Below are positions 1 to 64,000 of a stretch of 64,000 nucleotides of DNA, in pieces. A program made the position numbers and the translations under genes. The notes beneath the pieces were generated by a model that was not told the DNA's origin, did no database searches, and was given only the letters and a program-made list of their open reading frames with translations. Numbering within the stretch: position 1 is the stretch's first letter; the number at the start of each line of letters is the position of its first letter. The stretch is from assembly GCF_900156865.1 (NCBI RefSeq), contig NZ_LT732529.1:4018510-4082509 (forward strand). Direction: 5' to 3'. This DNA comes from Litchfieldia sinesaloumensis (GTDB lineage Bacteria > Bacillota > Bacilli > Bacillales > Bacillaceae_L).

Positions 1-2
1 TA

Positions 3-1067
3 GATTTTTATAAAGGTAAAGATGTAGAAGTACAATCAAATGTTGGAAATGGTTACGGAATCGTTGTAACAATAAAGGGTGAAAAGTCTGGTAAAAACAT
101 AGGCTTACGTGCAGATTTTGATGCACTTCCTATCGTTGAAGAAACAGATGTACCTTTTAAATCAAAAAATGAAGGCGTCATGCATGCTTGTGCACATGAT
201 GGTCATACAGCGTATTTGTTAGTCCTAGCTGATTGCTTAATTCAGTTAAAGGAACAGTTACCAGGTACAATTAAAATTATTCATCAGCATGCCGAGGAGG
301 TTCCTCCTGGCGGGGCGAAGAGTATTGTTGAATCAGGAATTCTTGATGACTTAGATCATGTATTTGGCATCCACCTACTACCTCTAGGACCAGCTGGGGT
401 GGTGGGGTATCATGCAGGATATACCTTTAATGGTAGAGCGTATATGAAAGTAAAGATTCAAGGTAAAGGTGGACATGGTTCGTCTCCACATATGGCGAAT
501 GATGCAATTGTAGCGGGTGCTCATTTTGTAACAGCAGCTCAAACCATTATCAGCCGTCGCTTAAGTCCATTTGAAAATGGTGTGATAACAATCGGTTCTT
601 TTGATGGAAAAGGAACATTTAATGTCATCAAGGATAGTATTGAGCTTGAAGGTGATATACGTTATATGTCAGAAGAAACGAAGGGGAAAATGGAGCGAGA
701 AGTAAAGCGGATTGCTAGAGGAATTGAAGAAGAGTTTGGGGTAACATGTGAACTTACGTATACCAATGATTACCCACCACTCTATAATGACCCCGAACTT
801 ACCGATAAGGTTGTATCGTACTTAAATAGTGCTAATGATAAGGATATAAAAGAAGTGAAGGAATACCCTGCACTGTCACCATCTGAAGACTTTGCGTATT
901 ATGCAGAAAAATTTCCTTCCTGCTTTTTCTTCATTGCTTGTTCACCAAAAGGGGTGGAAGAACCGTTCTTCAATCATCACCCAAAATTCGATATTGATGA
1001 AGATGCACTCCTCGTCGCAGCAAAAGCGGTGGGGTACGTAGTTTGTGGACTATACGAGTTAGAATAA
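3..1067 (+). CDS. M20 family metallo-amidohydrolase (N-acyl amino acid hydrolase type), 5' end outside window
   Basis: The reading frame is open from the first bases, so the gene starts upstream of the window; 354 residues are present and roughly 40 N-terminal residues are missing against the usual ~395. The family cleaves N-acyl or aminoacyl amide bonds with two metal ions in the cytoplasm. Visible motifs are GLRADFDALPI, then HACAHDGH (Cys/His/Asp metal site) and HAEEVPPGGA (catalytic and metal-binding glutamates), followed by a dimerisation domain and the late PSEDFAYYAEKFP segment with HHPKFDIDE near the C-terminus. The exact substrate cannot be read from the sequence. Confidence 0.92.
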   Translation, partial: DFYKGKDVEVQSNVGNGYGIVVTIKGEKSGKNIGLRADFDALPIVEETDVPFKSKNEGVMHACAHDGHTAYLLVLADCLIQLKEQLPGTIKIIHQHAEEVPPGGAKSIVESGILDDLDHVFGIHLLPLGPAGVVGYHAGYTFNGRAYMKVKIQGKGGHGSSPHMANDAIVAGAHFVTAAQTIISRRLSPFENGVITIGSFDGKGTFNVIKDSIELEGDIRYMSEETKGKMEREVKRIARGIEEEFGVTCELTYTNDYPPLYNDPELTDKVVSYLNSANDKDIKEVKEYPALSPSEDFAYYAEKFPSCFFFIACSPKGVEEPFFNHHPKFDIDEDALLVAAKAVGYVVCGLYELE

Positions 1068-1071
1068 AGAA

Positions 1072-1111
1072 TAAAAGCCCATCCTAACGTGATATGTTGG
1101 ATGGGCTTTTA
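1072..1111. terminator. Bidirectional intrinsic terminator
   Basis: The arms AAAGCCCATCC and GGATGGGCTTT flank a short loop with A-runs on one side and T-runs on the other. It lies between the convergent amidohydrolase and EamA transporter genes and can serve both. Confidence 0.85.
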
Positions 1112-1114
1112 AAA

Positions 1115-2083
1115 TTAAGAAATACTTTCTCTCAAATTAGTTTTAACATACTCAAATGATTTTTTCTTCTGGGCGATTCTGACAAAGATGTTATTGGCCA
1201 ATAGAGACACGATAATAAAAACAGTACCTAGTATGTCAAACAAGGTTACATGATTGCCTTGGGCAATGGATATCAAAAGCGTCGTAACAGGTACGAAGTT
1301 AATGAACAATAACCCGTTTAAAGGTGATAATATACTCACACCAATATTCCAGCCTAGAAGCGCAATAACCCCAGGGAATATTATCATGAAAACCAGATGT
1401 GGACTTACTTCTATAATACTATTCACTGATGGAACAGAAAGGTATCCAAATAGTGTTGCCCCTACAGTAATTAAAATAGCTGTAATTGTTCCAAGTAAAC
1501 AACTTAACGTTGAATATCTTAACGCAGACCAGCCGCTAAATTCACTTCCACCCATTGTGTAAATAACCCAACCTATTACCGCAATGAATATGAGCAAAGA
1601 GGGGATAAAAGAATCGGTTGCACTAAGAAAAGCGTGAATATCACCTTTTGTAATCACTAATAAAGCACCGATAAAAGACACAAGCACACATATCAAAGTA
1701 AAGAAGTGTGGGCGTTTTTTGAAGAACATCCAGACAATCACAACGGAAATCATTGGCATTAATGACTCCATGATGGAAGCCACCATTACCCCGGATGCAC
1801 CTAATAAATCTTCTCCCCAGAAGATGAATAGATTATAAACTGTAAAAGCCATAGTCCCGAAAAACCATAAATAAAAGCCTTTGCCCTCCAATCGGAAAGC
1901 CTGCTTTCCCTCTTTCCAAATTAAAACTGCGACTAGAATAATCGTAACAGCCCCATAACGAATGATTGTAAAATAAAAGGGATCAATATGCTTAAATGCT
2001 GCATGTGCAACTGGAAACATGGCTCCCCATGAAACTGCAGCAATAAAACATAAAATAGCCCCTAACCATACACTGTTTTTCAA
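1115..2083 (-). CDS. EamA/DMT-family metabolite exporter
   Basis: The 322-residue protein has about ten hydrophobic segments in two EamA halves (first about residues 8-145, second about 160-300), as in drug/metabolite transporters of the inner membrane. Characteristic pieces are AAVSWGAMFPVAHAAFKHIDPFYFTIIRYG at the N-terminus, which is the usual EamA opening, and a PVTTLLIS segment in the second half. The TTG start is preceded by GAGGTTAG. It is divergent from the LysR gene across 155 bp, a common arrangement in which the LysR protein controls the transporter. The substrate is unknown. Confidence 0.88.
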   Translation of the reverse strand: MKNSVWLGAILCFIAAVSWGAMFPVAHAAFKHIDPFYFTIIRYGAVTIILVAVLIWKEGKQAFRLEGKGFYLWFFGTMAFTVYNLFIFWGEDLLGASGVMVASIMESLMPMISVVIVWMFFKKRPHFFTLICVLVSFIGALLVITKGDIHAFLSATDSFIPSLLIFIAVIGWVIYTMGGSEFSGWSALRYSTLSCLLGTITAILITVGATLFGYLSVPSVNSIIEVSPHLVFMIIFPGVIALLGWNIGVSILSPLNGLLFINFVPVTTLLISIAQGNHVTLFDILGTVFIIVSLLANNIFVRIAQKKKSFEYVKTNLRESIS

Positions 2084-2238
2084 CTAACCTCAACCTCTTT
2101 CATTAAGTTACCAATTTCAAATTTGATTTCATCATATCTACATTTGAATATCTTGTAAAATGAATAAAAACAATGATTATTATCAATTTTACTGATATCA
2201 TAATAACCAAGATGTAAATATGGAGAGGTGGGCTAGAA

Positions 2239-3120
2239 GTGGAATTTAAGGACTTGGAAATTTTTCAACTGGTAGCTGAGAAAGGAACCATTACAGAGGT
2301 AGCGAAAGAACTAAGTTATGTTCAATCGAATATTACGTCTAGGATTCAGAAACTAGAAACTGAACTAAACACCCCCTTATTTAACCGACACCGCCGGGGA
2401 ATGACATTGACACCTGAAGGGAAGAAACTATTAAGCTATAGTAAAAAGATATTATTATTAACAGATGAAATGAAGAAAGCCGTTCAAAATAAAAATGAAC
2501 CTGCTGGGAAACTGGAAATTGGAACGGTTGAAACGGTCATTCAATTACCTAAAATACTCTCTTCCTATACTAAAAAATATACGAATGTAGATTTATCATT
2601 ATATACTGGCGTAACAGAAACACTAGAAGAGGAAGTATTAAATCATAAGTTGGATGGAGCCTTTGTATCAGAAACGGACTTTCATTCTAATCTTGTTTCA
2701 CATGATGTATTGGAAGAAGAACTTGTTCTAATTACGGATAAGCACACAAGTTCAATGGATGGGATTAGGGAGGAGACGATCCTTTGTTTTAGTGAAGGCT
2801 GTGGATACCGAGCTCGTTTTATGGCGTGGTGTAAGGACGAAAACATTAAGCCGAAAAAAATAATGGAATTTGGTACATTGGAAACCATTTTGAGAAGTGT
2901 TGTCGTAGGCCTTGGTGTTGCATTTGTGCCTAGGTCTGCTGTTAATCATTTGGAGCAAAGTGGTCTCATTCGCTGTTATTCACTTCCAGATAAATACAGC
3001 AAGGTAAAAACTGTTTTTATTAGGAGAGCGGATTCCTATCTAACCTCAACAATCGAAAGGTTTATTGAAACTATTGAAACAAATAAAATGAAACTCCCAG
3101 CCTATTATGATGCTCAGTGA
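2239..3120 (+). CDS. LysR-family transcriptional regulator
   Basis: The protein has 293 residues, the standard LysR length. The winged HTH occupies about residues 1-60 (FQLVAEKGTITEVAKELSYV then SNITSRIQKLE and PLFNRH), followed by a linker helix and a periplasmic-binding-protein-like effector domain from about residue 88. The GTG start sits 8 bases after GGAGAGGTGG. Its divergent neighbour is an EamA transporter; the AT-rich intergenic region contains dyad-like TTATTAT/ATAATAA stretches that could hold LysR boxes, but I cannot place the operator. The inducer is unknown. Confidence 0.9.
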   Translation: MEFKDLEIFQLVAEKGTITEVAKELSYVQSNITSRIQKLETELNTPLFNRHRRGMTLTPEGKKLLSYSKKILLLTDEMKKAVQNKNEPAGKLEIGTVETVIQLPKILSSYTKKYTNVDLSLYTGVTETLEEEVLNHKLDGAFVSETDFHSNLVSHDVLEEELVLITDKHTSSMDGIREETILCFSEGCGYRARFMAWCKDENIKPKKIMEFGTLETILRSVVVGLGVAFVPRSAVNHLEQSGLIRCYSLPDKYSKVKTVFIRRADSYLTSTIERFIETIETNKMKLPAYYDAQ

Positions 3121-3163
3121 GAAAGAAAGCATGATAGGATTTGAAAAATCCTGGAGGTAAAAT

Positions 3164-3727
3164 ATGCAAGATCGTCTAGCGGAGGTCTTAGTAAATTATG
3201 AAGAATATGCAATCATCATTAGTTTGTTGCTTAATATTTGTATAAGCGTCTTCGGGGTCATTCCTACTCTGTTTATAACAGCGGCAAACCTTATAGTTTT
3301 TGGTTTTTGGAAGGGAACTATGATTTCCTTCCTAGGTGAGGCCTTAGGAGCAATTCTGTCTTTTTGGTTATACCGAAAAGGATTCAAAAATAATCTTGGA
3401 AAAAAGGTTTCTACCTATCCGTTAGCAAAGAAACTACTGAATACAAACGGAAAAGATGCCTTTCTATTAATCATAGCATTGCGATTATTTCCTTTCGTAC
3501 CATCAGGGCTAGTGACCTTTGCTTCTGCAATTGGTGAGGTTAGTTTCATCATATTCATATTTTCAAGCTCGTTAGGGAAACTTCCAGCGCTACTGCTTGA
3601 AGCGTATTCGGTCTATCATGTAACAAAGTGGACCGCAGAAGGAAAACTTATATTAACTATTATTTCAGTTGTTGTAATAGCTTATCTAATCAGAAAAATT
3701 GGGCTAAATACAAAGTCTTCGAAATAA
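3164..3727 (+). CDS. DedA/TVP38 (VTT-domain) membrane protein
   Basis: The 187-residue protein has five to six membrane segments. The VTT-type core reads FWKGTMISFLGEALGAILSFWLYRKGF, then LLIIALRLFPFVPSGLVTFASAIGEVSF, with the conserved R-hydrophobic-F-P-P/V-G pattern of the SNARE-associated/DedA superfamily, whose members act in lipid flipping and membrane homeostasis. It starts 43 bp after the LysR stop with a good ribosome binding site (TGGAGGTAAA), so the two may be cotranscribed. Confidence 0.8.
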   Translation: MQDRLAEVLVNYEEYAIIISLLLNICISVFGVIPTLFITAANLIVFGFWKGTMISFLGEALGAILSFWLYRKGFKNNLGKKVSTYPLAKKLLNTNGKDAFLLIIALRLFPFVPSGLVTFASAIGEVSFIIFIFSSSLGKLPALLLEAYSVYHVTKWTAEGKLILTIISVVVIAYLIRKIGLNTKSSK

Positions 3728-3787
3728 GTATTCCAAGAATAAAAATAAATCTGTACTAATTGATGATTTTCTGAAGTATGCAATTTC

Positions 3788-3857
3788 AATCAAACGTTTG
3801 TTTAATGATCTAGACCAGTACTACCAAAGGATTGTTAAATCAATCAAACGTTTGTTT
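3788..3857. promoter_or_regulatory. Pair of identical palindromic operators upstream of tetR
   Basis: Two copies of the same 16-mer, AATCAAACGTTTGTTT, lie at 3788-3803 and 3842-3857, exactly 54 bp start to start. The core TCAAACGTTTGA is a perfect palindrome or nearly so. The reverse-complement form AAACAAACGTTTGATTGA recurs intergenically at 24799 and 30024, with a variant at 29970. The sites lie between the DedA gene and the tetR start, the place expected for an operator; the binding protein is not known. Confidence 0.7.
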
Positions 3858-4002
3858 GAAAAGATTTAATAAATTGAGATAGACAAAAATAATTGCTGTA
3901 CTAGTCTATAAAGTGAGGAAAAAGTACATCATAATGTGTCATTTCTTTGTCTATCGTTCTCATTTACGGTATCTTAATCTATAATGAGGTGGGGTGAGCA
4001 AC

Positions 4003-4578
4003 ATGGCACGTGAGCGTAAATTTACGAAAGAAGAATTATACCGGGTTACGGAAGAGTTGCTTTTGACGTATAACTATGAAGGGTTCCAGATTAGTTTAGT
4101 GGCTGATCATTTGAATGTTTCCCGTGGGGCAATCTACAAGTACTATGAAAACAAGGAAGAATTAATCACGGAATATATGCTCTTTAAAATGGAACAGTTT
4201 CTTCAAGAGTTAGAGGAAATCAATAATATTATAGGTTTCCAATCTAAATTTGATTTCCTAATGACAATTATGTTTAAGAATCCTGAGCTTTATCAACTGA
4301 TTGAAATCGGTAAAAGTGTTCCAATTCACATAAATGTTAAAGTAAAAGAAGGTATAGAAAAACTCGACGGTTATCGTATAGAAATGTACGAATATGCACA
4401 CAGTTTTATTGAGGCAGGAAAGAGCGAGAAACTTTTAAATCCGAAAATTCCTGATTCAGTTATGTTAGGTTATATTTTCCAATCAGTCGTTATACCGAAT
4501 CACTTTAATATCCCGCATGATGTATGGGTTCAGTCGATTAAAGATCTGATTTGTCACGGAATATTCATTGATTCCTAA
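4003..4578 (+). CDS. TetR/AcrR-family transcriptional repressor
   Basis: The protein has 191 residues. The N-terminal HTH is clear: FTKEELYRVTEELLLTYNYEGFQISLVADHLNVSRGAIYKYYENKEEL, with the SRGAIYKYY recognition helix typical of TetR proteins. The C-terminal ligand/dimer domain is not conserved with a named family. I chose ATG 4003 because GAGGTGGGG ends 8 bases upstream; the in-frame GTG at 3994 overlaps that ribosome binding site. It precedes the MMPL exporter by 105 bp, and that gap carries a three-site operator array, so it is the obvious candidate repressor of the exporter. Confidence 0.9.
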   Translation: MARERKFTKEELYRVTEELLLTYNYEGFQISLVADHLNVSRGAIYKYYENKEELITEYMLFKMEQFLQELEEINNIIGFQSKFDFLMTIMFKNPELYQLIEIGKSVPIHINVKVKEGIEKLDGYRIEMYEYAHSFIEAGKSEKLLNPKIPDSVMLGYIFQSVVIPNHFNIPHDVWVQSIKDLICHGIFIDS

Positions 4579-4659
4579 TTGACACTGGCGTCACTTTGAA
4601 AGATAATTATCGTGACAATAGTGTCATTTTTTTTATTTTGAAAGTGACACCTGTGTTAC
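4579..4659 (+). promoter_or_regulatory. Sigma-A promoter covered by three phased operators for the MMPL exporter gene
   Basis: Three copies of a GTGACACNNGTGTCAC palindrome lie at 4579-4594 (TTGACACTGGCGTCAC), 4612-4627 (GTGACAATAGTGTCAT) and 4644-4659 (GTGACACCTGTGTTAC), 33 and 32 bp apart, which is about three helical turns. A promoter TTGACA (4579-4584), 17 bp, GATAAT (4602-4607) is embedded: site 1 overlaps the -35, site 2 the expected start point and site 3 the leader. This is the layout of a repressor-controlled promoter; the adjacent TetR protein is the likely ligand-responsive repressor. Confidence 0.8.
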
Positions 4660-4683
4660 TTTGGACAATAGAGGTGGAGTATC

Positions 4684-6792
4684 ATGAGTAAGATGTTACA
4701 AGCTATTACAGATAAAATTACCACAAAGAAAGGTATGTGGATTACACTTGCTACTTGGCTCGTTATAACGATAGTCTTGGCAGTTTTTGCGCCGAATGCA
4801 AAGGACTATGAGGTTTCAAGAATTGATTCACTTCCAGAAGATGCACAGTCGGTCATTGCGCAAAGTAAGGTAGATGAGTACTTCGAAGGTAGTAGCGGTA
4901 CCCCTGGAATATTAGTCTTTCAATCAAACGATGAGCAATTTGAATTCCAGGATCTAGTTGATGTGTTCACGCATATTGAAAATGCAGATATTCTAGGAGT
5001 AGAGCAAGTGGTTCCGCTTTCTGGATTGCCACCGCAGGCTGCTGCAGGATTTTTCTCAGAGGATCAGACAACTGCATTACTACCAATCGTCTTTGACGAA
5101 TCATTAGAAACAAAGGAAATTCGTACTTCAAAAGATGAAATCTTAAAAGTGGTTGAAGAATACTCGAATTTGACTTTATATGTCACTGGACCTGCAGGAA
5201 TCGCAACAGACTCACTTGATTTATTTTCAAGAGCAGATCTCGTTTTAATTCTCTCGACAGTAGGGTTAATCCTCATTTTATTAATTGTGATATACCGCTC
5301 GCCATTATTAGCACTTATACCATTGTTAGCAGCGGTATTTGTCTATGAAGTAGTTATGAAATCACTAGGTATTCTAGGAAGTGCGGGCTTAGATTTAAGC
5401 AATCAAACCATTTCAATCATGTCGATTCTTTTATTTGCCGCAGTTATTGACTATTCACTGTTTGTATTTTCTCGCTTTCGCGAAGAACTCAAGAACTATG
5501 AGAATAAATATGATGCAATGAGAGCTGCTATGAAAGAGGTAGGCATGCCGGTATTCTTCTCTGGAGGGACAGTATTGGCTGCAATGCTCGTGCTATTCTT
5601 TGCAGATCTAGGAGATTATCAAAACTTTGCACCGACCTTTGCTACAACAATGGTAATTATCATGGCGGCTTCAATCACGTTAGTGCCAGCCTTATTCACA
5701 CTTTTCGGTAGAAAATCATTCTGGCCAAAGGTTCCCAAGGTTGGCGATGATAAAGTAAAAGACAATTCGATTTGGAGCAAAATCGGTAGAATGGTTGTAA
5801 AAAAACCAGGATTATATGTTTCAATAGTTGGGCTAATCCTTCTAGTTTCAGCAGCTAACTTATTTAACCTAACATATGAATTTGATACGATGAAGTCCTT
5901 TCCAGAAGATATGCCTTCAAGACAAGGGTATGAAATATTAGAGGATAAGTTTGCAAAAGGCGAACTTGCGCCTTCAACCGTATTGTTTGAAAGGAAACAA
6001 CCCGTTACTCAAGAAGAACAAGAGTCATTACGTAATGAACTGTTGGAACAAGATCTTGTTAGTGAAGTGCGAGTCAACGGAACAGCTGATGAAAATAGGG
6101 TCCTCAATTTCTCATTAACCTTTGAAGAAGGTCCGTATGATGTTAAAACAATTGATGCGATTGAAAATATGATAAATAAAGCTGATACGATTGTAGCAGA
6201 TGCAGATCTAGATGGAGATCTTTACTTTGCTGGGGAAACAGCGACTAAAGTGGATGATCGAGCAACGAATAATCGAGATGTGATATTGATTGTCATACTT
6301 GAAACGATTTTAATCTTTGGGCTTTTAATAGTCCTGACTAAGTCAGTTAAAATGCCAATTTATATGATGGGTACGATTTTAGTTTCATTTTTATCAGCAT
6401 TAGGTCTTGGAATGTTTTTAACTAACTTATTCTTTGATATCGATACAATAGCCAATCGAGTTCCGTTGTATGCCTTTGTTTTCCTAGTTGCACTTGGAAT
6501 TGATTATAATATTATGCTTGTCTCACGATTCCAGGAGGAAAGAAGAAACCATTCAGTAAAAGAAGCAGTAGAAATTGCTGTAGCTAAAACAGGTGGGGTG
6601 ATTTCATCGGCAGGTATCATCTTAGCTGCAACCTTCGCTGTCCTAATGACACAGCCAGTACAATTATTATTCGTTTTCGGCTTTATTGTAGCCGTTGGTA
6701 TTCTACTAGACACTTTCTTAATTCGTGGAGTACTCTTACCTGGATTAATCGTCTTATTAGAAAAGGATAAGGCAGTAAGTAAAGAAAACTAA
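4684..6792 (+). CDS. MMPL/RND-family exporter (YdfJ-like)
   Basis: The 702-residue membrane protein has the duplicated RND layout: TM1 (about residues 18-37), a large extracytoplasmic loop to about residue 180, five TM helices, then TM7 near residue 380, a second loop to about residue 530 and five more helices. The conserved Asp-Tyr motifs of proton-driven MMPL pumps are present twice, as AAVIDYSLFVFSRFREE and ALGIDYNIMLVSRFQEE. Both halves contain the following FSGGTVLAA or SSAGIILAA segment. The start has GAGGTGGAG 5 bases upstream. Export of a hydrophobic or lipid-like compound driven by proton motive force is inferred; the substrate is unknown. Confidence 0.92.
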   Translation: MSKMLQAITDKITTKKGMWITLATWLVITIVLAVFAPNAKDYEVSRIDSLPEDAQSVIAQSKVDEYFEGSSGTPGILVFQSNDEQFEFQDLVDVFTHIENADILGVEQVVPLSGLPPQAAAGFFSEDQTTALLPIVFDESLETKEIRTSKDEILKVVEEYSNLTLYVTGPAGIATDSLDLFSRADLVLILSTVGLILILLIVIYRSPLLALIPLLAAVFVYEVVMKSLGILGSAGLDLSNQTISIMSILLFAAVIDYSLFVFSRFREELKNYENKYDAMRAAMKEVGMPVFFSGGTVLAAMLVLFFADLGDYQNFAPTFATTMVIIMAASITLVPALFTLFGRKSFWPKVPKVGDDKVKDNSIWSKIGRMVVKKPGLYVSIVGLILLVSAANLFNLTYEFDTMKSFPEDMPSRQGYEILEDKFAKGELAPSTVLFERKQPVTQEEQESLRNELLEQDLVSEVRVNGTADENRVLNFSLTFEEGPYDVKTIDAIENMINKADTIVADADLDGDLYFAGETATKVDDRATNNRDVILIVILETILIFGLLIVLTKSVKMPIYMMGTILVSFLSALGLGMFLTNLFFDIDTIANRVPLYAFVFLVALGIDYNIMLVSRFQEERRNHSVKEAVEIAVAKTGGVISSAGIILAATFAVLMTQPVQLLFVFGFIVAVGILLDTFLIRGVLLPGLIVLLEKDKAVSKEN

Positions 6793-6796
6793 TAAG

Positions 6797-6831
6797 AAAA
6801 GCCTATATCATGGTGATATGGGCTTTTTTAT
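6797..6831 (+). terminator. Intrinsic terminator after the MMPL gene
   Basis: The hairpin GCCTATATCA-tgg-TGATATGGGC is followed by TTTTTT, 5 bp after the exporter stop codon. Confidence 0.9.
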
Positions 6832-6983
6832 TGGAGTTCGTAGATGTAATATCATTGATATTAAGAAGTTGACAAGTTTTGTGAATTGTGAAAATATGTT
6901 GATATCCCCTCTGCTCCTCGAGCCCCTTCATTGAGAGATTCCAAAGATTAATCAACTAAATAAAGAAAAGGAAGGCTAAAAAG

Positions 6984-7904
6984 ATGTTACTTAAAGAAAG
7001 AAAAATCCCCAATAACCTCCAATTACGCCGATATTTAAAGCCCCGAATAGCGTTTACTGAAGGGCAGTTAAAAAAGTTGCTAACCGATGAAAAAGGTTTC
7101 GAAGGTGAATGTAAATTTGATGAACTGATCGCCCGTTCTCCCGCATCAACATATCTCCAATTAAACGACCTCTTCCTTGAATGGAGAAACACGACTTTTC
7201 AAATTGACTCATCCTTAATTACTCCACATAAAGTCTATCTTTTTGACGTTAAAAACTATGAAGGAGAATTTTATATTGAAGGTAACCGATGGTATTATTC
7301 ATCGGGGTATGAGATAAAGAATCCAATCCTACAACTTCAGCGCTCAGAATCCCTTCTTACACCACTCATTCAATCTTTAGGTATAAATCTTCCCATTGAA
7401 TCAAAGATCGTTTTTGTAAATCCTAACTTTACTCTATTCCAGGCAAATAGACTACTACCAATTATCCTACCTACACAAGTGAACTCTTTGTTGAAGAGTT
7501 TTGGATCGGTTTCGATGAAGTCGAGTGGGCATTTAGTAAAGTCAGCAAAAGAACTGGCATTACTACACAATGACAAAACGCCATTTGATAATATGCACAT
7601 CCCTGAATACGCCTATGAATCTTTAAATAAAGGAGTATCCTGTTGTGGATGTGGGTCGTTAGCTGTTCATGTAAATGGAAGAGTCCTAATGTGTAAGAGA
7701 TGCAGGGCAATCGAGAAGCTACATACGGGTATTATGAGAACGGTTGAAGAACATAGAGTTCTCTTTCCAAAGAGGTTTTTAACGGTTTCCGAAGCAATTG
7801 AATGGTGTAGATTAGACTTAAATAAGCTTAGAATGCAGAAAATACTAAAGGAGCACCTTGTGATGGTAGAGGGTGGAAAATCGACGTATTATCGCTTCGA
7901 GTAG
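6984..7904 (+). CDS. NERD (nuclease-related) domain protein with C-terminal zinc ribbon
   Basis: The 306-residue protein carries a NERD domain at about residues 38-155: GFEGECKFDELI, a hydrophobic beta-strand region, YLFDVKNYEGEF (the D-x-K core of the PD-(D/E)XK fold) and NPILQLQRSESLL. The C-terminal part has a possible zinc ribbon, CCGC then CKRC about 20 residues later, followed by a helical region with SEAIEWCRLDL. A DNA-related role is inferred from the fold only. It stands alone between a terminator and a repeat array. The ATG follows AAGGAAGG. Confidence 0.82.
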   Translation: MLLKERKIPNNLQLRRYLKPRIAFTEGQLKKLLTDEKGFEGECKFDELIARSPASTYLQLNDLFLEWRNTTFQIDSSLITPHKVYLFDVKNYEGEFYIEGNRWYYSSGYEIKNPILQLQRSESLLTPLIQSLGINLPIESKIVFVNPNFTLFQANRLLPIILPTQVNSLLKSFGSVSMKSSGHLVKSAKELALLHNDKTPFDNMHIPEYAYESLNKGVSCCGCGSLAVHVNGRVLMCKRCRAIEKLHTGIMRTVEEHRVLFPKRFLTVSEAIEWCRLDLNKLRMQKILKEHLVMVEGGKSTYYRFE

Positions 7905-7994
7905 GGTTCAAAAGGTGACTTATAAATGAAAAGAGAGCAGAGGCTGTATCAACAAGGGGTGTACATGTATTTTTGCTTTTAGATGACGATTATT

Positions 7995-8740
7995 TATGCG
8001 GAAATCCATAGTATGGAAGTTTGTCCGCAAAATTGGTTGGAATTGTAATATAAGTCCACACTCGCATGGTTTGTTGTAACAAAAGCAGAAGAAAGCATGC
8101 ACAAATCCAGAATGCGCATGCATTTTAGTTAATAGCTGTAGCAAAGCCATGTGTAATATCCAGGATGTGGAGGAAAATTCCATAAAGTTAGTTATAACAG
8201 TAAAAAAGTTCCACACCCGCATGATTTGTTGTAACAAAAGCAGAAGAAAGCATGCACAAATCCAGAATGCGCATGCATTTTAGTTAATAGCTGTAGCAAA
8301 GCCATGTGTAATATCCAGGACATGGAAGAAGAACCCGTAAAGTCAGTTGTAATTGTAAAAAAGTTCCACACCCGCATGATTTGTTGTAACAAAAGCAGTA
8401 AAAACCATGCGCAAATCTGGAATGCGCATGCCTTTCGATTAATAGCTGAAGCAAAGCCATGTGTAATATCCAGGATGTGGAAGAAAAGTCCATAAAGTTA
8501 GTTATAACAGTAAAAAAGTTCCACACCCGCATGATTTGTTGTAACAAAAGCAGTAAAAACCATGCGCAAATCCGGAATGCGCATGCCTTTCGATTAATAG
8601 CTGAAGCAAAACCATGCGCAATATCCAGGACATGGAAGAAAAACCTGTAAAGTCAGTCGTAACAGTAAAAAAGTTCCACACCCGCATGGTTTGTTGTAAT
8701 AAAAGCAGAAGAAAGCATGCACAAATCCGGAATGCATTGC
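7995..8740. repeat. Tandem array with an exact 155-bp period, each unit built of about three 52-bp subunits
   Basis: The landmark CGCATG-R-TTTGTTGTAA starts at 8063, 8218, 8373, 8528 and 8683, always 155 bp apart, giving more than four copies plus degenerate edges. Inside each unit a second CGCATG landmark falls 52 bp after the first (8063 to 8115), and the subunits share a GCATG-(2)-CAAATCC-RGAATG-like core, so the unit looks like a diverged trimer. All six frames are broken or low-complexity and I see no real gene. It fills most of the 900 bp between the NERD gene and potD. Confidence 0.9.
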
Positions 8741-8771
8741 CACTGTGTTGTGAGGTGCCCAGACAAATTCA

Positions 8772-8804
8772 AAAAGACCTATATCAGTTAAGATACAGGC
8801 CTTC
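8772..8804 (-). terminator. Intrinsic terminator of the potABCD operon
   Basis: Read on the minus strand the hairpin AAGGCCTGTATC/GATATAGGTCTT is followed by a T-run, just downstream of the potD stop. Confidence 0.75.
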
Positions 8805-8807
8805 ATA

Positions 8808-9881
8808 TTAGTTTTGTGCCATTTTGAATTCTAGGAATAGCTGATTGTAGATAGAGAGATTCCGCTTGCCTAGGTTTTCATACACTTCAAGCTTCTCTGT
8901 TAGTTCAGGAGAAGGGTAGAAGCGCTCGTCAGTCACCATATCCTCAGGCATATATTGAAGTGCCTCTTTGTTTGGAGTAGAGTAACTGACATATTCAGTG
9001 TTCTGCGCGGCAACTTCAGCATCTAACATAAAATTAATGAATTGATGCGCGCCATCTATATTTTTGGCAGTCTTCGGAATAACCATATTATCAAACCAAA
9101 GGTTGGATCCTTCACTTGGGACCACATAATCTATGTCTTCGTTTTCCCACATGATATCAGCTGCATCACCAGACCATACTATCCCAATAGCGGCTTCCTC
9201 ATTCTGAATGAGTACTTTTCCTTCGTCACCGACAATGGCTTTAACGTTTGGTGTGAGCTTGATAAGTTTTTCCTTTGCCTCGTTTAAATGGTCGATATTT
9301 GTATCATTCAATGAATAGCCGAGAGAGTTTAGTCCCATCCCGATAATTTCCCTCGCGCCATCGACCAGGATAATTTCGTTTTTAAGAGAAGGATCCCAAA
9401 GGTCATTCCAGCTAGTAAATTCTCTTCCCTCAAGCATTGTAGGATTAAAGACAATCCCGACAGTCCCCCAGAAATAGGGAACAGAGTATTGATTGCCTGG
9501 GTCAAAAGGTAGATCCATGAAACGCTCATCAATGTTTACTAAATTTGGCAATTTCGAGTGATCAAGAGGGACAAGTAGGTCCTCTTGCCGCATTTTATCA
9601 ATCATATATTCAGAAGGAACAGCGATATCATAGCTTGTTCCACCTTGCTCAATTTTTGTCATCATTGCTTCGTTAGAGTCGAAAGTTTCATAAATGATTT
9701 TAATTCCGGTTTCCTCTTCAAAGCGGTCAATTAATTCCTCATCAATATAATCGCCCCAGTTATAAATGGTCAATGTGTTCCCACTAGCGAGACCCTGTGA
9801 CGAATTTAAATGATGGATAAGATAGAGTAGTCCACCTGAAACAAGTACAATTGCTAAGAATAGCCGGATTAGTTTCGTCAT
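8808..9881 (-). CDS. potD: Spermidine/putrescine ABC transporter, substrate-binding lipoprotein-like subunit
   Basis: The 357-residue PotD-type protein captures polyamines outside the membrane. It begins with a hydrophobic leader (about residues 5-22, LFLAIVLVSGGLLYL) without a clear lipobox cysteine, then NTLTIYNWGDYIDEELIDRFEEETGI, the signature PotD/PotF opening. The typical YFWGTVGIVFNP, WNDLWDP and AQFINFMLDAE-like segments (AHQFINFMLDAEVAAQNT) follow. Its ATG overlaps the potC stop by 4 bp, so it is the last gene of the potABCD operon and translationally coupled. Confidence 0.95.
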   Translation of the reverse strand: MTKLIRLFLAIVLVSGGLLYLIHHLNSSQGLASGNTLTIYNWGDYIDEELIDRFEEETGIKIIYETFDSNEAMMTKIEQGGTSYDIAVPSEYMIDKMRQEDLLVPLDHSKLPNLVNIDERFMDLPFDPGNQYSVPYFWGTVGIVFNPTMLEGREFTSWNDLWDPSLKNEIILVDGAREIIGMGLNSLGYSLNDTNIDHLNEAKEKLIKLTPNVKAIVGDEGKVLIQNEEAAIGIVWSGDAADIMWENEDIDYVVPSEGSNLWFDNMVIPKTAKNIDGAHQFINFMLDAEVAAQNTEYVSYSTPNKEALQYMPEDMVTDERFYPSPELTEKLEVYENLGKRNLSIYNQLFLEFKMAQN

Positions 9882-10690
9882 TTTCGTACCCCCAATCCGC
9901 GCGTGCTATTACGTTGTGCGATAAAGTAATAGCCGACAACAAGCATCATCGTAAAGATAAAGAGAAGTGTTGACAATGCATTAATATTTAATGAGATTCC
10001 GCGACGTGCGAGGGAATAGATTTCAACAGACAGAGTTGAGAATCCGTTACCCGTTACGAAAAATGTCACGGCAAAATCATCAAAAGAGTACGTAAGTGCC
10101 ATGAAAAATCCAGCAAAGATGCCTGGAGTAATATAAGGGATAATGACCTTTGATAGAACTTGCCAATTGCTAGCTCCAAGGTCTTTAGCCGCGTCAATAA
10201 GAGTTGGACTCATTTCCTTTAATCTTGGCAGTACCATTAGAACAACAATCGGAATACAGAAGGCAATATGCGAAAGTAACACAGAATAAAAGCCTAGTTT
10301 GATTCCAGCCATTGTTAATAGAATCAGAAACGACGCACCAATAATAACATCGGGACTCACAATTAACACGTTATTTAACGATAACAATGTATTTTGTGTT
10401 TGTCTTTGTTTAATAGAATGAATCCAAATTGCCCCAAGCACACCAATAATGGTTGAAATAAGCGCAGAAAGCAAGGCAATAACGATTGTATTTAACACAA
10501 TGATTAATAGCCTAGTGTCTCCGAATAGTTCTTTGTACCAATCCAAGGTAAATCCATCAAAATTACTCATTGTCCCACCACTATTAAATGAGTAATAAAT
10601 TAAATAGAAAATCGGCGCATATAAAATGAAGAAAATGACAAATAGATATGCTTTAGATGACAGAGCAAGTTTATCTCTCATTTTTAGCAC
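9878..10690 (-). CDS. potC: Spermidine/putrescine ABC transporter permease PotC
   Basis: The 270-residue permease has about six TM segments. The binding-protein-dependent transport EAA loop reads LIDAAKDLGASNWQVLSKVIIPYITPGI, the contact with PotA. The N-terminus (LFVIFFILYAPIFYLIYYSFN) is typical of PotC. It overlaps potB by 20 bp and potD by 4 bp. Confidence 0.94.
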   Translation of the reverse strand: MLKMRDKLALSSKAYLFVIFFILYAPIFYLIYYSFNSGGTMSNFDGFTLDWYKELFGDTRLLIIVLNTIVIALLSALISTIIGVLGAIWIHSIKQRQTQNTLLSLNNVLIVSPDVIIGASFLILLTMAGIKLGFYSVLLSHIAFCIPIVVLMVLPRLKEMSPTLIDAAKDLGASNWQVLSKVIIPYITPGIFAGFFMALTYSFDDFAVTFFVTGNGFSTLSVEIYSLARRGISLNINALSTLLFIFTMMLVVGYYFIAQRNSTRGLGVRK

Positions 10691-11489
10691 CTCGTTTCTT
10701 GCGGTTTCCTGTTAAGACCATAATGATTACCATGAAGATTATCAGGAAGACGGCAATTGTGGAACCCATGCCCCAATCCTGAGTGACGAGAAATTGTTGT
10801 TCAATAGCTGTACCAAGCGTAATGACTTTGTTCCCCGCAATTAACCTTGTTAGCATGAACAACGAAAGTGCAGGAATAAATACAACCTGGCAGCCCGATC
10901 TTACCCCTTGAATCGTTAGTGGAAAAATCACACGACGAAATGTAGTCCATTTTGATGCTCCAAGATCACGTGCTGCATCGAGTAGACTAGGGTTGAGTTC
11001 GTTTAATGAGTTGAAAATCGGTAATATCATAAAAGGAATAAATATATAAACAGATACAAACACAAAGCTAAAGTCTGTGAATAGTAATTGTTTAGAGCCG
11101 ATTCCGAACACTTCAAGAAGTGCGTTTGCAGCTCCATGTGCCCCAAAGATACCAATAAAGGCATAGGCTTTTAATAATAGATTGATCCAAGAAGGAGCAA
11201 TAATGAGCAGCAACCAAAGATGTTTATGCTTCGTTCTTGTAATCAAGTATGCTGTTGGGTAAGCAACTAATAGAGTAAAAGCAGTTATTAGAAACGCATA
11301 CCAAAACGAACTCAACGTCATCTTTAAGTAAATCGGTGTAAAGAACGTCTTGTAGTTTACAAGTGATAAATTACCCTCGATATCAAAAAACGAATAATAG
11401 AGGACAAGAGTAATCGGTGCAATAACAAAAACAAGAATCCATAAAGCATAAGGGATAAATAGTAGATTTCGAGATAGCTTATTTTCCAT
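10671..11489 (-). CDS. potB: Spermidine/putrescine ABC transporter permease PotB
   Basis: The 272-residue permease has about six TM segments and an EAA loop [26 protein letters not shown] use the ATG at 11489 (MENKLSRN), which overlaps the potA end by 11 bp; an upstream in-frame start at 11507 would add six residues and overlap more of potA. It pairs with PotC in the membrane channel of the polyamine importer. Confidence 0.93.
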
Positions 11490-12588
11490 GGCTTTCCCCG
11501 TCCACATAAGCCTCTAAGCGACGATCATATTCCTCTTCTGTTTCACCAAGACGCATAACATGAATTGCTTCTGGATCAAAGTAAAGCCCAATCTCATCTC
11601 CAACTTTTGCTTTTTTAGTGGAGTGTACGAGCCATTCGTTTCCGTCCTTGTCAAAGCCACAAATCTCATAGTGTACGCCTCTAAATAGTTGTGAATCCAC
11701 AACCACCTGAAGTTTTCCATTTTCAGTAGAAGTAATTTGTAAATCTTCAGGACGGATGACAATTTCAACAGGCTCATTATCCGAAAAACCTTGGTCAACA
11801 CATTCGAATGTTTTCCCAACAAACTCAACTAAGAAGTCATGGTGCATTTTTCCTTTAACAATATTGGACTCCCCAATAAAATCTGCAACAAATCGGTTAA
11901 TTGGTTCATCGTAAATATCAATAGGTGTACCACTTTGTTGAATTTTTCCTTCATTAAGCACAAAAATCTCATCCGACATTGCAAGAGCTTCCTCTTGGTC
12001 ATGTGTGACAAATATAAATGTAATACCAAGACGTTTCTGAAGGTCGCGCAGCTCATACTGCATTTCTGTACGAAGTTTTAAATCGAGTGCAGATAATGGC
12101 TCATCTAATAAAATGATTTCAGGTTCATTTACAATGGCACGCGCAATCGCAACCCGTTGTCTTTGACCACCTGACATTTCTTTGATTTCGCGACTTTCAT
12201 AGCCTGAAAGATTAACGAAGCTCAAGGCTTCCTTTACTTTTTTATCTATTTCAAGTTGCTTCATTTTCTTAATCCGTAAACCGAAGGCAACATTTTCGAA
12301 TACATTTAGATGTGGAAACAAGGCGTAATCTTGAAACACAGTATTAACCTGCCGTTTGTTGGCAGGAGTCGTGTTTACTTTTTTACCATTAAAATAAACC
12401 TCTCCATTTGAAGGTTCAATAAACCCTGCAATCAAACGTAATATCGTCGTTTTTCCACAACCTGAAGGACCGAGAAGGGTATAAAACTTTCCTCTTTCAA
12501 TTTCAAAGCTAACGTTGTCAAGGACAGCTGGGTCATTGTCATATTGCTTTGTGACATTTTTAAATTGGATGATAGGTGTACTGTTCAT
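11479..12588 (-). CDS. potA: Spermidine/putrescine ABC transporter ATP-binding protein PotA
   Basis: The 369-residue ATPase has Walker [10 protein letters not shown] (about residues 38-46), Q-loop [12 protein letters not shown], signature [15 protein letters not shown], Walker [13 protein letters not shown] and H-loop [10 protein letters not shown], followed by a C-terminal TOBE regulatory domain (about residues 285-355). This is the MalK/PotA type and powers PotBC. It is the first gene of the four-gene leftward operon. Confidence 0.95.
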
Positions 12589-12639
12589 AGCAACCCCCTT
12601 CTTTCTATATAAGGTAGAGTTTTAGTGCAATCCGGCATA

Positions 12640-12667
12640 ATTATACACGAAACGGTAAAAATTTCAA
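12640..12667 (-). promoter_or_regulatory. Candidate sigma-A promoter of potABCD
   Basis: On the minus strand TTGAAA (12662-12667), 16 bp, TATAAT (12640-12645) lies about 50 bp upstream of the potA start. Confidence 0.6.
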
Positions 12668-12781
12668 TAAAATTTGTAAGCTGCTAAACTAGAAAATTAT
12701 ACAAATTGAATTCAAAAACAGTCTAGGTAAAAAGAATTAGGTAAAAATTCACATTTTTAGAAAAAAGGATATGTTATTTGA

Positions 12782-12810
12782 TTGACCTAAAAGATAAATA
12801 GAAATATAAT
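12782..12810 (+). promoter_or_regulatory. Sigma-A promoter of the riboswitch/GGDEF transcription unit
   Basis: TTGACC (12782-12787), 17 bp, TATAAT (12805-12810) gives a transcript start near 12817, immediately before the c-di-GMP riboswitch fold. Confidence 0.75.
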
Positions 12811-12839
12811 TGAATTATAATTTAAAATTTTCGCTTTAG

Positions 12840-12990
12840 CGGAACAACTGAATAAAGTAAGAGCAAATTCATTGAAAGATGAAGACGCAAAACTATAGGG
12901 GCTAAAGTCCATAAATAAGTGTTCAAAGTGTCATTTTCGACTGACTATTGAAACATCCTTTAGGACATGCCAGCCAGTTGCCGAGTATAA
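12840..12990 (+). ncRNA. Cyclic-di-GMP-I (GEMM-I) riboswitch aptamer
   Basis: The conserved GEMM-I elements occur in order. First is GAGCAAA, then a hairpin TTCAT-TGAAAG-ATGAA with a GAAA tetraloop. The invariant GACGCAAAACTATAGGGGCTAAAG block is at about 12883-12906 (written here by its ends GACGCAAA and GGGCTAAAG). A long imperfect stem closes with AGTCC/GGAC, and the tetraloop-receptor side GCCAGCCAGTTGCCG follows. The P2-like arm is longer than usual (about 50 nt). Family knowledge: these aptamers sense c-di-GMP. A terminator follows directly, and the next gene encodes a GGDEF protein. Confidence 0.9.
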
Positions 12991-13009
12991 CTCGTATCGT
13001 AAAGAACGT

Positions 13010-13040
13010 AGATTAATCGGTGTTGATTAGTCTTTTTTTT
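13010..13040 (+). terminator. Riboswitch expression-platform terminator
   Basis: GATTAATC-ggtgtt-GATTAGTC followed by eight T residues lies between the aptamer and the GGDEF start, the place expected for a transcriptional on/off platform. Confidence 0.85.
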
Positions 13041-13096
13041 GTACCTATTTGTCATATTTGTTGCTACTAAATAACTAGATTTTTGGAAGTGATTAT

Positions 13097-14287
13097 ATGG
13101 AAAAAACGATCCAGAATCTGAACGTACTGAAAAAATTAAGTGAACTAATAGAGATGGTTGGTTCTGAAAAAAATTTAATTTCTGATGAAGTTCGTGATTA
13201 TTGTATAACAGCTTTTCAGGATACAGAAGAACAAAAAATAACGAGTACACTTTTAAATCAACTTCAACAAATGAATGAACAAATGGAAAACATGTCTTGG
13301 ATGAACAAGCATTATCGAATCCTTCATGAATTTGCCCAAATCTGCAGTAAAACCTTAAATGAAAGTATTCTTCTCCAAAAGTCATATGAGATGGTTTCAC
13401 GAGTTATGCCAACAGATGCTTTTTACATTGCTTTGCATAACCCTGGTGATTCTCACATTCAATTCATTTTTATCATGGACAATGGTGAACAGGCTCCGCC
13501 AAGTTTGGTGGAATTCGGTGAAAATTACACTTCTAAGGTTATTAAAACGAGAGAGATTGTCCATCTTAAACATTTAAATCAGAATATTGAATATGATACG
13601 AAGATGGGAGAAGGGGACGAGGATACAAGCTCGTGTCTATTTGTGCCAGTTGTCATTGATGATCAGGTAAAAGGTGTTATCTCGACTCAGAGCTTTAGGG
13701 ACTTCGCCTATAGGAAAGAGCATGAGGAACTATTACAAATGATTGGGGCACAAGTAATTAATTCAATTCAAACAGCCAGATTATATGAAAAAATTTATAC
13801 GATGTCTCGTACAGATGAATTAACTGGATTAAAGAACCATCGCGCTTTCCATGAGGAATTAGCGAGGTTAATCCATGATAAAAGTAATAAAATTACGGTC
13901 ATGATGATTGATTCTGATGATTTAAAACAAGTTAATGATCGCTATGGACATGACATTGGCGATCAATATTTGAAGGTGCTTGCAGAAGGTATTAAATCGG
14001 TTTGTAACGACGAAATCGAAGGGTATCGATATGCAGGAGACGAGTTCATGCTCCTTATTAAAACCGATATTAAGAAGAGTGTTAAGGACATATATGCGAC
14101 GCTAAAAGCCTACTACAATGAACATCATGTCTTAATTGAAAATGAAAAGGTTACCGTTTCTATTAGTACAGGTGTTGGTGTCTACCCTCAAAACGGGACA
14201 ACCGTAGACTCTTTAAAAAAGGCTGCAGACAAGGCCCTTTATGTTGCTAAGGAAAGTGGAAAAAACAAGATGGTCATATCGAATTAA
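13097..14287 (+). CDS. GAF-GGDEF protein, probable diguanylate cyclase
   Basis: The 396-residue protein has an N-terminal helical part, a GAF sensor domain (about residues 85-222) and a GGDEF domain (about 232-395). GGDEF landmarks are TDELTGLKNHRAF, DSDDLKQVNDRYGHDIGD and YRYAGDEF. The first glycine of the GGDEF loop is alanine (AGDEF), a variant known in some active cyclases. No RxxD inhibitory I-site precedes it, so product feedback inside the protein is not expected. Instead a c-di-GMP riboswitch in its own leader could give feedback at the RNA level. The domain makes c-di-GMP from two GTP. The ATG follows GGAAGTGA. Confidence 0.88.
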   Translation: MEKTIQNLNVLKKLSELIEMVGSEKNLISDEVRDYCITAFQDTEEQKITSTLLNQLQQMNEQMENMSWMNKHYRILHEFAQICSKTLNESILLQKSYEMVSRVMPTDAFYIALHNPGDSHIQFIFIMDNGEQAPPSLVEFGENYTSKVIKTREIVHLKHLNQNIEYDTKMGEGDEDTSSCLFVPVVIDDQVKGVISTQSFRDFAYRKEHEELLQMIGAQVINSIQTARLYEKIYTMSRTDELTGLKNHRAFHEELARLIHDKSNKITVMMIDSDDLKQVNDRYGHDIGDQYLKVLAEGIKSVCNDEIEGYRYAGDEFMLLIKTDIKKSVKDIYATLKAYYNEHHVLIENEKVTVSISTGVGVYPQNGTTVDSLKKAADKALYVAKESGKNKMVISN

Positions 14288-14289
14288 GA

Positions 14290-14317
14290 AAAGCTCATCC
14301 AATGGATGAGCTTTTTA
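14290..14317. terminator. Bidirectional terminator
   Basis: AAAGCTCATCC-aat-GGATGAGCTTTTT lies just after the GGDEF stop and faces the convergent DUF2653 gene. Confidence 0.88.
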
Positions 14318-14341
14318 AGTTGGGCTGGAAACTCGTTAACC

Positions 14342-14629
14342 TTAGTTAATATGAGCGATAATACCTTCTTCTTCATCTAATACCAGCTTTATTCCGGCGT
14401 AAGGATCTCTATTAAGAAATTCGCCAAGCCATAAGCGAATCGCTTCAATTAAATTCGCCATGATGAGGACCTGCTTTCTGTCGTTTACATAGACCTCTGC
14501 AGAAAAGCCGTAATCATCGTCATACATAAGCTCCACTTCAACTTCCTCAGGCTTTACCTGTTTTTTTAAGCCAATGTAGACACATACTGCATTAATAATT
14601 TCTTGTTCGGAAAGAATTAGCGTTGCCAT
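14342..14629 (-). CDS. DUF2653 (YxcD-like) small protein
   Basis: The 95-residue acidic, soluble protein starts MATLILSEQEIINAVCVYIGLKK and contains AEVYVNDRKQVLIMANLIEAIRLWL, matching the YxcD/DUF2653 pattern of bacilli. The function is unknown. Its start overlaps the end of the upstream secreted/membrane protein gene by 13 bp, so the two form an operon. Confidence 0.75.
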   Translation of the reverse strand: MATLILSEQEIINAVCVYIGLKKQVKPEEVEVELMYDDDYGFSAEVYVNDRKQVLIMANLIEAIRLWLGEFLNRDPYAGIKLVLDEEEGIIAHIN

Positions 14630-15060
14630 GGATCAGCCTCATTTTTCTTGCGGTCCCGAATCATAACGAATACTTTTCGGATAATAACAATTAGAACATA
14701 AATTGCTATAACATTAATCATTAAGCCAAGAAATGAACCAAGCATACCCATTCCGCCTAATAGACCTCCGAATAAGAATCCTGCTAGACCCCCAAGCATG
14801 AGACCTTTCATAAGCCCACCTGACATAAGTCCGCCCTTAGGAGTAGTAGTCGTAGTGGATTTGTTTGTCACATTGTTATCATCTTTTTTCTGCTGTTGGA
14901 AGTTTGATTTATTCGTGTTTCCAATATTATTGTTGAATCCTTTTTTACCTGATTTATATCCTTTTGCTTCTACCGTTGTAAGGTTATCTTGGAAAACGAA
15001 GCTTCCAAGTGGTGAAAGAAGTAACGAAAGTGCAAGTAGCGCAGCGAAAACTTTTTTCAT
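14617..15060 (-). CDS. Signal-peptide protein with glycine-rich membrane segment, unknown function
   Basis: The 147-residue protein has a signal peptide (MKKVFAALLALSLLLSPLGSF), an Asn/Gln/Thr-rich linker, a Gly/Leu/Met-rich hydrophobic stretch (GGLAGFLFGGLLGGMG) and a second TM helix ending in basic residues. I chose ATG 15060 because GGAGGT lies 10 bases upstream; an ATG at 15078 overlaps that site. The Gly-Met-rich membrane part resembles small Tim44-like or membrane-remodelling proteins, but I do not recognise a family. It is coupled to the DUF2653 gene. Confidence 0.7.
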   Translation of the reverse strand: MKKVFAALLALSLLLSPLGSFVFQDNLTTVEAKGYKSGKKGFNNNIGNTNKSNFQQQKKDDNNVTNKSTTTTTPKGGLMSGGLMKGLMLGGLAGFLFGGLLGGMGMLGSFLGLMINVIAIYVLIVIIRKVFVMIRDRKKNEADPWQR

Positions 15061-15414
15061 AAATGTAAGTACCTCCATAAGTTTATATTTATTTTTATAT
15101 TATACCTTAATTTCCTTAAAAAGCTCTTTTAAACCACCTTCCTAATCTTACTACTTTATATACGATGAAACGGAGGATAGGTTTCGATTTATAAGAAAAA
15201 TTATGTTGGTAAATTATTACTATATTATGAGAATTTGTAGGTAAAAAGTGGTTTCCTTATCCTAATGACTTTAAAAATGGTATAGTATATTTGAAGTATA
15301 TTGAGTAACTCTATTTTAGCAACAAGTTCCAACCGTACTTAATGGTGGGATTCTTATTTTATGAATATACAATCTAGTTAATTGATTGAATAGAAGGCAG
15401 GAGAGAGGATACGA
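15061..15414. other. Intergenic region between divergent genes
   Basis: The 354 bp are AT-rich. An extended -10 candidate TGGTATAGT lies near 15279-15287, which would leave a leader of about 120 nt before ctaB. No riboswitch fold or strong terminator was recognised. Confidence 0.4.
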
Positions 15415-16317
15415 ATGAAAACAGCAGTACATCTACAAAAAACATCCCTCATAGCTGATCTTAAATCTCTTTTTAAGGCAGGAGTTTTACTCGCGAATGT
15501 TCTACCTGTGTTTTCAGGATTTTGGTTAGCAATATATTTTACGGGTGCATCTTTCCAAGACAACTTAGGTTTGTTTTTATATACATTCATTGGCAGCACA
15601 CTTGTTATGGCGGGGGCTCTCATCATTAACAACTGGTATGATGTAGACATAGATACAGTCATGGATCGGACAAAGAAACGTCCAACTGTGACTGGACACT
15701 TTTCGTTACAATTTGTATTGACCCTGGGAATAATCTGTACAGTATTAGGATTCTTTTTTCTGTTTTTCACAACCTTTGAAGCTGTCTTTTTTACATTTGT
15801 AGGCTGGTTTACGTATGTTGTGTTGTACACAATGTGGTCAAAGCGTAGGTTTACTATTAACACAGTGATTGGGAGTGTATCGGGTGCAGTTTCGCCGTTA
15901 ATGGGATGGGCCGCGGTGGCACCAATTCAACATACAGTTCCAATTGTTCTCTTTTTAATTTTGTTTGTTTTTCAAATGCCCCATACGTATGCTATTGCGA
16001 TAAGAAAGTATGATGAATATAAGGCTGCTGGAGTTGCGATGCTACCTGTTGTTCGCGGTTTTGAGGTGACCAAAAAGCACTTTTTATTCTGGGTCATCTG
16101 TCTGTTTCCATTACCTTTCTTTTTGTGGGATCTAGGAACGGTGTTTGTTGTACTGGCAACTTTGCTTAATGTTGGATGGATTATAGTAAGCATTAAAGGG
16201 TTTTCTGTCAAAGATGATATGAAATGGGCTCGATTGAATTTTCTTTATTCCGTTAATTATATTTTGCTAATCTTTCTGCTAATGGTGGTTGTTACACTGC
16301 CTAAATATCTCGGATAG
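15415..16317 (+). CDS. ctaB: Protoheme IX farnesyltransferase (heme O synthase)
   Basis: The 300-residue membrane enzyme of the UbiA superfamily attaches a farnesyl group to heme B to make heme O, precursor of heme A. Motifs are NNWYDVDIDTVMDRTKKRP (first Asp-rich site), YTMWSKRR, and the heme-O-synthase second motif YDEYKAAGVAMLPVVRG with the preceding MPHTYAIAIRKYDEY. About eight to nine TM segments are visible. The ATG follows GCAGGAGAGAGG. It lies 3 kb before the b(o/a)3 oxidase genes, whose product would need heme O or A. Confidence 0.93.
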   Translation: MKTAVHLQKTSLIADLKSLFKAGVLLANVLPVFSGFWLAIYFTGASFQDNLGLFLYTFIGSTLVMAGALIINNWYDVDIDTVMDRTKKRPTVTGHFSLQFVLTLGIICTVLGFFFLFFTTFEAVFFTFVGWFTYVVLYTMWSKRRFTINTVIGSVSGAVSPLMGWAAVAPIQHTVPIVLFLILFVFQMPHTYAIAIRKYDEYKAAGVAMLPVVRGFEVTKKHFLFWVICLFPLPFFLWDLGTVFVVLATLLNVGWIIVSIKGFSVKDDMKWARLNFLYSVNYILLIFLLMVVVTLPKYLG

Positions 16318-16325
16318 AAATTGAT

Positions 16326-16358
16326 TAACCTCGCTACTTTTATAGTGGCGGGTTTTTT
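16326..16358 (+). terminator. Intrinsic terminator after ctaB
   Basis: CCTCGCTAC-ttttat-AGTGGCGGG is followed by TTTTTTT. Confidence 0.88.
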
Positions 16359-16373
16359 TATCTTCAAACTTAA

Positions 16374-16400
16374 TGTCACAAATTTCAACCCTCAATCGTC
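16374..16400 (+). promoter_or_regulatory. ECF41-type sigma factor promoter
   Basis: TGTCACA (16374-16380) and CGTC (16397-16400) are separated by 16 bp, matching the published ECF41 consensus of TGTCACA at -35 and CGTC at -10. It lies 34 bp before the oxidoreductase start and two genes before an ECF41 sigma gene, which implies positive autoregulation of the pair. Confidence 0.85.
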
Positions 16401-16433
16401 TTGATTATAAATAGATTGGTGGGAGTGAAATGT

Positions 16434-17696
16434 ATGCAAAATACTGAACAGAATTGGGATTGTGTCATTATCGGAGGTGGCATTGCTGGCCTAATTGCGT
16501 CCATCTATTTAGCGCGAGCTGAAAAGTCTGTCCTTATTTTAGAAAAAGCAAAAACACTTGGGGGCAGGGGAAGAACAACGGTTAAAATGGATTCCTATTT
16601 GAACTTAGGGCCACATGCCCTATATTCTAAAGGATTAGCAATCGAAACACTACGTGAATTAGGCATTGAATTGGAGGGTGGCATTGTGCCGACGAGGGGG
16701 AAAATGATCCATAATGGCGAAATTTTTGATATACCTGCTTCGCCGTTTATACTGGTAACGAGCACTTTATTAAATTGGAATGCTAAAAAAGAGTTACTCT
16801 CTTTCTTCCTTAAATATAAGAAGATGAAAACAGATGGATTTAAAAATGTACCATTAGCTCAGTGGTTGCAGCATAGAATTAAGGATAAATTGGCAAGAAA
16901 TCTTATTCTAATGCTTTCTCGGCTATCCTCTTACTCGGATGAGTCAGACCGGCTAAGTGCTGGTGCAGCAATAAAACAACTGCAATTAGGAAATGCGATG
17001 TACCTTAATAAGGGCTGGCAAAGTATGATAGATGCTTTAATAAATAAGGCGGTTGAGTTTGGAGTTCAGTTCCAAACTGTAAAGCATGTAAATAAAGTTA
17101 CTGGCTCCTTTCCAGACCTATCGGTGCAAACAAATAAAGAAATAATTTATGCTAAAAATGTACTATCCACATCAAGTCCGCAGGAAACTTCAAAATTACT
17201 CAAAGAATATAAATGTACACCAGAGTTTATCAAGAAAGACTACATTCCTGTTCATGCAGCCTGCTTAGATCTCGTATTATCAAAGGTACCCAATCCGAAT
17301 ATTGACTTTGCAATGGGGGTAGAGGACCCCTTTTATTTCTCAAATCACTCGAAAATAGCAAAGCTGAGTAACCAAGATCACCAGGTAATACATGTTATGA
17401 AATATGGTATTTCCAATCAAGAAACTGAAAAGGAATTAGAAGAGTTTATGGAAATAGTTCAGCCTGGTTGGGAGGAGTTCGTAATCTATAAACGATATCT
17501 TCCTAGAATGACTGTTTCAAATCGGTTGGTTCTAGCCAGTAATGACGATGAGGTGTCTCCTTTGGTTAGTCAAATCCCAGGATTTTATATTGCGGGGGAC
17601 TGGGTGGGAGATGCAATGCTTGCTGAAGCTTCATTTCAAAGTGGAAGAAAGGCTGCTCAGTTTATTCTTGAAAAATTTTCTATAAAGGTGGTGTAG
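16434..17696 (+). CDS. FAD-dependent oxidoreductase (amine oxidase/phytoene-dehydrogenase type), ECF41 partner
   Basis: The 420-residue protein has the N-terminal dinucleotide fold VIIGGGIAGLIASIYLARAE ending in an acidic residue (LILEK), then LGGRGRTTV and a C-terminal FAD motif PGFYIAGDWVGDAMLAEASF. This is the NAD(P)/FAD amine-oxidase/CrtI superfamily; the substrate is unknown. ATG 16434 is preceded by GGTGGGAG; an in-frame TTG at 16401 sits on the promoter and is rejected. The gene is followed 4 bp later by the ECF41 sigma gene, and genes of this kind (oxidoreductase next to ECF41) are the known regulon of this sigma group. Confidence 0.85.
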   Translation: MQNTEQNWDCVIIGGGIAGLIASIYLARAEKSVLILEKAKTLGGRGRTTVKMDSYLNLGPHALYSKGLAIETLRELGIELEGGIVPTRGKMIHNGEIFDIPASPFILVTSTLLNWNAKKELLSFFLKYKKMKTDGFKNVPLAQWLQHRIKDKLARNLILMLSRLSSYSDESDRLSAGAAIKQLQLGNAMYLNKGWQSMIDALINKAVEFGVQFQTVKHVNKVTGSFPDLSVQTNKEIIYAKNVLSTSSPQETSKLLKEYKCTPEFIKKDYIPVHAACLDLVLSKVPNPNIDFAMGVEDPFYFSNHSKIAKLSNQDHQVIHVMKYGISNQETEKELEEFMEIVQPGWEEFVIYKRYLPRMTVSNRLVLASNDDEVSPLVSQIPGFYIAGDWVGDAMLAEASFQSGRKAAQFILEKFSIKVV

Positions 17697-17700
17697 CAAT

Positions 17701-18567
17701 TTGTTGGATGAAGCGTTTTACAAGGAGTATAAGCCCCTCTTGTTTTCAATTGCCTATCGAATGATCGGGACTATTTCCGAGGCTGAGGATATCATCCACG
17801 ATGTCCTCATAGATTTTGAGAAAACGAATTCTGATCAAATAATAAACATAAAAGCGTTTCTTTGCAAAATGGTAACAAATCGTTCAATCGATTATTTAAA
17901 ATCAGCTCAAAAGCAAAGAGAAGTATATATAGGGCCATGGTTGCCAGAACCAATGATTATCGATGATTCCAATCCGGTGTACGCAATGGTTATACAAGAT
18001 AATATTTCATATGCCCTACTTACGTTACTGGAACAACTTAGCCCTGTTGAACGAGCGGTATTTGTACTAAGAGAAGCGTTTGGATATGAATTTGATGAAA
18101 TTGCTTCTTTTATTAACAAAGACGTAGTAAACTGTAGAAAAATTCTAAGTAGAGCAAGGAAGAAGATAGATTATAAGGATAATAGAAATAATAGGCATGT
18201 GGAAGAAGCAAAGCTGCAGCAATTGGTTCAGACATTTTTACTTGCCGCGACTACTGGAAATATGGAGAGGTTACTTCAGATTCTCTCAAATGATGCTATC
18301 CTCTATTCAGATGGCGGAGGTAGGGTGAAGGCTGCAGTAGTACCAATAAAAACGAAAGAGAGAGTTGCGCAGTTTATTACTGGACTTATCCGTAAGTTTG
18401 GTAGTGATGATGAATTGGATATCGGATTAGTCACTGTGAACGGACAATGCGGGATTATGATCAAGAGAAATAATCAACCTGAAAATGTGGTATGCTTTGA
18501 GGTAGAAGAAAGTCAAATAAAGTATATCTTTTCAATTCGTAATCCTGAAAAGCTTCCTAAATCATAA
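17701..18567 (+). CDS. ECF41-family sigma factor with SnoaL-like C-terminal regulatory domain
   Basis: The 288-residue protein has sigma region 2 (about residues 8-70, YRMIGTISEAEDIIHDVLIDFE), a linker with the ECF41 hallmark WLPEP (residues about 80-84), region 4 (about 108-155, LLEQLSPVERAVFVLREAFGYEFDEIA) and a C-terminal SnoaL-like domain (about 165-280). The other ECF41 hallmarks are present: DGGG in ILYSDGGGRVKA and NPEKL near the end. In this group the C-terminal extension replaces an anti-sigma factor and tunes activity. The start is TTG 17701 or 17704 after AAAGGTGGTG. No separate anti-sigma gene is adjacent. Confidence 0.93.
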   Translation: MLDEAFYKEYKPLLFSIAYRMIGTISEAEDIIHDVLIDFEKTNSDQIINIKAFLCKMVTNRSIDYLKSAQKQREVYIGPWLPEPMIIDDSNPVYAMVIQDNISYALLTLLEQLSPVERAVFVLREAFGYEFDEIASFINKDVVNCRKILSRARKKIDYKDNRNNRHVEEAKLQQLVQTFLLAATTGNMERLLQILSNDAILYSDGGGRVKAAVVPIKTKERVAQFITGLIRKFGSDDELDIGLVTVNGQCGIMIKRNNQPENVVCFEVEESQIKYIFSIRNPEKLPKS

Positions 18568-18604
18568 ATTGATTCTATACTCATTAGCGCTAAGGAGATT
18601 ACCA

Positions 18605-19210
18605 ATGGATGACAAGTACTACGATGCATTATTACACGTGAAGACTGGTGGGGGGCAGAAGGGATTTAGCTCTTCTGTCCACTATCATCGCTATGAACCA
18701 ACACCGTATGAAGGCCTCGATGCTCTGTTTAGGCATTATCAATTAAAGAAATCGGATAGGGTTGTGGACTTTGGTTGTGGAAAAGGAAGACTCCTTTTTT
18801 ATATTCATCATTATTTTGGTTCAGCTGTGGTAGGTGTTGAGATTGACAAATCTTTATATCATGAAGCGAACGAAAATAAAGTACGCTATTTGAAAAAAAC
18901 TGCTACACCAAAAGATGAGATTGAAATTTACCATTGTGCGGCGCAGGATTATGAGATTCATCCTCGAGATAATCGCTTCTACTTTTTCAACCCTTTCTCA
19001 ATTCAGGTTTTCAAGCATACGATTTCAAATATTCTTCGTTCATTCGAACAGAATCCACGAGAAATAGAAATCATCCTTTATTATGGTTCAACAGATTACA
19101 CGTATTTCTTGGAAAACCATACACCATTTCAACTTTTAAAAGAGATTACCATTCCGGTGATGTTTGAGAAAAACACATATGAGCGATTTTTAATGTATCG
19201 CCTGAGATAG
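18605..19210 (+). CDS. Class I SAM-dependent methyltransferase
   Basis: The 201-residue protein has motif I VVDFGCGKGRLLFYI, the acidic end of beta-2 (VVGVEIDKSLY) and a motif-IV-like NRFYFFNPFSIQVF. ATG 18605 follows AAGGAGATT. It starts 38 bp after the ECF41 gene and ends at a terminator, so it may be a third gene of that unit. The substrate is unknown. Confidence 0.82.
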   Translation: MDDKYYDALLHVKTGGGQKGFSSSVHYHRYEPTPYEGLDALFRHYQLKKSDRVVDFGCGKGRLLFYIHHYFGSAVVGVEIDKSLYHEANENKVRYLKKTATPKDEIEIYHCAAQDYEIHPRDNRFYFFNPFSIQVFKHTISNILRSFEQNPREIEIILYYGSTDYTYFLENHTPFQLLKEITIPVMFEKNTYERFLMYRLR

Positions 19211-19241
19211 GTAGCTTCCAACGAGCGGAGCTGCCTTTTTT
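19209..19241 (+). terminator. Intrinsic terminator after the methyltransferase gene
   Basis: AGGTAGCT/AGCTGCCT arms (one G-U pair) are followed by TTTTTT. Confidence 0.8.
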
Positions 19242-19362
19242 GTATTGGAAAGGATGTTCACCAATTTGTCAATTTTCTTTTTTAAAGGGGTGGATTTTAA
19301 TATAGGGAGGTTAAAATCCTTGCTGTATCAAGCCTTAGATGAGTTTTTTGTCATTTTTAAAG

Positions 19363-19395
19363 GATGAGATAATGAAAAATTTCTCGTCTTTTTTT
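19363..19395 (+). terminator. Second terminator-like hairpin before the oxidase promoter
   Basis: GATGAGA pairs with TCTCGTC around a 12-nt loop and is followed by nine T/T-rich bases. It insulates the oxidase operon from upstream transcription or attenuates a longer leader. Confidence 0.6.
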
Positions 19396-19424
19396 AGTTG
19401 GTGTATCAAAAATTACACTCTATG

Positions 19425-19467
19425 TGTGATTCAGTTCACAACATTGAGAATGGTTCCTAATTATGAT
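19425..19467 (+). promoter_or_regulatory. Class II Fnr/CRP-type promoter of the b(o/a)3 oxidase operon
   Basis: TGTGATTCAGTTCACA (19425-19440) is a full TGTGA-N6-TCACA box. TATGAT (19462-19467) is a good -10, predicting a start near 19474; the box centre then falls at -41.5, the classical position for Fnr/CRP activation, replacing a -35. In bacilli this box is the Fnr site, so low-oxygen induction is inferred. Confidence 0.78.
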
Positions 19468-19500
19468 GTAAGTAAGAAGAACATAAGGAGGTTGAGTTGG

Positions 19501-19650
19501 ATGGGAGCTTCAAAGGTTAACCGCAATAAAAACACAGTTGGGGAACAACAAGGACCACTAGTTGGAACTTGGATTTCAGTTGGTGTTGTTGGAGCAGTCA
19601 TTCTTGCTACGTATATATTACTATTCGGCTTATTTATGGCTAGATTTTAG
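19501..19650 (+). CDS. Cytochrome b(o/a)3 oxidase small subunit IIa
   Basis: The 49-residue protein has one TM helix (GTWISVGVVGAVILATYILLFGLFMARF), matching the small subunit IIa of ba3-type oxidases, which supplies the helix lacking from subunit II. The ATG at 19501 follows AAGGAGG; longer upstream starts lack a ribosome binding site. It is 12 bp before the subunit II gene in the oxidase operon. Confidence 0.82.
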   Translation: MGASKVNRNKNTVGEQQGPLVGTWISVGVVGAVILATYILLFGLFMARF

Positions 19651-19662
19651 GAGGGGTAATAA

Positions 19663-20130
19663 ATGAAAATGCATCGTGATGAAAAAGTATGGCTAACCAT
19701 AAGCTTCGGTTTAATTATTGGATTCATGCTATTAACAGGTTATCAAACATTTGCATTGGAAATGGGACCACCAAGTGAAATGCAAACAATCGATCCACAA
19801 AAGGTTGATGAAACAGCTCCATTTGACAAACCAGGTGTTTACCAAGTTGGAGAAAATGAATATGAAGTGGTTATGACATTAGAAATCTTTAGCTTTAACC
19901 CTGGTAATATCGAAGTGCCAGCTGGCGCAAAAGTTAAATTTATCATGACATCTAAAGACGTTGTTCACGGATTCCAAGTGGCAGGTACAAATTTAAACGC
20001 AATGGTAATGCCAGGACATGTTCAAACAATTACTCAAACATTTGATGAACCTGGTGAGTATTTGATTTTATGTAATGAATATTGTGGTGCGGGTCACCAA
20101 TTAATGGCTACAACAATTACGGTGAAATAA
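19663..20130 (+). CDS. cbaA: Cytochrome b(o/a)3 oxidase subunit II (CuA)
   Basis: The 155-residue protein has one N-terminal TM helix (about residues 8-28) and a cupredoxin domain. CuA ligands are visible: His in DVVHGFQV and the C-terminal cluster LCNEYCGAGHQLM (Cys, Glu, Cys, His, Met). It receives electrons from cytochrome c outside the membrane. It overlaps no neighbour; subunit I starts 14 bp downstream. Confidence 0.94.
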   Translation: MKMHRDEKVWLTISFGLIIGFMLLTGYQTFALEMGPPSEMQTIDPQKVDETAPFDKPGVYQVGENEYEVVMTLEIFSFNPGNIEVPAGAKVKFIMTSKDVVHGFQVAGTNLNAMVMPGHVQTITQTFDEPGEYLILCNEYCGAGHQLMATTITVK

Positions 20131-20144
20131 AGGAGGGGAGACCA

Positions 20145-21836
20145 ATGGCAACAGTATTAAACAATTCAGATTTAACAATTAAAGAAAAAGCAAAGAGAGC
20201 CTTAGGTGTAAATCCAGAAGATGCAAAAATCTCAAAATCTTATTTATCAGTAGCATTTATCGCATTATTATTAGGTGGACTATTTGGGTTATTTCAAGGA
20301 TTAAACCGTGCAGGTCTTCTAGAATTACCAAGTTGGCTTAACTACTACCAAGTATTAACAGCACACGGTCTACTGTTAGTAGTAGTATTTTCAGCATTCG
20401 TTACAATCGGTTATTTCTACGCAGCTCTTTCACATGATTTAGGTGGACTGCTACCTAAGGTTAAAAAAATGGCATGGGTTGGTTTCTGGACGAAGATAGT
20501 TGGTATTGTCCTCGTTGTAATTCCAGTTCTTATGAATGAAGCATCTGTAATGTATACTTTCTACCCACCAATGGCAGCACACCCAGTATTCTATATCGGG
20601 TTAGCATTAGTTGTAGTTGGTATTTGGATCCTAGCAGCTGGCGCATTTATTCAAGTAGCAACCTGGAGAAAAAATCATAAAGGTCAACATCTTCCAATTC
20701 TCTCTTTCTTTGCAACAGGCGTATTCATTTTACTAGTTGGTGCTACTTCATTCGTTGCAGTTGAGGTATTATTCTTAATTCTACCTTGGTCACTTGGCTG
20801 GGTGGACACAATTAATGTAATGGTTTCTCGTACATTATTCTGGGCATTTGGACACACAGCGGTTAACATTTGGTATTTAACAGCGGTATCTGCTTGGTAT
20901 GTTATCATACCAAAAATCATCGGCGGAAAACGCTGGAGTGACACACTTACTCGTGTAGTTGTTATCGCATTAGTTATCATGAATATTACTGGTGGCTTCC
21001 ATCACCAAATCATTGACCCTGGTATTAATCTATCAGTAAAATTCCTACACGTATTTATGAGTTTAGCAATTGGTTTCCCTTCATTAATGACAGCTTGGGC
21101 TATGTTCGCAGTATTTGAGCGTACTGGAAGAGCAAAAGGTGGAAAAGGTGCATTAGGTTGGCTTAAAAAGTTACCTTGGGGAGATGTTCGTTTCCTATCA
21201 CCATTTATCGCAATGGCAGCGTTCATTCCAGCAGGTGCTGGTGGTATTGCGCAAACAACTAACCAACTGGATCAAGTTGTACACAATACAATGTGGGTTG
21301 TAGGACATTTCCATTTAACACTAGGTATGGCGGTAGTAATGACTTTCTTCGGAATTATGTACTGGTTAATACCACATCTTTCAGGGCGTGTATTAACAAA
21401 AGGAATGAATAAACTCGGTGTTATTCAAACGATAATTTGGACAGCTGGTATGGTTATCATGGCGATTACAATGCACTGGGTTGGACTTCTTGGCTCTCCA
21501 AGACGAACATCTTTCACAGACTACTTTGGAAGTGCACAAGCAGCAGGTTGGGAGCCATTCATGATGGTAATCGGTATTGGTGCAACATTATTACTAATCG
21601 GCGTAATTATCCAAGTATATGCAGTATTTAACATGATGTTCTTTGCACCAAAAGGTGAAACAGAATTCCCAGTCGCAGAAGTAGAAGAAAATGCTTCAAA
21701 AACTCCGTTCTGGACAGAACGTTGGGGACTATGGGTTGTGCTAATGGTTCTAGTAGTTGCAATGGCATATGTATTACCATTAACAGAAATGATTGTAAAC
21801 GCACCTCCAGGATCACCACCATTCAAAACATGGTAA
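20145..21836 (+). CDS. cbaB: Cytochrome b(o/a)3 oxidase subunit I
   Basis: The 563-residue heme-copper oxidase subunit has about 13 TM helices. Metal ligands are visible: low-spin heme His in VLTAHGLLLVVVFSAF, CuB His in WAFGHTAVNIWYLTAVSAWY (His-Tyr pair), GGFHHQ, and heme ligands in VVGHFHLTLGM. It has no PEVY-type E of A-type oxidases in TM6, as expected for B-type (ba3) enzymes. ATG 20145 follows AGGAGGGGAG. It reduces O2 with high affinity and pumps protons. Confidence 0.95.
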   Translation: MATVLNNSDLTIKEKAKRALGVNPEDAKISKSYLSVAFIALLLGGLFGLFQGLNRAGLLELPSWLNYYQVLTAHGLLLVVVFSAFVTIGYFYAALSHDLGGLLPKVKKMAWVGFWTKIVGIVLVVIPVLMNEASVMYTFYPPMAAHPVFYIGLALVVVGIWILAAGAFIQVATWRKNHKGQHLPILSFFATGVFILLVGATSFVAVEVLFLILPWSLGWVDTINVMVSRTLFWAFGHTAVNIWYLTAVSAWYVIIPKIIGGKRWSDTLTRVVVIALVIMNITGGFHHQIIDPGINLSVKFLHVFMSLAIGFPSLMTAWAMFAVFERTGRAKGGKGALGWLKKLPWGDVRFLSPFIAMAAFIPAGAGGIAQTTNQLDQVVHNTMWVVGHFHLTLGMAVVMTFFGIMYWLIPHLSGRVLTKGMNKLGVIQTIIWTAGMVIMAITMHWVGLLGSPRRTSFTDYFGSAQAAGWEPFMMVIGIGATLLLIGVIIQVYAVFNMMFFAPKGETEFPVAEVEENASKTPFWTERWGLWVVLMVLVVAMAYVLPLTEMIVNAPPGSPPFKTW

Positions 21837-21839
21837 TTA

Positions 21840-22222
21840 GAAAAGCGGAGGCGAGCGTTAAGCGACGTACGGACTGAGGCCCATACGAAGTGGGTCACAC
21901 AGACGTTGCCACAGGACGTGGCGAACTTAGTCTGTGTTCCTTCAAGGAATAAAGGAAACACGGAGAGCGGAGCGAACCGATGTTGACCTTATCGTACGAA
22001 GGGTGAGGGAAGTCTCGCTAGTCGCTGCGAGCCGAAGCTGGACAAAAGGAAAAGCGGAGGCGCCTTGCCCAGAAACGAGAAAACTGGAGATTCCGACAAA
22101 GAGGCGTACTTAGCCTCTGCAGGAGGAATAGAAGTTTCTCGAGTTTCTAGGCGCCGAAGCTGGACAAAAGGAAAAGCGGAGGCGAGCGTTGAAGTAGGCA
22201 TTTTGAGAGATAGCGAAAAAAT
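21840..22222 (+). repeat. Cluster of three structured Bacillaceae-type dispersed repeats inside the oxidase gene cluster
   Basis: The opening GAAAAGCGGAGGCG occurs at 21840, 22049 and 22171, and the closing GCCGAAGCTGGACAAAAG at about 22030 and 22152 directly precedes the next opening. The segment is GC-richer than the flanks, begins 4 bp after the subunit I stop and ends about 50 bp before the SCO gene. Short open frames here are not genes. Similar ends (TCTAGCTCTAGGCGCC) recur near 58613. Confidence 0.8.
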
Positions 22223-22275
22223 GCTATCTCTTTCAACCATTAACATGTGAAAACTAGAAATAGGATGTGATTAGC

Positions 22276-22908
22276 GTGATCAAAAAAAATCGCACAACAT
22301 TCGCTAACATCTTCATTTTATTATTTGGATGTGCGCTGTTCTATATGGGGACTGACGGGCTACAAGCATTTACTGCAGAAACAGCAAGAGTAAACCAGCT
22401 AATAGAAGAGAAGCCCACATTTCCAGATGTAACTTTGGAGGACAGTGAGGGGCGGACATATCCTATTTCTGAGTTTGAAGATAAATATGTATTCATCACA
22501 TTTATCTATACAGCCTGTACAACAGTTTGTCCTCAGCTGGAAATGAATATGGCTCAGGTTTATGAGCAAATTCCTCAAGAATACATTGGGGAAGAAATTG
22601 TCTTTTTAAGTATTAGTTTTGACCCAACAAGGGATGACCCAGCAACTTTAGATCAATATCGAAACTATTTCGGGTCAGACGGTGAAACATGGAGAATGGC
22701 TAGGATTTCAAACGAGACTGAATTGCAGTCCCTTCTTGAATCATTTGGTGTAATTGTCATACCTGATGGAAAAGGGAATTTTGCCCATAACTCTGCTTTT
22801 TATTTGGTAGATCCGAATGGTTCCTTGATTGATGTTATGGACTATCGTGAAATTGATCAAGCGGCTTCCAAGGTTATTAGCATCTTAGATACTGAAAAGG
22901 GGGAATAG
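22276..22908 (+). CDS. SCO1/SenC-family CuA assembly protein
   Basis: The 210-residue protein has an N-terminal membrane anchor (about residues 8-28) and a thioredoxin-like domain outside the membrane. The copper/redox motif CTTVC in YTACTTVCPQLE and the conserved later His in NFAHNSAFYLVDPNG are present. SCO proteins deliver copper or reduce the CuA cysteines of oxidase subunit II, which is encoded just upstream. I prefer GTG 22276, 5 bases after AGGATGTGA, over the in-frame GTG at 22267 that lies in this site. Confidence 0.92.
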   Translation: MIKKNRTTFANIFILLFGCALFYMGTDGLQAFTAETARVNQLIEEKPTFPDVTLEDSEGRTYPISEFEDKYVFITFIYTACTTVCPQLEMNMAQVYEQIPQEYIGEEIVFLSISFDPTRDDPATLDQYRNYFGSDGETWRMARISNETELQSLLESFGVIVIPDGKGNFAHNSAFYLVDPNGSLIDVMDYREIDQAASKVISILDTEKGE

Positions 22909-22911
22909 GCT

Positions 22912-23472
22912 TTGAAACAATTTTTGATCGGACTAGGACTATTAATCGTATTAGCACTACCCCCAGTTGCTAATTTACTTGAATCCATCATGATTATCCA
23001 TATGCATATGCAAATGCCTTCGATTGTGATTGCTGGTTTCTTAATGGGAAAACTCTTTCAACAAAGGTTTCCGACGCTTTTTGAAAAATGGAACGAAAAT
23101 GGAGTGCCTGGAATTTTGTTATTTACCGTCATTATGGTGTACTGGACAATCCCAAAAACAATGGATGAAACGTTAACCATTACAAGCATGGAAGTATTTA
23201 AATTTTTTAGTTTATCTTTATTAGCGGGTGTTCCATTACGAGATAGCTGGAAGAAACTAAGTGATCGAGCAAAGAATTTAGTTTTTATTTTTTTCACAGT
23301 GAAGTATTTGGGTATGGGAGTGTTATATATTAATACAAACATGCAACTATGTAATAACTACCTGGTAATCGATCAAATCACTCTGGGCTGGGGATTTATT
23401 ACAACAGCAATTTGTATTGCCATCTATTTGGTATATAACAATTTTACAGATCAATCGATATATAAGGAATAG
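22912..23472 (+). CDS. Polytopic membrane protein of the oxidase cluster, unknown family
   Basis: The 186-residue protein has about five to six TM segments and starts with TTG 3 bp after the SCO stop. A His/Met-rich sequence IIHMHMQMPS at the end of the first helix could bind copper. I do not recognise the family; position behind SCO suggests a role in oxidase assembly or copper handling. Confidence 0.72.
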   Translation: MKQFLIGLGLLIVLALPPVANLLESIMIIHMHMQMPSIVIAGFLMGKLFQQRFPTLFEKWNENGVPGILLFTVIMVYWTIPKTMDETLTITSMEVFKFFSLSLLAGVPLRDSWKKLSDRAKNLVFIFFTVKYLGMGVLYINTNMQLCNNYLVIDQITLGWGFITTAICIAIYLVYNNFTDQSIYKE

Positions 23473-23476
23473 AGTA

Positions 23477-23507
23477 GAGAAGCTGCAACCTGCGGCTTCT
23501 CTTTTTT
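23477..23507 (+). terminator. Terminator of the oxidase/SCO cluster
   Basis: GAGAAGC-tgcaacctgcg-GCTTCTC is followed by TTTTTT. Confidence 0.9.
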
Positions 23508-23587
23508 AAAAACTGGTAGTGTTCCAATTGACAACCAAAAAAATAAAGTTCAGAATAATAACAATACAAAAAAAGAAGGTGGAAAAG

Positions 23588-24730
23588 TTGGCAAAAAGGT
23601 TTGAAACGAAATTAATACATAGTACTGAAAAGGGCAAGATCCCAATTAGAAGTAAGGTAACACCAATCTATCAAACATCCGCCTTTACCTTTGATAGCCT
23701 TGAAGATTTAGAGGGTTACTTCCAAGGGGAAGGAAATTATTTATATTCTCGTACGGGAAATCCAAATCCAGATGAGCTTGGCCAAATGGTAGCTGCAATT
23801 GAAGGTGCACCAGCTGGGATTGCTACATCTTCAGGACTTTCTGCTATTTTTGCTGGTGTCCTATCAGTTGCCAAAAGTGGAGATCATATTGTTGCAGCAG
23901 AGGATGTATATGGAGGAAGTTTTCATCTATTACGAGAAGAATTGCATCAACTAGGCATTGAAACGACATTTGTTTCATTCACAAATCTTGAATTAGTAGA
24001 AAAGGCAATCCAACCTAATACTAAACTACTCTATACAGAGTCTATTACAAATCCACTTTTACGAGTAGAAAACCTACAAGCTGTAGTTGGACTTGCGAAA
24101 CGGCATAACCTGGTGACTGTAGTAGATAATACATTTGCAACACCTTATCATTGTAACCCATATGACCTTGGCGTCGAGTTGGTTGTTCATAGTGCGACTA
24201 AATACATTGGGGGACATAGTGATGTTACAGCCGGTGTAGTTGTGGGAAGAGAGGACTTGGTTGCAAAAGCACGTGAGAAGGTGGTTAATATTGGTGCGAA
24301 TGTGAGTCCTTTTGAAGCCTGGCTTACCACTCGAGGATTAAAAACGTTAGCAGTTCGTATGCAGGTACAGTCTTCAAATGCACGAAAGCTTGCCGACGCA
24401 TTTAAGAATAACTCACATATTTCAAGAGTTTACTATCCTTTTGAGGAAGACGTTACTGGTTACGGCGCAATGGTTACTGTTGAACTTGCGCAGACTGTTG
24501 ATGTGGAAGGATTTTTTAAGTCATTAGGATGGGTGAAAATAGTTCCTACTTTAGCGGGGGTAGAAACGACGGTATCACACCCTCTAAAGACATCCCATCG
24601 TTCACTACCACCTGAAGCGCAGGATGCTTTAGGGATTACAAACCATCTTGTTCGAATCTCAGTCGGAATTGAACATTCTGAAGATATCATTTCAGTGTTT
24701 GAACAAGCCGTTGAAAACTCTATTAAATAA
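23588..24730 (+). CDS. Trans-sulfuration PLP enzyme (cystathionine gamma-synthase/lyase, MetB/MetC/MGL family)
   Basis: The 380-residue enzyme has the family landmarks YSRTGNPNPDELGQMVAAIEG, TESITNPLLRVENL, VVDNTFATP (PLP-binding Asp) and VHSATKYIGGHSDVTAG (Schiff-base Lys), and ends ...HLVRISVGIEHSEDII. It makes or breaks C-S bonds in the cysteine/homocysteine pathway. The start is TTG 23588 after GAAGGTGG; the frame extends upstream without a better site. No partner gene (metI, mccA) is adjacent, so synthase, gamma-lyase or methionine gamma-lyase cannot be separated. Confidence 0.88.
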   Translation: MAKRFETKLIHSTEKGKIPIRSKVTPIYQTSAFTFDSLEDLEGYFQGEGNYLYSRTGNPNPDELGQMVAAIEGAPAGIATSSGLSAIFAGVLSVAKSGDHIVAAEDVYGGSFHLLREELHQLGIETTFVSFTNLELVEKAIQPNTKLLYTESITNPLLRVENLQAVVGLAKRHNLVTVVDNTFATPYHCNPYDLGVELVVHSATKYIGGHSDVTAGVVVGREDLVAKAREKVVNIGANVSPFEAWLTTRGLKTLAVRMQVQSSNARKLADAFKNNSHISRVYYPFEEDVTGYGAMVTVELAQTVDVEGFFKSLGWVKIVPTLAGVETTVSHPLKTSHRSLPPEAQDALGITNHLVRISVGIEHSEDIISVFEQAVENSIK

Positions 24731-24739
24731 TCCAATTAG

Positions 24740-24770
24740 AAAGAGTATCCATGAAAGTGGATACTCTTTT
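24740..24770 (+). terminator. Intrinsic terminator
   Basis: AAAGAGTATCC-atgaaagt-GGATACTCTTTT follows the trans-sulfuration gene. Confidence 0.88.
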
Positions 24771-24798
24771 GTTAGAATTTAAATAAGAGATTTTGTTT

Positions 24799-24816
24799 AA
24801 ACAAACGTTTGATTGA
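24799..24816 (+). promoter_or_regulatory. Intergenic copy of the recurring palindromic 18-mer
   Basis: AAACAAACGTTTGATTGA is identical to the sites at 30024 and, inverted, at 3788 and 3842. Here it lies between two convergent gene ends (after the trans-sulfuration terminator, before the rocR stop), which is not an ordinary promoter position. Confidence 0.65.
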
Positions 24817-24971
24817 AAGGTAAACCTGTCATCTTTATTCGGTGATTCGACCTATTTCTACTCATTTCCCGAGCAATAATTGTTTCCTAGTGTTGTAATT
24901 TGAAAATGAATGTAGAAATATAGATTTAGTGAAAAATTTTTTAGGAGCCAGGAGAACCGTCAAAGTAATGT

Positions 24972-26366
24972 TTACCTTGGTTTTTGAATTCCGTATTTTT
25001 TTAGTCTATATTGTAGGTTTTGGCGACTCATACCAAGAGCTTTCGCAGACTTTGTTATATTATATGAATAGCGTTCAAGCACATTTTTTAAGTATAGTGT
25101 CTCAGCGTCCTCCATATATTTGTCTAATGGCTGAATTTCGGTTAATTCAATTGCATGTGAGTTTAATTGTGTAATGCTGGAGTTTGAACTTATCTTCTTT
25201 CGGAAATGCATAGGGAGATGATTGTATGAAATCGCATCTTCATATGTAATAGCGTTTAATGCGCCCTCAATCATATGTTCTAACTCGCGAACATTTCCAG
25301 GCCAGTCGTATTCCAAAAAAGTCAGTAGGACCTTGTCATCAATCCTTTTTACATCCATACCAAATAGATAATTATATTTTTGCATAAAAGCATATGCGAG
25401 ATCTTTTATATCTTCCTTACGTTTACGTAGTGGAGGTATAAAAAGGGTTACAACACTTAATCTGTAGAACAGGTCCTTACGAAGTCTACCTTCTGAAATG
25501 GCATCAACAGGGTCCTCGTTCATCGTGGCAATAATTCGGACATTCACTTTTTTATCCTTCGTATCACCGACTCTTCGAACGACCTTCTCCTGGATTACAC
25601 GCAGTAGCTTGGCTTGAAGCGAAGGGTTTACTGAATTAATTTCGTCTAGTAGCAAAGTGCCTCCTTCAGCTTGTTCAAATAGTCCAGGACGGTCAACTGC
25701 TCCCGTAAATCCACCTTTCTTCGTACCAAATAAGATACCTTCGATTAGACCATCTGGTAATGCCGCACAATTTTGAGAGATAAAAGGTGCAGAAGACCTG
25801 CTGCTTTCATAATGTATACTTTGGGCAAAAAGCTCCTTTCCAGTTCCGGTATCTCCAATAATGAGAACCGAGGAACTTGTACGAGTAGCACGTTTGCTGG
25901 CCTCAATGACCTCTGAAATTACGGTGCTATCTCCTATAATGCTATCGAACGTGTAATGTGTATCACCTCTGCGATTTATATTATCACGCATTAATTTCTC
26001 AATTTTAGTAATATCACGAGCAATTTCCATCGCCCCAATCTGTTTATGGCCGTCCATTATCGGGGTTGTATTATTGATGGTAGTGATTTCTAGTCCGCGA
26101 TTATTGTAATAGGTCTGTTTTTCGTTTTTTAAGGGATCTCCTGTTTTAAGAACTTGAAGTAAGGTGCTATCTTCATTTTTATGAAAGGAAAATACATCTA
26201 CAAGTCTTTTGTAGAGAACGTCATTTTGATTCATACCCTCTATTTGTGCCATTTTTTGATTGTAGATAATTGTTGTACCTTCAGAGTCTACAACATGTAT
26301 TCCAACGTCAACCTCATTTACAACCTGTTTTGCTGCTACGATTTCGACTAATTCTCGTTGTGTCAA
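24972..26366 (-). CDS. rocR: RocR-like sigma-54-dependent activator of arginine/ornithine catabolism
   Basis: The 464-residue protein has an N-terminal PAS-type sensor (about residues 8-110, NEVDVGIHVVDSEGTTIIYN), an AAA+ domain (about 130-370) with Walker A GDTGTGKE, the sigma-54 contact loop GGFTGA (canonical GAFTGA with Ala to Gly) and Walker B LLLDEINS, and a C-terminal Fis-type HTH (ITKSAKALGMSRQNLQYRLKK). I chose TTG 26366, 7 bases after GGCGG, over ATG 26393 which lacks a ribosome binding site. It is divergent from rocD, whose sigma-54 promoter and RocR-like upstream sites lie between the two genes. Confidence 0.9.
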   Translation of the reverse strand: MTQRELVEIVAAKQVVNEVDVGIHVVDSEGTTIIYNQKMAQIEGMNQNDVLYKRLVDVFSFHKNEDSTLLQVLKTGDPLKNEKQTYYNNRGLEITTINNTTPIMDGHKQIGAMEIARDITKIEKLMRDNINRRGDTHYTFDSIIGDSTVISEVIEASKRATRTSSSVLIIGDTGTGKELFAQSIHYESSRSSAPFISQNCAALPDGLIEGILFGTKKGGFTGAVDRPGLFEQAEGGTLLLDEINSVNPSLQAKLLRVIQEKVVRRVGDTKDKKVNVRIIATMNEDPVDAISEGRLRKDLFYRLSVVTLFIPPLRKRKEDIKDLAYAFMQKYNYLFGMDVKRIDDKVLLTFLEYDWPGNVRELEHMIEGALNAITYEDAISYNHLPMHFRKKISSNSSITQLNSHAIELTEIQPLDKYMEDAETLYLKNVLERYSYNITKSAKALGMSRQNLQYRLKKYGIQKPR

Positions 26367-26415
26367 AGTATCACCGCCATTTTTTACTTTCATTATAAGA
26401 GAAATAAGGAGTAAA

Positions 26416-26485
26416 GCAAAATATTTTTGCCTCCAAAATTAGTTGGTGAAAATATTTTTTGCTATTTTACGCAAAAAAATTTTGC
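26416..26485. promoter_or_regulatory. Three RocR-like upstream activating sites
   Basis: A/T-rich palindromes with GCAAAA/TTTTGC ends occur at 26416-26430 (GCAAAATATTTTTGC), 26447-26462 (less perfect, TGAAAATATTTTTTGC) and 26471-26485 (GCAAAAAAATTTTGC). They lie about 85-150 bp before the sigma-54 promoter of rocD, the usual enhancer distance. Confidence 0.75.
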
Positions 26486-26568
26486 TCATTTTAAAAAATA
26501 TGGGGAAAAACTCAGATGTAATCAGGCATTAAGGTAAAAAAACAACAAAAGGGCAGCTTTCAAGAAGC

Positions 26569-26587
26569 TTGGCATGATTCTTGCATA
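26569..26587 (+). promoter_or_regulatory. Sigma-54 (SigL) promoter of rocD
   Basis: TTGGCATGATTCTTGCATA matches the -24/-12 consensus TGGCA-N7-TTGCA with the invariant GG and GC at the right spacing. The start point would be near 26597, about 50 bp before rocD. Confidence 0.93.
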
Positions 26588-26647
26588 ATATAGTAATAAA
26601 GAAGCAATTCTTATAAAAGGTTTAAATAGGATTTGGAGGTTGTTTAA

Positions 26648-27850
26648 ATGAATCAGGCTAAAACCAGTTCGACAACAATAATTCAGCAGACGGAAAAGTT
26701 TGGTGCAAATAATTATCATCCGCTACCGATTGTGATTTCAAAGGCTGAAGGTGCATGGGTGGAGGATCCCGAGGGTAATAAATACATGGACATGTTGAGT
26801 GCATATTCAGCGGTTAATCAGGGTCACCGCCATCCGAAGATTATTCAAGCCTTAAAAGACCAAGCGGATCGGGTAACATTAACTTCACGTGCTTTTCACA
26901 ATGATCAGCTTGGGCCTTGGTATGAATTAATATGCAAAATTACCAATAAAGAGATGGCTCTACCAATGAACACAGGAGCCGAGGCTGTAGAAACAGCAAT
27001 TAAGGCAGCACGTAGGTGGGCTTACGATGTAAAGGGCGTAAAAGAAAACCAAGCAGAAATCATCGCGTGTGTAGGAAACTTTCATGGTCGTACGATGACT
27101 GCAGTTTCTTTATCTTCTGAAGACGAATATAAGCGTGGTTTTGGTCCAATGTTGCCTGGAATTAAGCTGGTACCGTATGGTGACATTGCTGCACTAAGAA
27201 ATGCAATAACTGAACATACAGCAGCTTTTCTTTTTGAACCCATTCAAGGTGAGGCAGGAATTATCATTCCACCAAAAGGCTATCTGAAACAAGCTTTTGA
27301 GACATGTAAGCAAAACAATGTCCTGTTTATTGCGGATGAAATCCAAGCGGGTCTTTGCAGATCTGGTAAGATGTTAGCGTGTGATTGGGAAGAAGTAGAG
27401 CCTGATATGTATATTTTAGGAAAAGCATTAGGCGGTGGGGTGTTCCCGATTTCTTGTGTCGTAGCCAACAAGAATGTGTTAGGTGTATTTAATCCTGGTT
27501 CACATGGTTCTACTTTCGGTGGTAATCCAATGGCTTGTGCTGTATCGATTGCGTCTTTACAGGTGTTAATCGATGAAGATTTGGCACAACGTTCTCTGGA
27601 ACTCGGGGACTACTTTTTAAATCGATTAAAAGAGATTAAGAATCCAATTATTAAAGAGGTTCGTGGTCGTGGTTTGTTTATTGGTGTAGAGTTAACAGAG
27701 GCAGCTAGACCTTATTGTGAGGCATTAAAGCAAGAGGGACTGCTATGTAAAGAAACACATGAGACTGTGATTCGATTTGCTCCACCCTTAATCGTAACAA
27801 AAGAGGAATTGGACTGGGCAATTGAACGAATTGTGAAGGTTTTAAGCTAA
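26648..27850 (+). CDS. rocD: Ornithine--oxo-acid aminotransferase
   Basis: The 400-residue class III PLP aminotransferase converts ornithine and 2-oxoglutarate to glutamate semialdehyde and glutamate. Landmarks are [77 protein letters not shown] and [14 protein letters not shown] (Schiff-base Lys). The length is that of bacillary RocD. It is driven by a sigma-54 promoter with RocR sites; its partner genes rocE/rocF are not adjacent here. Confidence 0.96.
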
Positions 27851-27857
27851 AGTTTCT

Positions 27858-27886
27858 AAAAAAGGATCAATAGCTGATCCTTTTTT
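27858..27886. terminator. Bidirectional terminator between convergent rocD and the amidinotransferase-fold gene
   Basis: AAAAAAGGATCA-atagc-TGATCCTTTTTT is symmetric with A- and T-runs. Confidence 0.9.
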
Positions 27887-27899
27887 GCCTTACTTATGG

Positions 27900-28889
27900 C
27901 TAGACTGGCTCACGAGTCAGTGGAAGTGTTAGACAGTGAATGCCGCCACCTAATTTATAGAATTCAGAGATATCAACAGGAATAATTTCAATTCCGTTTG
28001 CTTTAAGTAATTCCATCGTTTTCACTCCAGAGGAGGGGAAAATAAGTCTTCCAGGTGAAACCGGTAAGACATTTATGGTCAAGGGGGGATCTTCTGGGTG
28101 AACATGGAATAATTCAATTTTTCTTTTATGAAGTTCATCTATAAACCAATATGGAAGTAGAGCTTTATTTATTAGTGCTTTATCACGGTCAATAAGGAGA
28201 AATGCTTCATCAAGATGAATGATAGTTGATGGCAAGTCTACGGTTATAAGTTCAATATTTTGTAGTGAGAGTATGTACTGCAATTGCTCAATCCCACTAG
28301 GACTTACACGTTCAGAACGACCGATAATGGCCGTATGTTCATTTAGCATCGTAAAACTTCCACCTTCAACAAATCCATTACCTTGAATGCATCCTAAAAT
28401 GGGTATTCCTACTTTAGCAAACGTTTGTGAGGCTAGACGTGTTTCACCATATCGAATATAAATAGCTAGTCTGGATAGAATGACGCCACTTGGTATAACC
28501 ATTCCTAAATCTCTAGTGAAGGTCCTTTCTGGAAGGTCTTCCTGATTTCCCTCAAGATAAATAACCTCTATGCCTTCGTGCTCTAATGCTTTAACTAGCT
28601 TGTCGTGTTGATCTTGTAAAACAATTAGATCTACTTTTTGGTTTTTTTCAAGGTCTTCTGGTTGTGTACCCTTGATATATTTTACCAATAATGGACCAGA
28701 TTCAATATCCTTTGGATTCTGTTTTAGGTTTAGTACTTCTTTTCCAGGCCGATGCATCACAACCTTGGTTAATTTTCCTACATCATTGGTAACGCCCCAT
28801 GACTCTCTCCATACATCTTTAATAAGGGTATAGTCGTGAAAGGGCTCCTGCACAAGGTTGCGGGTGTGTTTTTGATTTGCTTCTTTCAT
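27900..28889 (-). CDS. Arginine deiminase/amidinotransferase-superfamily enzyme
   Basis: The 329-residue protein has the alpha/beta-propeller guanidino-modifying fold: TKVVMHRPGKEV at the start, FTRDLGMVIPSGVILSRLA, the acidic motif GFVEGGSF, catalytic HLDEAFLLID and the C-terminal Cys nucleophile in GGGIHCLTLPLTREP. It could be an arginine deiminase-like, dimethylarginine hydrolase-like or amidinotransferase enzyme; all yield or consume citrulline/ornithine-type compounds, which fits its position beside rocD. The C-terminal GGGIHCLT(L) is closest to amidinotransferase/deiminases. Confidence 0.82.
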   Translation of the reverse strand: MKEANQKHTRNLVQEPFHDYTLIKDVWRESWGVTNDVGKLTKVVMHRPGKEVLNLKQNPKDIESGPLLVKYIKGTQPEDLEKNQKVDLIVLQDQHDKLVKALEHEGIEVIYLEGNQEDLPERTFTRDLGMVIPSGVILSRLAIYIRYGETRLASQTFAKVGIPILGCIQGNGFVEGGSFTMLNEHTAIIGRSERVSPSGIEQLQYILSLQNIELITVDLPSTIIHLDEAFLLIDRDKALINKALLPYWFIDELHKRKIELFHVHPEDPPLTINVLPVSPGRLIFPSSGVKTMELLKANGIEIIPVDISEFYKLGGGIHCLTLPLTREPV

Positions 28890-28920
28890 TTAATTCCTCC
28901 TTACTTCAATCCATTATTTA

Positions 28921-28952
28921 AAAAAGCCCCATAGATTCAATCATGGGGGCTT
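28921..28952 (-). terminator. Intrinsic terminator of the small hydrophilic protein gene
   Basis: On the minus strand AAAGCCCCCATGATT/GATTCTATGGGGCTTT forms a long hairpin followed by TTTTTT. Confidence 0.8.
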
Positions 28953-28970
28953 TATCGGTTGTTTACTAAT

Positions 28971-29138
28971 TTAAGGCATTTCATCTTCTTTTACTCTATT
29001 TTTAAAAGCTTCATGTGAGACAATCCCTTCCATTTGTTCGAATTGACGACTGTGATCTTTTTCTTCACTAGTGCTGTTCTTTGGGAAATTGCCAGGATGG
29101 CCTTTTTCTTTGTGGTTAAAGTTTTTTCCGCGTCCCAT
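28971..29138 (-). CDS. Small hydrophilic protein of unknown function
   Basis: The 55-residue protein starts MGRGKNFNHKEKGHPGNFPKN and is rich in Lys, Asn, Glu and His with no hydrophobic segment, resembling minor spore/SASP-like or YfhD-type proteins of bacilli in composition; I cannot assign a family. The third in-frame ATG (29138) is chosen because AAAGGAGAC is 6 bases upstream; earlier ATGs overlap or precede this site. It has its own terminator. Confidence 0.6.
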   Translation of the reverse strand: MGRGKNFNHKEKGHPGNFPKNSTSEEKDHSRQFEQMEGIVSHEAFKNRVKEDEMP

Positions 29139-29306
29139 ATTCATGTCTCCTTTCAGATTCATTCCTCCGTAGTTTTTGCATTCCTATGGTTTGTATGTAT
29201 TCCGTCTTATTTGGTAAATCGAGGAAGGGTCAAGAAAAACCATGCAACTCCTTTTCATCGATGTGTGAAGAGGGGTTATGTCCCCAATCTAGCACAGAAA
29301 ATCCAA

Positions 29307-29335
29307 ACAATCCCTATATGTCCTAGGGGGATTTT
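29307..29335 (+). terminator. Terminator-like hairpin before the cupin gene
   Basis: AATCCCTA-tatgtc-CTAGGGGGATT is followed by TTTTAA. It may end readthrough or act in a leader. Confidence 0.4.
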
Positions 29336-29401
29336 TAAGTACAGGTTCTCATTGAAATAGGTTAGACTAGTAATAATGTTTTAATGTGAGGAGTTTTAAA
29401 A

Positions 29402-29902
29402 TTGAACCAAAAAAATGCACAATACTACATATCAAATCTTGGACTTGAACCACACCCCGAAGGTGGCTTTTATAAGCAAACTTTTATATCAGATATGGTG
29501 ACCCATACGGAACAAGACAAGGAGAGAAGACTCTACACGAGTATCTATTTTCTGCTGAGATCTCAAGATGTTTCCCATCTACATAGATTACAATCTGATG
29601 AACTCTGGTATTACCATGGTGGCAGTTCTTTAACAGTCCATATTATCGATGAAAAAGGAGACTATAAAGAGGTGAATCTTGGTCTGCAACTTGATCAAGG
29701 AGAGGTCCCACAAATTCTCGTACCAAAACACTCCATTTTTGGATCATCAGTTAAGGATAAAAATACTTTTTCTCTTGTTGGCTGTATGGTCTCTCCAGGT
29801 TTTGAATTTGAGGACTTTGAATTATTTACTCAGGAAGAATTACTGCAGGAATATCCTCAACATGAGGAGGTTATTCGTAAACTTGCGTATAAGAAAAAGT
29901 AG
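29402..29902 (+). CDS. DUF985 cupin-fold protein
   Basis: The 166-residue protein matches the DUF985/cupin_5 pattern: YISNLGLEPHPEGGFYKQTF, RRLYTSIYFLL, SHLHRLQSDELWYYHGGSSLTVHII and VGCMVSPGFEFEDFEL. Two-strand cupin motifs with HxH (HLHRLQSDE) suggest metal or small sugar binding. The function is unknown. The start is TTG, 9 bases after GTGAGGAG. Confidence 0.85.
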   Translation: MNQKNAQYYISNLGLEPHPEGGFYKQTFISDMVTHTEQDKERRLYTSIYFLLRSQDVSHLHRLQSDELWYYHGGSSLTVHIIDEKGDYKEVNLGLQLDQGEVPQILVPKHSIFGSSVKDKNTFSLVGCMVSPGFEFEDFELFTQEELLQEYPQHEEVIRKLAYKKK

Positions 29903-29969
29903 ATGCGAATACTAAAATTATCGTTCCTCGATATATAACAGCAACGATTTCAGAGCAAATTTCCAATTC

Positions 29970-30041
29970 AAACAAACGCTTGAATGAAATTTGAATTGCC
30001 TATTGGCATTGAGATAGAACGCTAAACAAACGTTTGATTGA
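29970..30041 (+). promoter_or_regulatory. Pair of palindromic operators upstream of the tyrosine phenol-lyase gene
   Basis: AAACAAACGCTTGAATGA (29970-29987, variant) and AAACAAACGTTTGATTGA (30024-30041, exact) are 54 bp apart start to start, the same spacing as the pair before tetR (3788/3842). An ATTGAGATAGA string lies between them at 30008 and also follows the tetR pair at 3873. Confidence 0.7.
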
Positions 30042-31637
<1,596 letters not shown>

Positions 31638-31649
31638 GGCTTAGAAGAA

Positions 31650-31677
31650 AGCCAGCTCTTTTTTTAGAGGGCTGGCT
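31650..31677. terminator. Terminator between convergent tpl and ABC ATPase genes
   Basis: AGCCAGC-tctttttttaga-GGGCTGGCT forms a 7-9 bp stem; the minus-strand side is followed by TTTCTTCT. Confidence 0.6.
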
Positions 31678-31682
31678 AATGT

Positions 31683-32462
31683 TTACTTGTTCTTTACTAG
31701 ATAAGGACGATCGTTTTCCCAACGAACATGAACAGGGATATTAAAATAGTTCGTTAGAATCTCACTAGTAATAATCTGGTTCGTTTGTCCCGAAGCATAT
31801 ACTTCACCGCTTTTTAGGAGCATGGTTTTACTAAAGACCGGAAGAATCTCTTCAATATGATGAGTTACATAAATAATGGTGGGTGAGTTTGCTTTGTTAG
31901 CGAGTTTTTCAATAGAATCTAGTAATTGTTCTCTTGCAATAAAATCTAGCCCATTAGTGGGTTCATCTAGAATGAGAATAGACGGATCTGCCATTAATGC
32001 TCGTGCAATCAATACTCGTTGTCTTTCTCCTTGAGAAAGAGTGCCGTATTCTCTGTTCGCATAACCGATACAACCGAGTTCTTCAAGAAGTCCACTTGCC
32101 TTTTCTCTCATTTCATCAGTAGGGGTTTGGTATAAGCCGATTGATGCAAATGCGCCGCTCAGTACAACTTCAAATGCGTTGTCTGTCTGATAGATTTTCC
32201 CCTGTAATGAGGCAGAAACGAAGCCGATTCTCTTCCGAAGCTCCTCTCCTAAATACACTTTTCCAAATGTGAGCCCTAAAACAGTAGCTTTACCACTCGT
32301 AGGGAAATTATAGGCATTGATTATGTCTAGTAATGCAGTTTTTCCAGACCCATTAAGCCCATAGAGCACCCAATGCTCTCCTTGTTCTATCTGCCAATTA
32401 ATATTCTGCAGAATTTGTACATCATCACGCTTAAGTGTCACATTCTCCAAATCTAAAACCAT
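31683..32462 (-). CDS. ABC transporter ATP-binding protein (YlmA/ModF-like)
   Basis: The 259-residue ATPase has Walker A GLNGSGKTALL, signature LSQGERQRVLIARALM, Walker B ILILDEPTNGLD and H-loop YVTHHIEEI. ATG 32462 follows AGGAGGG; the open frame continues 29 codons upstream without a site. No permease or binding protein is adjacent, as for YlmA-type lone ATPases. The partner is unknown. Confidence 0.88.
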   Translation of the reverse strand: MVLDLENVTLKRDDVQILQNINWQIEQGEHWVLYGLNGSGKTALLDIINAYNFPTSGKATVLGLTFGKVYLGEELRKRIGFVSASLQGKIYQTDNAFEVVLSGAFASIGLYQTPTDEMREKASGLLEELGCIGYANREYGTLSQGERQRVLIARALMADPSILILDEPTNGLDFIAREQLLDSIEKLANKANSPTIIYVTHHIEEILPVFSKTMLLKSGEVYASGQTNQIITSEILTNYFNIPVHVRWENDRPYLVKNK

Positions 32463-32672
32463 TAGAATCCCTCCTATAATATAGATTAATAATATCAAAT
32501 TATTCAGATAAAAGTGAAGAACGTGACTTAATGAGTTACATATCTGCATTTAAAAACGGGGGATTGAGGCCACACTACATAATCCCTTTACATAATCTTA
32601 ATAGGGAATTTACATTGCTTGTTTATAATTTTCGTTATATAGGTTAAAAGTCTTGGATGGGGGTTTGTGTTC

Positions 32673-34403
32673 GTGAGAAAAAAGTTGGGTAAAAGTATAG
32701 ATAAAGAGAATAGTGGTAGGAATAGATTTTTTGATAGGTTTTTCAAGAAATTAAATTTAAGTGCCCGACTATTTATCCTGTTTGTTTCATTGTTAGTCAT
32801 ATCTGTTGTGACAGTAGGAACCATTTCGTACATAAAAGCAAAAGAAATAACAATTGAAACGATTGAACAAAGGTTAGTCAGTGAAGCAGAATTAATGGGT
32901 TACATTGCAGAAGGATTAAAATTCGTTTACGTCAGTTCAGACGACTATTTTATGCAACAGCTAAATGGAAATGTCCGTATACAACAGAATAAGCTTGAGG
33001 CAGATGGAATAGAGGCGGAGTTTTTCTATATTCAAAATCAAAAAATAGTTCCATTCAAGGTGAGTAAAGATGCTATTCCATCTTTACCAAAACAGACTGT
33101 GGAGACATTACTTAATCAGAAAAACGGTGTAATTCATGAGCGAATCAACGGAGAGGATTTTACAGTATCATTCCATACCATAGAAGAAATAGATGGAATT
33201 TATGGAATTCTCATACCCACGAAGTCGTATACAGGTCCAGTTGACCAATTGGCCTATTTTACATTACTCGTGATTGCAATTAGCATTATCGTTATGACGA
33301 TTGTGATTGTCCTATTTGTTCGGACTATAGTGAAGCCATTAAGTGCATTAAGTAAAACGATGAAAGAAGTAAGAGATGGTAATCTTCAGCACTCTGTTGA
33401 TATTCGAACAACTATCCCTGAAATTACTTCATTACATAAGAGTTATAATGCAATGATAGATCAAATGAGGAATATGATAAATGAATTACTAACGTCAACG
33501 AAAGAATTGGAAAAAACCGGTGATGAATTGACGGTTTCATCGCAGGAAGCCCTAGAGTCCAGTCATCAATTAATTTCAGCTATTGATACGGTAAGACTAG
33601 GCGCAGAACATACAGCAACTAGTTCGGAGGAAAGTGCTTTAGGCTTTAGAACAATGTCCAACCGGATAGAGGATATTACACTCAATATGAAAACGGTGAT
33701 TGCAAGCTCAAAAAATATGAATCTCTCAGCGGTACGAGGTGAGAAGAATATAGGTCAAATGATTTCAACAATAGAATCGTTCGAGAGTGATTTCGCTCGT
33801 CTAACAAAAACAATTAAAGAAGTAAAAGATTATTCAGTTGAAATTACTTCACTTGTTGAATTAGTAACGGAAATTGCGAAACAAACGAAACTATTAGCTT
33901 TAAATGCTACCATTGAAGCCGCACGTGCTGGGGACGCTGGAAAAGGGTTTGCGGTCGTTGCCCAAGAGGTACAAAAGCTTGCAGAGCAGTCAACGAAAGC
34001 GACTGATGAAATTACAAACGCAATTACAAATATGGAATCTATTACATTGTTGGCTTCAACTGAATTTGAACAAATGTTGATTGATATTAAATCCAATCTT
34101 CAATTGGCGAATGAGTCAAAGGTATCCATTAACGAGTTAATGAGTGGAATATTTGAGGTAAGTAAGAATATTGAACGTATGCAAAGTGAACTTACGGGGT
34201 TAGAAGGTATTGTTCCAGATTTACAGCAATCTGTAACACAATTCTCTTCAGTGTCTCAGGAGACATTAGCAAGTGCCGAAGAAATGTTAGCATATAGTGA
34301 AAATCAAATCGAGCAAATGGAAAGCACAAACGGTGTAGGAAAAAGACTTCATAATCTGTCCAAGTCTTTATCGAAACTGACTCGGAAATTTACTATTAAT
34401 TAA
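32673..34403 (+). CDS. Methyl-accepting chemotaxis protein
   Basis: The 576-residue receptor has TM1 (about residues 28-50), an extracytoplasmic sensor (about 52-188), TM2 (about 190-215), a HAMP domain ([26 protein letters not shown]) and a signalling domain whose hairpin tip reads [41 protein letters not shown] 32673 is 9 bases after GGATGGGGG; GTG 32667 is too close. The ligand is unknown. Confidence 0.92.
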
Positions 34404-34409
34404 TAAATT

Positions 34410-34459
34410 AGAGCGAAAGGCCATTTCACATAGACTTTATGTAGAATGGCCTTTTGTTA
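34410..34459 (+). terminator. Intrinsic terminator after the chemotaxis receptor gene
   Basis: AAAGGCCATTTCACATA/TATGTAGAATGGCCTTTT is a long stem ending in TTTTGTT. Confidence 0.85.
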
Positions 34460-34517
34460 TTGCAGAACTATTTAAGGTATAATCTATCTACATAATTGGT
34501 ACAGGGGGAGTTTACAG

Positions 34518-35513
34518 ATGACATATGATAAAGTTCGCTGGGGTATTATTGGTTGTGGAAATGTAACAGAGGTAAAGAGTGGTCCAGCATTTCAGAAAAT
34601 CACAAATTCCGAATTGGTTGCAGTGATGCGAAGATCTGGTGAATTAGCAAAAGACTATGCCAAAAGGCATAATGTGCCTAAATGGTATGACAATGCAGAT
34701 GAGCTTATTCAAGATCCTGATGTGGATGCTATCTATATTGCGACACCGCCAGGGCCTCACAAAGATTATACACTAAAAGCCGCAGAAGCTGGAAAACCAG
34801 TCTATGTTGAAAAGCCAATGGCACGTAATTATGAGGAATGTAAAGCGATGATTGAAGCGTGCAAGAAGGCAGGTGTACCTTTGTATGTTGCTTATTATCG
34901 ACGGGCACAGGAGAGGTTTCTAAAAGTTAAAGAGTTGCTCGAGAATGAGGCGATTGGGGATGTTCGATTTGTTTCTACAACACAATACCGCAAGGCGACT
35001 GAAGATCCAAACAATCTATCATGGAGGGTTAAACCAGAAACTGCAGGCGGTGGACTGTTTTTTGATTTAGCTAGTCACACGCTAGATATTTTGGACTTCT
35101 TAATAGGCCCTATTAAAGAAGTACAAGGTTTTGCTTCTAATCACAGTGGTATTTATGAGGCGGAAGATATTGTAACGGGTACTTATCGATTTGAATCTGG
35201 CATTCATGGTGTAGGTAACTGGTGTTTTACCGCATTCAAAAATGAAGATATAAATGAAATCGTCGGTAGTAACGGAAAGATTACATTCTCAACATTTGGA
35301 AATGAACCAATTAAATTAACAACAGAGACTGGAACAGAAGAATGGAGTTTTACTCGCCCTCAACACGTACACCAACCTTTAGTAGAGACGATTGTTGCTG
35401 AATTAACAGGTCAGGACAGTGTTTGTCCAAGTAACGGAGAATCTGGAGCGCGAACGAACTGGGTAATGGGTGAAATGGTAAAAGGGTATTATTCAACTAA
35501 AACGAAAAAATAG
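34518..35513 (+). CDS. Gfo/Idh/MocA-family NAD(P)-dependent oxidoreductase
   Basis: The 331-residue protein has an N-terminal Rossmann motif WGIIGCGNVTEVKSGPAF, DAIYIATPPGPHKDY and the family signature VYVEKPMARNYEE (catalytic Lys-Pro), then YYRRAQ and AGGGLFFDLASHTLDILDFL (catalytic His/Asp) in the C-terminal domain. It acts on a sugar or polyol; the substrate is unknown. A single-gene unit with ATG after ACAGGGGGAG. Confidence 0.9.
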   Translation: MTYDKVRWGIIGCGNVTEVKSGPAFQKITNSELVAVMRRSGELAKDYAKRHNVPKWYDNADELIQDPDVDAIYIATPPGPHKDYTLKAAEAGKPVYVEKPMARNYEECKAMIEACKKAGVPLYVAYYRRAQERFLKVKELLENEAIGDVRFVSTTQYRKATEDPNNLSWRVKPETAGGGLFFDLASHTLDILDFLIGPIKEVQGFASNHSGIYEAEDIVTGTYRFESGIHGVGNWCFTAFKNEDINEIVGSNGKITFSTFGNEPIKLTTETGTEEWSFTRPQHVHQPLVETIVAELTGQDSVCPSNGESGARTNWVMGEMVKGYYSTKTKK

Positions 35514-35735
35514 GGCGTTCATATAGGCGCCTTTCTTCCTTTTAAAAAAATAATTCAGATTACCAAGGTTAAATACACTTTTTTTAGAAATATTGTGATA
35601 AAATAGTTGATAATATTATCAGAATAATATAAGATTTCCGTTATTAAGAATTAAAATTTGTTCGATATCCGGGCGTAAAAATTCGCCAGGACGGCATTTA
35701 CTAGGATTTATATTTAAACGAAAGCTGGGATTAAC

Positions 35736-36809
35736 ATGACGACAGATTTTGCACTTGACATCACGCTTACCACTCAGAAGAAGGAAATTCCTCCATTCGA
35801 CCAATTGGTGTTTGGAACGAACTTTACCGACCATATGTTTATTTGGGATTATACAGAAGGAAAGGGTTGGCATGATGCACGAATTGTTCCGTACCAACCA
35901 ATTCTATTGGACCCTGCGGCCACTGTTTTTCATTATGGTCAATCGGTATTTGAAGGGCTAAAAGCCTATCGTACGAATGATGAAGAGATACTATTGTTCA
36001 GACCAGATCAAAATATGAAGAGATTCAATAAATCCAACCAGCGTCTGGTTATGCCACAGTTTGATGAAGAGTTTGCTCTCCATGCCTTGAAGAAGCTAAT
36101 CGAGATTGATAGAGAATGGGTTCCAAATCTACCGGGAACTTCTTTATATATCCGCCCATTTATGATAGCTACGGAGGCACATCTTGGCGTTGATCCGGCT
36201 AATAACTATAAATTTATGATTATATTATCCCCAGTGGGTTCTTACTATAAAGAGGGGATTAATCCTGTAAAAATTGCTGTGGAAAATAAATATGTTCGTG
36301 CGGTATCAGGTGGAACAGGTGACGCAAAAACGGCTGGTAACTACGCAGCAAGTTTACTTGCATCAGAAATCGCTAGTGAAAATGGATACTCACAAGTATT
36401 GTGGCTTGATGGTAGAGAGAGAAAGTACATTGAAGAGGTAGGAAGCATGAATATCTTCTTCAAAATCAATGGTGAAGTGATTACTCCAGAATTAAATGGT
36501 AGTATCCTAGACGGAATCACACGTAAGTCGATTATCGAGCTATTAAAGTATTGGAACATTCCTGTTACTGAAAGAAGAATTTCTATTCATGAAATTCAAC
36601 AAGCTTATAACGACGGTGTTCTTGAAGAGGTTTTTGGTACTGGAACGGCTGCTGTTATTTCACCAGTTGGAGAGCTTTTCTACAATAATGAAAAATTAAC
36701 CATTAATAATTGTGAAACAGGCGCTTTATCGAAAAAACTATACGATACCATTACAAGTATACAAAACGGTACAGAAGAAGATCCGTTTGGCTGGACTGTT
36801 AAACTATAG
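35736..36809 (+). CDS. ilvE: Branched-chain amino acid aminotransferase
   Basis: The 357-residue fold-IV PLP enzyme of the eukaryote-like BCAT subgroup has [42 protein letters not shown], the Schiff-base Lys in [16 protein letters not shown] and [10 protein letters not shown]. It interconverts Val/Leu/Ile and their keto acids. It stands alone, not in an ilv-leu operon. The ATG has only a weak site (CTGGGA). The 220-bp leader has a small GGGCG/CGCC hairpin near 35671-35690 but no T-box. Confidence 0.93.
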
Positions 36810-36826
36810 GAAAATAGAGCGAATGT

Positions 36827-36863
36827 TAGTGTTTACCTTAGCGGGTAAGCACTATTTTTTTTA
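36827..36863 (+). terminator. Intrinsic terminator after ilvE
   Basis: AGTGTTTACC-ttagc-GGGTAAGCACT is followed by ATTTTTTTT. Confidence 0.88.
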
Positions 36864-36896
36864 GCATAATTTAGATGGTAATAGATTTACACATCT

Positions 36897-37132
36897 TAGC
36901 ACATTTGGTTGTGGGTGGGAAATTGATGCCATAACTATGTGATAAGGCAACGCATTCGGATAAATGTGGAAAATGATGTGCCATAACCATGTGTTAAGGC
37001 AATGCGTTTGGATAAAGGTGGAAAATGGTGTGTCATAACTATGTGATAAGGCAATGTGTTTGGATAAAAACGGAAAATAATGTGTCATAACTATGTAATA
37101 AGGTAATGCGTTTGGATAAGGGCGGAAAATAT
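36897..37132. repeat. Tandem array with an exact 52-bp period
   Basis: The landmark CATAACYATG(T) recurs at 36930, 36982, 37034 and 37086, 52 bp apart, with a partial copy before the first. Each unit holds ATAAGGYAAYGYRTTYGGATAA and GGAAAAT. The reverse complement (TATCC-GAATGCG-TTGCCTTA) aligns with the ~52-bp subunit of the 155-bp array (TATCCAGGATG, GGAATGCGCATGCCTTT), so it looks like the same superfamily inverted. 52 is not a multiple of three and no real gene is present. Confidence 0.85.
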
Positions 37133-37158
37133 TAAGATCATCGAAAACAACAACATAA

Positions 37159-37193
37159 AAAGCAGGGCCAGCCCAATTCGGGCTAGCCTGTTG
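37159..37193 (-). terminator. Intrinsic terminator of the 37.3-kb membrane protein gene
   Basis: On the minus strand CAGG-ct-AGCCC-gaatt-GGGCT-ggc-CCTG is followed by CTTTTTATG. Confidence 0.7.
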
Positions 37194-37195
37194 TT

Positions 37196-37226
37196 CGGGA
37201 CACAGGGACAGGTCCACTGTCCCGAC
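37196..37226. repeat. GGGACAGG-type dispersed element
   Basis: GGGACA-c-AGGGACAGG and CTGTCCC form a dyad. Related GGGACA/CCTGTCCC sequences lie at about 54510-54566 and 58507-58538. Confidence 0.6.
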
Positions 37227-37256
37227 AAAATCGGATGACTCTTATTCTATGTCCTT

Positions 37257-37619
37257 CTATAAGATGATAATCCAATAGATGTAGGCGGTTATTAGTAAAC
37301 CAATATAAACCCAAGATAGCTTACGTTGCCAAGTCTGTGCCTGGAAAGTCGTAAATAATAATGCGATAGGAACTAGGGTCCAGGGTAGTAGAAGTAATAG
37401 ACTAAGTACGAATAATCCGATAGAGACCCCAATAGAACCAACCCCAACGGATACTTGCGCTAAGTAAGCTGATGCTCCTAATCCAAAAGGAGAAAGTAGT
37501 AGTAAAAAGTAGCATTTTAATCTGAAGGTTACAAAAAAAGTACGTAGAGATTCAGTATCAAATACATTAAATCTGAAATGTAAGCGTAGTTCACGAAATT
37601 TATCAGGAACTAATTGCAT
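37257..37619 (-). CDS. Small integral membrane protein, unknown
   Basis: The 120-residue protein has a basic, soluble N-terminal 40 residues and three to four TM segments (CYFLLLLSPFGLGASAYLA; IGVSIGLFVLSLLLLLPWTLVPIALLF; WVYIGLLITAYIYWIIIL). ATG 37619 is 8 bases after AAAAGGAG; an upstream GTG overlaps the site. I do not recognise the family. Confidence 0.65.
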   Translation of the reverse strand: MQLVPDKFRELRLHFRFNVFDTESLRTFFVTFRLKCYFLLLLSPFGLGASAYLAQVSVGVGSIGVSIGLFVLSLLLLLPWTLVPIALLFTTFQAQTWQRKLSWVYIGLLITAYIYWIIIL

Positions 37620-37887
37620 TTTCAACACTCCTTTTAGAATGGTATCCGTTTCTAGTAAAAAGAGATTTTATATATCATATTATACGTGAATAAAAGTAAA
37701 AAGTTTTACAATTGTTCCATATTATTCAATTTTAGCAGAGTTTATGTTAGAGTTGTGGATTTAGATGCAGTCTTGCTCGGTTTTTAGCCGGCAGTTCCTA
37801 AAATTTGATTCTGTTTCAGTATTAATAAATAATAGATGTAGGTTGAAAATAGGAACTATCCATCCAGACTATTAGGGGGTACATACT

Positions 37888-38946
37888 TTGGAAATAGGAA
37901 TAAGTACTTTTGTTGAAACAACGCCAGACCCGCGCACAGGTGAGGTCATCAGTCATGCTGAGCGAATACGCAATGTTGTCGAAGAAATTGTTTTAGCTGA
38001 CCAAGTTGGATTAGATGTATTTGGTGTCGGGGAACACCACCGTGAAGATTACGCGGCATCAGCACCAGCTGTGGTGCTAGCGGCGGCTGCATCACAAACA
38101 AAGAGAATTAGATTAACAAGTGCAGTTACTGTGCTTTCCTCTGCTGACCCAGTTCGTGTGTTCCAAGATTTTGCAACCCTTGATGCAATTTCAAATGGCC
38201 GTGCTGAAATCATGGCGGGAAGAGGTTCTTTTATCGAGTCATTCCCACTCTTTGGTTATGATTTAAAAGACTATGATGAGCTTTTTGAAGAAAAATTAGA
38301 TCTCTTACTTCATATTCAAAAGTCAGAGAAAGTAACGTGGCAAGGAAAGCATCGACCTTCTATCAATAATCGTGGTATCTACCCAAGACCAGTTCAAGAT
38401 CCGCTACCGATTTGGATAGGTAGTGGAGGGAACCAAGAATCAGTGGTTCGAGCTGGTTTATTAGGATTGCCACTAGTACTAGCTATCATTGGTGGAAGAC
38501 CCGCACAATTTGCACCTTTGGTTGAATTATATAAAAGAGCGGTTGCTCATGCGGGGCACGATATTTCGAAATTAGCTGTAGCTTCTCACTCTCACGGGTT
38601 TGTAGGTGAAACCACGGCAGAAGCAGCGGATAAATTCTTCCCTTCCACACAGCAGGCAATGAGTAAATTAGGACAAGAGCGTGGCTGGGGCCCATATACT
38701 CGCGAGACCTTTGATTTTGCTCGTAGCGTTGAAGGTGCCTTATATGTAGGTGACTCAGAATATGTAGCAAATAAAATCATCGACCTACGTAAGAATGTAG
38801 GTGTCACACGTTTCATGCTTCATTGTCCGGTTGGTACAATGCCACATGAAGATGTTATGCGTTCCATCGAGCTATTAGGGAAAGAAGTAGCCCCTCGTGT
38901 TAGAGAAGAAGTCGCAAAATGGGAAGCTGAAAACGAAAAAAAATAA
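37888..38946 (+). CDS. LLM-class (luciferase-like) flavin-dependent oxidoreductase
   Basis: The 352-residue TIM-barrel flavoenzyme has VGLDVFGVGEHHREDYAASAPAVVLAAAA, RIRLTSAVTVLSSADPVRVFQDFATLDAISNGRAEIMAGRGS and PLPIWIGSGGN. Members use FMNH2 and O2 or other substrates; the reaction is unknown. The start is TTG, 8 bases after TTAGGGGG. Single-gene unit. Confidence 0.9.
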   Translation: MEIGISTFVETTPDPRTGEVISHAERIRNVVEEIVLADQVGLDVFGVGEHHREDYAASAPAVVLAAAASQTKRIRLTSAVTVLSSADPVRVFQDFATLDAISNGRAEIMAGRGSFIESFPLFGYDLKDYDELFEEKLDLLLHIQKSEKVTWQGKHRPSINNRGIYPRPVQDPLPIWIGSGGNQESVVRAGLLGLPLVLAIIGGRPAQFAPLVELYKRAVAHAGHDISKLAVASHSHGFVGETTAEAADKFFPSTQQAMSKLGQERGWGPYTRETFDFARSVEGALYVGDSEYVANKIIDLRKNVGVTRFMLHCPVGTMPHEDVMRSIELLGKEVAPRVREEVAKWEAENEKK

Positions 38947-38951
38947 ATCGT

Positions 38952-38987
38952 AGCGTTAATCCTCAAATAATGGATTAACGCTTTTTT
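38952..38987 (+). terminator. Intrinsic terminator
   Basis: AGCGTTAATCC-tcaaataat-GGATTAACGCT is followed by TTTTT. Confidence 0.9.
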
Positions 38988-39073
38988 ATATTGAATTCTT
39001 AACTAAAGGAATAATTCTCTAATTTTAAGAATAGTTACTTAAATATTGGTGTACCTACAAAGGAGGGGAAAAA

Positions 39074-39514
39074 GTGACGATTCGGAAAGCAACGAACGAT
39101 GAGACACAAAAAATCCTAAGGCATTCACTGGAAGTACTTAAAGAGGCAACGATGGGTCACGTTAAGCCGAGGAAACGAAAAGCTTTGGAGTTGATTTCAC
39201 CATTGCTATCAAATGGCGGCTATTATCTAGTCTATATAGAAGATAAGAAGATTGCTGGGTGGATAGGAGTCGGCAGTATAATGGATATAAACACAGATGA
39301 GATGGTAGGTGTTTTACCTGAAGTATACGTATTACCTAAATATAGACATCGCGGAATCGCAAAAAAACTTTGTAATGAGGCATTTACTTATTTGAAGAGA
39401 GATGGCTATCAAAAAGTACAGCTTAATATCTTTTCAGGCAATGCTGCAAAAAAAATCTACGAGGATCTTGGGTTTAAAGAGATATCTACAACAATGGAAA
39501 AAAACATTACGTAA
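39074..39514 (+). CDS. GNAT-family N-acetyltransferase
   Basis: The 146-residue protein has the acetyl-CoA motif A as LPKYRHRGIAKKLCNEAF and motif B as VQLNIFSGNAAKKIYEDLGFKE. GTG start after AAAGGAGGGG. The acceptor substrate is unknown. Confidence 0.88.
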   Translation: MTIRKATNDETQKILRHSLEVLKEATMGHVKPRKRKALELISPLLSNGGYYLVYIEDKKIAGWIGVGSIMDINTDEMVGVLPEVYVLPKYRHRGIAKKLCNEAFTYLKRDGYQKVQLNIFSGNAAKKIYEDLGFKEISTTMEKNIT

Positions 39515-39601
39515 AAAGTTGAAAAAATTTCAGTGATGAGATTTTATGAAATCGCATTCACCAGTTACTTTATGTATTATGGTAGTAGTGAAGGAACATA
39601 T

Positions 39602-39635
39602 CTACGGAAAAGCTGATTTAATTGCTTTTCCGTAG
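39602..39635. terminator. Perfect 12-bp inverted repeat, terminator-like
   Basis: CTACGGAAAAGC-tgatttaatt-GCTTTTCCGTAG lies between the convergent GNAT and holin-like genes. T-tracts are weak, so the terminator role is inferred. Confidence 0.5.
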
Positions 39636-39687
39636 TTAGGTGATAAACAATTTACCGGATATTTTTTCAAAGATAGTCTATTGTTCG

Positions 39688-39954
39688 TTAATCAGTGCCA
39701 TTATTCACGGTTTGTTTAAACAATTGCTGCCCCAATACGGCCAATCCAGCTACAATGAATCCATTGTAAACGGCCTCTGTAGTAAATCCGTAAACCAATG
39801 CACCTACAATTAATGAAACTCCTAACAGAATCCATGTAATAGTTCGATTCGGTATGGAAGCTGTTCGTCTTAAGAAATAACTAACCACCCAAAGAGCAGG
39901 AACTACCCAATAAAAATTTTCACTTAAAAACTCAAGAAAGTTCATGGTTGTCAC
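39688..39954 (-). CDS. Phage-holin-like small membrane protein
   Basis: The 88-residue protein has three short TM segments (NFYWVVPALWVVSYFLRR; TITWILLGVSLIVGALVYGF; FIVAGLAVLGQQLF) and the spacing seen in small Bacillus phage holins, including the NFLEFLSENFYWVVPALW start. No endolysin or phage gene is adjacent, so it is an orphan. The ATG follows AAAGGAGGTGAC. Other small membrane roles are possible. Confidence 0.6.
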   Translation of the reverse strand: MTTMNFLEFLSENFYWVVPALWVVSYFLRRTASIPNRTITWILLGVSLIVGALVYGFTTEAVYNGFIVAGLAVLGQQLFKQTVNNGTD

Positions 39955-40127
39955 CTCCTTTGACTCATCGTATGAGAGGTGGGAACAAAGTGCTTGTTCA
40001 AATCAACCAATTTTTCAAAAATGATAATAATGTACATAGAATCTGGTTCAAGCTAAAATCCTGATTGTGTAGGTTTGGTTTTTTTTAGATAAGTCCATTT
40101 TAAGTATATCTAGCCATTCTTTCCTAG

Positions 40128-41303
40128 TTACAGTTCTTGTGGTTGATCTGAAGTATCCTGAACCCTAGTAATACAAACCAGTGCTAAAATAAGACTTCCG
40201 GAGGCGGCTAGGAACAACACACTAAACCCAAACAGGTCAATCAAGTATCCTAAAACCGGGGGAGAGGTGATGGCTGCTAGAGAGGAAACTAAATAATACA
40301 GTCCCGTTCTTGTTCCGTAGCTTTTTTCGCTTCCGGTTGAAACAATAAAGGGATAGGCATTTATGTTTACAAAAGCCCAAAACACCCCTCCTAAAAATAA
40401 GATAGTCCTCAAATAAACAACGGATTCTACCCAATTAAGAAGTAAAAAAGAAACAATTAGACCAATAACACCGATTACGATTACCTTCTTTTTGCCAATT
40501 CTAGCGCCTAAGAGACCGCTTGGAATCGCAGAAATCACAAAGCTTAATGAAAAGAAAGTTAGCGAAAAAGCGGAGGCACTTCTAGAAAGGCCTAACTCAT
40601 TAACCCCGTATAGTGTAAACAAAGCTTCCATTCCTTGTATTGCAATAAACCAAAAGAAGATGGCTGCTAATAAATAGATTGTTGGAGAATTCAACTCTTC
40701 CTTATAGTTAATCTTTGGCAAGATAGTTTCCGTGTAGGAAATTGCATCACGCTGTTCGTTAATGTTTTTAAAAACAATCCAAAGGGTCAATAAAAAAATC
40801 ACTGAAACCGCAAGAAACGGTAGGGTTTCATCAATACTGAATAAGAAAGAGCCAATGCTAAATGCAAGGATTGCACCACAGCCACCCATAAAATTAATAA
40901 TTCCATTTGCTTTTGTTCGCTGGGGTTCAGGTGTGATATCTGGCATCAATGCGATAGTAGGGGAACGGAAAATGGCCATTGATAGATTCATACACAACAT
41001 ACAAATGAGTAAAGTCGTTATGCCAGTGTGAAGGGGAATGAGTGTATAAAATAAAGATGCAAGAGGAACGCCAATTAATAAATAAGGCATTCGCCGACCG
41101 AAACGAGTTCGGGTTCTGTCACTAAGTTGCCCAATATAAGGCTGTAAAAAGAGGGCGATATAATTATCAATGGTCATCAAGAAACCAATTAAAGCTGTAC
41201 TCGAGATAAAATTGTCGAGGAAAAAAGGAACAAATCCATTATATAACGACCATCCAAGACTTATGCTAAAAAAGCCGAACCCTAACAACCAAGTTTTTCT
41301 CAT
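40128..41303 (-). CDS. MFS transporter (SLC45/GPH-like)
   Basis: The 391-residue protein has about 12 TM helices. The loop after TM2 reads IGQLSDRTRTRFGRRMPYLLIGVPLA, the signature of the sucrose/SLC45-like and glycoside-cation symporters. A sugar substrate is inferred but no sugar-use gene is adjacent. The second half has the LLGARIGKKKVIVIGVIGL cytoplasmic loop. Confidence 0.85.
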   Translation of the reverse strand: MRKTWLLGFGFFSISLGWSLYNGFVPFFLDNFISSTALIGFLMTIDNYIALFLQPYIGQLSDRTRTRFGRRMPYLLIGVPLASLFYTLIPLHTGITTLLICMLCMNLSMAIFRSPTIALMPDITPEPQRTKANGIINFMGGCGAILAFSIGSFLFSIDETLPFLAVSVIFLLTLWIVFKNINEQRDAISYTETILPKINYKEELNSPTIYLLAAIFFWFIAIQGMEALFTLYGVNELGLSRSASAFSLTFFSLSFVISAIPSGLLGARIGKKKVIVIGVIGLIVSFLLLNWVESVVYLRTILFLGGVFWAFVNINAYPFIVSTGSEKSYGTRTGLYYLVSSLAAITSPPVLGYLIDLFGFSVLFLAASGSLILALVCITRVQDTSDQPQEL

Positions 41304-41542
41304 GCTAGCTCTCCCTATGTTGAATTCAATCCGTCTTGGGTTCCGACGAAATAGAAATTAGACGTACTTCCAATTTATGCGCATGGGTAGTACTTTTTGC
41401 TTGTATTACTTATATTCACGAGAAACTAATTTATTTGTTTAAAGTGTGAAAATAATGTATCGTATGTAATATATTAATTTCGATCACCTAAGGGTCGAAC
41501 TGAACACAAAAGGTATAAGAAGACAGAAAGTAGGTAAATGAA

Positions 41543-42322
41543 ATGAAAGAACGAAGTCTTATTTTTTTTGACATAGATGGAACACTATTGAATCATAAAA
41601 AACAATTACCAGCTTCAGCAAAGGAAGCTGTCTTTAAGTTAAAGGAACAGGGTCATGAGGTAGCAATAGCAACAGGTCGTGCTCCTTTCATGTTTGAAGA
41701 CTTGCGTGAGGAACTTGGAATTGGTACATTCGTAAGCTATAACGGGCAGTACGTTGTACTAAACGGAGAAGAAATCTATACAAATCCCTTACATATTACA
41801 TCCCTTTCTCAATTAACGGAAAAGGCTCTTGCTAATAATCATCCTGTTGTCTACATGGACCATGAGGATATGAAAGCAAATGTGCCAGAGCATCATTTTA
41901 TTACCGAAAGTATTGCGACCTTAAAAATCAATAGCTTTCCAGCTTATGATCCGACTTATCACGAAGGCCGTAATTTATACCAAACACTTCTTTTCTGTCC
42001 GGAAGGTGAGGAAACACAATACGAGGTCGAGTTTAAAGACTTTGACTTTATCCGTTGGCATCCTGTATCTGTAGATGTGATTCCAAGTGGTGGTTCAAAA
42101 GCAAATGGGATTGGAAAAATCGTTGAGAGATTAGGCATCTCAACAGAACATATCTATGCCTTTGGCGATGGATTAAATGATATCGAAATGCTTACTACTG
42201 TTCATAATAGCGTCGCGATGGGGAACGCTCTTGACGAAGTAAAAGAGGTAGCCAAGCATGTAACAACGTCGGTTGAAGAGGACGGTATTCTTCATGGGCT
42301 TAAAATGGTAGGGTTACTTTAG
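41543..42322 (+). CDS. Cof-type HAD-IIB phosphatase
   Basis: The 259-residue protein has HAD motif I FFDIDGTLL, motif II IATGRAPFM, a C2B cap domain (about residues 85-190), motif III Lys (GGSKANGI) and motif IV FGDGLNDIEML. These enzymes dephosphorylate sugar phosphates and flavin or PLP-type substrates. Confidence 0.92.
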   Translation: MKERSLIFFDIDGTLLNHKKQLPASAKEAVFKLKEQGHEVAIATGRAPFMFEDLREELGIGTFVSYNGQYVVLNGEEIYTNPLHITSLSQLTEKALANNHPVVYMDHEDMKANVPEHHFITESIATLKINSFPAYDPTYHEGRNLYQTLLFCPEGEETQYEVEFKDFDFIRWHPVSVDVIPSGGSKANGIGKIVERLGISTEHIYAFGDGLNDIEMLTTVHNSVAMGNALDEVKEVAKHVTTSVEEDGILHGLKMVGLL

Positions 42323-42327
42323 AGACG

Positions 42328-42362
42328 AGAGAAGATCGAGATATTCTTGATCTTCTCTTTTT
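42328..42362 (+). terminator. Intrinsic terminator
   Basis: AGAGAAGATC-gagatattctt-GATCTTCTCT is followed by TTTTAT. Confidence 0.88.
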
Positions 42363-42493
42363 ATATTTTAAAAAATTCTAGATTGACCATTCTCATAACA
42401 GAATGTTTAATTTATAATAGAAGTATATTATTTCGGATATCGAAATATTTGGTTTAGACGCACCATTACTTATACTTGAAAGGGGATTAAAAA

Positions 42494-44287
42494 ATGACCT
42501 TATTGCGGTCGGAGGTACCTGTTGAACAGACATGGAACTTACATGATTTATTTGAAACAGACGAAGCGTGGGAAAAAGAGCTTAAGTCTGTTGAGAAACA
42601 TATCCAATCAGTCACACACTTTAAGGGACGTGTAGGGGAAAGTGCAACTAGCTTGTTAAACTGCTTGAAGGCGAAGGATGAACTACTAGAAAGACTTATA
42701 CGTGTTATGAGCTATGCTGATTTACATATGTCAGTTGATGGGACGAGCTCTGTTTATCAAGCAAATGCTGCCCGTGCCTCATCCTTGGTTTCGGAAGTAA
42801 GTGCAAGCTTGTCTTTTATAAAATCGGAGCTACTTGAACTGGATGGCAAAACGCTTGAATTATACTTACAAGAAGAACAAGGGTTAGCTGAATTTCAAAA
42901 AACCTTATCCGATATTTTGGAGGCAAAGCAATATACGCTATCACAGGATGCTGAGGAGATGTTGGCTGCATTTGGAGAGGTTCTGAGTTCACCATATATG
43001 ATTTATCAAAGAAGTAAGACCTCGGATATGCAGTTTCCAACATTTAGGACGGATGATGGGGTAGAACATCCACTTACATTTAACTCATTCCCAAAATATG
43101 AGGATTCAGCAGATACAAATATACGTCGCAAGGCATCTGAAGCTTTTGCTGCAACTCTTGATAAGTATAAAAACACCTATGGGGCAACGTATGCGACTGA
43201 GATAAAGAAACAAGTCATAGAAGCGCGTTTACGCGGATTTGACTCTGTTACTGACATGTTATTGGAAGAACAACAGGTCACGAAGGAAATGTACCAAAAC
43301 CAATTACACACAATACAAACCGAATTAGCACCACACATGCGTCGCCTAGCTAAACTAAAACAACGCGTATTAGGGTTAGATACTATGTACTACAGTGATT
43401 TAAAGGCACCACTTGATCCGGATTTCAACCCTGCGGTAACGTATGAGGAAGCATCAAAGCTTGTTCTAGATGCCGTACAGGTGATGGGAACGGAATACAT
43501 TGAAATTATGCAGGAAGGCATACATAATCGCTGGGTTGACTTAGCGGACAACGTTGGCAAACGGTCTGGTGCGTTTTGTTCGAGTCCATATGGTGCCCAC
43601 CCATACATTTTGATGACATGGAATAACTCAATGCGAAACACATATACCCTTGCACACGAATTGGGACATGCAGGACACTTTGTACTTGCGGGTCGAAATC
43701 AACGCCTATCCAATACTCGACCTTCACGATATTTTGTGGAAGCACCTTCGACCATGAATGAAATGCTCTTGAGTAGACATATTCTTTCTCAGTCAAATGA
43801 TGAACGAATGAAACGATGGGTTATTCTGCAATCATTAGGTACTTATTATCATAATTTCGTAACTCATATTCTTGAAGGTGAACTCCAGCGTCGCATTTAT
43901 GACTTAGCGGATAAAGGGACCCCGTTGACAGCTAAAATAATAAGTGAACAGAAGGTAGAAGCGCTATCTGCATTCTGGGGTGAAGATGTGCAAATGGATA
44001 AACTAGCCGAACTAACCTGGATGCGTCAGCCTCATTACTATATGGGCTTATATCCATATACATACTCCGCTGGTTTAACAGCTTCAACCATTGCCTCACA
44101 AATGATTTTAGAGGATGGCCAGCCAGCAGTAGATCGTTGGTTAACTGCATTAAAAGCAGGTGGAACATTGAAACCACTGGAGTTAATGAAACTTGCTGGG
44201 GTGGATATGTCAACAACAGAACCAATTAAAAAAGCTGTTGCATATGTTGGTACCTTGGTTGATGAGCTTGAAAAGAGTTTCCTATAA
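42494..44287 (+). CDS. pepF: Oligoendopeptidase F (M3B)
   Basis: The 597-residue zinc peptidase has the HExxH site TLAHELGHAGH and the downstream Glu in FVEAPSTMNEMLL that completes the zinc ligands, plus PYTYSAGLTAS near the C-terminus. The N-terminal half has the helical PepF_N domain (WNLHDLFETDEAWEKEL). It cuts short peptides in the cytoplasm. ATG 42494 follows GAAAGGGG. Confidence 0.94.
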   Translation: MTLLRSEVPVEQTWNLHDLFETDEAWEKELKSVEKHIQSVTHFKGRVGESATSLLNCLKAKDELLERLIRVMSYADLHMSVDGTSSVYQANAARASSLVSEVSASLSFIKSELLELDGKTLELYLQEEQGLAEFQKTLSDILEAKQYTLSQDAEEMLAAFGEVLSSPYMIYQRSKTSDMQFPTFRTDDGVEHPLTFNSFPKYEDSADTNIRRKASEAFAATLDKYKNTYGATYATEIKKQVIEARLRGFDSVTDMLLEEQQVTKEMYQNQLHTIQTELAPHMRRLAKLKQRVLGLDTMYYSDLKAPLDPDFNPAVTYEEASKLVLDAVQVMGTEYIEIMQEGIHNRWVDLADNVGKRSGAFCSSPYGAHPYILMTWNNSMRNTYTLAHELGHAGHFVLAGRNQRLSNTRPSRYFVEAPSTMNEMLLSRHILSQSNDERMKRWVILQSLGTYYHNFVTHILEGELQRRIYDLADKGTPLTAKIISEQKVEALSAFWGEDVQMDKLAELTWMRQPHYYMGLYPYTYSAGLTASTIASQMILEDGQPAVDRWLTALKAGGTLKPLELMKLAGVDMSTTEPIKKAVAYVGTLVDELEKSFL

Positions 44288-44298
44288 CAGTAAAACTA

Positions 44299-44327
44299 CC
44301 CTTAGTCAGCTGACTAGGGGGTTTTTG
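44299..44327 (+). terminator. Intrinsic terminator after pepF
   Basis: CCCTTAGTCA-gc-TGACTAGGGGG is followed by TTTTTG. Confidence 0.88.
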
Positions 44328-44455
44328 TGTAAAAAAAACTTCGATGTTAAAACTAAGAAAGGTGAAATTTTAAAGTATGTTTACTGATTCATTTGCTAGG
44401 TCTCTGTAGTACAATAAGAGTAAATGAGACAGATAATGTAAAATGGAGGATAATA

Positions 44456-44824
44456 ATGGACGAAATGGAAAAGCATTATTCCGAAGATCGATTTTGGGAA
44501 AAACTGAAAAAGTTTGCGTTAAAAGCGGGTCATTCTGTTGTATACACAGCTTTGTTACTTTACTATGTACTTCAAAAGCCTGATTTGCCAGCAAAAGCAA
44601 GGGTGACAATTCTTGCTGCCTTAGGATATTTTATTTTTCCGCTCGACCTTATTCCGGATCTTGCTGCAGGCATTGGATATACAGATGACCTAGGTGCACT
44701 GGGTGTTGCTCTTTTCCAAGTAGCCATTCATATTGATGAAAATGTAAAGTCAAAGGCTAGAGCAAAGCTTGTTGATTGGTTTGGCGACGATATTGATACC
44801 TCGGATGTGGATGAAAAACTTTAA
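44456..44824 (+). CDS. YkvA-like DUF1232 membrane protein
   Basis: The 122-residue protein carries the DUF1232 core ALLLYYVLQKPDLPAKARVTILAALGYFIFPLDLIPDLAAGIGYTDDLGALGVAL with the typical YFIxPxDLIPD motif. The function is unknown. ATG 44456 follows TGGAGGA; the frame is open 21 codons upstream without a site. Confidence 0.85.
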   Translation: MDEMEKHYSEDRFWEKLKKFALKAGHSVVYTALLLYYVLQKPDLPAKARVTILAALGYFIFPLDLIPDLAAGIGYTDDLGALGVALFQVAIHIDENVKSKARAKLVDWFGDDIDTSDVDEKL

Positions 44825-44834
44825 TTCTATTTCA

Positions 44835-44874
44835 AAGAACTCCCCTTTATTTAGCCAAGGGTAGTTCTTTTTTT
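44835..44874. terminator. Terminator overlapping the end of the LexA-like gene
   Basis: AAGAACTcCCCTT-tatttagcc-AAGGGtAGTTCTT is followed by TTTTT on the plus strand. Its 3' arm lies within the last codons of the convergent minus-strand gene. Confidence 0.75.
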
Positions 44875-45098
44875 AAGGCAATCGACCGTGGTTTTTTGGG
44901 TTCATAATGTATAATCCCTTTATCTTTGAGGCGATCAAGGTATGCTTTGATTGTGCTCGTTGAACTCACTGAAGTACAAAGTCTTGAAAGCTCACGCATT
45001 GTAGGGGCTTTACGGTGTTTCGCCATATACCTTTCGATTTGTTCGAGAATTTCTTGTTCCGTATGCTCCATACGCATCTGTAGTGTTCTAATTTGCAA
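44847..45098 (-). CDS. LexA N-terminal-domain-like winged-HTH protein
   Basis: The 83-residue protein corresponds to the LexA DNA-binding domain only: EQEILEQIERYMAKHRKAPTMRELSRL, STSTIKAYLDRLKDKGIIHYEPKKPRSI. It lacks the self-cleaving peptidase domain. The TTG 45098 start is 9 bases after AAAGGAG; the gene overlaps the upstream WYL-like gene by 11 bp, so translation is coupled. LexA-type boxes lie upstream of that gene. Confidence 0.8.
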   Translation of the reverse strand: MQIRTLQMRMEHTEQEILEQIERYMAKHRKAPTMRELSRLCTSVSSTSTIKAYLDRLKDKGIIHYEPKKPRSIALKKELPLAK

Positions 45099-45315
45099 AT
45101 TTAACAACTCCTTTATTCCTCGGTACAGCTGCTGAAAGTATGCTATCTATTTTAAAGGTTCGTTTTTTACCTCGAAGTAGGCAGTAGGCTCTTATTGTAT
45201 TTTCTTGGATGTCTAGGATTTGAATTTGGCGTTGTGTCAATAGCCCATTTTGTGACATATAGATGATTTCGATTGGTGTGTGTTGTAGCAATGCACGCTG
45301 TAATATCCCGCGCAT
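45088..45315 (-). CDS. Small WYL-like protein
   Basis: The 75-residue protein (LQHTPIEIIYMSQNGLLTQRQIQILDIQENTIRAYCLLRGKKRTFKIDSILSA) matches the single beta-barrel of WYL/YolD-neighbour proteins that bind ligand or nucleic acid. ATG follows AAAGGAGATGAT. It is the first gene of a two-gene unit with the LexA-like protein. Confidence 0.72.
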   Translation of the reverse strand: MRGILQRALLQHTPIEIIYMSQNGLLTQRQIQILDIQENTIRAYCLLRGKKRTFKIDSILSAAVPRNKGVVKFAN

Positions 45316-45343
45316 ATCATCATCTCCTTTTTTACATTATATA

Positions 45344-45387
45344 CGAACGTATATTCTATTATCAACTAAAATAGGAACGTTCATTCG
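45344..45387 (-). promoter_or_regulatory. Two LexA-box-like sites before the WYL/LexA-like pair
   Basis: CGAACGTATATTCT (45344-45357) and GGAACGTTCATTCG (45374-45387) resemble the Gram-positive LexA box CGAAC-N4-GTTCG, each with two mismatches. They lie about 30-70 bp upstream of the WYL-like start, which suggests damage control of the pair. Confidence 0.55.
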
Positions 45388-45486
45388 TGTTTATTGTAGT
45401 TTTTTTATGTAGGGTGGTTTTTACGGTGCCAGAAAACAATCAAATAAGCCCACCAAAAGAATGGGTGGGCTGAGATTGCAATCCAA

Positions 45487-46494
45487 TTACCAGCGATAGT
45501 ACCTTTTATACCAAGTTACGAACTTAGTGAGTCCCTCCTCAATTGAGGTTTTAGGTTTAAAACCAATTGCTTCATATAGATCAGTAATGTCAGCATAGGT
45601 TTCTTTTACATCGCCGAGTTGCATCGGATAAAGTTGGATATTGGCCTGTTTGCCTATTATATTTTCTAAAGTCCGGATGAAATTGATTAAGCTTACAGGA
45701 TTGTTGTTGCCGATGTTGTAGATTTTATAAGGGGCCTTACTTGTGCTTGGGTCCGGGTCTGATGGATTCCATCCAGCATTAATTGCGGGAGGCTGATCGA
45801 GTAAACCGATGATTCCTTCCACAATATCATCAATATACGTAAAGTCCCTACGCATATCGCCATTATTAAAAACTTTGATCGTTCTCCCTTCTAGAATGTC
45901 CCGTGTGAAGGTATAATACGCCATATCCGGACGGCCCCATGGACCGTACACAGTAAAAAAGCGAAGTCCGGTAATTGGAATATTGAAAAGATGGCTATAG
46001 GTGTGAGCCATAAGTTCGTTCGATTTTTTTGTTGCAGCATACAAGCTTACCGGATGATCAACAGAGTCCTTAGTAGAAAAAGGGACACTAGTGTTTGCAC
46101 CATATACAGAGCTTGAAGAGGCGAACAACAGGTGATCAACAGGGTGATGGCGGCAGGCTTCAAGGATATTAAGAAAACCAACTAAGTTTGAATGGATATA
46201 GGTATGGGGATGCTGAAGACTATAGCGCACCCCAGCCTGTGCGGCCAGATTGATTACAATATTGATTTTCTCCATTTTAAATAAATCTTTCAGTTCATCA
46301 TAATCCCCGAGATCAAATTGATAGAATGTGAAGTTATTGTGTTGCTTTAATTGAGTGAGACGATCCTTTTTTAAACGCACATCATAATAGTTGTTGAGGT
46401 TATCAACGCCGATGACATGGTACCCCTTTGCTAATAAACGCGAGGATAAGTGAAAGCCAATGAAGCCGGCAGCACCTGTTACAAGAATACTCAT
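45487..46494 (-). CDS. NAD-dependent nucleotide-sugar epimerase (UDP-glucuronate 4-epimerase type)
   Basis: The 335-residue extended-SDR enzyme has VTGAAGFIGFHLSSRLL, VDNLNNYYDVRLKKDRL and the catalytic YAATKKSNE, plus FFTVYGPWGRPDMAYYTFTRDI, which is the pattern of UDP-glucuronate 4-epimerases. It would supply UDP-galacturonate for a surface polymer. It is the last gene of the glycosyltransferase/kinase-like operon. Confidence 0.88.
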   Translation of the reverse strand: MSILVTGAAGFIGFHLSSRLLAKGYHVIGVDNLNNYYDVRLKKDRLTQLKQHNNFTFYQFDLGDYDELKDLFKMEKINIVINLAAQAGVRYSLQHPHTYIHSNLVGFLNILEACRHHPVDHLLFASSSSVYGANTSVPFSTKDSVDHPVSLYAATKKSNELMAHTYSHLFNIPITGLRFFTVYGPWGRPDMAYYTFTRDILEGRTIKVFNNGDMRRDFTYIDDIVEGIIGLLDQPPAINAGWNPSDPDPSTSKAPYKIYNIGNNNPVSLINFIRTLENIIGKQANIQLYPMQLGDVKETYADITDLYEAIGFKPKTSIEEGLTKFVTWYKRYYRW

Positions 46495-46499
46495 ATCTT

Positions 46500-47660
46500 T
46501 TACCCTTCCTCTGTTAAAGGAATAGGGGTTTTGGTCCAGTCCTCATAGGTTTTCGGGTCTAGTATTTTTACTTGCTCGAGAAATGCTTCAAAGAATCCTC
46601 TTTCACGAAGGTCTTTAAAAAGTTCAAGTGGCCGGTTTTGATCACGAGTAAATGAATAGACATGGTCGACCATTTTAAAACCATTGTTAGTAATAATAAC
46701 ATGGCGTAGAGGGGTATCAATTTGCTTAAAGCCATTCTTTTTCATCTTAGTAAGAATGTCTAGTAGGTTTCTAGTTATTTCCACAGGTAGTTTTGATTGT
46801 TTTTTAAGATACGTATTTAAATCTGGTCCAGACAAATACTCCATTACAACATAGTTCTTTTTTGCTTCATGAACTTTGGGTATGAAGGACAAATGCTGAC
46901 AAGATAATAAAACGTCTTGTTCCTGCTTGGCATGTGTTTCTTTTCCGTAGACTTTTACACAAAGGTCATCTGATAAGCGATATACAGCCCCTTGATGTCC
47001 TTTGCCAATCAGTAGTTGAGAGAGAGAGCTATCGACCTTAACACTTTTTCCTTTTTCAGGCATAACCAACATTTTTTTAATACTGATTTTCTTTGTGAAG
47101 TATTTTTCCCACTCCTGGTAGGTATCAGGTTCAAGCTTTTGTACCTGCATAAGAAAGGAATCCTTTAAAAGGAGTAGCTTCAAGTCGCGAATTAACTTAA
47201 TGGGAACGGGGTGAATTCGTTTAAAGGCGTTCACATGGTCTACGACTTTTAATTTATTATCAACAATAAAAATGTGACGAAGTGGTGCATCTAGCATGGT
47301 GAATTTTGCTTTTTTAAATGATTTTAGCAACTGTAATAACATTCTAGTTATGTCTTCTGGCATATACATGCAACCTAATAGATAATCTTTTAATGAGGGA
47401 CCATTAAGGTATTCCATCACGATATAATTTTTCCCTGTGTCATAAATCTTTGGCATGAAAGGATTCTTCTTTGCTGCTTTTAGCGCTTCTTGCTCCATTT
47501 TGGCTTGTAGAGGATCGACATATATTTTTACACACTTGTCGTCAGAGAGTTTGAAAACAGCACCTTGAGAGCCCTTTCCAATTAAAGGATAGGATGTGGG
47601 GTTATGAATTTCTAGTAGTTTTTCAGGCTTAGTAACCTTTATTGAAGTAAAGTCCTTCAT
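46500..47660 (-). CDS. Tandem-duplicated protein-kinase-like protein with altered catalytic loops
   Basis: The 386-residue protein contains two similar halves (about residues 22-190 and 210-380). Each has an IGKG-x-QGAV-x-LSDD-x-CVK-Y nucleotide loop with lysine, a YxVMEYLxGPxLxxYL hinge, a D-x-PLRHxxI catalytic-loop-like segment, and VDHV or VVDHVNAF where DFG would be. The catalytic Asn is replaced by His. The halves resemble short bacillary kinase-like proteins such as YrzF. Kinase activity is uncertain. It overlaps the glycosyltransferase gene by ATGA and precedes the epimerase by 5 bp. Confidence 0.8.
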   Translation of the reverse strand: MKDFTSIKVTKPEKLLEIHNPTSYPLIGKGSQGAVFKLSDDKCVKIYVDPLQAKMEQEALKAAKKNPFMPKIYDTGKNYIVMEYLNGPSLKDYLLGCMYMPEDITRMLLQLLKSFKKAKFTMLDAPLRHIFIVDNKLKVVDHVNAFKRIHPVPIKLIRDLKLLLLKDSFLMQVQKLEPDTYQEWEKYFTKKISIKKMLVMPEKGKSVKVDSSLSQLLIGKGHQGAVYRLSDDLCVKVYGKETHAKQEQDVLLSCQHLSFIPKVHEAKKNYVVMEYLSGPDLNTYLKKQSKLPVEITRNLLDILTKMKKNGFKQIDTPLRHVIITNNGFKMVDHVYSFTRDQNRPLELFKDLRERGFFEAFLEQVKILDPKTYEDWTKTPIPLTEEG

Positions 47661-48796
47661 TTCAATCCTCCTAACAATTCATCATAGAAACGGGCCTGCT
47701 GTTGAAGTTGAGCAGATAATTCGAAATTTTGTTCGACCCTTTCACGTGCTGCAGTAGCGAATGGAAGCCATAAAGATTGATTGATTAGCATGTGTTCAAT
47801 TGCAAGCGCTAGTTCATCAATATTGTTCTCAGGCACTAAGAAGCCATCAACATTATGTGTAACGAGTTCTGGGATTCCTGCATGTGTCGTTGAGATAACT
47901 GGAAGACCGGTAGCCATTGCTTCTTTTACTGTATTTGGAATTCCTTCAACATCCCCATTTGTTGCAGTAAGACTTGCGGCACAGAATAGATCTGCGTTTT
48001 TCATTTGTTCATGTACCTGAGACTTTGGTAAATGCTGCAGCAATTGAAAAGAATCACCTAAATTTAATTGGGTTGCTAGACTTTTGAGTGAATCCTCCAT
48101 TGGTCCTCGCCCGATGATCGTTAAGGTAGCGTGGGGGAATTTTGTGCGAATTTTAGCAAAGGCCTCCATTAAAACATGGTGTCCCTTTTTTTCTACTAAT
48201 CTTCCGATGGAGAGTATATTTTGGGTTCCGGTGATTTCGGGTGAACGATATTGAAACTGATTGGTGTCGACACCTCCGTATAATACTCGGATTTTCTCCG
48301 ACGGGCAGCCCCACTCCATCATTCTTTCAGCTAAGAAGTTACATACTGGGAAAATTAATTCTGTTCGATCAAATAACATTCTCATATTATCTAAATAAGT
48401 GAAATGCTGATCTGCGAATGTCCCATCTCGTCCTCGAATACTCGTTACCATAGGTAAACCAGATTGTTCCTTAAAGGGAAGCAATAAGATACCTAGTTGA
48501 CCATGATGTGCATGGATAAGGTCTAATTTCTGTTTTTTACTAAATTTCTTAGGTGAGTTAATTTCATTTAAATAATGGACCTTTTCATTTAATAGAGACA
48601 AATCTACCATATATTTAGGCTGTCTAACTACGTGAATATAATCGTATCCAGGCACATTTCGAATTTGTGGAATGTACTGAGTGGGGTCTACTCGAAGGTT
48701 TAAGTGCATAGCAGTAGGCAAATCTATCGACTCCTTCCTGATTGTGGTAGTCTTTTCAATTACTTTATGCATAACTGCACTTACTAGTTTGGACAA
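47657..48796 (-). CDS. Glycosyltransferase family 4
   Basis: The 379-residue GT-B enzyme has DLIHAHHGQLGILLLPFKEQSGLPMVTSIRG in the acceptor domain and RVLYGGVDTNQFQYR, ILSIGRLVEKKGHHVLMEAF, TIIGRGPMEDSL and EGIPNTVKEAMATGLPVISTTHAGIPELV in the donor domain, with the E(x7)E motif. The N-terminus lacks the usual MKI(L/A)... opening and starts at TTG 48796 or ATG 48772. First gene of a three-gene leftward operon with the kinase-like and epimerase genes, probably for a surface or spore polysaccharide. Confidence 0.9.
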   Translation of the reverse strand: MSKLVSAVMHKVIEKTTTIRKESIDLPTAMHLNLRVDPTQYIPQIRNVPGYDYIHVVRQPKYMVDLSLLNEKVHYLNEINSPKKFSKKQKLDLIHAHHGQLGILLLPFKEQSGLPMVTSIRGRDGTFADQHFTYLDNMRMLFDRTELIFPVCNFLAERMMEWGCPSEKIRVLYGGVDTNQFQYRSPEITGTQNILSIGRLVEKKGHHVLMEAFAKIRTKFPHATLTIIGRGPMEDSLKSLATQLNLGDSFQLLQHLPKSQVHEQMKNADLFCAASLTATNGDVEGIPNTVKEAMATGLPVISTTHAGIPELVTHNVDGFLVPENNIDELALAIEHMLINQSLWLPFATAARERVEQNFELSAQLQQQARFYDELLGGLK

Positions 48797-48889
48797 TTCC
48801 CCTAAATAGATAGGGTACAGGAGTGGAAAATCAGAAATTGCTTGTTCTTTTACCCCGGAGATTAGTTGAAGGAGACGTTTAAAAGGAAT

Positions 48890-48921
48890 GAAAAAAACGC
48901 CTTCTTGGCTAAAAAGGCGTT
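48890..48921 (-). terminator. Terminator of the L,D-transpeptidase gene
   Basis: On the minus strand AACGCCTT-tttagccaag-AAGGCGTT is followed by TTTTTTTC. Confidence 0.88.
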
Positions 48922-48927
48922 CGTGGA

Positions 48928-49422
48928 TTATGGGTGAATGATTACTGGAGTACCAATTGGAATTAAACGAGCCAATTCTTCAACATCTTGGTTATACATT
49001 CTAATGCATCCTCTAGATACGGATTTGCCGATCGAACTAGGGTCATTTGTTCCATGAATTCCATAATGTTCTTTTGATAAACTCATCCACATTGTACCGA
49101 AAGGACCACCAGGATTTGGTGCTTTATTAATGATGATAAAGTTGCCAATTGGTGTGGCATGAAGCATTCGCCCAACAGCTATAGGGTATTGTTTTTGAAG
49201 AGCACCCTGTTTCAGTAATCGCAACCAACGATTATTGATAGAAACCTCGATTTGATAAGGAAGAGTAGTGGGGTCTGGAAAGCCTGGAATCGTAAGCGAT
49301 TGGCCAGGATAAATCAAATTAGGATTGATGGAAGGATTTGCTTGAATGATTATATAAAGTGGTTTTCGATAGTCCCTAGCAATTTGATTAAGTGTTTCGC
49401 CGGGTCTTACAGTATGAATCAA
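48928..49422 (-). CDS. LysM plus L,D-transpeptidase (YkuD-type)
   Basis: The 164-residue protein has an N-terminal LysM domain (about residues 3-47, [29 protein letters not shown]) and a YkuD domain (about 60-163) with the catalytic [20 protein letters not shown] motif. There is no signal peptide, as in spore-associated YkuD itself. It forms L,D peptide crosslinks in peptidoglycan. Confidence 0.93.
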
Positions 49423-49512
49423 AGTGAATACCTCCTTTAAACGTATTGTTTATCATATTTAACAAACCTAAGAAAAGAGCCTGGGCTATTCATGTATACA
49501 TTTAAGAGGATT

Positions 49513-49544
49513 AAAAAAAACACCAGGTCAATGACCTTGGTGTC
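49513..49544 (-). terminator. Intrinsic terminator of the 49.6-kb membrane protein gene
   Basis: On the minus strand ACACCAAGGTCA-tt-GACCTGGTGTT is followed by TTTTTTT. Confidence 0.88.
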
Positions 49545-49553
49545 TTGTGTAGT

Positions 49554-50207
49554 TTACAGCTTGGTTGAAACCTTGGGTGAGGATTGGTGAGTGGAATCTG
49601 GTTTTCTCGTACCCGTAACACCATTCATTTCTAATATATCAATAATTTTATTAAGGTGATCTTCATTTTCAACGGCAACGTAGTTGACCAATGGAAAAAA
49701 GCCTTTCACCTTGACCGTTAACTTGTAGCTGAAATTAAGGCGGTCTTCAAGGCCGTACAAATCGTGCCAGCGTACAATTTGTTCGACCTCATATTCCTTC
49801 ACGCGGTTATAGGAAAAGTATCTCCCTTGTAGAATGATGCCATCTGGCAATAAAAAGAGGTTCCCACGGTGCCGTACAGCAGTTATAATGGCGAAAAAGA
49901 AGTAGGACAACGAAAAGATAGAAGATCTAAGATAATCAGTTGTGAATACTACTATTAGTAGCCCAATAAGGATAAAGATGGCTGCAACGGTTCCCCATTT
50001 GACAATTTTATATGACTTTGTTGATTTAGAAAGAGGTTCCATTTCCTTAAACTCAGTGGGAATTAGAATGCTCTGGAATTCCTGTTTTGTTTGTGGGAAT
50101 ATAGCTTGTTTAGAGAGGTCTACTGCTTTTTCAATGCTATTCCTATATTGAATCAAATAATACACACCTAGTATGAAAACAATTGTGAAAAATATATTGA
50201 CAAACAA
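49554..50207 (-). CDS. Membrane protein with PH-like C-terminal part, unknown
   Basis: The 217-residue protein has one N-terminal TM helix (about residues 3-20), two TM helices (about 72-115) and a beta-rich soluble C-terminal part beginning HRGNLFLLPDGIILQGRYFSYNRVKEYEVEQI, reminiscent of bacterial PH-like domains. TTG 50207 follows GGTGGTGATGAT. Function is unknown. Confidence 0.65.
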   Translation of the reverse strand: MFVNIFFTIVFILGVYYLIQYRNSIEKAVDLSKQAIFPQTKQEFQSILIPTEFKEMEPLSKSTKSYKIVKWGTVAAIFILIGLLIVVFTTDYLRSSIFSLSYFFFAIITAVRHRGNLFLLPDGIILQGRYFSYNRVKEYEVEQIVRWHDLYGLEDRLNFSYKLTVKVKGFFPLVNYVAVENEDHLNKIIDILEMNGVTGTRKPDSTHQSSPKVSTKL

Positions 50208-50276
50208 ATCATCACCACCATAGTTTTACATTATTTTCTATATACCTATTTTTACATACAATAAATCTTTTTTAAA

Positions 50277-50305
50277 GTAAAAAAAGCCACAACATTGTGG
50301 CTTCT
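50277..50305 (-). terminator. Intrinsic terminator
   Basis: On the minus strand AAGCCACAA-tgtt-GTGGCTT is followed by TTTTTACT, right after the stop of the acidic protein gene. Confidence 0.85.
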
Positions 50306-50699
50306 ATTCTGCTCGTTTTGCATCTTCAACAATATGATAAAGCAGGTGGGCCAGGTGATGAATTGGACCATATTCCTGCTCTTCGTCCTCTGATTCCTCA
50401 TCTGAAAACTCAAGATCATTAAGGTACAACGCCATAAATTCATAAAAATCTTTTAGTTCAAATGAAAAACAGTATGTAGGTTCTTCACTTTCCTCTTCAT
50501 ATTGCAGGGCCAGATAATGTATATTTCCTTGGGCATCTGCTCCATCAAAGAAAACAAAAAAACCAATATTCGTATCAAGTTCAAATAAGTGTCGTGTGCC
50601 ACCTTCTGTTACTCGATTAAAGTCTTCTTCTCCGAGAATATTAACCTTCATCGCTTCAACCGCATCTTCTTTATGAAACGAAACTGTAATTGATTTCAT
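50304..50699 (-). CDS. Acidic cytosolic protein, unknown
   Basis: The 131-residue protein has no membrane segment; the middle is beta-rich (TRHLFELDTNIGFFVFFDGADAQGNIHYLALQYEEESEEP) and an acidic segment (DEESEDEEQE) precedes a C-terminal helix. ATG 50699 follows AAGGAGGT. I do not recognise the family. Confidence 0.65.
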   Translation of the reverse strand: MKSITVSFHKEDAVEAMKVNILGEEDFNRVTEGGTRHLFELDTNIGFFVFFDGADAQGNIHYLALQYEEESEEPTYCFSFELKDFYEFMALYLNDLEFSDEESEDEEQEYGPIHHLAHLLYHIVEDAKRAE

Positions 50700-50859
50700 A
50701 AAATACACCTCCTTGGTTACATCTATAGAATGTACAGGAAAAGGTAAACTAAATCAAATTTCGGTTGGAAAAATCAGAAATAATATTCCGGTATAGTTGT
50801 TAAATTATTCGTAATTTAGTAGAATTTAACTATATTTCAAACGTTGAACGGAGCTACTT

Positions 50860-51807
50860 ATGAAAATTTCAATAGTAAGAGGAGTTAGTAAACAGCTCGG
50901 ATTATGGTGCATTACAACAATTCTTTTGTTAATTATTATCTTTATACCTAGGGATGTCATATATGAAACTAGTAAATATGGAGATATACAAAAAGTTATA
51001 TATGAATATAATATAGAAAAGCATTTTTCGAACATAAAGGACTTTTTCGTGTTTCTCAAAGATAACCATAGTTTAGGGCCATATACAGATGGAAATTCGG
51101 TTGAATCCCATGTGTTAAAAACATCAGGAAGAAGTCTTCTGCTCATTATCCCAGCCATTTTAATCGGGTTCTTTTTAGGAGTCATAAAAGGCGTTTTTGA
51201 TTATTTTACAAAGAATAAACGAGTTGGTATAGGAAAGGGTATGACTTGGTTTATGCTATCCGTTCCAGATCTCTTTTTTATGATTGTTCTCCAACTTTTA
51301 CTTATGTATTTATATGAAATTGGATTGTTTCCGCATATTGATTTATACGGTCATGAGAAGCTTGAGAATATCCTTGTATGTATCCTGTTTTTAGCGATTT
51401 ATCCAATGTTTCTGATTGCTAATATTACGTATTCGAGCATGCTTGAAGAGGAAACAAAGGATTATATAACGACTGCAAAGTCTAAAGGGATTTCACGCTT
51501 TAAAACAGTAGTGCTGCATATGTTAAAGAATGCCTTACAAAAGATTAATGTGAATAGTAATACGATGACTTTATATGTGCTATCCAATTTATTCATCGTG
51601 GAATTCCTCACGAATTATCGTGGAGCTGCCTTTTATTTTTATCAGGCAATCGCATCCCCTAGCAGATTTATAGAGGGAACAAATTTTGATATGAACACAA
51701 ATAGTGCAGTGGGATTTGTACTAGTATTTACTTTTATAATCCTGCTCTCGAATCTATTGTTTCTGTTATTAAGTCATTTTGTTTTACCGAAAGGAAAAGA
51801 AGCATGA
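50860..51807 (+). CDS. OppB/DppB-type ABC permease
   Basis: The 315-residue permease has about six TM helices and the family's EAA-like loop EEETKDYITTAKSKGISRFKTVVLHMLKNAL. No oligopeptide-binding protein or ATPase is adjacent, so it must use subunits from elsewhere. The ATG follows CGGAGCTACTT. Confidence 0.85.
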   Translation: MKISIVRGVSKQLGLWCITTILLLIIIFIPRDVIYETSKYGDIQKVIYEYNIEKHFSNIKDFFVFLKDNHSLGPYTDGNSVESHVLKTSGRSLLLIIPAILIGFFLGVIKGVFDYFTKNKRVGIGKGMTWFMLSVPDLFFMIVLQLLLMYLYEIGLFPHIDLYGHEKLENILVCILFLAIYPMFLIANITYSSMLEEETKDYITTAKSKGISRFKTVVLHMLKNALQKINVNSNTMTLYVLSNLFIVEFLTNYRGAAFYFYQAIASPSRFIEGTNFDMNTNSAVGFVLVFTFIILLSNLLFLLLSHFVLPKGKEA

Positions 51808-52685
51808 AGAATCCATCCCTTTTTTTTGGAACGCTCATTTTAAGTTTTATTATACTAATAGGGATTATTGGCCCAAATCTTCCTTTTGTGGATAAGGATT
51901 TAACAGAGCATTTATATCTGAAACATGAGGATGGATCAATGGTCATGCCGCCATTTCCACCATCAGAGGATTTTCTATTGGGGAGTGATCGACAAGGTGT
52001 AGACTTGTTCAGTAGACTTATTATCGGAACTCGCGAAACACTTCTCATTATCTTTAGTATTGTCCTTATTCGGATGCTAGTTGGGATTTTATTAGGGGTG
52101 GGAGCCTTTTATTCACGTTTCCTAAAGCTGGTTTTGAACGTTTGGCATCAGCTGTTTTCATATATCCCATCTATTTTTCTCCTTGTGATGATCGTGGGAA
52201 TCCCATTCTTTCTCTATTCCCCTAATCGCCCATTTTGGTTCATTCTTGTGTTGGCTTTAATAGAGGTGGGGAGAGTAGGAGACGTTATCTTCAAATATGT
52301 GAGTGAAATTGCATCTAAGCCATATTATGAGGCAGGCATTGTAGCGGGAGGGACTCCATTTAATTTAACTAGGCGCTATTTATACCCAAACATGAGAACG
52401 CAAATGATTACGCTTATTGCGAATGAGTTAGGAAGAACTTTGTTTCTCATTGCTCAACTAGGAGTTGTTGGCATCTTTATTAGTGTTACGTTCGAAAATG
52501 ATGCATCGGGAGCATATTATGCCGTAAATACATCGGATTCCTGGCCATTGGTACTTTCTACAATCTTAAAGGATATGTGGGGGGTAAAAATCATACCATT
52601 CAGTGCAATCTTCTTAATTTCCATAACGATTCTTTCGTTCTATTTAATTGGGAATGGACTGGTGAAAAAGTTAGATAAGAAATGA
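51804..52685 (+). CDS. OppC/DppC-type ABC permease
   Basis: The 293-residue permease has an N-terminal TM, the OppC-like HLLGSDRQGVDLFSRLI-like segment (FLLGSDRQGVDLFSRLIIGTRETLLI), and EAA-type loop ASKPYYEAGIVAGGTPFNLTRRYLYPNM. It overlaps the OppB-type gene by 4 bp (ATGA). Together they form an OppBC-like channel without binding protein or ATPases. Confidence 0.88.
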   Translation: MKNPSLFFGTLILSFIILIGIIGPNLPFVDKDLTEHLYLKHEDGSMVMPPFPPSEDFLLGSDRQGVDLFSRLIIGTRETLLIIFSIVLIRMLVGILLGVGAFYSRFLKLVLNVWHQLFSYIPSIFLLVMIVGIPFFLYSPNRPFWFILVLALIEVGRVGDVIFKYVSEIASKPYYEAGIVAGGTPFNLTRRYLYPNMRTQMITLIANELGRTLFLIAQLGVVGIFISVTFENDASGAYYAVNTSDSWPLVLSTILKDMWGVKIIPFSAIFLISITILSFYLIGNGLVKKLDKK

Positions 52686-52778
52686 AGAAAGTGGATATCC
52701 GTCTTTTGAAAGATTAATAGCTTTTTAGGTATAGAAATAAAATACCTTGGCTATCCTTGTTAAAGAGGTGAGGGACGG

Positions 52779-53489
52779 ATGAAGATGACAATTGCATTTA
52801 TCTTATCATTTGGAATTTTGGCAGGCTTTTTTTCAAATAATGAGGTTGTTGAAAAGAATGACCTTGAAGATATAAAGAAACTCGCAGATCAAAATGATGT
52901 TGAAATTATTTCATGGATGGCCTTGTCGCGAGGGAAGATTGGACAGGCAAATGATGCAAAGGATATGTTAAACCAAGTAGAAGTATTCATGAAGAATAGC
53001 GACTCATATAGCTGGGAAACGTTACTTGAAGAAAAAGATAGCCACTACGTGTGGACTGGTCAAAAGTTGAATGAGCAGGGTATTTCGGAGTCAATTAAGT
53101 TGAAAGCATATAAAATGGGCGAAAAATACGAAATTGCAATCACGAATGAGGCAAAAGGCAATCAGCTTACTGTTGATCAGCTAGAGTGGGTTAGTAAACA
53201 TTTTAATGATAGCAAAACTTTTTATACAGTTTCGGGTGTGATGGAATCTACTGAAATTCAATTGGACGAGGTTGCATCTAAGTTTGTCAGTGATGCGCAG
53301 GCGAAAACTGTTGAACAGCTAAAGGAAAGAAGCTTTGTTTCGGTATCAGCATATACGACTATCTTTGATTCAGAATTGTTGACTGCCAAGCAAGAGAAAA
53401 TGAATTTGCAAATCGGATTACGCATGGGTGAAGATAGAACGAAGATTGATGTAACGATTGGAACGCCGATTATTACAACGGAGTACTAG
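52779..53489 (+). CDS. YwmB-family secreted protein
   Basis: The 236-residue protein has an N-terminal signal or anchor segment (MTIAFILSFGILAGFFS) and the YwmB two-domain pattern ending MNLQIGLRMGEDRTKIDVTIGTPIITTEY. The fold is TATA-box-binding-like; the function is unknown. ATG follows GAGGTGAGGG. Confidence 0.88.
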   Translation: MKMTIAFILSFGILAGFFSNNEVVEKNDLEDIKKLADQNDVEIISWMALSRGKIGQANDAKDMLNQVEVFMKNSDSYSWETLLEEKDSHYVWTGQKLNEQGISESIKLKAYKMGEKYEIAITNEAKGNQLTVDQLEWVSKHFNDSKTFYTVSGVMESTEIQLDEVASKFVSDAQAKTVEQLKERSFVSVSAYTTIFDSELLTAKQEKMNLQIGLRMGEDRTKIDVTIGTPIITTEY

Positions 53490-53544
53490 AGGAGGAAAAG
53501 GCGGACTTTGGGGGACCAGGGTCTGTTTTTTGTATACGAATGCT

Positions 53545-53930
53545 TTTATTTGATTTTTTACTTAGAAATGATGAGCAAGTGGAAAAAAGTTGAAATTCGA
53601 GTCGGTTTTTGAGTTAATTCTTCCTGTTTCTGGGTATTGTGCATGTTTTTCAACTGTCAATCTAGATAAAAGCATGTGCAAATCTAATTTCCGCATGGTT
53701 TTTCCGAACTTTTACTTAGAAATGATACGCAAGTGGAAAAATATTGAAATTCAAGTCGATTCTCGAGCTTGTATTCCCTTTTTCTGGGTGTTGCGCATAT
53801 TTTTCAGCTGTCAATTAAGATAAAAGTATGTGCAATCTAATCTCCACATGGCTTTACCGTGCATTAACTTAGAATGATGCACGAGTAGAAAAATATGACA
53901 TACCAGTCGGCCATTGAGTTGATTTTTTTG
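53545..53930. repeat. Tandem array with a ~154-bp period related to the 8.0-8.7-kb array
   Basis: The landmark ACTTAGAAATGAT or ACTTAGAATGAT recurs at 53560, 53714 and 53867 (154 and 153 bp), giving about 2.4 copies. AAAGCATGTGCAAATCT followed by CCGCATGGTTTTT parallels AAAGCATGCACAAATCC and GCGCATGC in the 155-bp array. No gene is supported in this 499-bp gap between ywmB and the YbaK-like gene. Confidence 0.8.
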
Positions 53931-53988
53931 ACTCTTTTAAATTATATGCTAAATTAATAAGATAAACTTCGAAGAGAGGATGAATAAG

Positions 53989-54501
53989 ATGTCACTTGAG
54001 AGTGTAAAAGAGCATTTTAAAAGATGGAACCGAGAACAAGATGTAATGGAATTTGATTCAGTGAGTGCTACAGTTGAACAGGCAGCAGAAACTATCGGTG
54101 TTGCTCCTGAACGAATTGCGAAGACGCTTTCCTTTCGAGGAGAAGGGGACACGGCCATTTTAGTTGTGGCAGCAGGCGATGCAAAGATAGATAATAAGAA
54201 ATTTCGACATACGTTTGGCTTTAAGGCAAGAATGCTGTCAGCAGATGAGGTAGTTGAGCAAACTGGGCATGTGATAGGCGGGGTATGCCCGTTTGGATTA
54301 GCAAATAAATTGGATGTTTACTTGGACGAGTCTTTACTACGTTTTTCAACTGTATATCCAGCATGCGGAAGTGTGAATTCCGCAATCGAATTATCCTGTG
54401 AAGAACTATTCCAGTACTCCGAAGCCCAAAAGTGGATCGATGTATGTAAAGGGTGGCAGACAGAGGAAACAGAAGAGAAAGTGGCGGCACATAACAAATA
54501 G
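53989..54501 (+). CDS. YbaK/EbsC-family aminoacyl-tRNA deacylase
   Basis: The 170-residue protein has the YbaK fold: FDSVSATVEQAAETIGVAPERIAKTLSFRG, VAAGDAKIDNKKFRHTFGFKARMLSADEV and GHVIGGVCPFGLANKLDVYLDES. These hydrolyse mischarged tRNA such as Cys- or Ala-tRNA(Pro). ATG 53989 is 9 bases after GAGAGG; ATG 53980 abuts that site. Confidence 0.9.
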   Translation: MSLESVKEHFKRWNREQDVMEFDSVSATVEQAAETIGVAPERIAKTLSFRGEGDTAILVVAAGDAKIDNKKFRHTFGFKARMLSADEVVEQTGHVIGGVCPFGLANKLDVYLDESLLRFSTVYPACGSVNSAIELSCEELFQYSEAQKWIDVCKGWQTEETEEKVAAHNK

Positions 54502-54509
54502 CGGGTCAG

Positions 54510-54566
54510 AAGGACAGGTGCATCGTCCTATCATACTTGCACAGGGACAATAAACCTGTCCCTGTA
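54510..54566. repeat. GGACAGG/CCTGTCC dispersed element
   Basis: AAGGACAGGTGCATCGTCC and CAGGGACAATAAACCTGTCCCTG form adjacent dyads between converging genes. Similar sequences lie at about 37196 and 58507; the hairpins may act as terminators. Confidence 0.6.
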
Positions 54567-54571
54567 TCCAG

Positions 54572-54928
54572 TTATTTCTTCTTGTTGTATCCTTGGTCCT
54601 CATATGGTTGAAGGTGGTCCAACCATTTATCCTCAAGTTCTTGTAAAGCTTCTTTTTCATTGAAATATCCTTCTTTTTTCTTTTTGAGTGTTTCAAGAAT
54701 CTCAAAGCTGAAAGCATCCTTACCGTAATGATTCCAATCTTCTTGAAGCAGTCTGTTCGTAGGTGAAGCTGTACCTGCCTCTAGACTAAATCGCAGCCCA
54801 TTTAATGTTTTAAAATTTTTTGTACTTCCAATATAAACTTTTCCATTTTGATTATTTTTTATTTGAAAAACGCCAGCTTCAATTGGCGTTTCTTTAAATT
54901 GCTGTTTCAAAACCTTTTTTCGATCCAT
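54572..54928 (-). CDS. GIY-YIG nuclease-family protein
   Basis: The 118-residue protein has AGVFQIKNNQNGKVYIGSTKN (GVF for GIY, YIG intact) then RFSLEAG and EILETLK. It is the GIY-YIG fold of homing-type and repair nucleases; with two key residues altered the activity is uncertain. ATG 54928 is preferred over GTG 54937. It follows the DUF2087 gene by 18 bp in one operon. Confidence 0.83.
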   Translation of the reverse strand: MDRKKVLKQQFKETPIEAGVFQIKNNQNGKVYIGSTKNFKTLNGLRFSLEAGTASPTNRLLQEDWNHYGKDAFSFEILETLKKKKEGYFNEKEALQELEDKWLDHLQPYEDQGYNKKK

Positions 54929-54946
54929 AATGTCCACTCACTTTCA

Positions 54947-55696
54947 TTATTGTTTAAGCCAATATTGACTTCCGTCTGACTTTCTTTCTAGGAAGCCATA
55001 GCTGATCAGATATCTTCGAATCAATACGTAATCTTCATATATGCCCTTTAAAATTTGGTTGATTTCTTTTTCTGTATAGATTTTCCTACTGTTAAAGCTT
55101 TTTGCAATCTCTCGTAAAACGATCAGTCTTTGTTTTTCTTTAGGTGGAAAATTTATTAACTGACCAACTATTCCATTAGGTAAAAACTTTTGGAGAATTT
55201 CAAGTTGTTCATCCTCCGTTACAGCATACCGATCATCCACCATTGTTGCAGTTTTATGTGGTGGTACAAATGCAGGTGCGTGTCGGTCCTTTTCTTTCAA
55301 TAGCTCCATAATGGCTAAGAAGGTCTTGGCCTGGCGTTCCTTTTCTTTCAGTGCAAATCGATGATGTCTGATTGTTGAGGTACTTCCAATACCCATTTCA
55401 GATTGAACCTCTTTATCGCTTTTTCCTTGGTAAAATAGTCGAAGTAAGTAATTTTGATGGTCAGTAAGCCCAGTTAGCTTCTTATCAAGCCCGGTTAAAT
55501 AATCAAACACAGATTGATGACTAGATTCGATATGATAGCGGACATACCTCTTTGCTTCATAATAAACTCCTTCATGCGGGTAGATGATTCCTTTTTCGAT
55601 TCTTTCACCACATAGAAGGCATGTAAATGATTCTGAATCTTGTATATACCCTCGTTTAAGTTCCTCTAAAGAGGCATTCCAGAAATTTTCACCCAT
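54947..55696 (-). CDS. DUF2087 protein with LuxR-like HTH
   Basis: The 249-residue protein has an N-terminal Cys pair and His (CLLCGERIEKG, HIESSH) that could bind zinc, a helix-turn-helix like region (LLRLFYQGKSDKEVQSEMGIGSTSTIRHHRF, about residues 85-115), and a C-terminal DUF2087 domain (about 168-240, FPPKEKQRLIVLREIAKSF, IYTEKEINQILKGIYEDYVLIRRYLISYGFLER). It is probably a transcriptional regulator; the signal is unknown. It is cotranscribed with the GIY-YIG gene. Confidence 0.85.
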   Translation of the reverse strand: MGENFWNASLEELKRGYIQDSESFTCLLCGERIEKGIIYPHEGVYYEAKRYVRYHIESSHQSVFDYLTGLDKKLTGLTDHQNYLLRLFYQGKSDKEVQSEMGIGSTSTIRHHRFALKEKERQAKTFLAIMELLKEKDRHAPAFVPPHKTATMVDDRYAVTEDEQLEILQKFLPNGIVGQLINFPPKEKQRLIVLREIAKSFNSRKIYTEKEINQILKGIYEDYVLIRRYLISYGFLERKSDGSQYWLKQ

Positions 55697-55728
55697 CTTT
55701 TTACACGTCCATTCAGAAGTTGATGTTT

Positions 55729-55795
55729 AACAAACAATTCATTTGAACGTTTGTTGTATTACAAATATATTATAATGTTGTTTATGTATTGTCAA
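55729..55795 (-). promoter_or_regulatory. Promoter and dyad upstream of the DUF2087 gene
   Basis: On the minus strand TTGACA (55790-55795) pairs with TATAAT at 15-bp spacing (55769-55774) or TAATAT at 17 bp (55767-55772). Immediately downstream AACAAAC-N13-GTTTGTT (55729-55755) is an inverted repeat over the transcript start region, fitting a self-repressed gene. Confidence 0.55.
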
Positions 55796-55856
55796 ACGAT
55801 ATTGAAGTTTGTTTGTTCATTATTAAACAGTTTTAAGATAGGTTTATCTAAAAAAC

Positions 55857-55888
55857 AAAAAGACTAGGACATATATATCCTAGTCTTG
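55857..55888. terminator. Intrinsic terminator of the HAD gene
   Basis: AAGACTAGGA-catatata-TCCTAGTCTT is flanked by A- and T-rich runs. Confidence 0.85.
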
Positions 55889-55902
55889 TAACTGTATATC
55901 AT

Positions 55903-56691
55903 TTAATCAACTAGCTCAATGGATTTTAACCCGTTGTAGACGCCGGCATTTTCAACATCGGTTGTTCGATAGCTTGCATAGGAAAATAAATCGGGGTTAG
56001 CATTGCCCATTGCGAATCCAAATCCTACCGATGACAGCATTTCTTTATCGTTCATGCCATCTCCAAATGCAACTGCTTGTTGAGGAGAAATTTCTAGCTC
56101 AGCTAACACGGCACTTACTGCGACTCCTTTGTTCACTTTATCGCGAATAACGTCACGGCAATTTTTCATTCCCTCTACATTTACAGAAGAGAGATGAATT
56201 TCAGCTATATGCTCAAACCTCTTCTCGGCATGAGCCTCAGTCGTGATAATTGATGAGCCCAGAATCTCCTTAGTTTTAGAGTCATCAAAAATCGCGTTCT
56301 TCCTGAGATGGAAAGTCTTAATAAAGTCTTTTGTAATCTCAGATTCCATGCTCAAAAACAAGTTTTGATGTTGAGAATAAAGTACAATATCAAAATTATT
56401 TTCTTTTGTAGTATTTACTAATTCCTCAACTAACTCACCAGGTAGTGGTTCATTAAAGAGCGTCTTCCCCTGATGAGTGGCGAACGCCCCATTGTATGCG
56501 ATATAGGAAGTAATGGAGAGTTCATCACCAATATCTGTTATTTCGTGAAGCGGTCTACCGGTTGCTAAAAATACTTCAATTCCCTTCCTCTGAAGTTGAG
56601 AAACTGCTTGTTTAGTTGATTCCTCGATTGTATCATCTGGTCGCAAAATCGTTCCATCTATATCTAGAAAGACAATTTTTATATCAGGCAT
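55903..56691 (-). CDS. Cof-type HAD-IIB phosphatase (YkrA-like)
   Basis: The 262-residue protein has motif I VFLDIDGTIL, motif II FLATGRPLHEI, a cap domain, the Lys region DKVNKGVAVS and motif IV FGDGMNDKEML. It is a second HAD of the same class as that at 41.5 kb; the substrate is unknown. Confidence 0.92.
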   Translation of the reverse strand: MPDIKIVFLDIDGTILRPDDTIEESTKQAVSQLQRKGIEVFLATGRPLHEITDIGDELSITSYIAYNGAFATHQGKTLFNEPLPGELVEELVNTTKENNFDIVLYSQHQNLFLSMESEITKDFIKTFHLRKNAIFDDSKTKEILGSSIITTEAHAEKRFEHIAEIHLSSVNVEGMKNCRDVIRDKVNKGVAVSAVLAELEISPQQAVAFGDGMNDKEMLSSVGFGFAMGNANPDLFSYASYRTTDVENAGVYNGLKSIELVD

Positions 56692-56788
56692 TCCTTTTCT
56701 CCTTTTTTAGACTAGTATACCATGTTAAAACGATTGAAACCTGAATGGGGGTAGATTCGTATATATACGTATGAAGGAGGAGTCGGAC

Positions 56789-58495
56789 ATGCGAACGAAG
56801 ATTGGTGGCTTTATTTTTTTTCTAGCGCTACTTGTTTTATTTCCAGTGCAGAGTTTTGCGGTAGACTATTGGATTAATGATGTAAAAATAGACGCCTATT
56901 TAAACAATGATGGTCATGTAAGTGTTACTGAAGTACATACCTATGAATTTGACGGAGAGTTCAATGGTATCACTCGGACTGTTATACCAAAGCAGGATAG
57001 TGCAATAAAAAAATTTAGTGCAGCCGAAAATGGTACAGAGCTACGAGTCGAAAGGGAAGATGACCTTTATAAAATTCATCGTAAGGGGGAGGATGAGACA
57101 ATTACAGTCACACTCACTTATACAATTGAAAAAGGTCTAGAGATCTACCAAGATGTAGCCCAATTTTATTGGCCATTTTTTGATAATCGGAATGAATCGA
57201 CTTACGAAAATCTCGTGATTACAGTTCATCCACCCAAAACTACCAGTGATGTGGTCGCATTTGGATATGATGAGGCATTTCAAAAGGAAACTGTAAAGTC
57301 TGATGGCTCTGTTGTCTATCATTATGGAGAGGTTCCTAGTGAAACCAATGGAGACATTCGTATTGCTTATGACGTTGATTTGTTTTCGGGGGCATCGTAC
57401 GTAACCTCCGATAAGCCAATGAAAAGTGAAATTTTAAGTGCCAAAAATGAACTACTTGCAAATGCAAAGGAGCGATCGGAGACAAAAGAAGTTCTCTCTA
57501 AAATCGCGATGGTATTAGTACCAATTTTTGCTTTAATCTTCTTTATAATTATGATTCGAAATCTAATGGAAGGTAAGGAAAAGGCAGCGTTAGTAAAACG
57601 CGAACTGGTGAATCCAGGCGGACTGCCTAAGGAAGATCTTAGTTTACCAGCAACGATCTTTTTTACAAAATCAGGTTATTTACCACAGGGAGATTCAATG
57701 GCTGCCGCTTTGTTAGATTTAGTAAGGAAAAAGATGGTAAGGCAAGTTTCAGAGGAAAAGTTTGAATTTGTGAACCAATCAGGTGCTTTACCACATGAGA
57801 GTATATTAATTGAATGGTTATTTGAAAAGATAGGTCGGAATGGGGAGTTTAGTTTTAAGGATTTAGAAGCCTATTCAGGAAATACAAATAACTCAGACAA
57901 GTATTCGAGCTTCCAAATGAAATGGGTAGAGGCGGTTCGTAACGAGGTAAAAGGGCGTCAATTTTATAAGGATAAGTCAAAATTTAAATTGTTCCTCGGT
58001 TTATCAAGCATTGTGTTAGTGCCGTTTCTATTTTTGTTTCCAATATATGAGTTATTTATGTGGTTTGTCATAACCCTCTTATTATTTGGGACTATTCTTG
58101 TGTATTTAATTGCCTACCGCCCCAAAAATGTTGAAGGCTTGCGGATTTACCATGAATGGCTAATGTTTAAACAAAACTATAAAACTTTGTTACCTGATGA
58201 ATGGCATAAGTGGCCTGAAGATGACCAGATGAGAGCCTATATTTATGGGCTAGGTTCAGGTGATAAAGAAATGAAGAAACAGAATGAAAAGTTAATCTCA
58301 GCTTTTGCCACACCATATTACAACCCTACTTCAGGATTTTATCCACATTCAATCTATTCTTTTGGATATGTAGGACCAAACGCTTCTGCTCAATTCGAAA
58401 CAGCGAATGAATCGATTGGAACTGGAAGTAGCAGTAGTGGAGGAAGTTCAGGTGGAGGAACCGGTGGCGGTGGCGGAGGTTCAGGTGCGTTTTAA
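56789..58495 (+). CDS. DUF2207 membrane protein
   Basis: The 568-residue protein has a signal peptide (MRTKIGGFIFFLALLVLFPVQSFAV), an extracytoplasmic DUF2207 domain (about residues 26-230, YWINDVKIDAYLNNDGHVSVTEVHTYEF), a TM helix near 245-265, a soluble part, two TM helices (about 400-445), and a Gly/Ser-rich C-terminus ending GGGGGGSGAF. ATG 56789 follows AAGGAGGAG, which lies inside the longer open frame. Function unknown. Confidence 0.88.
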   Translation: MRTKIGGFIFFLALLVLFPVQSFAVDYWINDVKIDAYLNNDGHVSVTEVHTYEFDGEFNGITRTVIPKQDSAIKKFSAAENGTELRVEREDDLYKIHRKGEDETITVTLTYTIEKGLEIYQDVAQFYWPFFDNRNESTYENLVITVHPPKTTSDVVAFGYDEAFQKETVKSDGSVVYHYGEVPSETNGDIRIAYDVDLFSGASYVTSDKPMKSEILSAKNELLANAKERSETKEVLSKIAMVLVPIFALIFFIIMIRNLMEGKEKAALVKRELVNPGGLPKEDLSLPATIFFTKSGYLPQGDSMAAALLDLVRKKMVRQVSEEKFEFVNQSGALPHESILIEWLFEKIGRNGEFSFKDLEAYSGNTNNSDKYSSFQMKWVEAVRNEVKGRQFYKDKSKFKLFLGLSSIVLVPFLFLFPIYELFMWFVITLLLFGTILVYLIAYRPKNVEGLRIYHEWLMFKQNYKTLLPDEWHKWPEDDQMRAYIYGLGSGDKEMKKQNEKLISAFATPYYNPTSGFYPHSIYSFGYVGPNASAQFETANESIGTGSSSSGGSSGGGTGGGGGGSGAF

Positions 58496-58506
58496 AACAG
58501 ATACAA

Positions 58507-58567
58507 GAGGGACAACGTACCTGTCCCTCTGTCCCACTGAAAAAGCGGCAGCTTCGGCTGCCGCTTT
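58507..58567 (+). terminator. GGGACA element and terminator hairpin after the DUF2207 gene
   Basis: AGGGACAACGTACCTGTCCCT is followed by AAAGCGGCAGC-ttcg-GCTGCCGCTTT, a stable hairpin with a UUCG-like loop and short T-run. A SINE-like end TCTAGCTCTAGGCGCC lies at about 58613-58630. Confidence 0.75.
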
Positions 58568-58640
58568 ATTAAAAAAGATAAGAAAGTATATAATTCTTCA
58601 TTTAGTTTTCAATGTCTAGCTCTAGGCGCCATGCGCTTTC

Positions 58641-60017
58641 TTAATATAATTTTCCCTGACGATATAGAACCGTTGATAGTCTCGTAACTGACTGGATATA
58701 GCAATTTTGTCTTAATGTAAATGAATCTCCGAAGAAAACTGGTAAGATACTATCTAATGTTCCCTTCATTTTCTTGAATAGTTGACTAAATACCTCTTCT
58801 TCGCTGTAAAATTGAGTTTCCCGTCCTTGTAGCCACTCCAAATAAGAAACAATAACGCCACCAGCATTCGCAAGGATATCAGGTATGATAATAACACCTT
58901 TTTGACTTAAGTATTCATCTGCATCCTTTGTAACAGGTGCGTTGGCACCTTCAACAATAATCGGCGCCTTAATTTTCTCCATATTGTCTGTACGTATTTG
59001 ATCCTCCAAAGCAGCAAGAATTAAACTGTCTACATTAAGATAAAGAATGTCTTCCCGATTTAAGACATCCGCCTTTACACCAGCAACAGCCAATTCTTCA
59101 GCAGAAACAGGTAGGTCACCCTTGTTGTCCTTTGTGTATTTTACAAGTGAAGGAATGTTTAATCCGTCCTCGTTGTATAATGTGACATTCCGATCACTTA
59201 CCGCCACAACCTTATTTTGTAGAAACGTACATTGATAAGCTTCTAAGGCTGCTATAGAACCAACATTTCCAAAGCCTTGGATAGCAAGTTTCATTGGCTT
59301 GTTTTCAAATTCTGCAACTGTCTTCGCATAGGAATTATCCGTTTTTGTAAGAAGGCTTTTTTGATTTTGAAGAAAATCGTGGAACAGATAACGGAAGGTG
59401 AAATAAACCCCTTTCCCTGTTGCCTCGCGTCGTCCAAGTGAGCCACCGTTGACTACACTTTTACCTGTAAAACTACCTCTGTAAGGAGTACCGGGACGAA
59501 TGCTTTTGTATTCGGCCATCATCCAATCCATCTCACGCTCGCCTGAGCCTACATCCGGTGCTGGAATATCTTTATCTGGACCAAGACTATCACTAAAATA
59601 ACGAACATATTTTTTACAAATCAAATGGAGTTCTTTTTCAGAGAGTGTTCTCGGATTGATAACCAGTCCTCCTTTTCCTCCACCAAACGGAACATCATGC
59701 AGCGCATTTTTTAATGTCATTAGAGAGGCAAGGTTAATCACTTCATCTTCATTAACTGTTTCATGAAAACGAATCCCGCCTTTATAAGGACCTAATGCAT
59801 TATTATGCTGAACGCGGTAGGCTGGTATCCGGACTACCTGGCCATTTTCTAATGGAATTCGTAAAAAGGACTTATGTACATGATTCGGAGTTGATAATAT
59901 GGAGGCTAACGAGGTAAAAGCTTGCGCTCGGGTTTCCCCAGTCAATTCAGGAATAAACGTATCATCTTTCATTAATGCATCTAAAGAATTCTGTACAATT
60001 TGCTTAGTTTTATTCAA
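58641..60017 (-). CDS. Glu/Leu/Phe/Val-type dehydrogenase, probable glutamate dehydrogenase
   Basis: The 458-residue protein has the hexameric GDH pattern: ALGPYKGGIRFHETVNEDEVINLASLMTLKNAL (first catalytic Lys region), VPFGGGKGGLVINP, DIPAPDVGSGEREMDWM, and the Rossmann motif LAIQGFGNVGS. It interconverts glutamate and 2-oxoglutarate. TTG start after AAGGGGGAAG. With rocD it would complete arginine/ornithine use to 2-oxoglutarate; a cre-like box overlaps its leader. Confidence 0.9.
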   Translation of the reverse strand: MNKTKQIVQNSLDALMKDDTFIPELTGETRAQAFTSLASILSTPNHVHKSFLRIPLENGQVVRIPAYRVQHNNALGPYKGGIRFHETVNEDEVINLASLMTLKNALHDVPFGGGKGGLVINPRTLSEKELHLICKKYVRYFSDSLGPDKDIPAPDVGSGEREMDWMMAEYKSIRPGTPYRGSFTGKSVVNGGSLGRREATGKGVYFTFRYLFHDFLQNQKSLLTKTDNSYAKTVAEFENKPMKLAIQGFGNVGSIAALEAYQCTFLQNKVVAVSDRNVTLYNEDGLNIPSLVKYTKDNKGDLPVSAEELAVAGVKADVLNREDILYLNVDSLILAALEDQIRTDNMEKIKAPIIVEGANAPVTKDADEYLSQKGVIIIPDILANAGGVIVSYLEWLQGRETQFYSEEEVFSQLFKKMKGTLDSILPVFFGDSFTLRQNCYIQSVTRLSTVLYRQGKLY

Positions 60018-60032
60018 TTCTCTTCCCCCTTG

Positions 60033-60047
60033 TTGTAAGCGTTACTA
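60033..60047 (-). promoter_or_regulatory. cre-like box before the glutamate dehydrogenase gene
   Basis: TTGTAAGCGTTACTA matches the CcpA consensus WTGNAANCGNWNNCW with one mismatch, and lies about 15-30 bp before the start codon, where CcpA can act as a roadblock. Confidence 0.45.
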
Positions 60048-60169
60048 TTTTTAATTGTAACATAATAAAGGTGAAAATGTGGGGTGGGCTTATTCGTCCA
60101 GAAGTAATCGGATTAAAAAATGTTTAAAAGTACCGAAAGTAAGGAAAATAATGACATGGAGGGATAAGT

Positions 60170-61510
60170 ATGAAGTTCATAATTATTGGTGGAGATGCAG
60201 CTGGAATGAGCGCCGCTATGCAAATTGTTCGGAATAGTTCTGGGCATTCAATTACCGTACTTGAAAAAGGGGGTATATACTCATATGGGCAATGCGGGTT
60301 ACCTTATGTAATCGGAGGGAAAATAAATTCAACAGATAAGGTGATTGCCAGAACCCAACAGGAATTCAAAGAAAAATATAACATTGATGCCAGGGTTTTT
60401 CATGAGGTGAAGAGTATTGATTCAGAACAAAAGCTAGTGATGGGAATTGACCATTCTACTGGAGAATCATTTGAGCTGTCCTTTGATAGATTGCTTATTG
60501 CAACTGGTGCCAGTCCGGTTATACCAAAATGGGAAGGAAGTTCATTGCAAGGTATCTTTACATTAAAAACAATCCCGGATACAGAAGAGATATTAGATTA
60601 TTTATATAAAGGATTTCGTGATGTTCAAGAGGTCACGATAATTGGTGGCGGTTATATCGGTATTGAAATGGCTGAAAGTTTTGTTGAAATTGGGAAAAGT
60701 GTCACGATTATCGAAAGGAACAACCAGCTTGTAAAGATTTTTGATAAGGAATTATCTGACCTTATTCATGATGAAGCAAAAAGGCATAAGATAACTTTAA
60801 AACTTGGAGAATCTGTAGAAGGCTTTATAGGAGATGGGCAAGTAGAGTACGTCAGAACGGATAAAGCGGAGATAAAGACAGATTTAGTCTTAGTAGCTGT
60901 TGGGGTTAAACCTAATACGGCTTTTAGTAAGGACGCGGGAATTGTGACTGGTGTGAAGGGAGCCATTCAGGTGAATTCCTATATGCAAACAAATGTTGAA
61001 GACATTTTTGCTGCAGGGGATTGTGCGACCCAGTATCACCGAATTAAAGAACGTGATGATTATATTCCTCTTGGTACCCATGCGAATAAGCAAGGGCAGA
61101 TTGCAGGTCTTAATATGGTAAATCTACATAAAACATTTAAAGGTGTAGTTGGGACGTCCATTATCAAATTTTTTGATTTAACACTAGGGCGAACGGGCCT
61201 TTCAGAGAAAGAGGCGGAAGGGTTAAATATGCCTGTTTCATCGGTCACTATCCAGGCAAGAAACATTGCGGGTTATTATCCAGATGCTAAGAAGATGACT
61301 GTAAAATTAGTCTATCATAAAGAGAACCATAAACTTCTAGGGGGCCAAATAATTGGAGAAAGTGGTGTCGATAAACGAATAGACGTACTAGCAACAGCCT
61401 TGTTCCACTCAATGACGATTGAAGACCTACTAGATCTAGATTTAGCGTATGCACCCCCATACAACAGTGTTTGGGATCCTATTCAACAGGCGGCAAGGAA
61501 AGCGACGTAG
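60170..61510 (+). CDS. cdr: CoA-disulfide reductase
   Basis: The 446-residue pyridine-nucleotide disulfide oxidoreductase has FAD motif IIGGDAAGMSAAMQI, the single active cysteine in YGQCGLPYVIGG (typical of CoA-disulfide and Nox-like enzymes), an NAD(P) motif TIIGGGYIGIEMAESF and the second FAD motif IFAAGDCATQYH. CoA-disulfide reductase is the best fit; some homologues reduce persulfides or O2. ATG follows TGGAGGGAT. Confidence 0.87.
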   Translation: MKFIIIGGDAAGMSAAMQIVRNSSGHSITVLEKGGIYSYGQCGLPYVIGGKINSTDKVIARTQQEFKEKYNIDARVFHEVKSIDSEQKLVMGIDHSTGESFELSFDRLLIATGASPVIPKWEGSSLQGIFTLKTIPDTEEILDYLYKGFRDVQEVTIIGGGYIGIEMAESFVEIGKSVTIIERNNQLVKIFDKELSDLIHDEAKRHKITLKLGESVEGFIGDGQVEYVRTDKAEIKTDLVLVAVGVKPNTAFSKDAGIVTGVKGAIQVNSYMQTNVEDIFAAGDCATQYHRIKERDDYIPLGTHANKQGQIAGLNMVNLHKTFKGVVGTSIIKFFDLTLGRTGLSEKEAEGLNMPVSSVTIQARNIAGYYPDAKKMTVKLVYHKENHKLLGGQIIGESGVDKRIDVLATALFHSMTIEDLLDLDLAYAPPYNSVWDPIQQAARKAT

Positions 61511-61542
61511 ATCCTTGTCCCTCGTTTTTATAGCACAGTAAA

Positions 61543-61569
61543 CCTCCCCACACTTGACGTTTTGGGGAG
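61543..61569 (+). terminator. Intrinsic terminator after the CoA-disulfide reductase gene
   Basis: CTCCCCA-cacttgacgttt-TGGGGAG forms a 7-8 bp stem with a short T-run. Confidence 0.65.
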
Positions 61570-61610
61570 ATTCTTATAAGATATGGTTTGGATACCCGAA
61601 TTTCATCGGG

Positions 61611-61649
61611 AGAGGTTCATAGCTGAAAACCCTCTATAAAAAACTATGG
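61611..61649 (+). ncRNA. PreQ1-I riboswitch aptamer
   Basis: AGAGGTTCATAGC, then ACCCTCTATAAAAAACTA, is the complete preQ1-I pattern: P1 GAGG/CCTC closed by the ACCCTCT strand, and the A-rich tail ATAAAAAACTA forming the H-type pseudoknot. It precedes queF and a queuosine-precursor transporter, the standard regulon. Confidence 0.95.
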
Positions 61650-61663
61650 ATACATGACATTAT

Positions 61664-61693
61664 GCCATGTCCATATCGGACGTGGCTTTTTTT
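61664..61693 (+). terminator. preQ1 riboswitch expression-platform terminator
   Basis: GCCATGTCC-atatc-GGACGTGGC is followed by TTTTTTT 15 nt after the aptamer tail, as in transcription-terminating preQ1 switches. Confidence 0.9.
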
Positions 61694-61786
61694 GTATTTT
61701 TATCCATCCTAGTTTTTGCAGTAGATTGGTAGAAGATGAATCTCTCTTTAAGATGTTGGGACAACATTTTACAGGGAGGTTTTTTC

Positions 61787-62287
61787 ATGTCAGGAAGAAG
61801 TCATGAAGAAGGATTGAAAGATCTAACATTACTTGGGAATCAAAACACGAAGTATAGCATGGAATATGCACCAGAAGTTCTGGAGTCGGTTGATAATTTA
61901 CATAAGGACCGTGATTATTTTGTGAAATTTAACTGTCCAGAGTTTACAAGTCTGTGCCCAATTACGCATCAGCCGGACTTTGCAACAATGTATATCTCTT
62001 ACATTCCGGATAAGAAAATTGTAGAAAGTAAGTCCCTAAAGTTGTATTTATTTAGTTTCCGCAACCATGGCGATTTTCATGAGGATTGCGTAAATATTAT
62101 TATGAATGATCTTATTAAACTATTAGATCCTCGTTATATCGAGGTATGGGGGAAATTCACACCACGTGGAGGAATTTCGATTGATCCATGGTGTAACTAT
62201 GGAAAGCCTGGTACGAAATATGAGGAAATGGCACAATTTCGTTTAATGAACCACGACCTTTATCCAGAAAAAGTAGATAACCGATAA
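61787..62287 (+). CDS. queF: NADPH-dependent 7-cyano-7-deazaguanine (preQ0) reductase
   Basis: The 166-residue T-fold enzyme reduces preQ0 to preQ1 in queuosine synthesis. [18 protein letters not shown] carries the catalytic Cys, [20 protein letters not shown] the NADPH/QueF signature, and [19 protein letters not shown] the C-terminal motif; length and sequence match bacillary QueF. ATG 61787 follows GGGAGG. Confidence 0.97.
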
Positions 62288-62301
62288 GGAAAGGGATCAT
62301 T

Positions 62302-62928
62302 ATGATATTATATTTGAATGGAATGTTTGTAGGGTTATTAATTTTAGCGAATATCGTGGCAGTGAAGCTTTTTAGTGTGGGGACTTTTGCGATGCTTCCG
62401 GCCGCTGTAATTGTATATATTTTCACCTATCCCATTATCGATGTCATTGTGGAAGTATACGGGAGAGATGAGGCAAGACGCACGGTTAAAGCCGGTCTGT
62501 TTACTCAAGTGCTTGCCCTGATTTTTATTACAATTACAATTCAATTACCGGCTGCACCTGTATTTGGCGCACAGGATTCATTTGAAACTATCCTAGGTGG
62601 AAGCTTCCGCGTCATTCTAGCAAGCCTGATTTCATATGCAATCAGTCAGAACCTTGATGTGTTTGTGTTTAATAAGCTGAAGAAAAAGCATGGTGCAAAA
62701 AAACTATGGCTACGTAACAATGCTTCAACCATGCTTAGTCAATTAGTCGATACGAGTATTTTCATTACAATCGCATTTGTTGGAACAATGCCAGTTAGTG
62801 CACTAATTGGTTTAATATTCACCCAATACATTTTTAAATTTTTTGCTGCTATACTTACAACCCCACTCGTGTATCTATTGGTAGGACTTATACGAAAAAA
62901 AGAAGCTCCAGCAGCTTTTCAGGGGTAA
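62302..62928 (+). CDS. Queuosine precursor transporter (YhhQ/COG1738)
   Basis: The 208-residue membrane protein has about six TM segments and the family pattern ILANIVAVKLFSVGTFAMLPAAVIVYIFTYPIIDVIVEVYGRDEARRTV, with SYAISQNLDVFVFNKLKKK and LVDTSIFITIAFVG later. It imports preQ0/preQ1. It starts 14 bp after queF and is under the same preQ1 switch. Confidence 0.92.
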   Translation: MILYLNGMFVGLLILANIVAVKLFSVGTFAMLPAAVIVYIFTYPIIDVIVEVYGRDEARRTVKAGLFTQVLALIFITITIQLPAAPVFGAQDSFETILGGSFRVILASLISYAISQNLDVFVFNKLKKKHGAKKLWLRNNASTMLSQLVDTSIFITIAFVGTMPVSALIGLIFTQYIFKFFAAILTTPLVYLLVGLIRKKEAPAAFQG

Positions 62929-62934
62929 ATCTGT

Positions 62935-62959
62935 GGAACCGTTTATACGGTTCTTTTTA
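62935..62959 (+). terminator. Intrinsic terminator of the queF unit
   Basis: GAACCGT-ttat-ACGGTTC is followed by TTTTTAT. Confidence 0.85.
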
Positions 62960-63026
62960 TTTGCACTTCCTTCGTTTATAAAATATCATAATACATATAT
63001 GATTAATGGGAATTGAGGGACGTCGA

Positions 63027-63965
63027 ATGTCTAAAAAACTATATATTATCCATGAAAATGATGAGTGGACGGCTCATTTAACGAAGCGGTTAGATGAATT
63101 GAATTTGCCATATGAGGAATGGCATCTTGATAAAGGAATTATCGATTTAACGTCTGAGCCACCCGAGGGCGTATTCTATAACCGGATGAGTGCATCCTCA
63201 CATACAAGAGGTCACCGATTTGCACCCGAGTTGACAGGTGGAATTTTGGATTGGCTCGAATTCCACAATCGTACAGTATTTAATGGAAGTAATGCATTAC
63301 GTCTAGAGCTAAGCAAAATAAGACAATACACAGCACTTGAAGCAAACGGAGTCCGCACTCCAAAAACAATTGGGGCAGTTGGTCGTGAGCAAATTATTGA
63401 AGCTGCCGAAAAACTAGGCACAGCTCCTTTTATTACGAAACATAACCGGGCAGGTAAGGGCCTAGGAGTTCAATTGTTCCAAACAGTTGAGTCGTTGAAG
63501 GCATATGTGAATAGTCAAGCATTTGAAGAGCCTGTTGATGGGATTACATTAATTCAGGAGTATATTCAATCTCCAGATTCGTCTATTACAAGGGCTGAGT
63601 TCGTTGGAGGTAAATTCGTGTATGCCGTCCGAGTTGATACCTCAGAAGGGTTCGAACTTTGTCCAGCAGACGCATGTCAAATAGGCGATCTCTTTTGTCC
63701 GGTTGGCGAAGAGGTAGAAGTGCGACCTAAATTTGAGATTATAGAAGATATCGATTCAGAACTAATTGCGCGATATGAAGCCTTTCTGAAGACTGTAAAA
63801 ATTGATGTGGCAGGTATCGAATTTATAAAAAATGAAAAAGGTGAAATATTCACCTATGATGTTAACACAAATACAAACTATAATTCCGATGCCGAAGCGA
63901 TAGCAGAAAAATATGGGATGCTTGAGCTCGCAAAGTTTCTCGGAGAAGCATTGGAAAGAATATAG
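63027..63965 (+). CDS. ATP-grasp family ligase (RimK-like)
   Basis: The 312-residue protein has an N-terminal pre-ATP-grasp domain with VFYNRMSASSHTRGH, then ATP-grasp motifs FITKHNRAGKGLGVQLF (Lys and glycine-rich loop), TLIQEYIQ and the metal-binding end DVAGIEFIKNEKGEIFTYDVNTNTNYN. It would form an amide or ester bond from a carboxylate and an amine or hydroxyl, releasing ADP; the substrate is unknown. ATG 63027 follows TGAGGGA. Confidence 0.83.
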   Translation: MSKKLYIIHENDEWTAHLTKRLDELNLPYEEWHLDKGIIDLTSEPPEGVFYNRMSASSHTRGHRFAPELTGGILDWLEFHNRTVFNGSNALRLELSKIRQYTALEANGVRTPKTIGAVGREQIIEAAEKLGTAPFITKHNRAGKGLGVQLFQTVESLKAYVNSQAFEEPVDGITLIQEYIQSPDSSITRAEFVGGKFVYAVRVDTSEGFELCPADACQIGDLFCPVGEEVEVRPKFEIIEDIDSELIARYEAFLKTVKIDVAGIEFIKNEKGEIFTYDVNTNTNYNSDAEAIAEKYGMLELAKFLGEALERI

Positions 63966-64000
63966 GTAACTATTCGTAGTGAGTCTGTGCTTACAATTCT

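What the first reader, a model, noticed from the sequence alone, without database searches (positions are those of the whole stretch)
3788..30041. Identical 18-bp sequence with a palindromic core at four intergenic sites plus a variant, twice as a 54-bp pair
AAACAAACGTTTGATTGA occurs exactly at 24799 and 30024 and inverted at 3788 and 3842; a variant lies at 29970. The pairs 3788/3842 (before tetR) and 29970/30024 (before tyrosine phenol-lyase) share exactly 54-bp spacing. The centre resembles CAAAC..GTTTG operators known for some TetR-family regulators. One copy lies between two gene ends, so a simple promoter operator does not explain all copies. Possibilities: a regulon linking the TetR protein, or another regulator, to tpl; or a chromosome-organising binding site of the RefZ type. 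I cannot tell which.
Basis: partly seen in the sequence, partly recalled or inferred. Interest (0 to 1): 0.75.

Follow-up and report, generated by a model that had tools for sequence, protein, structure and literature searches.

The report
Paired RefZ-type sites flanking the origin
A 22-base palindrome, mostly in pairs exactly 54 bases apart, lies in two belts on either side of the replication origin of this Bacillus relative, where it is likely bound by the sporulation protein RefZ and would mark how much of the chromosome is caught in the forming spore.

Summary
The 18-mer is real: four exact copies and one variant (the inverted ones start at 3786 and 3840). It is part of a palindrome, about TTCAAACAAACGNTTGNTTGAA. 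The genome has 24 strong sites; 20 form ten pairs with centres exactly 54 bp apart. They are not promoter operators: of 89 loci in the family, 27 lie between convergent and only 9 between divergent genes. All 11 loci of this genome lie in two belts flanking oriC (-12 to -9% and +10 to +17% of the chromosome). In 15 chromosomes with a placed origin, 110 of 114 loci lie 5-20% from it, 57 left and 53 right, none closer. Two or more copies occur in 182 of 335 genomes with refZ and 0 of 52 without. At four orthologous places the palindromes are 93-97% identical, the spacers 56-71%. Best explanation: these are RefZ-binding motifs (RBMs), the origin-flanking sites that set chromosome capture at sporulation, here in a paired form that I did not find described. 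RefZ binding is inferred, not shown; the B. subtilis RBM sequence could not be read. The proposed tetR-tpl regulon is not supported.

The parts
3784..3807 (.). palindrome, left member of the pair before tetR
   Evidence: matrix score 30
3838..3861 (.). palindrome, right member of that pair, centre 54 bp away
   Evidence: matrix score 33
24795..24818 (.). single palindrome between two converging gene ends; no partner at +/-54
   Evidence: matrix score 32
29966..29989 (.). palindrome, left member of the pair before tyrosine phenol-lyase
   Evidence: matrix score 28; kept in 5 genomes of the genus
30020..30043 (.). palindrome, right member of that pair, centre 54 bp away
   Evidence: matrix score 29; kept in 5 genomes of the genus
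3748..3762 (-). outer motif (ATTAGTACAGATT type, read on the - strand) beside the tetR pair; role unknown
   Evidence: position; seen
3895..3906 (-). outer motif (GTACAG type, read on the - strand) on the other side of the tetR pair; role unknown
   Evidence: position; seen
29933..29942 (+). outer left motif ATATAACAGC of the tpl pair; role unknown
30059..30068 (+). outer right motif GAAACAGATT of the tpl pair; role unknown

Best explanation
The palindromes, mostly in pairs 54 bp apart, flank the replication origin on both chromosome arms and are likely the DNA-binding sites (RBMs) of this organism's RefZ, a TetR-family sporulation protein. Shown here: the palindrome, the fixed pairing, the belts 5-20% from the origin on both arms, the co-occurrence with the refZ gene, and the conservation of palindromes and spacing over the spacer sequence. 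Inferred: RefZ dimers bind each palindrome, and the fixed spacing lets two sets of dimers sit in one complex. When the chromosome is stretched from pole to pole at sporulation, the two belts would lie near the polar division site, where bound RefZ would tune FtsZ so that a set part of the chromosome is caught in the forespore, as reported for B. subtilis. The sites would act by their position on the chromosome, not by regulating the genes beside them.
For: Position: all 11 loci of this genome lie in two belts around oriC; in 15 chromosomes 110 of 114 loci lie 5-20% from the origin, 57 left and 53 right, none within 5%. Partner: RefZ (NF037937) over cut-off in 17 of 17 family genomes; this genome's RefZ matches the solved B. 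subtilis protein 6mj1 over residues 8-200, 218.7 bits, recognition-helix ISYYF kept. Co-occurrence: at least 2 copies in 182 of 335 genomes with refZ, 0 of 52 without; in families f14, f21, f22 and f35 the 14 genomes without refZ all have none. Not operators: convergent 27, divergent 9, tandem 43, overlapping a called ORF 10, of 89 loci. Constraint on palindromes over spacers. Halves vary independently at +/-2 and pair below chance at +/-6 in 404 sites, as for a dimer on duplex DNA. B. subtilis precedent: PMC6657595 (Introduction and passages), PMC11154705 (passages).
Against: No binding data. The B. subtilis RBM sequence could not be compared (papers not held). B. subtilis has one RBM near oriC; here 0 of 114 loci lie within 5%. 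153 of 335 genomes with refZ have fewer than two exact copies, and several families with refZ have hardly any (f25, f36, f46 and others). Co-occurrence with refZ may only reflect co-occurrence with sporulation. Ten further genomes could not be placed; in one, G257, the eight sites look scattered, and G090 has only two, as many as its control. The halves do covary at +/-9.
Confidence: 0.82

Rival explanations
1. The sites mark the same origin-flanking belts but are bound by another sporulation or chromosome-organising protein, of TetR or LacI type, and not by RefZ.
For: Same position data. Many genomes with refZ lack the motif. A conserved central CG with free +/-2 positions recalls LacI-family operators (recalled, not tested).
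Against: RefZ is the known protein with this layout, it is in 17 of 17 family genomes, and 0 of 52 genomes without refZ have two copies.
Confidence: 0.13
2. An ordinary repressor operator: the TetR at 3994-4578 or another regulator controls tpl and other genes through the pairs.
For: Pairs lie 130-135 bp before the tetR and tpl ORFs; pairs lie before a TetR gene also in L092, L102 and L230.
Against: 27 of 89 loci lie between convergent genes and 9 between divergent ones; neighbours differ between genera while origin distance is kept.
Confidence: 0.03
3. A mobile palindromic repeat (REP/REPIN- or PATE-like) spread by a Y1 transposase.
For: Both Y1_Tnp hits of this genome lie within about 0.6 kb of an element, 5 of 20 in the genus; one scores as REP-associated tyrosine transposase. 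29 of 60 aligned elements share longer flanks. Tandem arrays in some species.
Against: 15 of 20 Y1 loci have no strong site in the fetched flanks. Restriction to two belts, palindromes kept over spacers and no hairpin pairing at +/-2 and +/-6 do not fit a selfish hairpin repeat.
Confidence: 0.02

Closest known systems
RefZ (YttP) and its binding motifs (RBMs) of Bacillus subtilis
   Same: Near-palindromic sites on both arms at kept distances from oriC; RefZ orthologue present; no tie to the genes beside them (PMC6657595 Introduction).
   Different: Sites in 54-57 bp pairs and arrays, 11 loci in this genome instead of five single sites, none within 5% of the origin; sequence identity with the B. 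subtilis RBM not checked.
SlmA/SBS (E. coli) and Noc/NBS (B. subtilis) nucleoid occlusion
   Same: Palindromic chromosome sites as positional landmarks for division (described in PMC6657595 Introduction).
   Different: Those sites are spread over the chromosome except the terminus; these are confined to two belts.
REP/BIME/REPIN repeats with REP-associated transposases
   Same: Intergenic, often at 3' ends, paired palindromes, Y1 transposase gene close by in 5 of 20 cases.
   Different: No hairpin pairing at the informative positions, low copy number, origin-flanking placement.

Membership tests
RefZ-RBM system | RefZ orthologue encoded | tested here: met
   265.8 bits against cut-off 180 at G000:C3:2380281-2380862; 17 of 17 family genomes
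RefZ-RBM system | nearly palindromic sites on both chromosome arms at kept distance from oriC | tested here: met
   110 of 114 loci 5-20% from the origin, 57 left, 53 right, 15 chromosomes
RefZ-RBM system | sites occur with refZ | tested here: met
   two or more copies in 182 of 335 genomes with refZ, 0 of 52 without; confounded with sporulation
RefZ-RBM system | one further site near oriC (as in B. subtilis) | tested here: not met
   0 of 114 loci within 5% of the origin; may be a B. subtilis trait and not a defining one
RefZ-RBM system | motif sequence equals the B. subtilis RBM | not testable with these tools
   source papers not held
RefZ-RBM system | RefZ binds the motif; motif needed for chromosome capture | not testable with these tools
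   needs the bench
promoter operator regulon of the local TetR | sites in promoters of regulated genes | tested here: not met
   27 convergent, 9 divergent of 89 loci
REP/REPIN repeats | palindrome kept as a hairpin | tested here: not met
   pairs at +/-6: 164 of 404, 194.2 expected for independent halves; +/-2: 315 against 316.6; but +/-9: 250 against 205.3
SlmA/Noc nucleoid occlusion | sites over the whole chromosome except the terminus | tested here: not met
   two belts only

The most novel reading that the evidence does not exclude
RefZ sites have evolved into a two-palindrome unit of fixed geometry (54, 55 or 57 bp by genus, with outer ACAG motifs that shift by about one helical turn on both sides), expanded in some species to regular arrays: a nucleoprotein scaffold of set architecture that marks the septation boundary, not a set of single operator-like sites.
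Probability: 0.45. Interest if true: 0.72.

Novelty: new variant of a known kind. Interest (0 to 1): 0.55.

Why it matters
It gives a testable binding consensus for a sporulation landmark in many Bacillaceae lineages, and shows that two origin-flanking belts persist while the genes around them change. [quoted passage not shown] It also keeps a recurrent repeat from being annotated as a TetR regulon.

Tried and rejected
Hairpin or RNA element: no pairing signal at +/-2 and +/-6 (an excess at +/-9 remains); Rfam finds in window 1-33000 only Bacillaceae-1 RNA and a c-di-GMP-I riboswitch, neither at the sites. CRISPR-like array: repeats too variable, spacers semi-conserved (by eye). LacI-type binder: suggested by the central CG (recalled); a regular expression found LacI-like ORFs 2.8 and 5.7 kb from sites, in 2 loci of those scanned; not pursued. 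Mobile REPIN/PATE element: followed, disfavoured by position and conservation. The residue before ISYYF in RefZ against motif number: compared by eye, not clean, dropped. Literature: four 14-16-base stretches of the motif gave 0 papers; listings and the passages read brought no RBM sequence and no paired RBMs.

Rows left out. One search used 89 loci; of the places listed, seven of G001 were not fetched. Origin test: of the 24 genomes were used with G000. Left out: G010, G015, G040 (site lists not shown in full), G042, G044, G257, G090, G273 (origin not located), G133, G281 (first 3 kb reads N). What was seen of them: G010 places lie 12-17% and G040 about 10% from the start, where dnaA is; G273, G133 and G281 show clusters; G257 looks scattered, G090 has 2 sites and 2 control hits, and G042 has its pair near the middle of a contig whose origin I did not place. 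Sites within 2 kb were merged. The 5-20% limits were set after seeing the first genomes; for 'within 20%' alone P is 1e-38, but the genomes are related, so P values are only a guide. The site lists came from two patterns and, for G000, the matrix. In one search, loci fetched twice or only as short search loci were skipped and sites below matrix score 20 dropped.

Full report
OBSERVATION. The 18-mer AAACAAACGTTTGATTGA occurs exactly at 24799 and 30024 (+) and at 3786 and 3840 (-), with a two-mismatch variant at 29970; eight hits at up to three mismatches against 0.24 expected. In the whole genome, whose 4.55-Mb contig holds the window at 4018510-4082509, one search found 44 hits at up to three mismatches. 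A matrix from 24 sites describes a palindrome, about TTCAAACAAACGNTTGNTTGAA, with an invariant C at +/-5, a strongly conserved central CG and a weakly conserved position at +/-2. The 24 sites form ten intact pairs with centres exactly 54 bp apart, plus a third site 35 bp from one pair, one site whose partner at +54 is decayed (by eye), and two single sites (24806 in the window; one inside an ORF with histidine-kinase matches).

RELATIVES. In the 17 genomes of the family, a pattern allowing core spacings from 49 to 63 bp matched in 16, with no match to the reversed pattern. In the DNA fetched, spacing is 54 (a few 53 or 55) in the window's genus, 55 in two sister genera and 57 in a third; one pair is 51, and extra sites occur at 33-35 bp. 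Some species carry regular arrays, for example Neobacillus rhizosphaerae L149, Cytobacillus depressus L131/L139 and B. massilionigeriensis. Viral contigs gave one stretch.

NOT PROMOTER OPERATORS. Of 89 element loci with simple ORF calls, 43 lie between tandem genes, 27 between convergent and 9 between divergent ones; 10 overlap a called ORF, eight of these ORFs being of 125 aa or less. In five genomes of another genus the sites lie at the 3' end of one large gene (metH, recalled from its protein sequence).

CONSTRAINT. At four orthologous places in the genus (20 copies compared), the two palindromes are 92.8-96.7% identical between species, the 30-bp spacer 56.3-71.4%, the 60-bp flanks 51-79%, and all 20 copies have 54 bp spacing, although copies had been picked at 53-55 bp. 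Across 404 distinct sites the two halves vary independently at +/-2 (315 paired, 316.6 expected) and pair less than chance at +/-6 (164, 194.2 expected); at +/-9 there is an excess (250, 205.3). On balance this fits a protein dimer on duplex DNA better than a hairpin.

POSITION. GC skew switches from minus to plus between samples at 3.55 and 3.80 Mb and back between 0.95 and 1.2 Mb; gyrB lies at about 3,581,407, so oriC is near 3.577 Mb, taking the dnaA-gyrB distance of G010 (dnaA itself was not in the stretch fetched). The 11 loci of this genome lie at -11.6, -9.3, -9.1 and -8.7% and at +9.8, 10.2, 10.4, 11.3, 14.4, 15.9 and 17.3% of the chromosome. The same layout appears in 14 further chromosomes in which dnaA was found (sites). 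In all 15, 110 of 114 loci lie 5-20% from the origin, 57 left and 53 right, none within 5%, four beyond 20%. Genomes with single instead of paired sites show it too: three of family f29 have exactly five sites each, two or three per arm. Ten genomes could not be used; they are listed, with what was seen, in Tried and rejected, and one (G257) looks scattered.

PARTNER GENE. This is the layout reported for RefZ of B. subtilis, whose binding motifs lie two on each arm and one near oriC, bound the region caught in the forespore, and keep their position across the genus Bacillus (PMC6657595, Introduction and passages; PMC11154705, passages). RefZ (NF037937) is over its cut-off in 17 of 17 family genomes. 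This genome's RefZ matches B. subtilis YttP/RefZ 6mj1 over residues 8-200 with 218.7 bits and keeps the ISYYF of the recognition helix (PMC6657595 places Y43 and Y44 there). In 387 genomes of the order, the exact palindrome TNAANCAANCGNTTGNTTNA occurs in 257; it occurs at least twice in 182 of 335 with refZ and in 0 of 52 without, sums 1181 and 8; the reversed pattern has 8 matches in all, counted by eye. Families with both kinds point the same way or are silent: f14, f21, f22 and f35 have 14 genomes without refZ, all with zero copies; f17 has one, with zero; f25 has none in either kind. Against this, 153 genomes with refZ have fewer than two exact copies, so their motif has presumably changed; and loss of sporulation as a whole could lie behind the correlation.

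LONGER ELEMENT. In the genus, 60 pairs were lined up; 29, picked because they carry such motifs, have an outer left motif like TATAACAG and an outer right motif like GATTAGTACAG. They fall into two classes whose outer motifs lie about 11 bp further out on both sides. Many paralogue pairs share similarity to about +47 or +36 bp right of the second palindrome. What reads these outer motifs is unknown.

MECHANISM. Shown: palindrome, pairing, constraint, position, co-occurrence. Inferred: RefZ binds each palindrome as dimers and the pair sets up a larger complex; at sporulation the belts lie near the polar septum and tune FtsZ placement. The neighbours tpl and tetR are then incidental, although the tpl place is kept in five species.

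NOVELTY. Origin-flanking RBMs are known. What is new here, as far as the searches show, is the paired and arrayed form with genus-specific spacing and the wide consensus. Hence new variant of a known kind.

Noticed in passing
L011:1195-1989 (about G000:C3:3162195-3162989) and G000:C3:3180373-3180552: The only two Y1_Tnp hits of this genome, one intact REP-associated tyrosine transposase and one short remnant, each lie within about 0.6 kb of a paired element; in the genus 5 of 20 Y1 loci do. Unexplained.
   Followed up: partly
window 29933-30068 and L010, L011, L012, L068-L076, L093-L096: Outer motifs TATAACAG and GATTAGTACAG flank 29 of 60 pairs; in two classes they sit about one helical turn further out on both sides.
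   Followed up: partly
RefZ loci L276-L338: The residue before ISYYF in the RefZ recognition helix is N in this family, H in B. subtilis RefZ and in the f43 proteins seen, L in two f17 proteins; it may bear on motif differences between families.
   Followed up: no
L149:50-640, L131:1770-2095, L138:5490-5860: Regular arrays of the palindrome at about 52-67 bp steps in Neobacillus rhizosphaerae, Cytobacillus depressus and Salinibacillus xinjiangensis.
   Followed up: partly
window 21880-21946 (-) and 12852-12927 (+): Bacillaceae-1 RNA (72.2 bits) and a c-di-GMP-I riboswitch just over its cut-off (35.5 against 35 bits).
   Followed up: no
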